The notes beneath the pieces were generated by a model, which searched no databases, was not told the origin of the DNA, and saw nothing but the letters and a program-made list of their open reading frames with translations. Below, one piece after another: positions 1 through 43,075 of a stretch of DNA of 43,075 bases. Both the position numbers and the translations under genes were made by a program. Every line of letters starts with the position of its first letter. Position 1 is the first letter of the stretch. The stretch is from Alphaproteobacteria bacterium (GTDB taxonomy: Bacteria > Pseudomonadota > Alphaproteobacteria > UBA828), in NCBI GenBank assembly GCA_022826345.1, contig JAJDVB010000138.1:1-43075 (forward strand). The letters are read 5' to 3'.

Positions 1-1
1 G

Positions 2-145
2 CCATGGGGTGGAAATCGCCGGATCGCCCTCTTCGCCGACCCGAGAGCCGCAGAAATCTGCGACCTCGCTGGGGTAAGAAAAATCTCAGATCACCTGGAG
101 CCCTTGCTCATCAAGGGATTCCCGACAGCGCACACGGCTCGATAA
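2..145 (+). CDS. Possible 3' end of an unidentified CDS (partial at window edge)
   Basis: The frame beginning at base 2 is open from the window edge to a TAA at 143-145. It gives 47 residues containing the stretch RIALFADPRAAEICDLAGV followed by a leucine-rich end. Third codon positions are mostly G or C, as in neighbouring genes, which is the only coding evidence. No family is recognised. The next gene starts on the opposite strand, so this would converge with the MFS gene. It could equally be a chance open frame. Confidence 0.3.
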   Translation, partial: PWGGNRRIALFADPRAAEICDLAGVRKISDHLEPLLIKGFPTAHTAR

Positions 146-227
146 AATGGCATGTCTGATTCGACATGGCGCCTCACGCTTTCGTGAAAGTCTTGGTTCG
201 GATTGGAGTAACGAGTTTGGTCGTCGT

Positions 228-1505
228 CTATTCCGAGGTCGGCCCATGACTCGGGAGTCGGCGCACCAGCAGGAAGAAGACGTAGCCGAGCAGTGCCATC
301 GATCCCATTGCGAGGAACGCAAGTCCCCACGCGGTCGTCCCTCCCAGCGGAGCGGCGAGATCGAGCACCACGCCTACCAGCGCCGGCGCGAACAGCGATC
401 CGCCGAACCCCAGAGTCGAATGCACCGCCAGCGTCGCGCCGCGATGACCCACCGGCGAGGTGGCGACAGCGCCGGCGGTAAGCGCCGCCGAATCGGCCTG
501 GATCGCGGCTGAATAAATCAGGCACAAGACCACCACTACGGCGAAGGGAAGCGGCGAGGAAAAGCCGACCGCAACGCTGATCGCAAAGGTCGCCAGCATC
601 ACCCAGGTGAGCAGACGCACGCGGCCGATGCGCAGCGCGAGCTCCGCGCCGCCGATGCTCGAAACCACCGCGACGAGGGCGATCGCCGTGGCGAAGAGCG
701 TGGCGTTGAGCTCGCGCCCGCTGCCGCTGCCCAGGCAGAACACCAGGAAGGGCACGATCCAGGAGCGCATGGCGAAGAGCTCGGCTCCGTGGCCGGCGTA
801 GGCCATGATGTAGGCCATCGTCTCCCGCGAGCGCAGCACCGGGCGGAAGTCGAGCACGTGGCCGCGTTCCTCGGTGGCCGCTTCCGGCTGCCTTGGTGGG
901 ACGATCGTCGCAAGCGCGATGCCGGCGAGGGCCGGGCCTGCAGCCGTGAACAGCAGGGCGCCGCGCCAACCGAACCACTCCAGCGCGCCGCCTGCGAGGG
1001 AATAGGACACCGCCGTGCCGATGCTGAAGGAGGACGTGTAGAAGGCCACCGCGCGCGCCTGTCGCCCCTCGGGCAGGCGGTCGGTGAGCACCTTGAGGCC
1101 CGGCATGTAGGTGCCGGCGAGCCCGGCGCCCGCGATCACGCGCCAGGGCAGGGCCGACCAGAATCCCGTCGCCAGGAGAGCCAGTCCGACCAGACCGGCG
1201 GCAGACAGCGCCGCGCCCAGGATGAAGACGTAGCGGGCATCGACCCGGTCGGTCATCGCGGTCAGAAACGCGACCACCAGGACATAGCCGCCGAAGAACG
1301 CGCCCGAGAGCCAGCCGGCCATGGCGTTGCTCATGTGCCACTCGGCCTGAAGCACCGGCAGCAGCGACCAGTAGGCCGCGAAGCCGGTCATCGCGAGCAC
1401 CTCGGCCAGGCACATCGCGGCGATCAACGCCGGCGGCCTCCGCAGTATGGCCTGAGCGATCACGGCATCCGTCCATCGAACGTCTCGCGCCCGCAGGGGC
1501 GCCAT
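228..1505 (-). CDS. MFS transporter
   Basis: This 425-residue inner-membrane protein has about twelve hydrophobic segments in two halves, separated by a charged central loop near residues 205-225 (PPRQPEAATEERGH). The loop after the second helix contains DRVDAR, matching the cytoplasmic loop 2-3 signature of major facilitator proteins. Length is normal for the superfamily. The ATG at 1505 is preceded by AAGGA about ten bases upstream. It is transcribed divergently from the fused E1 gene at 1682, with about 175 bases between them. The substrate cannot be read from sequence. Overall composition resembles cyanate/aromatic-acid type MFS permeases, but that is only an impression. Family assignment is firm, function open. 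Confidence 0.85.
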   Translation of the reverse strand: MAPLRARDVRWTDAVIAQAILRRPPALIAAMCLAEVLAMTGFAAYWSLLPVLQAEWHMSNAMAGWLSGAFFGGYVLVVAFLTAMTDRVDARYVFILGAALSAAGLVGLALLATGFWSALPWRVIAGAGLAGTYMPGLKVLTDRLPEGRQARAVAFYTSSFSIGTAVSYSLAGGALEWFGWRGALLFTAAGPALAGIALATIVPPRQPEAATEERGHVLDFRPVLRSRETMAYIMAYAGHGAELFAMRSWIVPFLVFCLGSGSGRELNATLFATAIALVAVVSSIGGAELALRIGRVRLLTWVMLATFAISVAVGFSSPLPFAVVVVLCLIYSAAIQADSAALTAGAVATSPVGHRGATLAVHSTLGFGGSLFAPALVGVVLDLAAPLGGTTAWGLAFLAMGSMALLGYVFFLLVRRLPSHGPTSE

Positions 1506-1681
1506 CGGCGTCGATCCTTCGAATGCCCGGTGCGCCGGTCAAATCATTTCGTTCCTCCGAGCGGACTCTCTGGGAGCGGGGGAGGGGGCAAGAGCGGCCG
1601 GCACACTTGGGCTGGCGTGGCGCAGCGCAGTCGTTAACAATGCGCCGGGGCAAGTGCCGCACGCCAGGGAGGCCAACGGCG

Positions 1682-3676
1682 ATGAACGAGAGCGCGACCA
1701 GCAATATCACCGTAGGCGCGGAGACCCTCCGCGACCTCTACGTCACCATGCGCCGCATCCGCGCCTTCGAGGACAAGACCGCCGACCTCTTCCAGGAGGG
1801 CGTGGTCAAGGGCACGGCCCACAGCTACAAGGGCGAGGAGGCGATCGCCGCCGGCGTCTGCGCGGCGCTTCGCGACGACGACATCATCGCCTCCTACCAC
1901 CGCGGCCATGGCCACTGCATCGCCAAGGGCGCGCGCATCGACCGCATGATGGCGGAGCTGATGGGCCGCCAGACCGGCTACTGCCAGGGCCTCGGCGGCT
2001 CCATGCACATCGCCGACATGGAGCTCAACATCATGGGCGCCAACGGCATCGTGGGCGCGGCCATGCCGCTAGCCACCGGCGCGGGCCTCGCCGCCAAGCT
2101 GCAGGGGACGGATCGCGTCGCGGTCGCGTTCTTCGGCGACGGCGCGTCGAACCAGGGCGTCTTCCACGAATCGCTCAACCTCGCCGCGGTTTGGAAGCTG
2201 CCGGTGATCTTCGTCTGCGAGAACAACCAGTACGCGCTCTCGACCTCCTACCGGAACACCACGGCGGTCTCCCAGGTCTCGAACCGGGCGGCATCTTACG
2301 AGATCCCCGGCATCACCGTGGACGGCAACGACGGCGTCGAGGTCTACCTCGTGCTGCGCGAGGCGGTGGACCGCGCCCGCGCGGGCGAAGGGCCGACCCT
2401 GATCGAGGCCATGACCTACCGCCACGGCCAGCACTCGCTCCGCGTCAACCTGCGCGACCCCAGGCCAGAGGACGAGCTCGAGTCCTGGCTCGACCGCGAC
2501 CCCATCGCGCGTATGGAGAAGCGCCTCACCTCCGAAGCCAGCTTCTCCGACGAGCAGTTCGACGAGACCACGCAGGCGGTGAACGACGAGATCGAGACCG
2601 CCGTCTCCTACGGCCGCGAGAGCCCGGAGCCGCCGGTGCACGTGATGCTCGATGCCGTCTACGCGCCCCACGCGGCGCATACCGAGCCCGGCCCTGAGAC
2701 CGAGCGCATGCTCTCCTACCCCGAGGCGCTCAACGAGGCGTTGGACCAGGAGATGTTGCGCGACGACCGGGTCTTCCTCATGGGCGAGGATGTCGGCGCC
2801 ACCGGCGGCATCTTCGGCGTCTCCAAGGGGCTGATGGACCGCTACGGGGCAGACCGCGTGCGCGATACGCCGATCTCCGAGGCCACCTTCGTCGGCTGCG
2901 GCGTCGGCGCCGCCATCGCCGGCATGCGCCCGGTGGTGGAGATCCAGATCTTCGACTTCGTCGCGCTCACCATGGACATGCTGGTCAACCAGGCGGCCAA
3001 GTTCCGCTTCATGCTAGGCGGCAAGCCCTCCGTGCCGCTGGTGGTGCGCGGGCCGCAAGGCGGCGGCATCCGGCTCGCGGCCCAGCACAGCCAGAGCCTG
3101 GAGGCGTGGTTCACCCACGTCCCGGGGCTGGTGGTGGCGGCGCCGTCCACCCCCTACGACGCCAAGGGCCTGCTGGTCGCCGCGATCCGCGACGAGAACC
3201 CCGTCGTCTTCCTGGAGCAGAAGCTGCTCTACCTCAGCGGCAACGGCCCGGTGCCGGAGGAGCTCTACGCGATCCCCCTCGGCAAGGCCGACATCAAGCG
3301 CGCGGGCACGGACGTGACCGTGGTGGCGACGTCGGCCATGGTGCCGCGCGCGCTGAGCGCCGCCACGGTGCTGGAGCGCGACGGCATCAGCGTCGAGGTG
3401 ATCGACCCCCGCACCCTGCAGCCGCTGGACGAGGAGACGATCCTTGGCAGCGTGCGTAAGACCAACCGCCTCCTCATCGTGCACGAGGCCTGGGTGCGCG
3501 GCGGCTTCGGCGCCGAGGTGGCGGCCATGGTGGTGGACAAGGCCTTCGACTATCTCGACGCCCCGGTCGCCCGCCTCGGCGCCCCGCACACGCCGATGCC
3601 TTACAACGACCGGCTGGAGCTCGAGGTCATCCCTTCCCAAGACCGCATCGTGGAGGCGGTGCGGGAGTTGTTGTAG
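1682..3676 (+). CDS. Fused thiamine-diphosphate E1 alpha/beta 2-oxoacid (pyruvate/acetoin-type) dehydrogenase
   Basis: This 664-residue protein joins an E1 alpha domain (about 1-330) to an E1 beta domain (about 345-664). The alpha part has the TPP/Mg motif from GDGASNQG (152-159) to the ENN at 180-182, and SYHRGHGH at 71-78. The beta part starts at LSYPEALNEALDQEM and contains FLMGEDVG and a transketolase C-terminal domain. In this family E1 decarboxylates a 2-oxoacid (or acetoin) and passes the acyl group to lipoyl-E2. ATG 1682 is chosen because alpha-domain homology begins just after it. An open extension back to 1523 is Arg-rich and unlikely to be coding. No E2 or E3 gene lies beside it. 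A separate split E1 pair lies at 11557-13541. The substrate (pyruvate, acetoin or branched-chain oxoacid) is not resolved. Confidence 0.9.
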   Translation: MNESATSNITVGAETLRDLYVTMRRIRAFEDKTADLFQEGVVKGTAHSYKGEEAIAAGVCAALRDDDIIASYHRGHGHCIAKGARIDRMMAELMGRQTGYCQGLGGSMHIADMELNIMGANGIVGAAMPLATGAGLAAKLQGTDRVAVAFFGDGASNQGVFHESLNLAAVWKLPVIFVCENNQYALSTSYRNTTAVSQVSNRAASYEIPGITVDGNDGVEVYLVLREAVDRARAGEGPTLIEAMTYRHGQHSLRVNLRDPRPEDELESWLDRDPIARMEKRLTSEASFSDEQFDETTQAVNDEIETAVSYGRESPEPPVHVMLDAVYAPHAAHTEPGPETERMLSYPEALNEALDQEMLRDDRVFLMGEDVGATGGIFGVSKGLMDRYGADRVRDTPISEATFVGCGVGAAIAGMRPVVEIQIFDFVALTMDMLVNQAAKFRFMLGGKPSVPLVVRGPQGGGIRLAAQHSQSLEAWFTHVPGLVVAAPSTPYDAKGLLVAAIRDENPVVFLEQKLLYLSGNGPVPEELYAIPLGKADIKRAGTDVTVVATSAMVPRALSAATVLERDGISVEVIDPRTLQPLDEETILGSVRKTNRLLIVHEAWVRGGFGAEVAAMVVDKAFDYLDAPVARLGAPHTPMPYNDRLELEVIPSQDRIVEAVRELL

Positions 3677-3796
3677 CCGCGCCTGAACAAGACGTTCGCA
3701 AGCCTCGGCGGGGCGCCCTTTCCCACGTCACGCGCGGACTTGATCCGCGCATCCATATGGCAACCCCACCGGCCACGGCCCATTCGCTCTCCCACC

Positions 3797-3860
3797 GCAT
3801 GGCGTAATCCTGGCACGGCCCCCAGCCCACCGTGCACCGCACCATGGTCCGGAGAGTCGC
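3797..3860 (+). repeat. Dispersed intergenic repeat, copy 1
   Basis: The core GTGCACCGCACCATGGTCCG lies at 3832-3851 and is identical to 19551-19570 and, on the other strand, to 37789-37808. A second conserved block (GCATGGCG then ATCCTGGC) begins 35 bases before the core. The matching block begins 34 bases before the core in the other two copies. The centre CCGCACCATGGTCCGG is an imperfect palindrome with one mismatched pair. Copies 1 and 3 also share GAGTCGCA just after the core. Confidence 0.8.
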
Positions 3861-3898
3861 AGGCGAGGCGACAGAAATACACCCTCGTCGCCCATCCC

Positions 3899-3939
3899 TC
3901 TTCACCCCAGCCCTCTCCACCCTTTCAGGGTGGGAGAGG
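3899..3939. repeat. Palindromic intergenic element (CCTCTCC hairpin)
   Basis: CCTCTCCACCCT at 3912-3923 pairs with AGGGTGGGAGAGG at 3927-3939 across a TTC loop, with one bulged base. The lead-in TTCACCCCAGCCCTCTCC is nearly repeated at 33810-33827 (CTCACCCCGGCCCTCTCC), where the right arm is missing. Elements of this form are common between genes in GC-rich proteobacteria. No T-tract follows, so a terminator role is uncertain. Confidence 0.6.
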
Positions 3940-4170
3940 CACAGGGAGAGGTGGGTTCACTGCTCGGCTTGTTGCGCCGGCCCGTTGCGCCATACTGTGC
4001 CGCCAACTCCTAATCGCATTGGGCAGCTTCGAACGGTAGCTCGACGTGCCTAATCTCCTCGGTCTCCCCGTCCAAGAGCTCCGCGACAGCATCCACGTGA
4101 CGGCTCGATTCTCCTAGATGCACCCTCTCTCACGAGCATTCTTCCCCTTGCTTACGATGGCTAGCGACAA

Positions 4171-6042
4171 ATGACCCTCCATTCCCCCCTCACAGGCCAA
4201 GTCCGGCGCATAGACGCCTTGCTGCGCTCGCGTTTTCCCAATTTACTCACCCGAATATTTGAGATTGACTCTCACCGCTTCATAATACAATTCGACGCGC
4301 AACTTCAAAGAGCCTCCACTATATCGGAGGAATTTGACAATTCGATCTGCTTTATGACTGTCCCAATAGCGCTCTCAAACGACATTCCCAAGTCTTTTTT
4401 GAACGAAATTCAGCCCCTCTCAGACGAAGACACCATCGGAGATATGTCTGGGCTACCGTTGCGACGCATTGATATCCTCAATCTCCTAGCATCTCGTTTC
4501 CCCGACGCCGGCATTTTGCGTTTGAAAGACAAACCCGGTACTGGACAATTCACTCTGATGATACAGTCTGCTTTAGATGCAGATACGATAGCTCAGATTG
4601 AGGACTTTGTTGCCAGTTTCCAGCTGTCACTTACACTCGACTTTGAGGTTTCTTCGTCTCCACAGAACTCGGTCCAGCCAAGAGTAGACGATCCCATGCT
4701 GGTAAGGGCCGCTCACTTACGACCGTCTTCGCCAACTTATGTTCATGAAGACGAGGCATTCTGGTTTGATAATATTGGAAGAATATCCTCAAATGAACTC
4801 CCAGTTGAGAGTTTCCCTGGGATGCAGGAGGAAGTAAGTCGTTGTTACTTTGACCTTACGTTGGGAGAGCATCATGTGAATCTCCGTCAAGCTTTGCTTA
4901 TGTACGACGAGATTTGGTGCAGTTTACCCCTTGCGGACGTGCAAGAGGACTTTTTTGCGACTCAAGCAATCTCCAGAGAGGATGTTCTACAACTGGTAAA
5001 TGCGGGAAGACTGAGAGTTGTCACGACGCAGCCGGAGGAGCGTTTGGATATTCCGCTTTTGGAAGAGCTGCACGAAGCCAGCACTCACTCAGTTTATGGG
5101 CGCCGAAAGACGGCGGCCTTACTTGCTGCAGATATAACTCAGATGGCTGCGCTCTCCTTACTGAACGATCCGGGTCTTTTACCTGGAATCAGCGAATTCG
5201 CTAGGCAGTGTGCACCAATCATTGGCACAAACGCGAACGACGTTCTGCGAACTCTTTTGTGGCCTTTGGGAAGCAAACGCGGATCGTTGCAAAGCCTTCT
5301 AGTACAGGGATCCAAAGGCGGCCCAATAACTTCTTTGGCGCGGTTGACTTCTGACCGTATAAAGGAGTATACAGAGGTTGATCTTGCGCTGGAAGCCTAT
5401 TTTCTCGGTGAGCCTGTACATATTGGTCACACGCTAAACGCAACCGTCTTTGGGCCCATAAATGAACCACCGGTAAACTATCAACTGAAGTCGCTGCTCG
5501 GGGCGCAACTTAACGTCCACAAGAGTTTCACCGCCGAGTCTGCGGACTCTTGGATCGAAAACGAAGGTCGCAAACAGAATGGAACCGAATTGCTACCAGC
5601 ATTGCGAGTGTTTGAATTCGATCGAAGTGTTCCAATAAAGGAGATACTCGACGTTACTTCAATACGCTCTACCCGGATAGGAGGGCGAAATCTCTACACC
5701 CGCCTATCTGAGTTGAATGAGGAAGAGCGAGAAGAGGAGGTGGCGAAGTTAAATGGTGAAGTTGAAAAATGGGCGAAGAAAAAGTCGGATTGGTCGATTG
5801 GCCTCGAGACAGCCGACACAATGGTGTCTTTAGCTTCTTTGACGGGTCTGTTTTACTGGCTACCATTTGTTGGTTTGTATAACCTCGGAAGTAGGGGGCT
5901 CGAAAGACTAAGACGAAATAAGAAAATTGACGACATGATGTTACAATTGGAAAGTCAAGTAATAAAAGATTCCCGACGGAAGGAGCTGAGTTTCTTAAGC
6001 CGAATTGAAAGAGTTGCCAGTTTGAAGAGAGAGCGTGTCTGA
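4171..6042 (+). CDS. Unknown 623-aa protein, low-GC island gene with internal duplication
   Basis: No family is recognised. A 60-base sample (5401-5460) counts 50% G+C against about 67% in ordinary neighbours, and codon endings are visibly AT-richer, suggesting transfer. The N-terminus has two related segments: RRIDALLRSRFP (12-23) and RRIDILNLLASRFP (98-111), each followed by a hydrophobic beta-like stretch, so an ancestral domain of about 85 residues was probably duplicated. A middle region (about 230-330) contains LRQALLMYDEIWCSLPL, then VYGRRKTAALLAADITQ. Residues 512-540 are a charged, probably coiled-coil stretch (NEEEREEEVAKLNGEVEKWAKKK). A hydrophobic segment at 552-571 could sit in a membrane, followed by a basic C-terminus. 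The start is the first ATG after a stop at 4162 and lacks a clear Shine-Dalgarno. An IVD-like gene remnant lies just downstream. Confidence 0.75.
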   Translation: MTLHSPLTGQVRRIDALLRSRFPNLLTRIFEIDSHRFIIQFDAQLQRASTISEEFDNSICFMTVPIALSNDIPKSFLNEIQPLSDEDTIGDMSGLPLRRIDILNLLASRFPDAGILRLKDKPGTGQFTLMIQSALDADTIAQIEDFVASFQLSLTLDFEVSSSPQNSVQPRVDDPMLVRAAHLRPSSPTYVHEDEAFWFDNIGRISSNELPVESFPGMQEEVSRCYFDLTLGEHHVNLRQALLMYDEIWCSLPLADVQEDFFATQAISREDVLQLVNAGRLRVVTTQPEERLDIPLLEELHEASTHSVYGRRKTAALLAADITQMAALSLLNDPGLLPGISEFARQCAPIIGTNANDVLRTLLWPLGSKRGSLQSLLVQGSKGGPITSLARLTSDRIKEYTEVDLALEAYFLGEPVHIGHTLNATVFGPINEPPVNYQLKSLLGAQLNVHKSFTAESADSWIENEGRKQNGTELLPALRVFEFDRSVPIKEILDVTSIRSTRIGGRNLYTRLSELNEEEREEEVAKLNGEVEKWAKKKSDWSIGLETADTMVSLASLTGLFYWLPFVGLYNLGSRGLERLRRNKKIDDMMLQLESQVIKDSRRKELSFLSRIERVASLKRERV

Positions 6043-6172
6043 TTAAGCGAACGAAGTAAGGAGATGGCTTGAGCTGGCGTCTATCCCGCAAGCATGGAGC
6101 CTCACCACTGTGCTATGGTCGCCGCCATCTCGTGAGGGCGCGCGGTGGACGAAACCAGAGGCAACGGTTCCA

Positions 6173-6322
6173 ATGACCTCCACCCGAATGCCCGGCCTGG
6201 ATTTCGGGCTCGACGAGACGGTCGACATGATTCGCGCGGCGGTCGAGAGCTTCGCGCAGGCCGAGATTGCGTCGTGCGCCGAAGAGATCGACGCGAGCAA
6301 CGAGTTCCCGCGCCACTTCTAG
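6173..6322 (+). pseudogene. Remnant of isovaleryl-CoA dehydrogenase-like gene (first 49 codons)
   Basis: Forty of 49 encoded residues match the first 49 of the full-length gene at 33982-35154 ([18 protein letters not shown] and [12 protein letters not shown]). Homology starts exactly at the ATG and stops at a TAG (6320-6322), where the intact protein continues with DLWPRLGD. Nothing of the remaining roughly 340 residues is found downstream before the convergent flavin reductase gene. DNA upstream of the two ATGs is not similar. It is read here as a duplicated, truncated and non-functional gene end. A separate small gene is very unlikely. The orientation is opposite to the intact gene. Confidence 0.85.
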
Positions 6323-6402
6323 GGAGGCCCTTGCGCCGGACTCCTGAATCGCGCCCCTTTTTCTCGCTCGTTCGGCCCCAGCACGGCACCCGTCCCCTCG
6401 CT

Positions 6403-7023
6403 TCAATCCGGGAAGGGCATCTCGAAGTGACTGTCCACCGTGGTGTAGTCGGCGTAGCCGAGCCGCGCGATGGGCCGGAACTTCGACTGGTCCACGCGCC
6501 CCTCGGTGATGATTGAATCGTCGATGTGAACGCCGACGACCTCGCCCAGCACGAGCCAGTTGCGGAAGCGCGCGGGCTCGTCGGCCAACAGCTCGATCAC
6601 CTTGTGGAGCCGGCATTCGAGGTGGATCGGCGCGCCCTTCACCCTGGGCGGGCGCACCAGCCGCGCGGGCTCGGTCTTGAGCCCGGTTAGCGCGAACTCG
6701 TCGACGCTGCTCGGCACCCCGCTCGACGAGAGGCGCATGGCCTCGCGCTGCTCCCAGGTCGCGAGGTTGGCGACGAACTCGCCGGTCTCCTGCACGTTGT
6801 GCAGGCTGTCCTTGGCGCCGCCTTCGGCTGCGTGCGGGCCGCTCGGCGCGTACATCACCTGCGGCGGGTGGTCGCCGCAGGCGTTGAAGTAGCTGAAGGG
6901 CGCAAGGTTGAGCCCGCCGGCCGCATCGATCGTGGTGATCCAGCCGATCGGGCGCGGCACCACGCAGGACTTGAAGGGGTCGTGCGGCAGGCCGTGATCG
7001 TTGCGCGCGGTCTCGTAGAACAT
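6403..7023 (-). CDS. Flavin reductase family protein (FMN-binding split barrel)
   Basis: The 206-residue protein has the family's diagnostic early motif CVVPRPIGWITT followed by NLAPFSYFNACGDHPP, which form the FMN-binding split-barrel fold. These proteins reduce or bind flavin, often supplying FMNH2 to partner monooxygenases, and are cytoplasmic. The ATG at 7023 is seven bases after the stop of the VOC gene and is preceded by AGGCGGC. An open extension to 7224 overlaps that gene and is rejected. The pair is probably co-transcribed. No dedicated monooxygenase partner is adjacent. Confidence 0.88.
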   Translation of the reverse strand: MFYETARNDHGLPHDPFKSCVVPRPIGWITTIDAAGGLNLAPFSYFNACGDHPPQVMYAPSGPHAAEGGAKDSLHNVQETGEFVANLATWEQREAMRLSSSGVPSSVDEFALTGLKTEPARLVRPPRVKGAPIHLECRLHKVIELLADEPARFRNWLVLGEVVGVHIDDSIITEGRVDQSKFRPIARLGYADYTTVDSHFEMPFPD

Positions 7024-7030
7024 GAGCCGC

Positions 7031-7486
7031 CTACGCCTTTGGCCGCTGGATGAACTCCACCGTGATGCCGTCGGGATCGCGCGTGTAGACCACGAGGCCG
7101 CCCTTGTTGGGCCCGGCGTTGACGGTGATGGGATCGCCCAGCGGCTCGGAGCCCGCGTCCCGCACCGCCGCGATCGCTTCGTGGATGTCGTCCACGTCGA
7201 AGGCGATATGGGCGAAGCCGGCATCGCAGGGGCGCGAGTCGACCCGGCCGCGGTCGGCGGGGCCGCGGTACTCGATCAGCTCCAGGCGATGGCCCGGCGC
7301 CTGCAGGTAGGCGACCTCGATGTCCGCGCCGTCCACGCCCACCACCTGCTCGATGAACTTGGGATCGCGCGGCGAGCGGTTCAGCAGCGTGAAGCCGAGC
7401 GCGCCCTCGAACAGGCCGATCGCGCGGTCCAGGCTGGAGACCGTGAAGCTCGTGTGATTGGTCGCCGTGATCGTGAACCCCGCCAT
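7031..7486 (-). CDS. VOC family protein (glyoxalase/bleomycin-resistance/dioxygenase fold)
   Basis: The 151-residue protein shows the paired beta-alpha-beta-beta-beta modules of the vicinal oxygen chelate superfamily. Candidate metal ligands are His11 (TNHTSF), Glu in LELIEYRGP, His in FAHIAFDVDD and Glu in GITVEFIQRP near the C-terminus. VYTRDPDGI is the usual second-module signature. It is likely a metal-dependent lyase, isomerase or dioxygenase acting on a small hydrophobic or CoA-linked substrate. It is first in a two-gene minus-strand unit with the flavin reductase, seven bases apart. The exact reaction is unknown. Confidence 0.85.
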   Translation of the reverse strand: MAGFTITATNHTSFTVSSLDRAIGLFEGALGFTLLNRSPRDPKFIEQVVGVDGADIEVAYLQAPGHRLELIEYRGPADRGRVDSRPCDAGFAHIAFDVDDIHEAIAAVRDAGSEPLGDPITVNAGPNKGGLVVYTRDPDGITVEFIQRPKA

Positions 7487-7587
7487 TGTCGCTGCTCCTC
7501 CCCCGTGGTCGCGGCTGCGCGCGGGCCGAGCCTATCACACGGGCAAGGCTCGCTCCCGAGGCGTATACGAGTGGCCATGTCCATCCA

Positions 7588-7616
7588 TTGACTGCGGTAC
7601 TACTGAGTAATACCAT
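7588..7616 (+). promoter_or_regulatory. parDE promoter with overlapping palindromic operator
   Basis: A -35 box TTGACT (7588-7593) and a -10 box TACCAT (7611-7616) are separated by 17 bases. Between them, at 7596-7614, lies a 19-base near-palindrome GGTACTACTGAGTAATACC with only one mismatched pair besides the centre base. It covers the spacer and the start of the -10. This is where a ParD ribbon-helix-helix repressor would be expected to bind for autoregulation. A strong AAGGAGG (7623-7629) precedes the GTG start. Confidence 0.7.
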
Positions 7617-7634
7617 CGCGTTAAGGAGGCTCCC

Positions 7635-7910
7635 GTGACGGTCAAATCCTCGATCTCTCTCACCGACGAGCAGCATGCCTTCGCCAGGGCGCTGGTCGAG
7701 GCCGGGCGCTACGCCAGCCTCAGCGCGGTCTTGCAGCAGGGCGTCGACCTGCTGCGCCAGCGGATGGATGCGGAGGAGGTGGACACCGCGGCGCTGCGCG
7801 CGCTTCTCTCGCGCCGCCGCGAGGGCGCGTTCGTCGACGCCGAGGGGATGGATGCGCGGCTCAAAGCGATGATTGCCGACAAGCGCCGCGCGCATGGCCT
7901 TCCGTCTTGA
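7635..7910 (+). CDS. parD: ParD-type antitoxin (ribbon-helix-helix)
   Basis: The 91-residue protein begins with SSISLTDEQHAFARALVEAG, followed by RYASLSAVLQQGVDLL, the ParD/CC2985-type ribbon-helix-helix DNA-binding and dimerisation region. The C-terminal half (AALRALLSRRREGAF onward) is the toxin-wrapping segment. It starts with GTG at 7635, six bases after a perfect AAGGAGG. It overlaps the toxin gene by 17 bases, the usual coupled type II toxin-antitoxin arrangement. It should neutralise ParE and repress the promoter whose palindrome lies at 7596-7614. Confidence 0.9.
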   Translation: MTVKSSISLTDEQHAFARALVEAGRYASLSAVLQQGVDLLRQRMDAEEVDTAALRALLSRRREGAFVDAEGMDARLKAMIADKRRAHGLPS

Positions 7911-8250
7911 GTTTTCGGTCGAGGCCGAACGCGACTTCGGCCTGATCTTCGATCATCTCCTGCGCAGCTACCAAGGCTTCGGCGAGAGCCCCGAGAGTGC
8001 ACTCGATCTCGCGGCGGCGCGTGTTCTGGAGATCCGTGCCGACGCGGAGCGTATCCTTACCGCACCCCACCGGGGCGAGCGCCACGACGATATCCTGCCC
8101 GGCATGCGGCATCTGGCCATCGGACGGGCGATCTATTGGTTCGACGTCGACGAGGCGCGCGAGACGGTCCGTGTCCTCGCGGTGTTCTTCGGCGGGCAGG
8201 ATCACGTGCGACACATGATGGCGCGGCTGCTTGAAGACGACGGCTCGTGA
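7894..8250 (+). CDS. parE: ParE-type toxin (RelE/ParE superfamily)
   Basis: The 118-residue protein starts FRLEFSVEAERDFGLIFDHL, matching the ParE beta strand and alpha hairpin. It ends with GMRHLAIGRAIYWFDVDE and TVRVLAVFFGGQD, the conserved sheet with basic surface of ParE toxins. ParE proteins poison DNA gyrase. The ATG at 7894 is chosen because family homology begins at once. An upstream in-frame start at 7873 adds only seven non-conserved residues. The gene lies within 34 bases of the convergent stop of fbiC. The toxin looks intact. Confidence 0.88.
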   Translation: MAFRLEFSVEAERDFGLIFDHLLRSYQGFGESPESALDLAAARVLEIRADAERILTAPHRGERHDDILPGMRHLAIGRAIYWFDVDEARETVRVLAVFFGGQDHVRHMMARLLEDDGS

Positions 8251-8284
8251 TCGGGCCGAGAAGGCTGGCTAAGAACGCTCGCGC

Positions 8285-10753
8285 TCACTCCGCCGCCGGT
8301 GCGCCGGCGTCGAGCCCGGGGCGGACCAGGTCGCTCGCCGCCGCGCGCCGCTCGTAGCGGCGGGCGGGTGCGTTCACGACCGGGGCGAGCGGTGCCGCAT
8401 CGCGGGCTGCCAAGCGGCGCGCGGCGGGCGCGGGCTCGTAGAGCGTCGTCCGCTGCACCGGCGTGCGCACCAGCCGCTGGACCAGCGCCTCGATCTCGTC
8501 GGGCGGGAACTCCTGGCCGTGGCTCGCGCCGGCGGCGCGGGTGATGGACTCGTTCATCAGCGTGCCGCCGATGTCGTTGGCGCCGGCGCGGAGGCAGGCG
8601 GCGGCGCCCTCCCGCCCCATCTTGACCCACGAGGTCTGGATGTTGGGGATGACGGGGTGCAGCACGAGCCGCGCCACCGCGTGCATAAGCACCGCCTCGC
8701 GCCAAGTGGGCCCCTGCCTTGCGCGGCCCTTGAGGTAGAGCGGCGCCTCCATCGCGACGAAGGGGAGCGGCACGAACTCGGTGAAGCCGCCGGTGCGCTC
8801 CTGCAAGGCGCGGACACGCGCGAGGTGTCGCGCCCAGTGGCGCGGCCCGTCCACGTGGCCGAACATGATCGTGGCGGTGCTGCGCAGCCCCAGCGCGTGG
8901 GCCGCCTCCATCACCGAGAGCCACTGGTCGGTCGCGATCTTGTCGGGGCAGATGACGGCGCGGACCTCGTCGTCGAGGATCTCGGCGGCGGTGCCGGGGA
9001 GCGAGCCCAACCCCGCCTGCTGCAGCGTGGCGAGGAAGTCGGGCACGGTGCGGCCGAGTGTCGCGGCGCCCTGCCAGATCTCCAGCGGCGAGAAGGCGTG
9101 GACGTGGATGGCGGGCTCGGCCTGCTTGATGGCACGGCAGATTGCGAGATAGGTCTCGCCGGTGTAGTCGGGATGGATGCCGCCCTGGAGGCAGACCTCG
9201 GTCGCGCCGCGTTCCCAGGCCTCCCGCACGCGGCGCACGATCTCGTCGGTCGTCAGGTCGTAGGGCCGGCCGCGCAGGTTCTCGCTCAGCTTGCCCTTGG
9301 AAAAGGCGCAGAACTGGCAGCGGAAGTAGCAGACGTTGGTGTAGTTGATGTTGCGGTTCACCACGTAGCTGATTTTCGGCCCGCTGACGCTGGCGCGCAG
9401 CGCATCTGCCGCGGCGCAGACCGCGTCGAACGCGCCGCCGCGCGCCGCGAAGAGCCGCACCAGCGCGTCCTCGCCGAGCCCCTCGCCAGCCTCGGCCCGG
9501 ACCAGAAGGCGCTCGATGTCGGGCGCAATGACGGCTGGGGCGGGCACGCGGTCCTCTGGCGGCGGCTCGCCTGCGCCGGTGACCCAGGCGTCGGTGCGGG
9601 GATAGCCCTCGGCATCCACCAGCTTCAGCACGCGCGTCTGCAGCGCCGGATCGAGCCAGCGCTCGCCCGTGCGCGCGTAGGACGGGTAGACCGTGAGGCG
9701 CTCGGCCAGGGTCTTGCCGGCGGCGGCGGTCTCGCGCGCGAGCGCGTCGAGATGCGGCCAGGGGGCCTCGGGATTGACGTAGTCCTGCGTCACCGGCGAG
9801 ACGCCGCCCCAGTCGTTGATCCCGGCGGCGACCAGCGGCGGCAGCGCGCCGGGGCTCAGGTTGGGCGGCGCCTGGATATTAGCCTCGGGGCCGAAGACGA
9901 TGCGCGCGACTGCGATGGTCCAGAGCAGCTCGTCGAGGTTCGGTTCCGGCGCGTCAGCCATGCGCGTCCCCGGCTTGGCCCGGAAGTTCTGGACGATGAT
10001 CTCCTGAATGTGGCCGTGGGCGTCGTGGGCCTCGCGCAGCGCAAGCAGGGCCTCGATCCGCTCCTGGCGGGTCTCGCCGATACCGATGAGGATGCCGGAG
10101 GTGAAAGGCACCGCCTCCTCGCCGGCGAGGCGAAGCGTCTCCAGCCGTGCCGCCGGGCGCTTGTCGGGCGAGCCGTAATGCGGCCCGCTCTTGGCGGAAA
10201 GCCGCTCCGACGCGCTCTCCAGCATCATGCCCTGGGAGGCCGAGACCTGGCGCAGCGCCTGCAAATCCTCGCGGCTCAGCACGCCGGGATTGAGGTGGGG
10301 CAGCAGCTCGGTCTCGTCCAGCACCAGCTGCGCCATCGCCGTGAGATAAGCGAGCGTGCTTTCGTGGCCGAGCGCTTCCAGGCCCTCGCGCGCTGCGCGG
10401 TATCGCAACTCCGGCTTGTCGCCGAGGGTGAACAGCGCCTCCTTGCAGCCGGCGGCGGCGCCGGCTTCGGCCACCCGCAGCACCTCGTCCGGCGTCATGA
10501 AGGCGGTCTCGCCCCGGCGCGGCGGCCGGGCGAAAGTGCAGTAGTGGCAGACATCGCGGCAAAGATGGGTGAGCGGGATGAAGACCTTGCGCGAGTAGGT
10601 CACGACGTCGGGATGCGCCCGGTCGCGGAGTGCGGCTGCGCAGTCGAGCAGCGGCGCAAGGTCGTCTTCGGCCGCGAGCGCGTGGGCCTGCACCGCATCG
10701 GGACGGCGGCCGCCTTGCACCGCTTCGAGCAGTTCGCGGGTTGCGCCTTGCAT
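8285..10753 (-). CDS. fbiC: Fused CofG/CofH 7,8-didemethyl-8-hydroxy-5-deazariboflavin (FO) synthase
   Basis: The 822-residue protein has two radical SAM domains. The N-terminal CofG-like half has CxxxCxxC at Cys65, Cys69, Cys72. The C-terminal CofH-like half has Cys475, Cys479, Cys482 (NVCYFRCQFC). This matches the FbiC fusion, which makes FO, the deazaflavin chromophore of coenzyme F420, from tyrosine and 5-amino-6-ribitylaminouracil. NINYTNVCYFRCQFCAFSK and CLQGGIHPDYTGE are typical of CofH. The ATG at 10753 follows GAGGCGG and lies five bases after the cofC stop, so the two genes form an operon. Both halves keep their cluster cysteines, so the enzyme appears functional. Confidence 0.95.
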   Translation of the reverse strand: MQGATRELLEAVQGGRRPDAVQAHALAAEDDLAPLLDCAAALRDRAHPDVVTYSRKVFIPLTHLCRDVCHYCTFARPPRRGETAFMTPDEVLRVAEAGAAAGCKEALFTLGDKPELRYRAAREGLEALGHESTLAYLTAMAQLVLDETELLPHLNPGVLSREDLQALRQVSASQGMMLESASERLSAKSGPHYGSPDKRPAARLETLRLAGEEAVPFTSGILIGIGETRQERIEALLALREAHDAHGHIQEIIVQNFRAKPGTRMADAPEPNLDELLWTIAVARIVFGPEANIQAPPNLSPGALPPLVAAGINDWGGVSPVTQDYVNPEAPWPHLDALARETAAAGKTLAERLTVYPSYARTGERWLDPALQTRVLKLVDAEGYPRTDAWVTGAGEPPPEDRVPAPAVIAPDIERLLVRAEAGEGLGEDALVRLFAARGGAFDAVCAAADALRASVSGPKISYVVNRNINYTNVCYFRCQFCAFSKGKLSENLRGRPYDLTTDEIVRRVREAWERGATEVCLQGGIHPDYTGETYLAICRAIKQAEPAIHVHAFSPLEIWQGAATLGRTVPDFLATLQQAGLGSLPGTAAEILDDEVRAVICPDKIATDQWLSVMEAAHALGLRSTATIMFGHVDGPRHWARHLARVRALQERTGGFTEFVPLPFVAMEAPLYLKGRARQGPTWREAVLMHAVARLVLHPVIPNIQTSWVKMGREGAAACLRAGANDIGGTLMNESITRAAGASHGQEFPPDEIEALVQRLVRTPVQRTTLYEPAPAARRLAARDAAPLAPVVNAPARRYERRAAASDLVRPGLDAGAPAAE

Positions 10754-10758
10754 CCGCC

Positions 10759-11439
10759 TCAGGCCGCGTCGGTCACCAGAAGCCGCTCGGCGATCCCGCT
10801 CTCGCGCAGATAGTCGAGGGTGCGCCCCGCCACCGGCCGCGCGGCGAAGGCGCGGAGGTCGTCGGGCGTGTCGATATCCAGGCCAAGGCCCGGCAGCGGG
10901 AGGATGCGTGGCACGATGCCCTGCGCGCGCGCGGCTTCACAGTGGGGCTGGAAACTGTCGTGGCCGAAGGCGAAGGGCAACACGCCGGGTGGCGAGCAGA
11001 GCACGCAGTTGGTGCCGCGCCGGTCGTGCGACGGCACCAGGGTCACGGCCAGCCGGTCGGCGCCAGCGCCCTCGTGCGCTGCCAGCACCGCCTCGATCTC
11101 TGCGACGCTCGCGCCGGGCACGTCGCCCGGCACCTGGAGCAGGCTCTCGATCCCGGCGCGGTCGAGCGCCGCGGCGGCCCGCTCCACTGCCGCGCTCTGG
11201 CCGTCGTTCGAGGGCTCCGTGAGCACCCGCGCACCGTAGCGTGCGGCGAGCGCGGCCGCCCGCTCGTCCCGCGTCACCACGACGATGTCCGACAGTCCTG
11301 GCACGCGCGCGAGGGTCTCCAGCACGTCCTCCGTCATCGCCAAGGCGAGGCGCTGGCGCTCGGCCGCGCTGAGGAGATCCGCCAGCCGCTGCTTGGCGTC
11401 GCCCGTGTCCTTGACCGGAAGGACCGCCCCGATCGTCAC
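10759..11439 (-). CDS. cofC: CofC/FbiD-type phospholactate (or PEP) guanylyltransferase
   Basis: The 226-residue nucleotidyltransferase opens with GAVLPVKDTGDAKQRLA, the glycine-rich GTP-binding start of CofC, and continues with SLLQVPGDVPGAS (metal-binding GD) and SHDRRGTNCVLCSPP. CofC activates 2-phospholactate or phosphoenolpyruvate with GTP to give the donor used by CofD to extend FO towards F420. It sits five bases upstream of fbiC in one operon. CofD and CofE, which would complete F420, are not in this window. A consensus-like promoter lies 55-85 bases upstream. Confidence 0.92.
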   Translation of the reverse strand: MTIGAVLPVKDTGDAKQRLADLLSAAERQRLALAMTEDVLETLARVPGLSDIVVVTRDERAAALAARYGARVLTEPSNDGQSAAVERAAAALDRAGIESLLQVPGDVPGASVAEIEAVLAAHEGAGADRLAVTLVPSHDRRGTNCVLCSPPGVLPFAFGHDSFQPHCEAARAQGIVPRILPLPGLGLDIDTPDDLRAFAARPVAGRTLDYLRESGIAERLLVTDAA

Positions 11440-11493
11440 ATCGCCATCCCTTGGGCTCTCCCCCGGTGCCGGCGAGCCGCGTGCCGGTGCGCG

Positions 11494-11522
11494 ACGCTAG
11501 GAAAAAGGCCGAAACCTGTCAA
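11494..11522 (-). promoter_or_regulatory. Sigma70-type promoter of cofC-fbiC
   Basis: On the minus strand a perfect TTGACA (11517-11522) is followed after 17 bases by TAGCGT (11494-11499). The ATG of cofC lies 54 bases further on. A tract of T residues sits inside the spacer. This argues that the F420 genes have their own promoter rather than relying on the upstream E1 genes. Confidence 0.55.
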
Positions 11523-11556
11523 ACGGCGCGCGCCGCACGGCCGGGGCAATCCGCGC

Positions 11557-12561
11557 TCAGGCCATGGTTCGGCGAACGGCCGACTCCACGTCCTCCACCT
11601 TCGGGATATAGAGGTCCTCGAGCTCGGGCGCGAACGGAACCGGGCAGTGCGGCGCCGTGACCTTCTCGATCGGCCCCTTCAGCGACCTGAACGCCTTCTG
11701 GGCCACGATGGACGAGATGTCGGCCGCCATCGAGCAGCGCGGGTGGCTCTCGTCCACGACCACCAGACGGCCCGTCGCCTCGACCTCTTCGAGGATGGTC
11801 TCCTCGTCCAGCGGCGAGACCGTGCGCGGGTCGATCACCGTGCAGGAGATTCCGTCGCTCGCCAGGTTGTCGGCGGCCTGATTGGCCAGATGCACCATCT
11901 TGCCGATCGCGACGATGGTGACGTCCTCGCCTTCGCGAACCACGCTCGCCTCGCCGAAGGGGACCGTGTAGGCCTCGTCGGGCACGTCGGCCTCGTCGTC
12001 GTACATCGCCTTGTGCTCGAAGAAGACGACGGGGTCGTTGTCCCGAATGGACTGGATCATCAGCCCCTTGGCGTCATAGGGGTTCGAGGGAACGACCACC
12101 TTCACGCCGGGCACATGGGTGAAGAGGGAATAGAGCACCTGGCTGTGCTGGGACGCAGCCCTGAGCCCCGCGCCATACATCGTCCTCACCACCAGCGGGG
12201 TCTCCGCCTTGCCGCCGAACATGTAGCGGAACTTGCCCGCCTGGTTGTAGATCGCGTCGAAACAGACCCCGAGGAAGTCGACGAACATCAGATCGACGAT
12301 GGGGCGCATGCCGGTCACCGCAGCACCGGCCGCCGCCCCGATGAAGCCGCCTTCCGCGATCGGCGTGTCCAGCACTCGCGTCGGTCCGAATTCGGTATGA
12401 AGGCCCTTGGTGACGCCCAGCGGCCCGCCCCAGGCATCGTCCTCGCCGGGAGCGCCGGTTCCGCCCGACACGTCCTCGCCCATTACGATGACCGAGGAAT
12501 CGCGCCGCATCTCGCCCGCCATCGCCTCGTTAATGGCGGCCCTGTAGGATTTCATCGGCAT
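11557..12561 (-). CDS. 2-oxoacid/acetoin dehydrogenase E1 component, beta subunit
   Basis: The 334-residue protein has the E1 beta pyrimidine-binding and transketolase C-terminal domains. Landmarks are YRAAINEAMAGEM at the start, VIMGEDV, EGGFIGAAAGAAVTGMRPI, and VVDESHPRCSMAADI near the C-terminus. It pairs with E1 alpha to bind TPP and decarboxylate a 2-oxoacid or acetoin. ATG 12561 follows a G-rich ribosome site and lies 14 bases after the alpha stop, so alpha and beta are co-transcribed. It parallels the beta half of the fused protein at 1682-3676 without being a close copy. No E2 or E3 follows. Confidence 0.92.
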   Translation of the reverse strand: MPMKSYRAAINEAMAGEMRRDSSVIVMGEDVSGGTGAPGEDDAWGGPLGVTKGLHTEFGPTRVLDTPIAEGGFIGAAAGAAVTGMRPIVDLMFVDFLGVCFDAIYNQAGKFRYMFGGKAETPLVVRTMYGAGLRAASQHSQVLYSLFTHVPGVKVVVPSNPYDAKGLMIQSIRDNDPVVFFEHKAMYDDEADVPDEAYTVPFGEASVVREGEDVTIVAIGKMVHLANQAADNLASDGISCTVIDPRTVSPLDEETILEEVEATGRLVVVDESHPRCSMAADISSIVAQKAFRSLKGPIEKVTAPHCPVPFAPELEDLYIPKVEDVESAVRRTMA

Positions 12562-12575
12562 TGTCGGTCCCCCGC

Positions 12576-13541
12576 TCAGTAAGAGGCGTAAACGTCGGTC
12601 ATGAGATCGGCCTCGGTGGCGCGCGGCGCGGCCTGAGCGGCTGTCGCGGCGTCTGCCACCCGCTGTTTCTCTTCTTCGTAAATCTCATCGAGCTGTTCGT
12701 CGGTCAGCAGTCCCGTCTCGACGACCTTCTCGCGGAACAGCTTGAGGCAGTCCTTGTCGGCGCGGAGCTGGTCGATCTCGCCATCCCCTCGATAGGTCTG
12801 CGCGTCGCCCACGAAGTGGCCGTAGAAGCGGGCGGTCTTGATGTGGAGCAGGCTCGGGCCCTCGCCATTCCGGGCGCGTTCGACGGCGTCTTTCATCGCC
12901 TCGTGAATGGCAAAGAAGTCGAAGCCGTCGATCTCGACGGCCGGCATGCCGAACCCGTTCGCGCGGGCCACCTGCGAGCCCGCCACCGAATAGGACGAGG
13001 GAGTCGCCTCGGCATAGCCGTTGTCTTCGCAAATGAAGATCACGGGCAGCTTCCAGATGTTCGCCAGGTTGTAGGCTTCGAAGATCAGGCCCTGGTTGGA
13101 ACCGCCGTCGCCGTAGAAGGCCACGGCGACGCCGTTCTCGCCCTTGGCTCTGGCCGAGAGGCCGGCGCCCACCGCCAGGGGGCCGGTCGCGCCAATGATC
13201 CCGTTCGCGCCCAGCATCCCCTTGTCGAGGTCGGCAATGTGCATGGAGCCGCCCTTGCCGCCGCAGACGCCGGTGGTCGCGCCGTAGATTTCGTCCATGG
13301 TTTCCTGCAGATCCAGGCCGCGGGCGATGCACTGGCCGTGCGCACGATGGGTCGTGGCGATCCAGTCCCGCTCGTCCAGCGCCATGTAGACGCCGGCCGC
13401 CGTTGCCTCCTGCCCGGCAGAGAGGTGCACGAAGCCGGGTATCTTGCCGTCCGAGAAGTTCTGGAAAACGCTGTCCTCGAAATGCCGGGCTGCCGCCATC
13501 GTGCGATACGCCTTCAGCAGTTCGTCCCTGCTCAGTTGCAT
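12576..13541 (-). CDS. 2-oxoacid/acetoin dehydrogenase E1 component, alpha subunit
   Basis: The 321-residue protein carries the TPP motif beginning GDGGSNQG (144-151) with the partner asparagine in CEDNGYAEA, plus GGKGGSMHIADL and THRAHGQCIARG, all typical of AcoA/PdhA E1 alpha. The ATG at 13541 is preceded by AGGGAGA at good spacing. A TTG one codon earlier is less likely. It is first in an alpha-beta operon. The two-gene arrangement without lipoyl E2 suggests the E2/E3 partners are encoded elsewhere. The acetoin-dehydrogenase-like flavour of the motifs is an impression only. Confidence 0.92.
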   Translation of the reverse strand: MQLSRDELLKAYRTMAAARHFEDSVFQNFSDGKIPGFVHLSAGQEATAAGVYMALDERDWIATTHRAHGQCIARGLDLQETMDEIYGATTGVCGGKGGSMHIADLDKGMLGANGIIGATGPLAVGAGLSARAKGENGVAVAFYGDGGSNQGLIFEAYNLANIWKLPVIFICEDNGYAEATPSSYSVAGSQVARANGFGMPAVEIDGFDFFAIHEAMKDAVERARNGEGPSLLHIKTARFYGHFVGDAQTYRGDGEIDQLRADKDCLKLFREKVVETGLLTDEQLDEIYEEEKQRVADAATAAQAAPRATEADLMTDVYASY

Positions 13542-13699
13542 CAATGTCTCCCTTGCTCGTGTTGCCCGCCCCAGCGGAAGGCCAGGCCTCCGCCGCCCGT
13601 TGCCTAGCCGTTCAAGGGCGGCGGCGTGGGCCGGAATATACCGCTTCGCCCCGGCGAGTCACGGTTGGTCCCCGCACGCCGCGAGGGGTCGACGCCGGA

Positions 13700-14212
13700 T
13701 CAACGCTCATCCCTGCCGGAAAGCCGGTCCTCATCGTCGATAAGGGCCACGCGAGCGGGCGGGTCGGCGCCCCATCGCCACATGACGAGGTTGATATCAC
13801 TGGCACCGGCGCCGACGGCAAAGCTTCGGACCCGCATGCCGACATAGCCTGCGGCGATCAGACGATCCGCGAGAGCCTGCGACGCGGGGACCAGGCCAAC
13901 CAGCATGTCAGCTTCCCAGGCTGCACAGACCAGATCGGCATCGCTGACGTCCTGGTCGCGGCGGCGCTCTTCGTCCAGCGCATCGAAGACTGGCTCGGCA
14001 TCGACCTCGTACGCGCACAGCGTAAGCGGCTGCATCGGGCGGCCCAGGGGCTGCGCTTCGCGTATTGCGGTGAGCGGATCGAGCGACGTGTAGAGCGCCG
14101 GAACGCCGCGCCGATTGAAGCGCCCGCCGTGGCGGCGCGCGCCCTCGCCGGACAACGGCGTCCAGGACCACTGCGGGTTGTACGCCCGGTAAACCAGCCC
14201 CTGGAATCGCAT
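13700..14212 (-). CDS. RES-domain toxin (NAD-consuming type II toxin)
   Basis: The 170-residue protein has the RES fold landmarks: VYRAY near the N-terminus (Arg9), GGRFNRRGVPALYTS (Arg31, Tyr41), TAIREA (Glu52) and a conserved serine in MRVRSFA, then INLVMWRW. RES toxins such as MbcT and ParT degrade or transfer from NAD. It lies 15 bases downstream of an Xre/MbcA-type antitoxin gene on the same strand, the standard order for this family. The named residues are present, so the toxin is probably active. It was once annotated as a generic RES family protein in many genomes. Confidence 0.88.
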   Translation of the reverse strand: MRFQGLVYRAYNPQWSWTPLSGEGARRHGGRFNRRGVPALYTSLDPLTAIREAQPLGRPMQPLTLCAYEVDAEPVFDALDEERRRDQDVSDADLVCAAWEADMLVGLVPASQALADRLIAAGYVGMRVRSFAVGAGASDINLVMWRWGADPPARVALIDDEDRLSGRDER

Positions 14213-14227
14213 CGGTGAGGCGTGGGC

Positions 14228-14578
14228 TCAGGCGTAGCCGCCCGCCATGATCCGGTCGAGATACGCGTGCACGTGTTCGGCCCTGCCTTCGCGCACCAAC
14301 TGGTCCGGCGTTGCGCCGCCGAAGCCCGGCAGCGGCTCAGCGCGAAACCAGGCATAGGCTGCAATCGGCGATCCGGTCGCGGCCTCGACGCGGTTGAGAA
14401 TCTCCAGCATCTGGCGCAGGCGAACCTGGGTCTTCCGTGCGCGCACGCGCGACGTGCGTGTGAACGCGTCCTTGCCGAGGCCCAGGGTGCCGGCGATCTC
14501 GGCCTTCGTGGTGCGCAGTTCGTCCGCAATCAGAGTCGGCGAAAACACCTGATCCGCGACGAAATCCTGGAACTGCAT
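14228..14578 (-). CDS. Xre/MbcA/ParS-type antitoxin of RES toxin
   Basis: The 116-residue protein has a helix-turn-helix-like region (TKAEIAGTLGLGKDAFTR) and a C-terminal DUF2384-type toxin-binding domain. The latter ends in AYAWFRAEPLPGFGG then TPDQLVREGRAEHVHAYL, the hallmark of antitoxins paired with RES toxins. ATG 14578 is preferred. A TTG five codons upstream is possible. It leads the two-gene operon, and its promoter region carries the inverted repeat at 14598-14627, a likely autoregulatory operator. Confidence 0.9.
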   Translation of the reverse strand: MQFQDFVADQVFSPTLIADELRTTKAEIAGTLGLGKDAFTRTSRVRARKTQVRLRQMLEILNRVEAATGSPIAAYAWFRAEPLPGFGGATPDQLVREGRAEHVHAYLDRIMAGGYA

Positions 14579-14597
14579 GGCCTGATCTCGCAATTCG

Positions 14598-14627
14598 TCA
14601 CATACAATAGCGTGATAAAATATGTGA
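14598..14627. promoter_or_regulatory. Inverted-repeat operator upstream of RES/Xre module
   Basis: TCACATA at 14598-14604 and its exact complement TATGTGA at 14621-14627 are separated by 16 AT-rich bases. The site lies 20-50 bases upstream of the antitoxin ATG at 14578, and just past the stop of the hydrolase gene at 14660. The AT-rich spacer is where a promoter would be expected. Spacing of two half-sites over about two helical turns fits binding by a dimeric repressor. Confidence 0.6.
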
Positions 14628-14659
14628 AACCAGAACTTTCGGGCCCAGTCCGCCCTCGA

Positions 14660-15508
14660 TCAGGCGAGGAACGCTTCCACCAGAGCGTTGAACTTGGTCG
14701 GGTTCTCGTAGCACATGAAGTGCGAGCCGCCCTCGTTGGCTTTGAAGATCTCGACCTCGGCGCCGGGGATCTGATCCGCGATCCAGAGCTGCGATTCAGC
14801 CGAGAAGATGCTGGCCTCCGCGCCCACCACCAGCGTGGGCTTGCGCACGGTCTTGATCACGTCGCGCCAGTCGAGCCCGCAGTGGTCGTGGAGCAGGTCC
14901 GCGGCGTGTCGGCGCGGCAGCTTGCAGATTTCGCGCGCGAACCAGAGCAGCTCCGCCGCCGGCAGCGACGGCGAGAACAGGCGCGCGATCACCGGCACGG
15001 TGGCCTCGGCGGTCTCCGCCGCCAGCACCTGAAGGTAGAACTCGGCGAGCGCGTTGAGGTCCGGAAGCAGGCAGCCGTAGGTGACGCGGTCTTCCGCCGA
15101 CCAGTCGGCCTTCGCGGTGACCGACGGCGCCTGGTCCACGAAGATGAGGCGCCCAAGCCGGTCTTCACCGAAGAGGTCGATGTAGCTCCAGATGATCGAC
15201 GAGCCGATGGAGTGGCCCATGAGATCGACCTCGTCGAGCGCCAGCCGCTCGATCACGGCGCGCAGGTCGGCCGCGAGGCGGCTCACGCGGTAGCCGCCCG
15301 CCGGTGTGGTCGAGTCCCCGTGGCCCCGCATGTCGAAGGCCATCACGCGCCGCGTCCCGGACAGCCCCTGGAGCTGGTGCCGGTAGGCCGCGCCGGTGAG
15401 CGACCACGAGGGGATGATGAGGAGCGGCCTGCCCTCGCCGGCCTCCACGTAGTGAAGGTCGATGCCGTCTCCGATGGACACCATCCGGTCGACGAGCTGC
15501 GCGGCCAT
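14660..15508 (-). CDS. Alpha/beta hydrolase
   Basis: The 282-residue protein has the nucleophile elbow GHSIGS with Ser100, the conserved FDMRGHGDS after strand 4, and a late catalytic histidine at His263 (GGSHFM). The acid residue is probably in VVGAEAS (230-233), where Glu may replace the usual Asp. The family covers esterases, lactonases, haloperoxidase-like enzymes and C-C hydrolases. The substrate cannot be inferred. ATG 15508 follows GGAGGGTGA. It is divergent from the ABC exporter gene, with about 150 bases between. Confidence 0.87.
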   Translation of the reverse strand: MAAQLVDRMVSIGDGIDLHYVEAGEGRPLLIIPSWSLTGAAYRHQLQGLSGTRRVMAFDMRGHGDSTTPAGGYRVSRLAADLRAVIERLALDEVDLMGHSIGSSIIWSYIDLFGEDRLGRLIFVDQAPSVTAKADWSAEDRVTYGCLLPDLNALAEFYLQVLAAETAEATVPVIARLFSPSLPAAELLWFAREICKLPRRHAADLLHDHCGLDWRDVIKTVRKPTLVVGAEASIFSAESQLWIADQIPGAEVEIFKANEGGSHFMCYENPTKFNALVEAFLA

Positions 15509-15659
15509 GGCTCACCCTCCATGGTGCAGGAGCGGCTGCATCCTAAGCCATGTCCTGATCACATACATCCCACTTCCGCGTGATCGCAGGGCGCGGGTCG
15601 CGGCATGGACAACGCCGCGCCTTTGTGGTCGATGGGGGCGGGCTCGACGGGCGGCGCGC

Positions 15660-18600
15660 ATGTATTTCGACCGCAGGTTGTGGCAGTTCACCGAGGGCTT
15701 GCGACTGCGCATCGCGGGCGCGGTCGTGCTCGGCCTGCTCTCGGCGGCGGTGGGGATCGCAAGGCTCGCGCTGCTCGGCTGGCTGCTGGGGCGGGTCTTC
15801 CAGGGCGAGAGCTTCGGTGACCTGATCCTGCCCATCGTCGCCGTTGCGGCCGCGATGGTGGCGCGGGGCGTGCTCGAATACTGGCGCACCATGGCGGCGC
15901 ACCACACGGCGGCCCTGGTGCAGCTCCAGATCCGTGCACGGCTCTACGACCATATCGCGGCCTTGGGCCCCGGCCAGTTCGGCGGGCAACGCTCCGGCGA
16001 CGTGCTGCTCAGCGTGATCGACGGCGTCGAGCAACTGGAGACCTACTTCGGCCAGTACCTGCCCCAGCTCTTCGTCGCCGCGGTCACGCCCTTCGGCATC
16101 TTCGCCTTCGTTGCCTTCCTCGACCTGCCGCTCGCCGGTGCCCTGCTCGGCTTCGCCCTGCTCACCCTCGTCGCACCAGCGGCATTCAACCAGTGGGATG
16201 CGAGGTCGGCGAGGGCGCGACAGAAAGCCTATGCGGCCTACGGCGCCGAGCTGCTGGACTCCGTTCAGGGTCTGGCGACGCTCAAGGCCTTCGGTCAGAG
16301 CGCCGCGCGGGGGCGCTTCCTGGCAGAGAAGGCGCACGAGCTCTTCCGCAGCACCATGTGGGTGCTGGCCAGCAACTCGGCCTCGCGCGGGATTACCGAT
16401 GCCGGCATCGCGGTGGGCGCGGCGGCGGCGCTCGGGATCGGCGCGGCGCGGGTGGCCGAGGGCGCCATCGGCATCGAGGTGCTGCTGATCGTGCTGATGA
16501 TGGGGGTCGAGGTCTTTCGGCCCATGCGGGACCTCAGGGCGCTCCTGCACACGGGCATGCTCGGGCGCGCGGCGGCCGCGAGCCTGTTCCGCCTGCTGGA
16601 CACGAAGCCCGCCATCGAGGACGCGGACGGCGCGGCGGACGCGGCTCCGCTGGCACCGACGCTCGCCTTCGAGGACGTGCACTTCGCCTATCCGGGCGGG
16701 CGGCGTCCCGCTCATGACGGGCTCTCCTTCAACGTGGACGCGGGCGAGCGGGTCGGCATTGTTGGCGCGAGCGGCGCCGGCAAGTCGACGATTCTGCGCC
16801 TGCTCATGCGCTTCGACGACCCGCAGCGCGGGCGCGTCCTGCTCGGCGGCCAGGACCTGCGCACGCTGGACCGCGCGGCGCTGCGCGCGCGCTTCGGCGT
16901 CGTCAACCAGGACACCTACCTCTTCCACGGCACGGCGGCGGAGAACATCCGCTTCGGCAAGCCCGACGCGAGCGATGCGGAGGTGGAAGCGGCCGCGCGG
17001 GTGGCCAACGCACACGGCTTCATCGCCCGCCTGCCGCAGGGCTACGACACGGTCATCGGCGAGCGCGGCATCCGCCTCTCGGGTGGGCAGCGCCAGCGGA
17101 TCGCAATCGCCCGCGCCCTGCTGCGGGATGCGCCGGTCCTGCTGCTGGACGAGGCGCTGTCCTCGGTCGATGCCGAGAACGAGGCGGTGATCCAAGACGC
17201 GCTCGGGCGCCTCATGGGCGGGCGGACGGTGCTCATCATGGCGCATCGGCTCTCCAGCGTGATCGATGCCGATCGCATCCTGGTGCTGGACGAAGGCCGC
17301 GTGGTGGAGAGCGGGCGCCACGCGGACCTGATGGCGAAGCGGGGCGTCTACCACAGGCTGATGGCGGACCAGGTGCGCGAGGGGCTGGACGCACCGCCGG
17401 CCACGGCACCGGACGCGGAGCCCGCGATCGAGCCCACCACCGAGGACCGCCACCTCGCCGCTGCCGCAAGCGTTGAGCTCGCCGACGAGGTGCTGCGCGC
17501 CGAGGGCCTCGGCTGGTGGAGCGCCTGGATGCGGCTGCTCGGCCTGGTGCGGCCCTTCCGCGGGCGCGTGAACCTCGCCTTCGGGCTCGGCGTCGCGCGG
17601 GTGGTGGCCTTCATCGGAGTCGGCGTGCTGAGCGCGTTGGTGGTGGCCGGGCTCAAGCTGGGCACGCCGGTGGGCGGGCTGCTGATCGCGCTCTATGCCG
17701 TCGCGCCGCTCGCGGGCCTGCTGCACTGGCTCGAATCCTGGGTCGCCCACGACATGGCCTTCCGCCTGCTCACCGAGATGCGTATCGCGCTCTACGACAA
17801 GCTGGACAGGCTCGCGCCCGCCTACCTGCTGCGCCGGCGCACCGGCGACATCGTTGGCATGGCGACGCAGGACGTGGAGCTGGTGGAATACTTCTTCGCC
17901 CATACCGTGGCACCGGCGCTGGTCGCAATCCTGGTGCCGGCGGCGGTGGTGGCGACGCTGCTGGTCTACGGCTGGCCGACCGCGGCGGCGCTCGCGCCCT
18001 TCATCCTGCTGGTGGGGCTCAGCCCCTTCCTCCTGCGCAAGCGGCTGGATCGCCTCGGCGGGCGCGCGCGCGAGATGCTTGGCCTGCTCAACGCCCACGC
18101 GGTGGACACGATCCAGGCGCTGACGGAGCTTTTGGCTTTCGGCCAGCAGGCGGCCCGGCGCAAGGTCTTTCTCGGCTTCGTGGAAGACCATCACCGCGTG
18201 CGCATCCCCTACTACCGCGACCTCACGTTCCAGATGGCGCTGATCGAGACGGCGACCGGCCTCGGCGGGCTTGCCGTGGTGCTGGCCGGCACGGCCTGGA
18301 TCGCCGCCGGCTGGCTGGAGGCGGCGATGCTGCCGCTGCTCGCGATCCTAGCGATGGCAACCTTCCTGCCGGTCTCCGAGATCGCCCACATCGGCCGGCA
18401 GCTGGCGGACACGCTGGGTGCCACGCGGCGGCTGCATGCCGTGCACAGCGCACGGGTCGCCGTAGCGGACGGGCCCGGCGCGAGCCCCGCACCGGGGGCG
18501 GCAGCGTTGGAGATGGAGGGCGTGAGCTTCACCTACGTGGGCACCAGGCGGCCGGCGCTCAGCGACGTCACGCTCACGGTCCGCCCCGGCGAGACGCTGG

Positions 18601-19253
18601 CGCTGGTCGGCCCCTCCGGCGCGGGCAAGACCACCATCGCTCACCTCTTCATGCGCTTCTGGGACCCGGCGGAGGGCACGGTGCGGCTGGACGGGGAGGA
18701 CGTGCGCCAGTGGACGCTCGATGCCCTCCGTGCCCGCATCGCGCTGGTGGCGCAGGACACCTACCTCTTCAACGACACGCTCCGTGCCAACATCCTCATC
18801 GCCCGGCCGGATGCTTCCGAGGCCGACCTTGGCGAGGCGGTGCGCCGGGCGGCGCTGGAGGACTTCGTCGCCGCGCTGCCGGAAGGGCTGGAGACCCGCG
18901 TCGGCGAGCGGGGGACGCAGCTCTCGGGCGGGCAGCGCCAGCGGGTCGCGGTCGCCCGCGCGGTCCTCAAGAACGCGCCGATCCTGATCTTGGACGAGGC
19001 GACCTCGCACCTCGACGCGGTAAACGAGGCGATGCTGCGGCGCGCGCTTACGGAGCTGATGGCGGAGCGCACCACGGTGGTCATCGCCCATCGGCTCTCC
19101 ACCGTGCGCGATGCCGATAACATCGTCGTGCTCGACGATGGCCGCATCGCCGAGACCGGCACCCACGACGCCCTGCTCGCCCGCGCGGGCCTCTACAGCC
19201 AGCTCGTCACCCGCCAGCTCGCGGCGGCCGGCGGGCGGCAGGCAGACGGGTGA
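15660..19253 (+). CDS. Single-chain double ABC exporter, CydDC-like fusion (TMD-NBD-TMD-NBD)
   Basis: The 1197-residue protein contains two complete ABC half-exporters. NBD1 has Walker A GASGAGKS (369-376), LSGGQ (473-477) and LLLDEA. NBD2 has Walker A GPSGAGKT (984-991), LSGGQ (1088-1092) and LILDEAT. Both have AHRLS H-loops. The first TMD contains YFGQYLPQ, resembling the CydD loop, and the second half resembles CydC, so the nearest known role is export of cysteine/glutathione for cytochrome bd assembly. No cydAB genes are adjacent, so drug or lipid export remains possible. NBD1 has DEALSS where DEATS is usual. A linker of about 80 residues (PATAPDAEPAIEPTTEDR region) joins the halves. The start lacks a clear ribosome site, and ATG 15660 was chosen because the first TMD begins there. 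Confidence 0.88.
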   Translation: MYFDRRLWQFTEGLRLRIAGAVVLGLLSAAVGIARLALLGWLLGRVFQGESFGDLILPIVAVAAAMVARGVLEYWRTMAAHHTAALVQLQIRARLYDHIAALGPGQFGGQRSGDVLLSVIDGVEQLETYFGQYLPQLFVAAVTPFGIFAFVAFLDLPLAGALLGFALLTLVAPAAFNQWDARSARARQKAYAAYGAELLDSVQGLATLKAFGQSAARGRFLAEKAHELFRSTMWVLASNSASRGITDAGIAVGAAAALGIGAARVAEGAIGIEVLLIVLMMGVEVFRPMRDLRALLHTGMLGRAAAASLFRLLDTKPAIEDADGAADAAPLAPTLAFEDVHFAYPGGRRPAHDGLSFNVDAGERVGIVGASGAGKSTILRLLMRFDDPQRGRVLLGGQDLRTLDRAALRARFGVVNQDTYLFHGTAAENIRFGKPDASDAEVEAAARVANAHGFIARLPQGYDTVIGERGIRLSGGQRQRIAIARALLRDAPVLLLDEALSSVDAENEAVIQDALGRLMGGRTVLIMAHRLSSVIDADRILVLDEGRVVESGRHADLMAKRGVYHRLMADQVREGLDAPPATAPDAEPAIEPTTEDRHLAAAASVELADEVLRAEGLGWWSAWMRLLGLVRPFRGRVNLAFGLGVARVVAFIGVGVLSALVVAGLKLGTPVGGLLIALYAVAPLAGLLHWLESWVAHDMAFRLLTEMRIALYDKLDRLAPAYLLRRRTGDIVGMATQDVELVEYFFAHTVAPALVAILVPAAVVATLLVYGWPTAAALAPFILLVGLSPFLLRKRLDRLGGRAREMLGLLNAHAVDTIQALTELLAFGQQAARRKVFLGFVEDHHRVRIPYYRDLTFQMALIETATGLGGLAVVLAGTAWIAAGWLEAAMLPLLAILAMATFLPVSEIAHIGRQLADTLGATRRLHAVHSARVAVADGPGASPAPGAAALEMEGVSFTYVGTRRPALSDVTLTVRPGETLALVGPSGAGKTTIAHLFMRFWDPAEGTVRLDGEDVRQWTLDALRARIALVAQDTYLFNDTLRANILIARPDASEADLGEAVRRAALEDFVAALPEGLETRVGERGTQLSGGQRQRVAVARAVLKNAPILILDEATSHLDAVNEAMLRRALTELMAERTTVVIAHRLSTVRDADNIVVLDDGRIAETGTHDALLARAGLYSQLVTRQLAAAGGRQADG

Positions 19254-19288
19254 GTCCCGCCCGCGCCTCGCACTTTTTTTCGCGGGAC
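19254..19288 (+). terminator. Hairpin with T7 in loop after the ABC exporter
   Basis: GTCCCGC (19254-19260) pairs perfectly with GCGGGAC (19282-19288) directly after the TGA of the exporter. The loop is 21 bases and contains the T7 run, rather than the run following the stem, so it is not a textbook intrinsic terminator. Confidence 0.3.
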
Positions 19289-19293
19289 GTGCC

Positions 19294-19436
19294 GGGATTA
19301 AGTGGGATTAAGCGGAATGAGTGGGATAAGTGGGATTCACTGGGATAAGTGGGATTCACTGGGACAAGTGGGATTCGCCGGGACAAGTGGGATTCGCTGG
19401 GACAAGTGGGATTGAGTGGGATATGCGGGATTCCAC
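19294..19436. repeat. 19-bp tandem repeat array
   Basis: Six head-to-tail units of 19 bases run from 19323 to 19436. Units 1 and 2 are identical (GGGATAAGTGGGATTCACT). Units 3 and 4 differ by C for T and CGC for CAC, and units 5 and 6 are progressively degenerate. Each unit is itself two half-units of GGGAT plus four or five bases. Degenerate half-units extend back to 19294. No spacers exist, so it is not CRISPR. No open frame across it looks coding. Confidence 0.9.
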
Positions 19437-19516
19437 GGAACAGGCGTCGATGCGGACCGCGATCGAGGCGGGACAACGGGGCGATCCCCCCGGCGCGGCG
19501 TGGAACCGTTCGCACT

Positions 19517-19580
19517 GCATGGCGCGATCCTGGCTTCCAAGTCGCGTGCCGTGCACCGCACCATGGTCCGCAGTGTCGGA
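19517..19580 (+). repeat. Dispersed intergenic repeat, copy 2
   Basis: The core GTGCACCGCACCATGGTCCG (19551-19570) is identical to copies 1 and 3. The upstream block GCATGGCG with ATCCTGGC starts at 19517, the same offset as the others to within one base. It lies between the tandem array and the methyltransferase stop. The bases after the core diverge from copies 1 and 3. Confidence 0.8.
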
Positions 19581-19591
19581 TGCAGCGACGC

Positions 19592-20470
19592 TTAGCCGTG
19601 CTGTCCCCGCAACCGGGCGATGGGCGGGTTGCCGGCATCGGCCTCGGGCCGCGCGAGGGTCATGTCCACTAGGAAGTATCCGTCCCGCATGATGGCCTCG
19701 TCGGGCTTGCCGAACCCGCGTGCCCGGCGACGCATGTCCGCCCGCTCCTGCGCGTCCAGCGGCTTGCGGTAGCGGACCGGGGCGCCCAAAAAACTCTCCG
19801 TGCGGTATCCCCGCCCGGCCCAGAGCGTCTCCAGCACGGACCAGTTCACGTCGGGACGCGGGCAATAGAGAAACCACGGCGGGCTCTCGCCGCTGGCGCA
19901 ATCGAGCACGCGCGCGAACGCGGCCGGCAGCAGCACGCCCAAGGCGCCGCTCTCGACCACAAGTTGCACGCCTTCAAGGAAACGGGCCAGCCCGTCGCTG
20001 GGCGTGTTGTCCACGAGGTTCTCGGGGAAGGCCCTGTCGATGAAGCCGAGCGCCGCTGCGTAGGCGACGGCGTTCCCGGCGATATCGATGCCGCCGATCT
20101 CGAACGCCGCCGTCTCCGCACGGCGGGCAGCGAAGAAGGCGATGTCGTCGGCCCAATAGCGCCGCGCGTCGGCAGGCCGCCACTGCCGCGCGCCATAGCG
20201 GGCGTAGAGCGCCGCCATGGAGAGGTCGTGACGCAGCAGGGCACCGATGGCACCGTAACCGCAGGCGAAGTCCAGCACCCTCAGGGTCTCCCCCGCGCCG
20301 CGCGCGGCGCACAGCGGGTCGTGGATCGCCTTCAGCGCGCCAGCCAGCGCCTCCGGCATGCGGTAATCGGCCGGCCTCAGCGCGGCGAAGTAGGGGCCCG
20401 GATCGTCGAGGTCGTAGACCCTGACAAATTGAGCCCGGTGCTGGGTGTAGCTGTCGGAGGGTTCGTCCAC
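19592..20470 (-). CDS. Class I SAM-dependent methyltransferase-like protein
   Basis: The 292-residue protein has the SAM-binding motif I VLDFACGYGAIG (65-76) and a second acidic region FEIGGIDIAGNAVAYA. A later stretch (SWF-like SPPWFLYCPRPDVNW) is unusual and may shape the substrate pocket. It starts with GTG at 20470, only three bases after the isochorismatase stop, so it is translationally coupled as the last gene of a three-gene minus-strand operon behind the GS-like ligase and the hydrolase. The methyl acceptor is unknown, but context suggests the same small nitrogen compound or its product. Confidence 0.8.
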   Translation of the reverse strand: MDEPSDSYTQHRAQFVRVYDLDDPGPYFAALRPADYRMPEALAGALKAIHDPLCAARGAGETLRVLDFACGYGAIGALLRHDLSMAALYARYGARQWRPADARRYWADDIAFFAARRAETAAFEIGGIDIAGNAVAYAAALGFIDRAFPENLVDNTPSDGLARFLEGVQLVVESGALGVLLPAAFARVLDCASGESPPWFLYCPRPDVNWSVLETLWAGRGYRTESFLGAPVRYRKPLDAQERADMRRRARGFGKPDEAIMRDGYFLVDMTLARPEADAGNPPIARLRGQHG

Positions 20471-20473
20471 TCG

Positions 20474-21160
20474 TCAGGCCGAAACCGCCGCGGGACGCGC
20501 GGGGCGCAGGTGCTCCAGTTCTTCAAGCAGCGCGGCGGTAGTGCGGATCCGGCAATAGCCCTTGAAGCCCACCAGGGCCTCGCGGTGACGCGCGTCTGAA
20601 TGGGTGGCGCAGGCGTCGTCCACCAGGGTCATGAGGAAGCCGCGATCGCAGCCGTCGCGCACCGCGGTCTCGACGCACTGGTCGGTCAGCGTCCCCATGA
20701 CCATCACGTACTCGATGCCGAGGTTACGCAGCACGTACTCGCAGTTGGTCGAGTTGAAGAGGCTCGAGGAGGTCTTGGGGATGATAATGTCGTCGTCTCC
20801 GGGGCCCAGCTCGTCGATGACCTCCGCCTCCCACGAGCCCTTGGCGGCGAAGATGCCGGAGATCTTGTAGTCGAGGCCGCGGTCGCGCCCGTCCTTCGTG
20901 AGGCACTCGACCACCGTGTAGACCACCTCGATGCCGGCCTCGCGGCAGGCGGCGATCAGGCGTTGCCCGTTCGGGATCACAACGTCGCGGACACGGTCGT
21001 AGAGGTATCGGTGTTCCGGCTCCCGCGCGCGTATCTCGTCGTTGTAGTAGCCCTTCTGAAGGTCGACGACGAGCAGGGCGGCGCGCCCGGGCTCGACCGC
21101 CCGCTGCCTGAACGACACGTCGCCTTCCAGGGGAATGGCATCGATCTCGCTGCGTTGCAT
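20474..21160 (-). CDS. Isochorismatase-family cysteine hydrolase
   Basis: The 228-residue protein keeps the family's catalytic triad: Asp33 (VVDLQKGYY), Lys129 (IIPKTSSS) and Cys162 (LTDQCVETAV). The family includes N-carbamoylsarcosine amidase, biuret/ureidoacrylate hydrolases and nicotinamidase as well as isochorismatase. Pairing with hyuAB across the divergent promoter makes an N-carbamoyl amide hydrolase attractive, but this is inference. ATG 21160 is chosen for its GGGGAGA ribosome site. An open extension to 21241 is not conserved-looking. It sits 28 bases after the GS-like gene and three before the methyltransferase. Confidence 0.88.
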   Translation of the reverse strand: MQRSEIDAIPLEGDVSFRQRAVEPGRAALLVVDLQKGYYNDEIRAREPEHRYLYDRVRDVVIPNGQRLIAACREAGIEVVYTVVECLTKDGRDRGLDYKISGIFAAKGSWEAEVIDELGPGDDDIIIPKTSSSLFNSTNCEYVLRNLGIEYVMVMGTLTDQCVETAVRDGCDRGFLMTLVDDACATHSDARHREALVGFKGYCRIRTTAALLEELEHLRPARPAAVSA

Positions 21161-21188
21161 GGCTCTCGTCTCCCCAGTTGAGGCCGGG

Positions 21189-22502
21189 TCAATAGACCTG
21201 CATGTATCGTTCGCACATGTGTTGGGGCCTCGACTCCGCATAGAGCCGAACCTCGTGCCGCTTGAGGGCGGTATAGGCCTCCACCATGGTGGGCGTGAAC
21301 CAGCCCTTCACGGTCTCGTCCTCGCCGAACGCATCAAGAGCCTCCTCGAGCGAGGTGGGGAGCCGGCTGATGCCGCGCGCGCTTCGCTCGTCCGCGCTCA
21401 GATCGTCCGGCTCGCCTTCCACCAGGGTCGGGCGCGGAAGCGCGTCGCGGATGCCCTGAAGCCCTGCGCGCACGATCACGCCGATCGCCAGGTACGGGCT
21501 CGCGGTGGCATCGGTGAAACGGAATTCGATGTTGAAGGCCTCGCCGCGGTCCGCCGGATCGGGGGCAGGCGACGGGCAGATGCGGATGGCGGCCTCGCGG
21601 TTCTGGACGCCGACGATGTCGTAGCCGCAGCTCCAGTGATGGGGGCCGAGGCGCAGATAGGAGGTGGGGCTCGGCGCCGTCATGGCACAAAGAGCGCCGA
21701 GATGCCGCTGCACGCCCGCGCAGAAGCTGGCGGCGACCGTGCTCAGCTCCCCCGGCGCATCGGCGTCGAAGGCAGCCGCGTTGCCGTCGGCGTCCCAAAG
21801 GCTCAGGTGAAGGTGGCAGCCGTTGCCCACCGCATCGGGGGCCGGCTTGGGGGCGAAGGTTGCGCGCAACCCACTCTGGCGCGCGGCCTCCCGCACGATC
21901 TCGCGGGTGAGCACCACACGGTCCGCGCCCGCGAGCCCCGCAGCCGGACCGTTGGTCACCTCGAACTGCCCCACGCCATACTCGGGCTCGAAGGTCTCAA
22001 GCCCCAGCTCGGCGTCGATCAGGGCCGCCACGCAAAGGTCGGCGAACGGCGCGATCCGGCGCACGGCATCAAGCGAGAACGGGGCGGCCCAACGAAGCTC
22101 CTCGCCGTAGAGCGCGAACTCGTTCTCGTAGGCGATGTGCAGGTCGAGGCCCGTTTCCGCCTTCAAGTCGGCCAGCGCCGCCGCCAGGAAGCTCCGCGTG
22201 CAGCATTCCCAGGGGCTGCCGTCGGGGTTGAGACTGTCGCAGAGGACCAGATGAAGAGGCGGGTGCTCGGGCCGGAGCGCGATTCGTCGCCGCGTCGCAT
22301 CGTCGGGGACCTGCCGCACCTCGTCCATCGGCCCCCACGGGTTCTCGGCAATGTCCTCGAACGGGGTCATCGCCTGCCCCGCCAGCGCCCAGCCGAGCCC
22401 GTGGGCCTTGCGGCGCTCGTACTCCCCGGCCGGCACGCCGCGCGTGCGCGAGACCCCGACGAGGTCGTTCCAGACCAGAAAGATCAGCTCGCCGGTGGTC
22501 AC
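21189..22502 (-). CDS. Glutamine synthetase family protein (gamma-glutamyl ligase-like)
   Basis: The 437-residue protein has GS catalytic-domain landmarks: AYENEFALY (metal-binding glutamates), NGCHLHLSLWD, and GVQNREAAIRI (the ATP/glutamate arginines). It is most like GlnA3/PuuA-type ligases that join glutamate to amines rather than to ammonia. The GTG at 22502 is preceded by GAGGA at nine bases and is preferred over an upstream GTG at 22547. It is first in a three-gene operon (ligase, hydrolase, methyltransferase) transcribed away from hyuAB. The regulatory adenylylation site was not assessed. The amine partner is unknown. Confidence 0.87.
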   Translation of the reverse strand: MTTGELIFLVWNDLVGVSRTRGVPAGEYERRKAHGLGWALAGQAMTPFEDIAENPWGPMDEVRQVPDDATRRRIALRPEHPPLHLVLCDSLNPDGSPWECCTRSFLAAALADLKAETGLDLHIAYENEFALYGEELRWAAPFSLDAVRRIAPFADLCVAALIDAELGLETFEPEYGVGQFEVTNGPAAGLAGADRVVLTREIVREAARQSGLRATFAPKPAPDAVGNGCHLHLSLWDADGNAAAFDADAPGELSTVAASFCAGVQRHLGALCAMTAPSPTSYLRLGPHHWSCGYDIVGVQNREAAIRICPSPAPDPADRGEAFNIEFRFTDATASPYLAIGVIVRAGLQGIRDALPRPTLVEGEPDDLSADERSARGISRLPTSLEEALDAFGEDETVKGWFTPTMVEAYTALKRHEVRLYAESRPQHMCERYMQVY

Positions 22503-22970
22503 GTTTCTTGTTCCTCGGGGCCTCGCAGGAATTCCTGATCGTCCCACGTATATCCCTTGCGCAGGTGCTCAAGCGTCGAAATCCGCCGGCGGGCGTGATC
22601 CGCCGCTCCGATCAGGTGCCGTTCGGAGGCAGCGCTCCATCCTTCGGCGTTCAAGAGATTCAACATGTTACCATGCTGTTGTTCGGCGTGTGGGTTGCGC
22701 GCCGAGCGCTTGAGCGAGTTGAGGGCTCCGCGCCCGGCGCGCGTGCCAACCCATCGACGATGCGCTATGTAGAATCAGGACTCTCCTTATGAATGAGGGA
22801 GCCAAGGGGCGCAGGTCAGGACCGGTTGCCAGTGTGCCGACACTGAACAATAAGCAGGATTCCACGCGAACAAGTCTTGCACCAGCGCCGATTTCGCCGC
22901 GAAACTCTGCGAAGAGCCTGTCTGACCTGCATTTCCGCGCAACTAACTGGATCAACTGTCGAGTGAACAT
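22503..22970. other. 468-base divergent intergenic region between GS-like operon and hyuAB
   Basis: This region must carry promoters for both divergent operons. It holds an imperfect inverted repeat at 22661-22681 and a small open frame (22789-22986) just before hyuA. No transcription-factor gene is found here. Base composition falls from GC-rich on the left to more balanced towards hyuA. Confidence 0.5.
22661..22681. promoter_or_regulatory. Imperfect inverted repeat, possible operator
   Basis: CAACATG (22661-22667) faces CATGCTGTTG (22672-22681), complementary except for one inserted base, across TTAC. It lies mid-way between the divergent operons, where a shared regulator could bind. The match is short and could be chance. 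Confidence 0.3.
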
Positions 22971-22986
22971 ATGGACATTGCAATAG
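22789..22986 (+). CDS. Possible small ORF preceding hyuA
   Basis: The 65-codon frame has an ATG with AGGA eight bases upstream, and overlaps the hyuA start by 16 bases, as a translationally coupled leader would. The product (MNEGAKGRRSGPVASV onward) is Ser/Arg-rich and matches no family I know. The short length and weak composition signal keep this uncertain. It may be non-coding leader. Confidence 0.25.
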   Translation: MNEGAKGRRSGPVASVPTLNNKQDSTRTSLAPAPISPRNSAKSLSDLHFRATNWINCRVNIWTLQ

Positions 22987-24989
22987 ACATGGGCGGAACA
23001 TTTACGGACGCCATTACCCGTCGGGCCGACGGTTCCTGGTTTGTGGGGAAGTCCGCCACCACGCCAGGAAAGCTGGAAGCGGGCTTCTTGGCCGCGCTGG
23101 CCACCGTCTGTGAGGACCCGACAGAAATTTCGACGTTAAGGCACGGTACGACTGTCGTCGTGAATGCTCTTCTAACTTCGGATCGTCCCGATTGCCTCCT
23201 GATCACGACCGATGGCTTCAGAGATGTTTTGGAGATCATGCGCGGGAACCGAAAAGATCTGTTCAATCTCGCGCAAAAGAAGCCGGACCCGTTGATCAAG
23301 CGAAAACAGCGATTGGAAGTGCGTGAACGAATTGCCGCGGACGGAAGTATCATCGAGCCGCTTCAAGAGGACGAGATCAAGCGCGTTGTCGATGAGATCG
23401 AGGCTTCGGGTGTGAGAAGCGTCGCGGTCTGCCTGTTGTTCTCGTTTAGAAATCCAGCACACGAGCTCTTGCTGGGCAGATCGATTGCGGAACGCCTGGG
23501 CGACAACGTGTTCGTGTCTCTATCCCACGAGGTTTTGCCTCACTATCGCGAGTTTGAAAGAACAAGTACCACCTGTATCAATGCCATCGCTCGTCCCATC
23601 ATGAGCAACTATCTGGAGGGCTTGGAAAGGTCGCTTCCCCATTCTTTGACGGAAGACGGATTCCAGATCATGGAGTCTTCCGGCGGCCTTACCGATCCAC
23701 TTCAAGCGCGACGCGTGCCGGTGAAGTCCCTGCTCTCCGGTCCCGCTGGCGGGGTGATTTTGGCGCTTGAGATCGCCAAGGCTCTTGGGCGAAGCAATGT
23801 AATCAGTTTCGATATGGGGGGCACGAGCACCGACGTGGCGGCAGTCACAAACGGAGAGCCCGATCGCAATACCTACATCGAGCTCGTGGGATATCCGATC
23901 CAAATTCCTTGCCTCGACATCGTCAGTGTCGGCGCTGGTGGTGGCAGCATCGCTTGGGTTGACCAAGGCGGGACCATTCTCGTTGGCCCTCGTTCCGCCG
24001 GCGCGGTTCCCGGGCCCGCCTGCTATGGGAAGGGTGGTGTGGAGCCGACCGTGACTGACGCGGCGATCGCTCTCGGCCGCTACAATCCCCGTTTGTCCAT
24101 CGGCGGCGGGCTCCGCCTCGACCGGGAGCGAGCCTGGAAATCGATAGAGGCGCTGGCGGCACGACTGGGACTCAGCCGCGAAGAGACGGCGTGGGGCATC
24201 TTGCGCATCGTCAACAGCAATATGGCAGATGCAATTCGGTCGATCTCCATCGAACGCTCCCGTGATCCGCGCGACTATACCCTGGTTGCATTTGGTGGTG
24301 GTGGGGGTGCTCACGGCCTGGAGGTTGCGGCGGAACTGGAGATGTCTTCCGTCGTCGTTCCCGCCTACCCAGGCGTCGCATCCGCTCAAGGCATGTTACT
24401 TGCCGATGGGCGCCGCGAGCGCCTGAAGACGATCTTTACGCCGTTGGCAGATCTCGAAGCAAGGGCGCTCCATGACATGTTCGCACAGATGAGCGAGGAA
24501 ACGCTTGCCGAGCTTCACGACGACGCCAAGAACGGCAATGTGGTTGTTTCCGCCGCATTGGATCTCAGGTACGCCGGACAAACGCACGAGATCACCATTC
24601 CAGTCGAGTTGGGGCAGATCGATACCGACAAGGCGGCGGAGAACTTTCACTATTCTCATGAGGCGCGTTACGGGCATTCGCTTGGTGATAGCTCAGTTGA
24701 AGCTGTGAACATTCGTGTCGCTGCTGTGAGTGTCGCCGAGAATAAGGAGTTCGGCGATCCTCGTTGGCCGGAGCTGGAGGTTGGCGATCAACGCCGAGAA
24801 GTCTACTGGGGCCCCGAACAGGGCTGGCTCGAGACGCAGATTCTCACGCGTAAAGATGTCGAGACGCTAGAGCCGACACTTGGGCCTGCCATCATCGAAC
24901 AGTCCGACGCGACTATCGTCGTTCCACCAGACGCCAGCTGCTCGGCGGCGAAGCCGGGCTTCCTCGAACTGAAGTGGCTTGGACAATGA
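22971..24989 (+). CDS. hyuA: Hydantoinase/oxoprolinase subunit A (N-methylhydantoinase A family)
   Basis: The 672-residue protein has the actin-like ATPase motifs of HyuA: DMGGTFTDA (6-14), GTTVVVNALL, FDMGGTSTDVA, and GAGGGSIAWVD, followed by PGPACYGKGG and PTVTDA. With HyuB it hydrolyses five-membered cyclic amides (N-methylhydantoin, hydantoin, 5-oxoproline) with ATP, or, in related enzymes, carboxylates ketones such as acetone or acetophenone. Length is normal. hyuB follows with an ATGA overlap. A 60-base sample (23281-23340) counts 57% G+C, below the surrounding genes, so the pair may have been acquired. The ribosome site is weak. Confidence 0.92.
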   Translation: MDIAIDMGGTFTDAITRRADGSWFVGKSATTPGKLEAGFLAALATVCEDPTEISTLRHGTTVVVNALLTSDRPDCLLITTDGFRDVLEIMRGNRKDLFNLAQKKPDPLIKRKQRLEVRERIAADGSIIEPLQEDEIKRVVDEIEASGVRSVAVCLLFSFRNPAHELLLGRSIAERLGDNVFVSLSHEVLPHYREFERTSTTCINAIARPIMSNYLEGLERSLPHSLTEDGFQIMESSGGLTDPLQARRVPVKSLLSGPAGGVILALEIAKALGRSNVISFDMGGTSTDVAAVTNGEPDRNTYIELVGYPIQIPCLDIVSVGAGGGSIAWVDQGGTILVGPRSAGAVPGPACYGKGGVEPTVTDAAIALGRYNPRLSIGGGLRLDRERAWKSIEALAARLGLSREETAWGILRIVNSNMADAIRSISIERSRDPRDYTLVAFGGGGGAHGLEVAAELEMSSVVVPAYPGVASAQGMLLADGRRERLKTIFTPLADLEARALHDMFAQMSEETLAELHDDAKNGNVVVSAALDLRYAGQTHEITIPVELGQIDTDKAAENFHYSHEARYGHSLGDSSVEAVNIRVAAVSVAENKEFGDPRWPELEVGDQRREVYWGPEQGWLETQILTRKDVETLEPTLGPAIIEQSDATIVVPPDASCSAAKPGFLELKWLGQ

Positions 24990-26707
24990 CCGACACGAGC
25001 GCCGTCGATAGGGATTTCGATCCGATCCAGTTCAGTGTCATCAGAAGCTCGCTTGTCGCGGTCTCCCGCGAGATGGGGGTTACGCTTCGGCAAACCGCCT
25101 ATTCGGACATCTTTAATGAGGGCAACGACTTTTCCTGCGGGTTGTTCGATGCGAAGGCGCGGCTGACAGCGCAGGGCGAGTTTTTGCCGATCCACCTTGG
25201 AGCCTTGCAGTACGCTGTGCGTCAGGCGATCGAGGAGCTCGCGCCCCTGCAGGAATTCAAACCCGGTGACACTATCATTTCAAACGATCCTTATCGCGGC
25301 GGGACTCATCTTCCGGACCTCACGATGGTCAGCCCAATCTTTTACGACGGCGAGCTGGTCGCCTTCGCTGCAAACCGGGCCCATCATGCTGACGTTGGAG
25401 GTGCCGTTCCGGGCAGCTTTTACTCTCGGGCGAAAGACAACTTCATGGAAGGGCTGCGCATCCCCCCAGTCTGGCTATACCGCGCAGGCGAGCGCCAACG
25501 CGACGTTTACGAGTTCATTCTCAACAACGTCCGCGTGCCAGCAAACATGAAGGGAGACCTCGCGGCGCAGGTATCCGCGAACCGCAGTGCCGCTCTGCGA
25601 TATCAAGCCCTGTGCAAGCGGTATGGACGGGCTACCATTGCATCTGCGGAGGAACGATCGCGCGCGGATTCTGAAGCCAGAATGCGCGCGGTGATCAGGT
25701 CTTGGCCCGATGGAGAGTACTTCGGCGAAGACATCATGGACAATGACGGCATTACCGACGAGCCGATTGCGATACGAGTCAAGGTTGTCGTCGACGGCGA
25801 TGCTTTGGTGATCGACTACAGCGACACCGATCCGCAGGCAAGTGGACCGATCAATTCCGTTCCTTACATGACCGCATCGGCAACCTACCTTTGTTTGCAG
25901 GCCGCCACCGATCCGGAAATAGCCCCCAACCATGGTTGCTATCGGCCGATCAAGATCGTGACTCGTGAAGGCACGGTTGTGCATCCAATCTTTCCGGCCC
26001 CCTGCACAGCTGGCAACGAGACCTCGCATCGGATCGTCAACGCCTTGATGGCGGCGCTTTCGACCATGCCCAACGGTCCACATGTCATTGCTGGCGACCA
26101 AGGGTCGTCCAACAACATGCTGCTGACCTGCTACGGCAAGGCTGGAATGCAAATTCTCTACCAATATCCCGAAGGTGCGTGGGGGGCGACGCCGGAGAAG
26201 GATGGCGAAAGCGCCCTGTTTTCAATCGTCGGGAATTGCCTCAACATGCCCGCAGAGGCTCTGGAGCTAAAGTTTCCGATCAGGCTAAAGCGGTACGAAC
26301 TGCGGGCGGATTCTGGAGGTGACGGGAAATTCCGAGGCGGGCTCGGCACAAGGCGAGATTACGAGATTCTCTCCGATGTCGCGGAACTCAGCTTCGTGGC
26401 TGACCGCTGTAAGTTCGGGGCCATGGGATTCAATGGCGGTGGCGAAGGTGCGCCCGGCGCCTATCTGATCGACCGCGGCGATGGCTTCCAACCCGCATCG
26501 CCAAATTTCGCATCCAAGGGTGCCGAGATACCTCTAAGAAAGGGGGATATAGTAAGCCAGCAGACGGCCGGCGGCGGCGGATGGGGCAACCCGGCGGAAC
26601 GTTGCGAACTGCGTCGAAACCAGGACCTCGAAGCCGGCTATGTCACGCACTCCAAGTCACAGGACAATCTGACGGAGGCCAAACTTATCACCTCACACAA
26701 TACATAA
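24986..26707 (+). CDS. hyuB: Hydantoinase/oxoprolinase subunit B
   Basis: The 573-residue protein shows HyuB signatures: NEGNDFSCGLFD, SNDPYRGGTHLPDLTM, NRAHHADVGGAVPGSF, and the C-terminal GGGGWGNP. It forms the catalytic partner of HyuA. The ATG at 24986 overlaps the hyuA stop as ATGA, so translation is coupled. A GTG four codons upstream is less likely. It shares the lower G+C of hyuA. No third (gamma) subunit is seen, which favours the hydantoinase/oxoprolinase type over acetone-carboxylase type. A tRNA-Leu gene converges downstream. Confidence 0.92.
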   Translation: MTDTSAVDRDFDPIQFSVIRSSLVAVSREMGVTLRQTAYSDIFNEGNDFSCGLFDAKARLTAQGEFLPIHLGALQYAVRQAIEELAPLQEFKPGDTIISNDPYRGGTHLPDLTMVSPIFYDGELVAFAANRAHHADVGGAVPGSFYSRAKDNFMEGLRIPPVWLYRAGERQRDVYEFILNNVRVPANMKGDLAAQVSANRSAALRYQALCKRYGRATIASAEERSRADSEARMRAVIRSWPDGEYFGEDIMDNDGITDEPIAIRVKVVVDGDALVIDYSDTDPQASGPINSVPYMTASATYLCLQAATDPEIAPNHGCYRPIKIVTREGTVVHPIFPAPCTAGNETSHRIVNALMAALSTMPNGPHVIAGDQGSSNNMLLTCYGKAGMQILYQYPEGAWGATPEKDGESALFSIVGNCLNMPAEALELKFPIRLKRYELRADSGGDGKFRGGLGTRRDYEILSDVAELSFVADRCKFGAMGFNGGGEGAPGAYLIDRGDGFQPASPNFASKGAEIPLRKGDIVSQQTAGGGGWGNPAERCELRRNQDLEAGYVTHSKSQDNLTEAKLITSHNT

Positions 26708-26795
26708 GTGCGCAGAGATTCGAGCAGGTGAAACAGTGTGAGACGTGATGCGGAATGGTTTCCAGGAAGGCGTTGGAAGCCCCCGGAAGGGACCG

Positions 26796-26883
26796 TGGTG
26801 CCCGCGCCCGGACTCGAACCGGGACTCCCTGTCGGGAAACGGATTTTAAGTCCGTTGCGTCTACCAAATTCCGCCACGCGGGC
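26796..26883 (-). tRNA. tRNA-Leu (anticodon UAA)
   Basis: Read on the minus strand the gene starts GCCCGCG and ends CGCGGGC, forming a perfect seven-pair acceptor stem, then A and an encoded CCA (26796-26798). The anticodon arm pairs AACGGA with TCCGTT around loop CTTAAAA, giving anticodon TAA. A class II variable arm and the T-arm GGTTCGAGTCC are present. It lies between hyuAB and the Liv importer. Confidence 0.97.
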
Positions 26884-27148
26884 CAGGGGACGCTGAACCA
26901 CACGATAGGAAGCGCGGCAACCGCCGGCAAGCTGCGTCGCGCGTCCACGCGCACCGCCGAGGCAGGGTTGTCAACCTGCTGTCCATGATCGAAACTGACC
27001 GGACAAGAATAAGAACGCCTCAGGGAGAGTGTCGGTGAACGAACGTTTCCGACCCATGGGGCGGCGGCCTGAGCGAGAGATCGCCGCGTCGGTCGGACGC
27101 GCGTCCGCCAGTACCGGGCCGCGCAGCCCCCCCTTTGCGGCTTGAGCC

Positions 27149-27946
27149 TTGGCGCTCTCGGTCGACACCATCAGCAAGAATTTCGGCGGGGTCTACGCCG
27201 TGCGCGAGGTCTCGCTGGAATGCCAGCGCGGGGAAATCCTGGGCCTGATCGGGCCGAACGGCGCGGGCAAGACGACGCTGATGAACCTGATCACTGGGGT
27301 GAGCCCGTCCGACAGCGGCACCGTGATGCTCGACGGAAAGAGGCTGAACAGGCTCTCCCCGCGCAAGCGCGCCTACGCCGGTGTCGCACGGACCTTCCAG
27401 AACATCCGCCTGTTCGAACACCTGACGGTGCGCCAGAACGTCGAGGTCGCCTTCACGTCCAGCGAGTTCCACCGGGCGAGGCAGGTGAGCGGGATGACCA
27501 TCGACGGGCTGCTCGACCAGATGGATCTGCTGGAGATGGCCGACCGGCCCGCGCCCAACCTGCCCTATGGCTACCAGCGGCGTCTGGAGATCGCCCGCGC
27601 GCTGGCGCTCGCGCCTGACTACCTGCTGCTCGACGAACCCGCCGCCGGCATGAACCGTCTCGAGTCCACGGCGCTGATCGATTCGGTCCGGTTCATCCGC
27701 GACGAACACGGCTGCGGCATCATCGTCATCGACCACGACCTGCGCTTCATCATGAACGTGTGTGAGCGCATCGCTGTGCTGCACATGGGCGAGCTCATCG
27801 CGCTAGGCACGCCCGAGGAGGTGCGCAACGACCCGCGCGTCATCGAGGTTTATATCGGTGCTCAGGACAATAACGGGGAGGACGCGACGCCGGCCCCCCG
27901 ACCGTCGCCATCGGACGGAGAAGCCACGATGGAGAGACCCACCTAA
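27149..27946 (+). CDS. livG: ABC transporter ATP-binding protein, LivG type
   Basis: The 265-residue protein has Walker A GPNGAGKT (35-42), Q-loop [13 protein letters not shown], the LivG-specific signature [15 protein letters not shown] (138-152) and Walker [13 protein letters not shown], with a switch His in VIDHDLRF. It energises a branched-chain amino-acid or amide importer at the inner membrane. The only usable start is a TTG at 27149, since a TGA lies two codons before it. The usual second-position Gln of the signature is Tyr here. A C-terminal tail of about 25 Pro/Ser-rich residues is longer than normal. It is the first gene of the operon and precedes the binding protein by 34 bases. 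Confidence 0.9.
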
Positions 27947-27980
27947 GGGAAGTGCAGAACAATCAAGGGAGGCTAAGCCA

Positions 27981-29165
27981 ATGCTTACGAAGAAACTTCT
28001 GGCCACGACTACCGTTGCGGCAGGGGCACTGGCCCTGGTTATCGCGAACGCCCCGGCATCCGCCGGGGATCCGCTCAAGATCGGTATCTCGGCCTCGATC
28101 TCCGGCGAGTGGGCGCCCTACACCGGGGCCCACGGGCTGCGCTGCATGACGGAGCTCATGAACGAGCAGGGCGGCGTGAACGGCGTGCCCATCGAGCTCA
28201 GCGTGCAGGACAACAAGAGCGATCCGGCGATCGCCATCGCTCAAGCCCAGGAGATGCTGGATGACGGCGTGACCGCCGTGGGCGAGGCGGCGATCGCATC
28301 GGATTCGCTGATCCCCGTCTCACAGCTCGCGGCCGAGTACGACACGATCACCTTCTCGGCCGTCAACACGCAGATCGAGATGTTCGAGGTCGGGCTGGAC
28401 AACTACATCACCATGGCCGTGCCTGACCCGTTCAACGCCTCGGCGACCGCCGAAGTCGCCTACGAGCTGGGTGCGCGCCGGGTGGTGCTGTTCCTCTCGG
28501 ACGTGTACGGGACCTGGACGCGAAACCTGCCCGAGTGGTTCGGTGACGTGTTCGGGCGGTTCGGCGGTGAGGTCGTCGGCCGGATGGAATATCCGGGCTT
28601 TGGCATCACCGACTGGTCGCCCTTCATTACCGACCTCAAGGCGATGGACCCGACGCCGGACTCGATCCACATCTCGTCGATCAACCCCGATGTGGGCGTG
28701 CTGATCCGCCAGATCCGTGCGGCGGGACTCGACATCTTCGTGTTCGGCTCGGACGGGTTTGACGATCCGACGCTGCCGGAAGTGGCCGGCGGCTCGCCGA
28801 GCGTCGACGGCACCGTGTTCTTCGCCACCCACGGTTTCGCCACGGGCGGCAACGCGCTCGAGGTGTTCCAGAACGAGTGCATCAGCCGGGGCTACGAGAT
28901 CAACGGCTCGTTCTTCGGGCTGGGCGGCGATGTCGCGCAAATCCTTGCCAAGGGTGTGGAGCTCGCGGGCTCGACCGAGTCCCGCGCCGTTCTCGACGCT
29001 CTGACCACGGCAGGGCCGATCGCGGCGACGTCCGCGCCCTCCATCGATTTCACCAACAAGTGGCACTACCCGAGCAAGGAGGTCTCGGTGCTCGGGTTCA
29101 AGGACGGTCAGCCGTACCTGCACGCGGCCCTCGTGCCCACGCACTCGCCCCACTACGAGGAGTAG
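27981..29165 (+). CDS. ABC transporter periplasmic substrate-binding protein (LivK/branched-chain type)
   Basis: The 394-residue protein begins with a Sec signal peptide (basic MLTKKLL, hydrophobic core, likely cleavage after PASA before GDPLK). It continues with the type-I periplasmic fold: IGISASISGEWAPYTG, then MTELMNEQGGVNGVPIEL, characteristic of Leu/Ile/Val-binding-like proteins. There is no lipobox cysteine, so it should be soluble in the periplasm. ATG 27981 follows AAGGGAGG. The ligand may be a branched-chain amino acid, amide or urea. A 148-base gap with a hairpin separates it from livF, allowing higher expression than the rest. Confidence 0.9.
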   Translation: MLTKKLLATTTVAAGALALVIANAPASAGDPLKIGISASISGEWAPYTGAHGLRCMTELMNEQGGVNGVPIELSVQDNKSDPAIAIAQAQEMLDDGVTAVGEAAIASDSLIPVSQLAAEYDTITFSAVNTQIEMFEVGLDNYITMAVPDPFNASATAEVAYELGARRVVLFLSDVYGTWTRNLPEWFGDVFGRFGGEVVGRMEYPGFGITDWSPFITDLKAMDPTPDSIHISSINPDVGVLIRQIRAAGLDIFVFGSDGFDDPTLPEVAGGSPSVDGTVFFATHGFATGGNALEVFQNECISRGYEINGSFFGLGGDVAQILAKGVELAGSTESRAVLDALTTAGPIAATSAPSIDFTNKWHYPSKEVSVLGFKDGQPYLHAALVPTHSPHYEE

Positions 29166-29189
29166 GGCGAGCAGTCGACTAGGCCCAGG

Positions 29190-29216
29190 CCGGCTCCAAC
29201 GGGTTGGATGAACCGG
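29190..29216 (+). terminator. Intra-operon hairpin after the binding-protein gene
   Basis: CCGG (29190-29193) pairs with CCGG (29213-29216), and TCCAA (29195-29199) with TTGGA (29204-29208) over a CGGG loop. With no T-run it resembles the stabilising or attenuating hairpins found after binding-protein genes rather than a full terminator. Confidence 0.35.
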
Positions 29217-29313
29217 ACACCGTCAGGGAAGGGGCGCCCGCCGCGGGTGCTGCCATCCCTGGCGGGTCCGGCGGGGCCGGCCGCGTGCCGACGGTGCAAG
29301 GCGACGAGAGCCG

Positions 29314-30027
29314 ATGCTCGAAGTCGATAACGTCTCGGTGAACTACGGCGCGGTGCGCGCCGTGCATTCGGTCTCGCTCTCCGTCAACGAGGGCGAGATC
29401 GTGACGTTGCTGGGGCCGAACGGGGCGGGCAAGACGAGCATGCTGTCCGCGATCATCGGGCTCGTGCCCGTCGCGGAGGGCACGGTGTCGTTCGAGGGCC
29501 AAAACATCAACCGGCTGGACACGGAAAGCCGGGTCGCCCGCGGCATTACCGTGACGCCGGAGGGGCGGCACGTCTTCGCCAACCTGACGGTCGAGGAGAA
29601 CCTGATCCTGGGTGCGGCGATCCGGCGGGATGCGGACGGCGTCGCCCGGGACCTGGAGACCTACCTCGACATGTTTCCCATCCTGCGCGAGCGCTTCAAG
29701 CAGAGTGGAGGTTCGCTCTCCGGCGGCGAGCAGCAGATGCTGGCGGTGGTCCGGGCGCTGATGTCGGGGCCGAAGCTGCTGATGCTCGACGAGCCCTCGC
29801 TGGGCCTGGCGCCGCAGATCGTCGACCAGATCTTCAAGCTGATCTCGGGCCTGCGGGACCACGGACTCACCCTGCTCGTGGTGGAGCAGAACGCGCAGGA
29901 AGCGCTCAAGTTCGCCGATCGCGCCTACATCCTGAGCAGCGGGAACCTCGAATTCGCCGGCACCGCGGAGGAGCTGCGGACCTCGGCGGACCTGATGAAG
30001 GCCTACATCGGCGAAGGCGTCTCGTAG
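29314..30027 (+). CDS. livF: ABC transporter ATP-binding protein, LivF type
   Basis: The 237-residue protein has Walker A GPNGAGKT (34-41), signature LSGGEQQ (135-141), Walker B LLMLDEPSLGLAP, and the LivF-typical VVEQNAQEAL in place of an H-loop histidine. It is the second ATPase of the importer. ATG 29314 lies 17 bases before livH's start region. The length is normal. Confidence 0.93.
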   Translation: MLEVDNVSVNYGAVRAVHSVSLSVNEGEIVTLLGPNGAGKTSMLSAIIGLVPVAEGTVSFEGQNINRLDTESRVARGITVTPEGRHVFANLTVEENLILGAAIRRDADGVARDLETYLDMFPILRERFKQSGGSLSGGEQQMLAVVRALMSGPKLLMLDEPSLGLAPQIVDQIFKLISGLRDHGLTLLVVEQNAQEALKFADRAYILSSGNLEFAGTAEELRTSADLMKAYIGEGVS

Positions 30028-30044
30028 GGAGCGCGGGACGGACC

Positions 30045-30944
30045 ATGCAGTACGTGGCCGAACAGGCACTCAACGCGCTCAGCATCGGCGCCGAGTACTC
30101 GCTGCTCGCGTTGGGGCTCGCCATCGTGTTTTCGGTCATGGGGCTGGTGAACTTCGCCCACGGCGAGTTCCTCGGTGTCGGCGGCTACATCATGTACGCC
30201 ATGGCGCTGTTCGGCGCCGGCGACATCTGGATGATCCTGCCGGTCTGCCTGCTCACGGTGGTGATCACCGCCGTGCTCCTGGAGCGTGTCGCCTTCAGAC
30301 CGGTTCGACGAGCGCCGGCGACAACGGGGCTGCTTACCGCCTTCGGGGTCGCGATCATCCTTCAGAACGTGTTCCTGATGGGGGTCTCGCCCCGGCCCAA
30401 GGCCGTGCCCGCCATCGCGGTGCTCAACACGACAGTGGATATCGGCAGCTTCACCTTCACCATCCTGCAGTTTCTCGAGGCGGGCGTGACCGCCATCGCG
30501 ATCGTGCTGCTGGTCATCTTCATGCGGCGGACCAAGCTGGGCCTTGCCATGCGCGCCGCAGCCCACGACTTCACCACCGTGCGCCTGATGGGCGTGCGGG
30601 CGAACCGGGTGATCGCGATGGCGTTCGCGATCTCGGGCTTTCTCGCGGGCCTCGCCGCCATCTTCTTCATCGCGCGGCGCGGCGCGATCGACCCCTTCAT
30701 GGGCCTGCTGCCGGTGCTCAAGGCATTCGTCGCCTGCGTGCTGGGCGGCTTCGGCAGCCTGCCGGGCGCGGTGGTCGGCGGGCTCGTACTGGGCATCCTC
30801 GAGGTGGTCCTGATCATCCTGCTACCCGACTTCCTCGCAGGCCTTCGCGACGCCGCGGTGTTCTTCATCATCGGCGCCATCCTGGTCGGGCGGCCCCAGG
30901 GCATCCTCGGCAAGAAGGCCGAGCTGGGAGACAAGACCGCTTGA
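30045..30944 (+). CDS. livH: Branched-chain amino-acid-type ABC permease, LivH family
   Basis: This 299-residue inner-membrane protein has about eight hydrophobic segments. Landmarks are MGLVNFAHGEFLGVGGY near the N-terminus and ERVAFRPVRRAPATTGLL in the cytoplasmic loop that contacts the ATPases. ATG 30045 starts 17 bases after livF. Its TGA overlaps the TTG start proposed for livM (TTGA), consistent with coupled translation. Confidence 0.92.
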   Translation: MQYVAEQALNALSIGAEYSLLALGLAIVFSVMGLVNFAHGEFLGVGGYIMYAMALFGAGDIWMILPVCLLTVVITAVLLERVAFRPVRRAPATTGLLTAFGVAIILQNVFLMGVSPRPKAVPAIAVLNTTVDIGSFTFTILQFLEAGVTAIAIVLLVIFMRRTKLGLAMRAAAHDFTTVRLMGVRANRVIAMAFAISGFLAGLAAIFFIARRGAIDPFMGLLPVLKAFVACVLGGFGSLPGAVVGGLVLGILEVVLIILLPDFLAGLRDAAVFFIIGAILVGRPQGILGKKAELGDKTA

Positions 30945-32035
30945 GCGCGCCGACCATGGATAGCAGTCGCCCGCGCCGGCGCCTCTGGCACGTGGAGGGC
31001 GCACGCACGCTCAGATCGGTGCGGGGCGCCATGATCATCGCCGCCTTCGCGGTCGGCATTGGCCTGCTCATCATGCTGTTCGGCGAGCCCTACCAGGTGC
31101 GCCTCGCCGTGGCTGCCTACATCAACCTGATCCTGGTGCTAGGCCTGCAGATCTTCATGGGCAACGCCAACGTGGCCAACCTGGCCCATCCGGGCTTCAT
31201 GGGGCTCGGCGCCTATCTCACGTCGATCTTCGCGGTGCCGCTGGTAATCAAGAAGACGCTGATTCCCAACGCGCCGTTCGGTCTCGGCGAGGTTCAACTC
31301 GGCATCGTCTCGTCGTTCGTCGCCGCGGTGTCGATCACCGGGATCATCGCGGCTCTGACCGGACTCTTTCTGGTCCGGCTCTCGGGGATCGCGGCGACGA
31401 TTCTCACGCTCGCCATCCTCGTCATCATCCACGGCGTCTTCGTGCACTGGGTCGACCTGTTCCGGGGAACCCAGGCGTTCTACGGCATACCGAAGGTCGC
31501 GGGGATCGAGACCATGATGGTCGCGACCGCCCTCGTCATCCTGGTCGCGCGGCTGTTCAAGGACTCGCGGATCGGCGTGCAGCTTCGCGCCAGCGCCACC
31601 AACATGCTCGCGGCCGAATCGATGGGCGTGAACATCCGGGCGCTCCGGCTGATCGCCTGGGTGCTGGGGGGCGTGGTGTGCGGCATCGCCGGCGCGCTTT
31701 ACGCCTACTATCTGGGCACGGTGAACGCCCGCGCCTTCTACTTTCACGCCGCGTTCCTCACGCTTGCCATGCACATCCTCGGCGGCATGCGCTCGGTGAC
31801 TGGCGCCGTGGTGGGCGTGGTGTTGATCTCGGTCGCCATGGAGCTGATCCGCCACCTGGAGAGCGGGCCGGTCATCCTGGGCGCGCAGTTGCCCGACCTG
31901 TTCGGGCTCGGCAGCCTCATGCTGGGCGTCATCATCGTGCTGGTGATGTGCCTGCGCTCGGACGGGCTGATGGGCGGCCTGGAGCTCGACGAGGTGTTGG
32001 ACCGGTATTGGAAGCGATGGCGGAGAGGCGGGTAG
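30941..32035 (+). CDS. livM: Branched-chain amino-acid-type ABC permease, LivM family
   Basis: The 364-residue permease has about nine to ten hydrophobic segments. NANVANLAHPGFMGLGAY resembles the LivM signature, and there is a conserved GIAGALYAYY near the C-terminal half. TTG 30941 is favoured because it overlaps the livH stop and GGGAG sits ten bases upstream. ATG 30956, five codons in, is the alternative. It pairs with livH as the translocation channel. Confidence 0.9.
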   Translation: MSAPTMDSSRPRRRLWHVEGARTLRSVRGAMIIAAFAVGIGLLIMLFGEPYQVRLAVAAYINLILVLGLQIFMGNANVANLAHPGFMGLGAYLTSIFAVPLVIKKTLIPNAPFGLGEVQLGIVSSFVAAVSITGIIAALTGLFLVRLSGIAATILTLAILVIIHGVFVHWVDLFRGTQAFYGIPKVAGIETMMVATALVILVARLFKDSRIGVQLRASATNMLAAESMGVNIRALRLIAWVLGGVVCGIAGALYAYYLGTVNARAFYFHAAFLTLAMHILGGMRSVTGAVVGVVLISVAMELIRHLESGPVILGAQLPDLFGLGSLMLGVIIVLVMCLRSDGLMGGLELDEVLDRYWKRWRRGG

Positions 32036-32115
32036 CGTCTTGTCCCGCGACCGCTTGACATCGGCAAATGCGGCGTCGGACCCTGCGCCCGGCGCCATGG
32101 CGGACGGGGGCTTCC

Positions 32116-33801
32116 GTGCCTGACCCGCAAGCGGAACGGCCGGGCGGGACCCACGCGCCGGCCTGCGAGTTCGATGCCGTGATCGTCGGCGCCGGTTTCG
32201 CCGGACTCTACGCGCTCCACCGGCTGCGCAGCATGGGGCTGAGCGCGCGGGTCTTCGAGATTGGAAGCGGCGTCGGCGGCACGTGGTTCTGGAACCGCTA
32301 TCCCGGTGCGCGCTGCGACGTCGAGAGCATGGAGTATTCCTACCAGTTCGACGACGCGCTGCAACAGGAGTGGGAGTGGACCGAGCGCTACGCCACCCAG
32401 CCCGAAATCCTGCGTTACCTCAACCATGTCGCCGACCGCTTCGACCTCCGCCGCGACATCCGCTTCGACACCCGCGTCACCGCCGCGACCTTCGACGAGG
32501 CGGCCGGGCACTGGACGGTCGAGACCGACGACGGCGCGCGCGTGACCGCGACCCACTGCATCATGGCGAGCGGCTGTCTCTCCGCGCGCAACATTCCGGA
32601 TTTCAATGGCATCGACTCCTTCGTCGGCGCGACCTACCACACCGGAGACTGGCCCGAGGAAGACGTCGATTTTTCGGGCCGGCGGGTGGGCATCATCGGC
32701 ACCGGCTCCTCGGCCATCCAGTGCATTCCGCTCATCGCCGAGCAGGCGGAGCATCTCTTCGTCTTTCAGCGCACGCCGAACTACAGCATCCCCGCCTTCA
32801 ACGCGCCGCTCGACCCCGAGGTGCAGAAGGCGGTCAAGGCGGACTACGCGGGCCTGCGGGCGCGCGCGCGGCAGAACCGCTCGGGCATCGACTTCGCGGT
32901 GGGCGAGACCGGCGTGTTCGACGTGGGGCCCGAAGAACGCGAGGCCGTCTACGAAGAGCGCTGGCGCACCTGCGGCATCGGCTTCCTGGGCGCGTTCTCC
33001 GATCTCTTCGCGACCGCGGAGGCCAACGACACGGCGGCCGAGTTCGTCCGCGCCAAGATTCGCGAGACGGTGCACGACCCGGCGGTGGCAGAACTGCTCT
33101 CGCCCCACTACCACATCGGCTGCAAGCGGACCTGCGTCGACACCGATTATTACGCGACCTACAACCGGGACAACGTCACCCTCGTCGACGTCAGCGAGAC
33201 GCCGATCGGGGAGATCACCCGCGCCGGCCTCAAGGTGGGCGACCGCGACTACGAGTTCGACGCGCTGATCTTCGCCACCGGGTTCGACGCCATGACCGGC
33301 CCGCTGACCCGCATCGACATTCGCGGCATCGGCGGCCGCTCGCTGGCCGAGAAATGGAAGGAGGGGCCGCGATCCCTGCTCGGTGTCGCCACGGCGGGCT
33401 TCCCCAACCTCCACATCATCGCCGGGCCGGGCAGCCCGTCGGTGCTGAGCAACATGGTCCAGTCCATCGAGCAGAACGTGGAATGGATCGCGGACTGCAT
33501 CGGCTACATGCGCGAGAACGGGTTCGCCCGCGTCGAGGCGACGGTCGAGGCGGAGGACGCGTGGGTCGCCCACGTCAACGAGGTGGCCGACGCCACGCTC
33601 TATACCAAGACCAAGTCCTGGTACATCGGCTCGAACATTCCGGGAAAGGCGCCCGTCTTCATGCCCTACATCGGCTTCCCGGACTACGTGCGGAAGTGCG
33701 ACGAGGTCGTGGCGAAGGGCTACGCGGGGTTCGCCTTCGTCGAGCGCTCCGACGCGTCGGTGGTGGAGGGCCGCTCGAAAGAAGCCACGGCGGCCGAGTA
33801 A
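32116..33801 (+). CDS. Baeyer-Villiger-type flavin monooxygenase
   Basis: The 561-residue protein has FAD-binding GAGFAG (25-30), the strongly conserved GGTWFWNRYPGARCD (54-68), the fingerprint F169xGxxxH175xxxW179P and an NADPH Rossmann GTGSSA (195-200). This combination marks NADPH-dependent BVMOs that convert ketones to esters or lactones. GTG 32116 is preferred for its G-rich ribosome site. ATG 32068 would add 16 Arg-rich residues. It follows livM by 80 bases on the same strand, so may be co-transcribed with the importer. It faces the IVD gene across a hairpin. The ketone substrate is unknown. Confidence 0.92.
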   Translation: MPDPQAERPGGTHAPACEFDAVIVGAGFAGLYALHRLRSMGLSARVFEIGSGVGGTWFWNRYPGARCDVESMEYSYQFDDALQQEWEWTERYATQPEILRYLNHVADRFDLRRDIRFDTRVTAATFDEAAGHWTVETDDGARVTATHCIMASGCLSARNIPDFNGIDSFVGATYHTGDWPEEDVDFSGRRVGIIGTGSSAIQCIPLIAEQAEHLFVFQRTPNYSIPAFNAPLDPEVQKAVKADYAGLRARARQNRSGIDFAVGETGVFDVGPEEREAVYEERWRTCGIGFLGAFSDLFATAEANDTAAEFVRAKIRETVHDPAVAELLSPHYHIGCKRTCVDTDYYATYNRDNVTLVDVSETPIGEITRAGLKVGDRDYEFDALIFATGFDAMTGPLTRIDIRGIGGRSLAEKWKEGPRSLLGVATAGFPNLHIIAGPGSPSVLSNMVQSIEQNVEWIADCIGYMRENGFARVEATVEAEDAWVAHVNEVADATLYTKTKSWYIGSNIPGKAPVFMPYIGFPDYVRKCDEVVAKGYAGFAFVERSDASVVEGRSKEATAAE

Positions 33802-33809
33802 TCCCCCTC

Positions 33810-33827
33810 CTCACCCCGGCCCTCTCC
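33810..33827 (+). repeat. Partial copy of the CCTCTCC intergenic element
   Basis: CTCACCCCGGCCCTCTCC differs from 3901-3918 at two positions, but lacks the second palindrome arm. It begins eight bases after the BVMO stop. Confidence 0.55.
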
Positions 33828-33909
33828 AGACTCGTTCATTTCCCTCAGGCGCCGGGCGCTCGCTCCGCTCGCTTGGCTACGCGCTTCGCGCGCGGCGCGG
33901 TCGCGCCGT

Positions 33910-33926
33910 CCGGGCCTTCGGCCCGG
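33910..33926. terminator. Hairpin between convergent BVMO and IVD genes
   Basis: CCGGGCC and GGCCCGG pair perfectly over a TTC loop. Both flanking genes point at it, so it could end either transcript. No T-run follows. Confidence 0.45.
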
Positions 33927-33981
33927 CCCCTATCAGGGCAGACACCTCGTCGGGTTGCCGCGCGGCGCGGACGGCGTGCGC

Positions 33982-35154
33982 TTATCCCGTCTCCTCGAAG
34001 AGCTCGCGGCCGATGAGCATGCGGCGGATCTCGCTGGTGCCGGCACCGATCTCGTAGAGCTTGGCGTCGCGCAGCAGCCTGCCGGTGGCGAACTCGTTGA
34101 CGTAGCCGTTGCCGCCCAGCGCCTGGATCGCTTCCAGCGCCATCCAGGTCGCCTTCTCGGCGGCGAAGAGGATGGCACCCGCCGCGTCCTTGCGGCTGGT
34201 CTCGCCCCGATCGCACGCGCGCGCCACGGCGTAGACATAGGCGCGGGCCGCGTTCATCGCCGTGTACATGTCCGCGATCTTGCCCTGCATGAGCTGGAAG
34301 GTGCCGATGGGCCGGCCGAACTGCTGGCGCTGGTGGACGTAGGGCAGCACGATGTCCATGCATGCGCGCATGATCCCCAGGGGGCCGGCGGCGAGCACCG
34401 CGCGCTCGTAGTCGAGCCCACTCATCAGCACGCCCACGCCACCGCCTTCCTCGCCGATCACGTTCTCCGCCGGCACCTCGCAGTCCTCGAACACCAATTC
34501 CGAGGTGTTCGAGCCCCGCATGCCGATCTTGTCGAGCTTTTGGGCGGTGGAGAAGCCGGGCATGCCCTTCTCGATCAGGAAGGCGGTGATGCCCCGGCTG
34601 CCGGCCTCAGGATCGGTCTTGGCGTAGACCACCAGGACTTCGGCGTCGGGCCCGTTGGTGATCCACATCTTGGACCCGTTGAGGACGTAGCGATCGCCAC
34701 GACGCTCGGCGCGGGTGCGCATGCCGACCACGTCCGACCCCGCGCCCGGCTCGCTCATGGCGAGCGCGCCGACATGCTCGCCCGAGATCAGCCTGGGCAG
34801 GTAGCGGGCGCGCTGGGCTTGCGTTCCGTTGAGCCTGATCTGGTTGACGCAGAGGTTGGAGTGCGCGCCGTAGCTGAGCCCGACCGAGGCCGACGCCCGG
34901 CTCACCTCCTCCATGGCGACGCAGTGCTCCAGGTAGCCGAGGCCGCTGCCGCCCTCCTCCTCCTCCACCGTGAGGCCGAGCAGGCCGAGATCGCCCAGTC
35001 GCGGCCAGAGGTCGCGCGGGAACTCGTTGCTCGCGTCGATCTCCTCCGCCCGCGGCGCGATCTCGGCCTGCGCGAAGCTCTCGACCGACGAGCGGATCAT
35101 GTCGGCCGTCTCGCCGAGCCCGAAATCCAGCCCTGGCATTCGGTTGGAGGTCAT
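33982..35154 (-). CDS. ivd: Isovaleryl-CoA dehydrogenase (acyl-CoA dehydrogenase family)
   Basis: The 390-residue flavoprotein has SEPGAGSD (134-141) and MWITNG (163-168) of acyl-CoA dehydrogenases. It has the IVD-type catalytic glutamate, Glu250 in SGLDYER, and the C-terminal [12 protein letters not shown], in which the usual C-terminal catalytic Glu site is occupied by glycine/alanine. IVD oxidises isovaleryl-CoA in leucine breakdown, passing electrons to ETF. ATG 35154 is chosen because a truncated duplicate at 6173 begins at the same codon. A GTG 13 codons upstream is possible. No methylcrotonyl-CoA carboxylase (liu cluster) is present here. It is convergent with the BVMO. Confidence 0.9.
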
Positions 35155-35334
35155 TGCACTAACTTCTCGCGCTGCCGACGCATCGAATTCCACTCATAAC
35201 ATACCACATTCCCGGTGGCCGGCCGTAAGAGCCACTCCGAAATTCACTAGACTCCTCAAGTGCTCTGCATTGCGCCATAGCCATCAACTAAAGTTCCTAT
35301 CTCCTCCATGTATCCACCCTCACGCCCTTTGGCC

Positions 35335-35363
35335 TTGTTTAGGAGCTAGGACAAAGCTATTCT
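35335..35363 (+). promoter_or_regulatory. Promoter of the NACHT NTPase gene
   Basis: A -35 box TTGTTT (35335-35340) and a -10 box TATTCT (35358-35363) are separated by 17 bases, about 45 bases before the ATG. GAGG sits eight bases before the start. Confidence 0.5.
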
Positions 35364-35409
35364 GGACTACTACTGCTTAGCATCAAGCCAATAGAGAAGA
35401 GGAACATCA

Positions 35410-37626
35410 ATGCACTGGAAATCCCTTGAGCAGCGCGTGCGCGATATCGCCGTCCTGCAATATGGAAAAGCCGGAGTTTCAGAAAACATTAACGGAGTCA
35501 ATTTGGACTGCGTAATTAAGTTGGATGATGATCGCTGGATTATTATCGAAGTCTCCAAACGACGTGACTTAGAAAAAGTTCGCGCAGACGTCAATCGTTT
35601 AGTCTTAGTGAAGCGACATCTTTATGAAAATCGGAACATCATGGCCAAATGCTCCTTCGTTTGTCTGTATGAGCCCACTCGCTCCATGGTGCAGGCAGGT
35701 TCTCCTTATCATATTGAAGTAATGTCACAAAAGCGCTTCGAGAGCGAATTTTTCGACTATGATTCTTACGTGCAAGCCCGCTCACAACTTCAGTTTGGAA
35801 GCTCAGTTCACCCGGTAACCGGAAGTCCGGACAATACCGCGTACGTTCCGGTAAAGTATCAATTTGAGATACCGGATAAAGAGTATCATATTGATGATAT
35901 TAGGAAAGCTCTCCTCTCGGGCTCATTAGTTATTTTATTGGGGGAGTATGGCTCTGGAAAGAGTAGATGCCTCCGCGAAGTCTTTCACCTTCTTTCAAGC
36001 GGTGACGATTATTCATCTTACTTTCTCGCAATAGATTTGAAAACCACGTGGGGTCTTCAAACGGGAGAAGAAATCATACGGCGGCACTTCACGGATATCG
36101 GGCTAAGTCATGCCGCCGATTTCGCAATCCGCGCTTATCACGCCGGCCATATCCGTTTCATCCTCGACGGGTTTGACGAAGTTGGTTCCCAGGCGTGGAG
36201 CGATGACCCAGCGACCCTCAAGAGAATTCGATTGGACTCTCTGCGAGGAGTGAGAGATATTATTGAAAGAGCAGCTACTGGTGTACTAATCGCCGGCAGA
36301 GAGCACTACTTTAATACCACGGAGGAAATGCTAACCTGCCTAGGGGCGAAACGAGAGGATTCTATAATTGGCAGTTGCAAGCGCGAATTCAATGATGAAG
36401 AGTTAGAGGAGTTCCTAAATCTTATAAGTGAAGATGTTATTGTCGTGCCTGAGTGGTTGCCTCGGCGGCCGCTAATGTGTCAAGCTATAGCCTCATTAGA
36501 CGAAGATGAACTCCGAGATATTCTTGCGGATCAAAACGGTGATATTGATTTCTGGAAGGCATTTATTGATATCATTTGCCGTAGGGAAGCACGTATTCGA
36601 CATATATTAGATGCGGAAGCAATCAAAGGGATACTAACTCGCCTCGCGCATATTACAAGGGCAAAGAAGTCAAATGTCGGCCCTATCAGCTATAGTGAAA
36701 TACAAGTGGCTTTTGAAGCAGTACTTGGAACTCATCCGGTAGAGGAAGCGTCCGTAATTTTGCAACGACTTCCGGGCCTCGGTAGGACGGACAGAGAATC
36801 AGACGATAGGCAGTTTATAGATTCATATGTCGTGGACGGGCTTCGGGCGTTGGACCTTGTCACCGCGGTGGAAGGGTTTGATACTGGTTTGGCAAGAGAG
36901 GTGTGGAGCAATCCGCTAGATCATTTGGGTCAGCGGGTCTTTGCTCAGGAAGTCGAACGAAAAGAAATCGAAACAAATGCTCTGAATTACGCGCATAACA
37001 TTAGCGATAAGAGCAACAAGATAGCAGTGTCAGATATTGTGAGCAGCTTGCTTTGGTTGGATCGAGAAGAGGCGGATTTCAGGTCTATCAAGATATCCGA
37101 AGGAGAAATGATATATTGCGATCTGTCTCATGTGCGAGCAGTAAATCTCCAGTTAGAGCGGTGCATAATCTTTAATTTCGTGTTTCCGGCGGAGCCGATA
37201 GATGCAGTGGAGATAAAGGACTGCCATATTGGACGTGCTTATGGCGTAACCGGTCCTCAAGGCGTTCCAGAATGGGTGGTGAACACGGAAGTCGAACGAT
37301 ATGAGTCAATCGCTACTGTTTCTGCGATAAAGAACGTGGACTTGTCTCCTCAACATAGAATATTGGTAACAATACTAAAGAAGACATTTTTTCAGCCGGG
37401 AGGCGGTCGCCAAGAAGCAGCGCTGTTACGTGGCTTGGGTCAGGTAGACCGCCATGGGTATACTGATCGTATCCTGAAGATGCTCATAACGGAGGGCTTG
37501 CTGAAGAGTGCAAGAGGGAAGCATGGAAACCTATATGTGCCGGAGCGGAAGTACAGCGATAGGGTAGGAAAGATGCTGGCAGAGTTAAATTTGAGCAAGG
37601 ATCCGATTTGGCATAAAGTAACATAG
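35410..37626 (+). CDS. NACHT-type STAND NTPase with PD-(D/E)xK-like N-terminal domain
   Basis: The 738-residue protein has three parts. Residues 1-120 resemble a restriction-endonuclease-like fold: Asp33 in NLDCVI, then IIIEVSK with Glu47 and Lys50 (an E-x-x-K spacing rather than the classic E-x-K). Residues about 165-300 are a NACHT P-loop NTPase, with Walker A GEYGSGKS (178-185) and Walker B RFILDGFDEVGSQ (249-261). The C-terminal 90 residues look like a winged-helix unit. Such NACHT proteins are linked to phage sensing and abortive defence. A 60-base sample (36541-36600) counts only 38% G+C, so recent transfer is likely. It stands alone with its own promoter, upstream of IVD in opposite orientation, and next to a dispersed repeat. 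Confidence 0.85.
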   Translation: MHWKSLEQRVRDIAVLQYGKAGVSENINGVNLDCVIKLDDDRWIIIEVSKRRDLEKVRADVNRLVLVKRHLYENRNIMAKCSFVCLYEPTRSMVQAGSPYHIEVMSQKRFESEFFDYDSYVQARSQLQFGSSVHPVTGSPDNTAYVPVKYQFEIPDKEYHIDDIRKALLSGSLVILLGEYGSGKSRCLREVFHLLSSGDDYSSYFLAIDLKTTWGLQTGEEIIRRHFTDIGLSHAADFAIRAYHAGHIRFILDGFDEVGSQAWSDDPATLKRIRLDSLRGVRDIIERAATGVLIAGREHYFNTTEEMLTCLGAKREDSIIGSCKREFNDEELEEFLNLISEDVIVVPEWLPRRPLMCQAIASLDEDELRDILADQNGDIDFWKAFIDIICRREARIRHILDAEAIKGILTRLAHITRAKKSNVGPISYSEIQVAFEAVLGTHPVEEASVILQRLPGLGRTDRESDDRQFIDSYVVDGLRALDLVTAVEGFDTGLAREVWSNPLDHLGQRVFAQEVERKEIETNALNYAHNISDKSNKIAVSDIVSSLLWLDREEADFRSIKISEGEMIYCDLSHVRAVNLQLERCIIFNFVFPAEPIDAVEIKDCHIGRAYGVTGPQGVPEWVVNTEVERYESIATVSAIKNVDLSPQHRILVTILKKTFFQPGGGRQEAALLRGLGQVDRHGYTDRILKMLITEGLLKSARGKHGNLYVPERKYSDRVGKMLAELNLSKDPIWHKVT

Positions 37627-37778
37627 CAAAGCATAAATTTGAATTCGAGAACAAGCCTTAGTTGGGACCAACAGAGGGTACAGGCAGAGTAATCGGCTGA
37701 CGGAGTTGCGTTAGCAAGCAGTTTGAGGCCGGCATATGCCGGGCCGCCACCAGTGGAAAAGTTCTGGACGGTAGTTCG

Positions 37779-37842
37779 TGCGACTCCCCGGACCATGGTG
37801 CGGTGCACGGGGCGGGCGGGGGGAGGCAGGCTGTGCGGATGC
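37779..37842 (-). repeat. Dispersed intergenic repeat, copy 3 (inverted)
   Basis: The complement of the core occupies 37789-37808, identical over 20 bases to copies 1 and 2. The GCAT block lies at the same 34-base offset (37839-37842), more diverged beyond. GAGTCGCA after the core is shared with copy 1. The orientation is opposite to copy 1, which lies outside the other low-GC gene. Confidence 0.8.
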
Positions 37843-37903
37843 AGTGCGCAGACCATCACCTTGTCGAAACATCCGGGCTGGGACCGCCCCGGAGGCGCGG
37901 CTG

Positions 37904-38503
37904 ATGGCCGGGCGTTCCTCCATCGAGCGCTTGCCGCGGCCGATTCAGGCGCTGGTGCAGGAGGCGATCGCCGAGGGCGCCACCATCGACGAGATCGTCC
38001 GGCTCATCCGCGCGCATGGCGGCACCTGCTCGCGTTCGGCCGTCGTCCGCTACGTCAAGAGGGCCCGCGAAAGGCTGCGGCGCTGGAGCGAGGACAAGGG
38101 GCTCGTCGATTTCTGGCTCAAGTCGCAGGGCGAGCGGCCCGAGGGCGGAACTGGGCGGCTCGCGCTCGAGACGCTCCGATCTCTCGCCCTGCGCGCCGCC
38201 ATCGCCCTCGACCGCGAAGAGGAACCACCCACCGCCGAGCAGATCGCCCCGCTTGCGCTCGCCATGCACCGCATCGAAGGCGCCGGCAAGAGCGGTGCGG
38301 AGCGCGAGAGCGCCGCCGCCCGCACGGACGCCGGGCGAAACAAGACGCCAAAGGGCGGCGGGGGGCTGTCGCCCGAGGCTGTCGCCATCATCCGCTCCGA
38401 AGTCGAGGGCGAGTGGTACGGATGGACCCCGGAGACGCACGACGAAGGCGCGCACCGGCTCGATATCGACAGCCATCCGATGCGCCGCTCCGGTCCGTCA
38501 TGA
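37904..38503 (+). CDS. Mu-like phage DUF3486 (gp27-type) protein, orphan
   Basis: The 199-residue protein opens MAGRSSIERLPRPIQALV, then GATIDEIVRLIRAHGG and SRSAVVRYVKRARERL. This is the helical DNA-binding N-terminus of the DUF3486 family found in Mu-like phages (Mu gp27, associated with terminase). ATG 37904 has an excellent GGAGG nine bases upstream. G+C is high, like the host, unlike the NACHT gene. No other phage gene is nearby, so it is a remnant or a domesticated gene. Tandem short repeats follow its stop. Confidence 0.75.
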   Translation: MAGRSSIERLPRPIQALVQEAIAEGATIDEIVRLIRAHGGTCSRSAVVRYVKRARERLRRWSEDKGLVDFWLKSQGERPEGGTGRLALETLRSLALRAAIALDREEEPPTAEQIAPLALAMHRIEGAGKSGAERESAAARTDAGRNKTPKGGGGLSPEAVAIIRSEVEGEWYGWTPETHDEGAHRLDIDSHPMRRSGPS

Positions 38504-38530
38504 GCCACTTTGGGCCGCCCGCGTCGGACC

Positions 38531-38580
38531 ACCTTGGGCCACTTTGGGCCACTTTGGGCCGGAATAGGCCAGAATAGGTC
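38531..38580. repeat. 10-bp tandem repeats after the phage-type gene
   Basis: ACCTTGGGCC is followed by two exact ACTTTGGGCC units (38531-38560), then GGAATAGGCC and AGAATAGGTC with the same 10-base period. Another ACTTTGGGCC lies at 38507-38516. Confidence 0.75.
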
Positions 38581-38731
38581 GCCTTAAATACTCTTCCGCA
38601 ACTTGCCGGGATTCTTCGCCTGTCTCGGGCAGGTGGCTGGAGGCAGACTCGGGCATCGACTAGCATTCGGGCCGGGCTGCGCGGCGGGGGTGGCCTGGGC
38701 GGAGCGATGAAGAGCAGGCGGGGGGACCGGT

Positions 38732-39508
38732 ATGGGCCGTTCGAAGATACTGTTGGCGGGCGAATCGTGGGTAACGACCGCAACGCACATCAAGGGCTTC
38801 GATCAGTTCCCTACGGTCACCTTCCATCGCGGCGCCGACGCGCTGGCCGAGGCGCTGGCGGACAGCGATTTCGCGCTCACCTACATGCCGGCCCACGAGG
38901 CGCAGACGCACTTTCCCTCGACGCTCGCCGGGCTCCGGGAATACGACGCCGTCATTCTCAGCGACATCGGCTCTAACACCCTGCTGCTGCATCCCGATAC
39001 GTGGATCGAGAGCAAGCCCACGCCGAACCGGCTCAAGCTCATCCGCGACTACGTGGGCGAAGGCCGCGGCCTGATGATGGTCGGCGGCTATTACAGCTTC
39101 CAGGGCATCAATGCCGGCGCCCGGTACCGGGGCACGCCGGTCGAAGAGGTGCTGCCCGTGACGATCCTGCCCTGGGACGATCGCGTCGAGGTGCCGGAAG
39201 GGTTCCGAGCGGAGGTCCAGGGGCCTGCCGCCCATCCGATCCTCGCGGGCCTCGGCGCCGAGTGGCCGATACTACTGGGCTACAACGAAGTCGCGCTGAA
39301 GGAGGGGGCGGAGCTTCTGCTCAAGGTCCCGGACGACGCGGGCGGACATCCCTTGCTGGCGACGGGCGCTTACGGCAAGGGCCGCGCCATCGCCTGGACC
39401 TCGGACATCGGCCCGCACTGGTGCCCGCCCGGCTTCGTCTCGTGGGAGGGCTACGGCCGCCTGTGGCGGCAATGCCTATCGTGGCTGATACAGGCCTCGG
39501 ATAGCTGA
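38732..39508 (+). CDS. Glutamine-amidotransferase-like protein (class I GATase-like, DUF1355-type)
   Basis: The 258-residue protein has an LLAGESWVTT start, YDAVILSDIG and a GRGLMMVGGYYSFQG segment at the position of the nucleophile elbow. A glycine/tyrosine replaces the usual catalytic cysteine, so amidotransferase activity is doubtful. It ends GKGRAIAWTSDIGPHW, typical of this sugar-catabolism-associated family. ATG 38732 follows a G-rich ribosome site. It converges with the SDR gene of the sugar operon 26 bases away. A binding or regulatory role is possible. Confidence 0.75.
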   Translation: MGRSKILLAGESWVTTATHIKGFDQFPTVTFHRGADALAEALADSDFALTYMPAHEAQTHFPSTLAGLREYDAVILSDIGSNTLLLHPDTWIESKPTPNRLKLIRDYVGEGRGLMMVGGYYSFQGINAGARYRGTPVEEVLPVTILPWDDRVEVPEGFRAEVQGPAAHPILAGLGAEWPILLGYNEVALKEGAELLLKVPDDAGGHPLLATGAYGKGRAIAWTSDIGPHWCPPGFVSWEGYGRLWRQCLSWLIQASDS

Positions 39509-39534
39509 TCGCGCGCTCGCCGGCCTCGCGTGCC

Positions 39535-40362
39535 TCACCGGCCTACCCAGGGCGGGTCCCTGAAATTGTCCCAGGTGGCGCCGATGCCGGCGTCGACCGG
39601 AATGGCCGCTCCCGTGATGCCGGTCGCGAGCGGGGAGGCGACGTAGGCGATCGCCGACGCGATGTCCCGCGAGGTGAGGACGCGCCCGAGCGGATGCCGC
39701 TCGGCATAGGAACGGAGCACCTCGTCGCCGTTGGGGATGGTCGCAAGCCGGCCCTCGAGCAGTGGGGTGAAGGTGACGCTCGGGCAGACGCAGTTCACCG
39801 TGATGCCGTCCCGCGCCAGATCGAGCGCGGCGGCGCGCGCCAGGTTCAGCAGCGCGCCCTTGGACGTGCAGTAGGAGAACATGCCGTGCTCGGCCTGCAG
39901 TCCGTCGAGGCTGGAGAGCAGCACGATGGCGCCTGCGCGGCGCGGGCGCATGTGGCGTGCGGCCTCGCGTGTGACAAGGAAGGAGCCCCGCACGTTGACG
40001 CCCATGACGTGCTCGAAGTCCTCGACCGGGGTCTCGAACACCGGGCCGCCCTCGCCGAGCACGCCGGCGCAGGCGATGGCGGCGTCGATCTCGCCCAGCG
40101 CGCGCCGGGTCTCCGCGAAGGCATCGACGACGGTCTGCTCGTCGCCGGTGTCGCCCTCGATGGCGAGCGCGCGGCGGCCGATCTTCTCGATGCGCTCGGC
40201 GGCTGCGGCAGCCGCGCCAGGAGTCCAGTCGAGCACGGCGACGTCGGCGCCGAGATCGGCGAGGGTGAGGGCGGTCTCCAGGCCGATACCGGAGCCGCCG
40301 CCGGTGACGAATGCGGTTCTGCCGCTGTGAACCATGCCGGGATGGGTCGTTCTCTCCGTCAT
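39535..40362 (-). CDS. Short-chain dehydrogenase/reductase
   Basis: The 275-residue oxidoreductase has the NAD(P) motif GGGSGIG (21-27), CAG at 98-100 and catalytic Tyr164-x3-Lys168 (YCTSK) with Ser150/151. An acidic residue at VLDW after strand 2 favours NAD(H). It is last in the sugar-importer operon. Its ATG (40362) shares one base with the SMP-30 stop, so translation is coupled. It probably oxidises a sugar or sugar-lactone-derived alcohol. An open extension to 40491 is not supported. Confidence 0.92.
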   Translation of the reverse strand: MTERTTHPGMVHSGRTAFVTGGGSGIGLETALTLADLGADVAVLDWTPGAAAAAAERIEKIGRRALAIEGDTGDEQTVVDAFAETRRALGEIDAAIACAGVLGEGGPVFETPVEDFEHVMGVNVRGSFLVTREAARHMRPRRAGAIVLLSSLDGLQAEHGMFSYCTSKGALLNLARAAALDLARDGITVNCVCPSVTFTPLLEGRLATIPNGDEVLRSYAERHPLGRVLTSRDIASAIAYVASPLATGITGAAIPVDAGIGATWDNFRDPPWVGR

Positions 40363-41261
40363 CACGCTGCACCCATGCGGATCGTTCCTCGTTGGGTCGG
40401 TGCGCCACCGCCCGGCACGCGCAGGCGCCACAGTTGGCCATTGGTATTGGGCTCCTCGCTCACGACGAGAACGCCTGCGTCGGTCACCCACATGGTCTCG
40501 CCGTCGAAGACGCAGTTCGTAGGCGCGCCGCCGCAGGGGAGGAAGCCATCGACCGTGCCGTCGGGATTCAGCACGTGCATCCCGCCGGCGGAGAGGTCGG
40601 TCACGTAGAGGCGTCCGTCGGCGCCGACGGTCATGCCGTCCAGGATGGGGTTGTCGCCGGGCATGCGGCCGAGGTCTTCGATGGTGCCGTCAGGCCGCAG
40701 GCGGCCGACGTGGCCGGTGTAGGACTCGTCCCACACGATCGAGCCGTCGGCCTCGACGGCGACCCCGTTGGGAAAGACGGGTTCGGGAAAGTCGACGAGG
40801 AGGCTGGTGCTGCCGTCCGGCGCGATGGCGAAGATGTAGCTCGGGTTCGGATCGTCCGGGTTATAGGTGCCGGGATCGGTGAAGATCAGCCGCCCGTCGG
40901 CGTGGAAGACCAGGTCGTTGGGGCCGTTCAACGAAATGCCCGCGATCTCCGTGACCAGGGTCTCGGCCTCGCCGCCTTCCGATACGCGCTGGATCGACGG
41001 CGTGGTCATCTCCGCCGCCCGCCACGGGCCCACGGTGCCGCCGTTCTGGCAGACGTAGAGCGCGCCGTCGCCGCCGAGCACGCAGGCGTTGGGCGCGCCC
41101 GCGGTGTAAGCGAAGCGGCGCATCTCGCCGCCCGCATCGACCACCGTGAGCTGGCTCCGGTAGCTCTCGACGAAGACGACGCTGCCGTCGGGTCTGACGG
41201 TCGGCCCTTCGGGCCAGCCGAGGCCGGAGGCCACGAGTACGGGTGCTTCTCCACTGTTCAT
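40362..41261 (-). CDS. SMP-30/gluconolactonase family lactonase
   Basis: The 299-residue beta-propeller protein has the metal-site residues Glu18 (GWPEGPT), Asn165 (FPNGVAVE) and Asp208 (ILDGMTVG), plus NGPNDLVF. SMP-30 enzymes hydrolyse sugar lactones using a divalent metal. Its start ATG (41261) overlaps the permease stop as ATGA. Position between the permeases and the SDR suggests lactone hydrolysis following dehydrogenation of an imported sugar. It begins at MNSGEAP. The longer frame back to 41942 is antiparallel noise. Confidence 0.92.
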   Translation of the reverse strand: MNSGEAPVLVASGLGWPEGPTVRPDGSVVFVESYRSQLTVVDAGGEMRRFAYTAGAPNACVLGGDGALYVCQNGGTVGPWRAAEMTTPSIQRVSEGGEAETLVTEIAGISLNGPNDLVFHADGRLIFTDPGTYNPDDPNPSYIFAIAPDGSTSLLVDFPEPVFPNGVAVEADGSIVWDESYTGHVGRLRPDGTIEDLGRMPGDNPILDGMTVGADGRLYVTDLSAGGMHVLNPDGTVDGFLPCGGAPTNCVFDGETMWVTDAGVLVVSEEPNTNGQLWRLRVPGGGAPTQRGTIRMGAA

Positions 41262-42091
41262 TTCACGGCTCCTGCGGTCAGTCCGCGCACGATATAGCGC
41301 TGCACGAAGAGCGAGAAGATCAGGATCGGCACGACCGTCACCACGCCCACCGCCGCGGCGATGTTCCAGTCGATGGGCCGCTGCGCGCTGACCAGGGTGG
41401 CGGCGCCGAGCGCGATGGTCTGAAATTCCCGCGAGTCGATGACATAGAGCGCCACCAGAAACTCGTTCCAGATGAAGATCGCGCCGAACAGCGACGCGGT
41501 CACCAGTCCGGGTCGCACCATGGGCAGCATCACGCGCCACAGCACCTCGAAGCGGGTGCAGCCGTCCATGATCGCGGCATCGTCGATCTCCTGCGGGATC
41601 TCGTCGAAGAACCCGATCATGATCCAGACCACGAGAGGCAGAGAGAACGCGATGTAGGGCAGGATCAGCCCGAGGTAGCTGTCGTGCGTGCCCACCCACT
41701 GCATCATCAGGAACAGCGGAATCGCGATCGCGACCGGCGGCATGAAGCGCATGCTCAAGATCGTGAACGCGAGGTTCTCGTTGCCGCGAAAGCGGAAGCG
41801 CGAGAACGCGTAGGCCGCCGGCGTCGCAATCACGAGCACCAGCACCGTGGTGGCGCCCACCACGATGATCGAGTTGATGGTGAACTCCAGCATGCCCTGA
41901 CTGAACAGGACCTCGTTGTAGTTCTTCGTAATCCGAGCCCACTTGAAGTCGAACGTGGGCGGCACTTGCGCCAGAATCTCGATACGCTTCTTCGTCGAGA
42001 GAACCCCGAGATAGACGATGGGCGCGATGCCGGCGAGCCCGAGCATGATCAGCACGAGATAGGCGAACGCCCTGCCGATCTTCCGCTTCAT
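41258..42091 (-). CDS. Carbohydrate ABC transporter permease (MalG type)
   Basis: The 277-residue inner-membrane protein has six hydrophobic segments and the EAA-loop motif DAAIMDGCTRFEVLWRVMLP, where the ATPase docks. Its ATG (42091) overlaps the stop of the MalF-type gene by four bases (ATGA). Its own stop overlaps the SMP-30 start in the same way. Together they are the two-permease core of a CUT1-type sugar importer. No ATPase gene is visible in the window. Confidence 0.92.
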   Translation of the reverse strand: MKRKIGRAFAYLVLIMLGLAGIAPIVYLGVLSTKKRIEILAQVPPTFDFKWARITKNYNEVLFSQGMLEFTINSIIVVGATTVLVLVIATPAAYAFSRFRFRGNENLAFTILSMRFMPPVAIAIPLFLMMQWVGTHDSYLGLILPYIAFSLPLVVWIMIGFFDEIPQEIDDAAIMDGCTRFEVLWRVMLPMVRPGLVTASLFGAIFIWNEFLVALYVIDSREFQTIALGAATLVSAQRPIDWNIAAAVGVVTVVPILIFSLFVQRYIVRGLTAGAVK

Positions 42092-43005
42092 TTCGCGTAT
42101 CCCGGCCGTATCTGGACGAAGCGGAGCAGGACGATCGTGCCCACCGCGAGAATCAGGAGCATCATGTAGGAGGCGGCCGCGGCGTAGCCGTAGTTCTGCC
42201 ACTGGAAGCCGTTCTGGAACGAGAAGAAGCTGAGCGTCGTCGTGCTCCGTGCCGGCCCGCCGTAGCTCAACCCGAAGATGAGGTCGAAGGAGCGGAACGA
42301 ATCAACGGCGCGGAAGACCGCGGCGAAGATGATTGCCGGCATGAGGAGCGGCAACGTGACGAAGCGGAACGTGGCGAGCGGTTTGGCGCCGTCGACGATG
42401 GCCGCCTCGAAGACCTCCTGCGGCAGCGCCTGCAGGCGTGCATAGACGATGATGAAGACGAACGGCGTCCACTGCCAGGACTCGACGAGGATGAGCGTCG
42501 GCATCGCCATCTCGATCGAGCCGAACCAGTTCGGCGGCTCCAGGCCGACCGCCTCGATGCACCAGTTGACGAGCCCCCAATCGGGATTTAGCAGGGCCCG
42601 CCACATCACGCCGACCACGATGGGCGTGATCAGCATCGGCAGCACCAGGATGCCGCGCACGAGCCACGCGCCCCTGAGGTGCAGGTTGAAGAACATCGCG
42701 AGAGCGACGCCGAGCACGACCTGGATGGCCAGCGAGGCGCTCACCATGACCGCGCTGTTCTTCGTCGCGTTCCAGAAGTGCGGGTCGCGCAGCAGGTCGC
42801 CGTAGTTGGTGAGGCCGACCCAGTCGCCGGTGCCCGCGGCAGCGGTCAGGTCTGTGAACGAGAGCCGCAGGCTGTAGAAGAGCGGAAATATCGCGAACGC
42901 CAGGAGATAGAGCAGGGTCGGCGCGAGGAGCAGCCATACGACTGTCCCCGGCCGATCCAGCCTCCCCAGCTTCGTGCCGAGTCGTTCGCGACCGGCGGGG
43001 TTCAT
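42088..43005 (-). CDS. Carbohydrate ABC transporter permease (MalF type)
   Basis: The 305-residue permease has a basic N-terminus, six to seven hydrophobic segments, and the EAA-loop FEAAIVDGAKPLATFRFVTLP. It precedes the MalG-type gene with a four-base overlap. Upstream (beyond 43005) a possible binding-protein end is visible. It is the first intact gene of the operon. Confidence 0.92.
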   Translation of the reverse strand: MNPAGRERLGTKLGRLDRPGTVVWLLLAPTLLYLLAFAIFPLFYSLRLSFTDLTAAAGTGDWVGLTNYGDLLRDPHFWNATKNSAVMVSASLAIQVVLGVALAMFFNLHLRGAWLVRGILVLPMLITPIVVGVMWRALLNPDWGLVNWCIEAVGLEPPNWFGSIEMAMPTLILVESWQWTPFVFIIVYARLQALPQEVFEAAIVDGAKPLATFRFVTLPLLMPAIIFAAVFRAVDSFRSFDLIFGLSYGGPARSTTTLSFFSFQNGFQWQNYGYAAAASYMMLLILAVGTIVLLRFVQIRPGYAK

Positions 43006-43045
43006 CCCGTGATCGGGTTACGCGCGGTGTCGATCTTGCGTCTGC

Positions 43046-43075
43046 CTATACGAGGTGACCCGCCTTGCGCAGAAC
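43046..43075 (-). CDS. Possible C-terminal end of the upstream ABC substrate-binding protein (partial)
   Basis: The last 30 bases on the minus strand read VLRKAGHLV followed by TAG, in the place where the sugar-binding protein gene of such an operon usually ends. Ten codons are too few to identify it. This is a positional guess. Confidence 0.25.
   Translation of the reverse strand, partial: VLRKAGHLV

Follow-up and report, generated by a model that had tools for sequence, protein, structure and literature searches.

An acyl-CoA dehydrogenase gene and the inverted copy of its 5' end

The window, the whole stretch of 43,075 nucleotides that was analysed, comes from an uncultured bacterium and carries an intact acyl-CoA dehydrogenase gene on the minus strand (33982-35154; 390 aa, with Pfam acyl-CoA dehydrogenase domains), the product of which has 95-97% amino acid identity in five relatives. 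We refer to it as IVD after the original prediction, a label for which the NCBIfam scan reached no equivalog cut-off. A 5' fragment of this gene lies on the plus strand (6171..6322), where the first 49 codons are followed by a stop, as might be left by an inversion or duplication. Positions 6171-6320 and 35156-35007, which are inverted and 28.7 kb apart, are 89% complementary over 150 nt, and fragment and intact gene share 131 of 147 coding bases with a longest exact run of 30. A fused pyruvate-dehydrogenase-type E1 alpha/beta gene (1523..3676, plus strand; Pfam E1_dh, Transket_pyr and Transketolase_C) is the core flank of the E1-side hotspot discussed below. The segment between the two IVD starts includes a flavin reductase-like gene (6403..7224, minus strand; Pfam Flavin_Reduct), a tRNA-Leu(taa) gene (26796..26883, minus strand; ARAGORN) and an FMO/Baeyer-Villiger-like gene assigned by Pfam (32068..33801, plus strand), which adjoins intact IVD in the window and in the relatives G027 and G029. 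The outer right flank is a Mu Gp27-like gene (37904..38503, plus strand; PF11985, E 3.6e-19); both G025 and G027 share this conserved flank.

Low-GC runs of at least 700 bp, called in 500-bp windows with GC below 0.53, occur only twice in the window, each time at an IVD 5' end, and thus the position of cargo beside IVD starts is not a matter of chance. The original prediction saw here a pair of mirror-image flanks, each composed of a repeat, a foreign gene and an IVD 5' end. Its inverted IVD 5' ends and low-GC genes are real, but the direction of the cargo and the assignment of the right-hand repeat copy are not as described: the NACHT gene on the right is on the plus strand and points away from IVD, and the left gene runs towards the IVD fragment. 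The proposed inverted duplication of the flanks is present in the sequence for the 150 bp of the IVD 5' end only, and repeat and cargo could conceivably have been copied along with it.

Variable cargo and a dispersed repeat

The first cargo gene of the window (4171..6042, plus strand; GC 0.48) encodes a 623-aa protein of an unnamed family, with 58 homologues listed (best 67%) and no match in Pfam, PADLOC or NCBIfam. Its AF2 model has a pLDDT of 82, and despite this confident model no structural match in the PDB was found at E<=0.001. The second (35410..37626, plus strand; GC 0.47) encodes a 738-aa NACHT/STAND NTPase, in which the NACHT module scores 29.6 bits against PF05729 (E 7.3e-7; cut-off 26.7). 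Foldseek matches this protein to NAIP5, NLRC4 and Avs4, a sequence search found 591 proteins at E<=0.001, itself included, and identity to most aligned relatives is 41-50%; comparison with PDB sequences gave nothing significant, and PADLOC and NCBIfam gave no match. The predicted alpha-beta-beta-beta-alpha-beta order of its N-terminus, together with conserved D33 and E47, suggests a PD-(D/E)XK nuclease-like domain, the motif reading being our own. This protein resembles clade 6 bNACHT proteins as described in PMC12169576, with a central NACHT module and a putatively PD-(D/E)XK-like N-terminus, and differs from that description in lacking a PADLOC or NCBIfam match. Plasmids were considered as a source and rejected, since the NACHT gene has only one distant plasmid hit (41%, Erwinia) and the 623-aa gene two partial ones (29% over 23% of the query). 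In the viral contigs searched, the 623-aa gene was not found and NACHT was found at ten loci, eight of these being nearly full-length matches at 34-40%. Neither gene was found in 22 order-level genomes, in a search run without a cargo positive control.

The window was compared with five congeneric draft genomes (G024, G025, G026, G027 and G029; 413 kb compared), one genome per species and all of them drafts, so the differences reported are between species. Ten IVD 5' ends were found in the six genomes, of which six are intact and four are fragments. A low-GC run lies within 132 bp of all ten and encloses six of them, and five other low-GC runs occur elsewhere in the 413 kb. The genes differ in all six genomes, and an all-against-all blastp of those low-GC cargo proteins that are 100 aa or longer detected no homology between any of them (E<=0.01). 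The IVD neighbour therefore does bear variable foreign cargo, as originally proposed. PADLOC matched the G029 cargo to PD-T4-7, a published anti-phage gene (1e-39), and, weakly, that of G027 to type II restriction (7e-6). It returned nothing for the five remaining congener cargo proteins tested, for two ORFs on the fragment side in G029, or for two small ORFs in G026, which Pfam assigns to a PemK toxin and a Phd/YefM antitoxin; a GHKL protein is also among the cargo at IVD starts. The suggestion that this is a defence-gene hotspot is plausible because one cargo matches PD-T4-7, with the qualification that only a minority of the cargo is recognisably defensive.

The repeat that was thought to delimit the locus is present in the window at 3783..3867 (copy 1, plus strand; nhmmer E 8.5e-18, this copy being among the model's own input), at 19507..19591 (copy 2, plus strand; nhmmer E 6e-18), remote from low-GC runs, and at 37771..37856 (copy 3, minus strand; nhmmer), beside the Gp27 flank. 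Copy 3 has orthologues at the Gp27/GATase flank in G025 (C78:9694-9612) and G027 (C73:10676-10612), which makes it native there and no duplicate of copy 1, to which it is 86% alike over 43 nt. The 20-bp core of the repeat, with at most one mismatch, occurs 35 times in G025, 38 times in G027 and 32 times in G024 (one G024 place counted on both strands; reversed-core control, 0). Of the two findings that the original prediction had set against itself, a repeat near many unrelated places and an IVD neighbour without variable cargo, the first was thus made, with 32-38 core matches per genome in three genomes. Being dispersed genome-wide, and native to Gp27 in its third copy, the repeat was rejected as a marker of the IVD locus. 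Of the proposed locus between the repeat and the IVD start, the variable foreign genes at the IVD start are borne out, and the repeat does not define the site.

One may argue that the 65-bp repeat is itself the acceptor, with cargo entering at its 3' edge, repeat pairs driving the rearrangements and IVD being incidental. A copy does stand between outer flank and cargo in six of the ten IVD intervals (one of these is copy 3 of the window, native to Gp27); these six are among 13 copies across the 413 kb, and the 3' edge of the repeat is sharp. Moreover, among 90 repeat loci the adjoining low-GC DNA is on the 3' side in nine and on the 5' side in two, and among the 30 top-scoring loci, which overlap this set and whose profiles were read by eye, in six and none. 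However, low-GC DNA on one side is limited to these 11 of the 90 copies, and four of ten IVD intervals have no copy, which makes the repeat an improbable acceptor.

The scar junction and two opposite arrangements of the segment

Two of the searches for close matches in the relatives scored 40 candidates per genome out of 465-816, and their lists are to that extent incomplete. The order is E1-cargo-IVD in G024 and G026, and the junction between the flavin reductase gene and pyrB is empty, with 53 bp from stop to start (start as read). E1 is also directly upstream of the IVD interval in G025, where a single contig (C50) reads E1-cargo-IVD and, further on, flavin reductase-fragment-cargo-pyrB, with tRNA-Leu directly following IVD. 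G027 has E1-cargo-remnant-flavin reductase on C106 and IVD-cargo-pyrB on C44; G029 has IVD-cargo-pyrB on C424 and the fragment near the flavin reductase gene on C14, and no E1 among its close matches, for which 40 of 465 candidates were scored. In the window, the fragment is on the E1 side and intact IVD lies towards the Gp27 flank. G025, with IVD by E1 and the fragment by pyrB, is thus a relative with the opposite arrangement of the segment, as had been predicted.

The junction between fragment and flavin reductase gene is the same in the window and G025, whose fragments also share two bases absent from every intact IVD, and it persists as a 29-bp remnant in G027 and a 90-bp version in G029. 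The scar is therefore common to the window, G025, G027 and, in degraded form, G029. An unrooted tree of the segment splits these four fragment carriers from G024 and G026 with a support of 100. In the rooted tree, whose root is carried by IVD alone, they form a clade with a support of only 45, with groups among them at 73-76 and G024+G026 at 86; given this value, the scar may instead have been lost in G024 and G026, although the junctions there are clean. The tree of IVD alone conflicts with the concatenate and joins the window to G024+G026, at a weak support of 30. Among 142 relatives of G003, nothing closer than 83% was found.

Since the right flank of the window is Gp27 and not pyrB, one must assume either a further rearrangement or a join made in assembly. 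The window contig might be chimeric at its right end, with the mirror partly artificial: a dispersed repeat marks the point at which IVD-NACHT meets the Gp27 flank, and in this place G025 (beside the fragment), G027 and G029 have pyrB. Yet copies 1 and 3, at 86% over 43 nt, offer little for a misjoin, the NACHT gene is intact within continuous low-GC DNA, and the left end with the IVD fragment is independently present in G025 and partly in G027, so a chimera seems quite unlikely. In G026, E1-IVD is reversed relative to tRNA-Leu, and thus further rearrangements have occurred in the genus.

Probable origin of the hotspot and relation to known systems

We consider it probable that the DNA between E1 and the IVD start codon is a small hotspot of this genus without a recognisable integrase, which holds varied short pieces of low-GC foreign DNA, mostly of one gene and in part defence-like. 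The window species, G025, G027 and G029 would share an ancestor in which a copy of about 150 bp of the IVD 5' end was placed in inverted orientation between the flavin reductase gene and pyrB. The segment between the inverted IVD starts has one orientation in G025 and the opposite one in the window, in G027 and, to the extent that its contigs show, in G029, so that an inversion has taken place. Its simplest cause would be recombination of the two inverted IVD 5' copies with each other, or the inversion may have been the same event as the duplication, and the direction and order of events may have been as given here. Each IVD start, intact or fragment, would subsequently have changed its cargo independently, perhaps through homologous recombination in the flanks, leaving unrelated genes at both ends. 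It is conceivable, if rather doubtful, that the first 150 bp of IVD alone are a transplantable acceptor, which turned the empty flavin reductase/pyrB junction into a second docking site where the four inheriting species each hold different foreign genes.

Site-specific integrase elements could be thought to insert at the IVD start and leave the IVD 5' copy as an attachment-site scar. Several genomes do have a junction close to or exactly at this start, and there are integrating elements that substitute for the 5' end of the gene they target. This is very unlikely: no integrase or recombinase family was found in the subset of interval ORFs scanned (two window genes, eight congener proteins and six further ORFs), the IVD copies lie 28.7 kb from each other in inverted orientation rather than as direct repeats bounding an insert, and the cargo of G024 and G026 precedes an intact IVD that has no second copy next to it. 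A live invertible switch that changes the upstream region driving IVD (phase variation) is scarcely credible, even though both orientations occur in the genus and the upstream element of the window stays with the fragment, since the arms are only 89% identical with a longest exact run of 30, which is not a near-identical inverted repeat, and no invertase family is present among the interval ORFs scanned.

The hotspot we propose resembles the integrase-less hotspots of horizontal gene transfer between core genes, which have conserved flanks and a turnover of foreign genes without a recognisable mobile element, as described in Oliveira et al. 2017 (PMC5635113). It differs from that description in its size of about 2 kb, usually with one gene, and in having the border on its IVD side duplicated at another junction; two relatives have nothing at that junction, and the carriers of the copy have different genes there. 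The fixed site, the varied genes with candidate immune functions among them and the many genes of unknown function recall cDHS1 and cDHS2 of Pseudomonas aeruginosa, which as given in PMC10250203 have a median of 26 kb and 6 kb and hold many systems, whereas the IVD spot has about one to three genes, a minority recognisably defensive. Narrow word searches of the open-access literature gave no paper that treats an IVD-linked island, and none that links a defence hotspot to both inversion and duplication. Staggered breakpoints can yield an inversion and an inverted copy of the breakpoint sequence in one event. The same pairing is reported for Drosophila inversions with inverted duplications in the account of PMC7584159, the present case being bacterial; the material of PMC12863080 serves as background on rearrangements in bacteria.

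The locus bears on why foreign and defence genes collect at certain chromosomal spots without an integrase. The six genomes show one such spot in three states, namely single, with nothing at the second junction; copied; and copied with an inverted segment. A comparison of these states allows one to ask what the minimal acceptor is. In addition, the cargo genes, mostly unnamed, provide a short list of candidate defence genes.

The element TGCTATGGTC lies upstream of the IVD fragment in the window (6111..6120, plus strand) and also before IVD in the five relatives, with 0-2 mismatches at six of the nine IVD 5' ends compared and 3-4 at the intact IVD of the window and the fragments of G025 and G029. 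Before intact IVD of the window, a low-GC stretch (35155..35409) replaces the upstream region of the relatives, and its best match to TGCTATGGTC has three mismatches, equalled in 36% of shuffles. Thus, in the window the fragment retains the element and intact IVD is without it, while all five relatives have it at IVD. The 65 bp that precede the fragment in the window can be aligned to the region upstream of intact IVD in G025, both on the E1 side, with a score of 27, against -12 for the best of 500 shuffles. Crossing over within the 150 bp accounts for the window only: the element is at the fragment in the window and at intact IVD in G027 and G029, and the latter two need a longer duplication or later loss. 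The locus also suggests that a core gene can lose its customary upstream region through the turnover of cargo. In the wider order, GC profiles of up to 1.5 kb upstream of IVD at ten loci have no clear drop before IVD; at one of these, L100, GC is lower throughout the profile.

Inverted IVD starts and their low-GC neighbours

The 5' end of IVD, the intact acyl-CoA dehydrogenase gene of the window (33982-35154, -; 390 aa), is present in a second, inverted copy: positions 6171-6320 and 35007-35156 are 89% complementary over 150 nt, and the short copy starts 2 bases before the ATG and continues for 49 codons to a stop. A low-GC gene sits at each of these 5' ends, one encoding a 623-aa protein (4171-6042; GC 0.48) and the other a NACHT-containing protein of 738 aa (35410-37626; GC 0.47), and apart from the two runs that hold these genes the window, mostly at GC 0.62-0.75, has no low-GC run of 700 bp or more. 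The mirror-image flanks described in the original prediction are real in both respects. However, the symmetry does not extend to the direction of the cargo, since the NACHT gene lies on the + strand and is oriented away from IVD.

The model of the NACHT protein resembles NAIP5, NLRC4 and Avs4. Its first 85 residues are predicted to adopt an alpha-beta-beta-beta-alpha-beta fold with conserved D33 and E47, an arrangement suggestive of a PD-(D/E)XK-like nuclease; an effector of this type is borne by bNACHT25 and bNACHT32 (PMC12169576). Relatives of the NACHT protein (34-40%, almost full length) occur in 8 viral contigs. The 623-aa protein has 58 relatives among the matches listed, and no named family in Pfam or NCBIfam and no solved-structure relative were found for it. 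Neither protein was found in the 22 order-level genomes.

An IVD search of these 22 genomes, with matches in 15 at the 1e-200 limit, picked out five related drafts (G024, G025, G026, G027 and G029) at 95-97% amino-acid identity, a level that suggests that they are congeneric. Their contigs were matched to window 1-12000 and 26000-43075, with 40 candidates scored per genome. In G024, G025 and G026, the counterpart of the E1 gene (window 1523-3676) immediately precedes IVD, in the same orientation and at a distance of 1.8-2.5 kb, and in G027 and G029 an FMO gene comes after IVD, as at the right end of the window.

Each of the six genomes, the window included, has its own low-GC DNA before IVD. 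In place of the NACHT protein of the window, the intact gene is preceded by a DUF2806 protein (319 aa) in G024, unnamed proteins in G025 (348 aa) and G027 (318 aa), a DUF4238 protein (286 aa) in G026, and a 302-aa protein matching PD-T4-7 in G029 (PADLOC E 1e-39). PD-T4-7 is among the systems termed toxin-antitoxin-like and abortive in an E. coli selection study (PMC9519451). Before the IVD fragment lie the 623-aa gene in the window, a 395-aa gene whose product has apparent membrane segments in G025, a 668-aa HATPase_c_3 protein with a weak match to type II restriction in G027, and several ORFs of 105-270 aa in G029, whose fragment is flanked by low-GC DNA on both sides. The DUF4238 gene adjoins a high-GC pair (GC 0.65) of PemK-like toxin and Phd/YefM-like antitoxin, located between E1 and IVD (G026 contig C150, ~19740-20490).

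All-against-all blastp gave no match at E<=0.01 among the low-GC cargo proteins, and cargo orientation varies between intervals, some cargo running in the direction of IVD and some opposite to it. The 413 kb compared, to which the window contributes, contain 15 low-GC runs; 10 of these are at the 10 IVD 5' ends, at a distance of 0-132 bp. This is no genome-wide rate, because IVD and homology to the window guided the choice of stretches. The IVD start is, as had been proposed, a site for foreign genes, a small hotspot with unlike cargo at both 5' copies. Across 10 loci of the wider order, no clear GC drop was seen up to 1.5 kb upstream of IVD; it may thus be a hotspot in this genus only. It works like the integrase-less hotspots of Oliveira et al. 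2017, who propose exchange through recombination within the core genes on either side, a mechanism that may also act here.

Four ends in two pairings

The fragment (6171-6322, +) is beside a flavin reductase gene (6403-7224, -), and the left end of the window reads E1, cargo, fragment, flavin reductase; beyond the NACHT gene, a Gp27/GATase1 flank stands, in the contig as assembled, in place of pyrB (aspartate carbamoyltransferase, identified on the G027 gene). A single G025 contig reads E1, cargo, intact IVD, tRNA-Leu, ~32 kb, flavin reductase, IVD fragment, cargo, pyrB, with 34.8 kb between the two IVD starts and, after tRNA-Leu, 19 kb without window counterpart. In G027, one contig carries E1, cargo, an IVD remnant and flavin reductase, and another IVD, cargo and pyrB; the remnant (29 bp, 90%, E 0.003) sits at the expected place of the fragment 3' end. 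G029 has IVD, cargo and pyrB on one contig and a 90-bp IVD fragment 0.4 kb from flavin reductase. In G024 and G026, only 53 bp separate the flavin reductase stop from the pyrB start.

These gene orders define four ends in two pairings. In one, E1 is joined to IVD and flavin reductase to pyrB; in the other, E1 is joined to flavin reductase and IVD to pyrB. An inversion between the IVD starts would yield these two. Inversion and duplication may have been a single event. The inversion that had been suggested finds its opposite arrangement in G025, where E1 is with IVD and the flavin reductase-fragment end is with pyrB, and the inverted duplication of the IVD start is likewise borne out, each copy being beside a different gene.

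The fragment/flavin-reductase junction is nearly identical in the window and G025, and both fragments share two bases (coding-sequence positions 142 and 145) absent from all six intact IVD copies; a single origin of the fragment is therefore likely on sequence grounds. In an unrooted segment tree, a split with support 100 separates the four carriers of the fragment from G024 and G026. In a rooted concatenate, G024 and G026 group with support 86, the four carriers with 45, and groups among the carriers with 73-76; given the value of 45, the side of the change rests on the clean G024 and G026 junctions rather than on the tree. G026 further differs in having tRNA-Leu on the E1 side.

A candidate upstream element

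The motif TGCTATGGTC lies 57-78 bases before the ATG, with 0-2 mismatches, at the intact IVD of all five relatives and at the window fragment (0 mismatches in four of the six), a level of at most 2 mismatches being reached by 6% of shuffles. It is absent at the window's intact IVD, where the best match has 3 mismatches and is attained by 36% of shuffles, and at the G025 and G029 fragments (4 mismatches each). In addition, the 65 bp before the window fragment align with the 65 bp before the G025 intact IVD far above 500 shuffles. The element may be the IVD promoter, in which case the window's functional IVD would be read from foreign upstream DNA.

Dispersed repeats and other features of the window

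The repeat proposed as the border of the locus (window ~3783-3867, 19507-19591 and 37856-37771) is degenerate and dispersed, 65 bp long and sharply bounded at its 3' edge; its 20-bp core, with up to one mismatch, has 35 matches in G025, 38 in G027 and 32 in G024. In the 413 kb, 6 of 13 copies at E<1e-3 lie within IVD intervals, as counted with a model built from copies including some of these 13. In both G025 and G027 the Gp27 flank has an orthologue of copy 3 beside it, so the right-hand repeat arrived with that flank, and a role as defining border is not supported. Past this orthologue G025 has another low-GC cargo (contig C78, L180:6399-9465), where an HD-domain protein that matches dGTPase and another protein with a partial DarG match lie next to an IS1595-type transposase gene; no low-GC run was found at the G027 orthologue. 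Among 90 fetched copies (30 from each of the three genomes; 82 and 79 sides long enough for judging), low-GC DNA adjoins the 3' side in 9 cases and the 5' side in 2, and a second set of 30, partly overlapping the first, gave 6 versus 0 by reading.

An imperfect short tandem array with units of 9-10 bases (19294-19445) adjoins copy 2. A further dispersed repeat after IVD (33829-33954) has dozens of matches (75-96%) in the five relatives and also occurs within some E1-IVD intervals. Window 1-140 matches the ends of many G025 contigs at ~81-82% and is probably a multicopy element that breaks assemblies. A block of moderately lower GC (22500-27000; 0.56-0.64) containing a hydantoinase gene is not recent cargo, because it is conserved in G027 at 94%. 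Finally, a second E1-type gene set (11557-13607, -) is paralogous to 1523-3676, with inverted matches of 72-78% and Pfam matches for 11560-12561.
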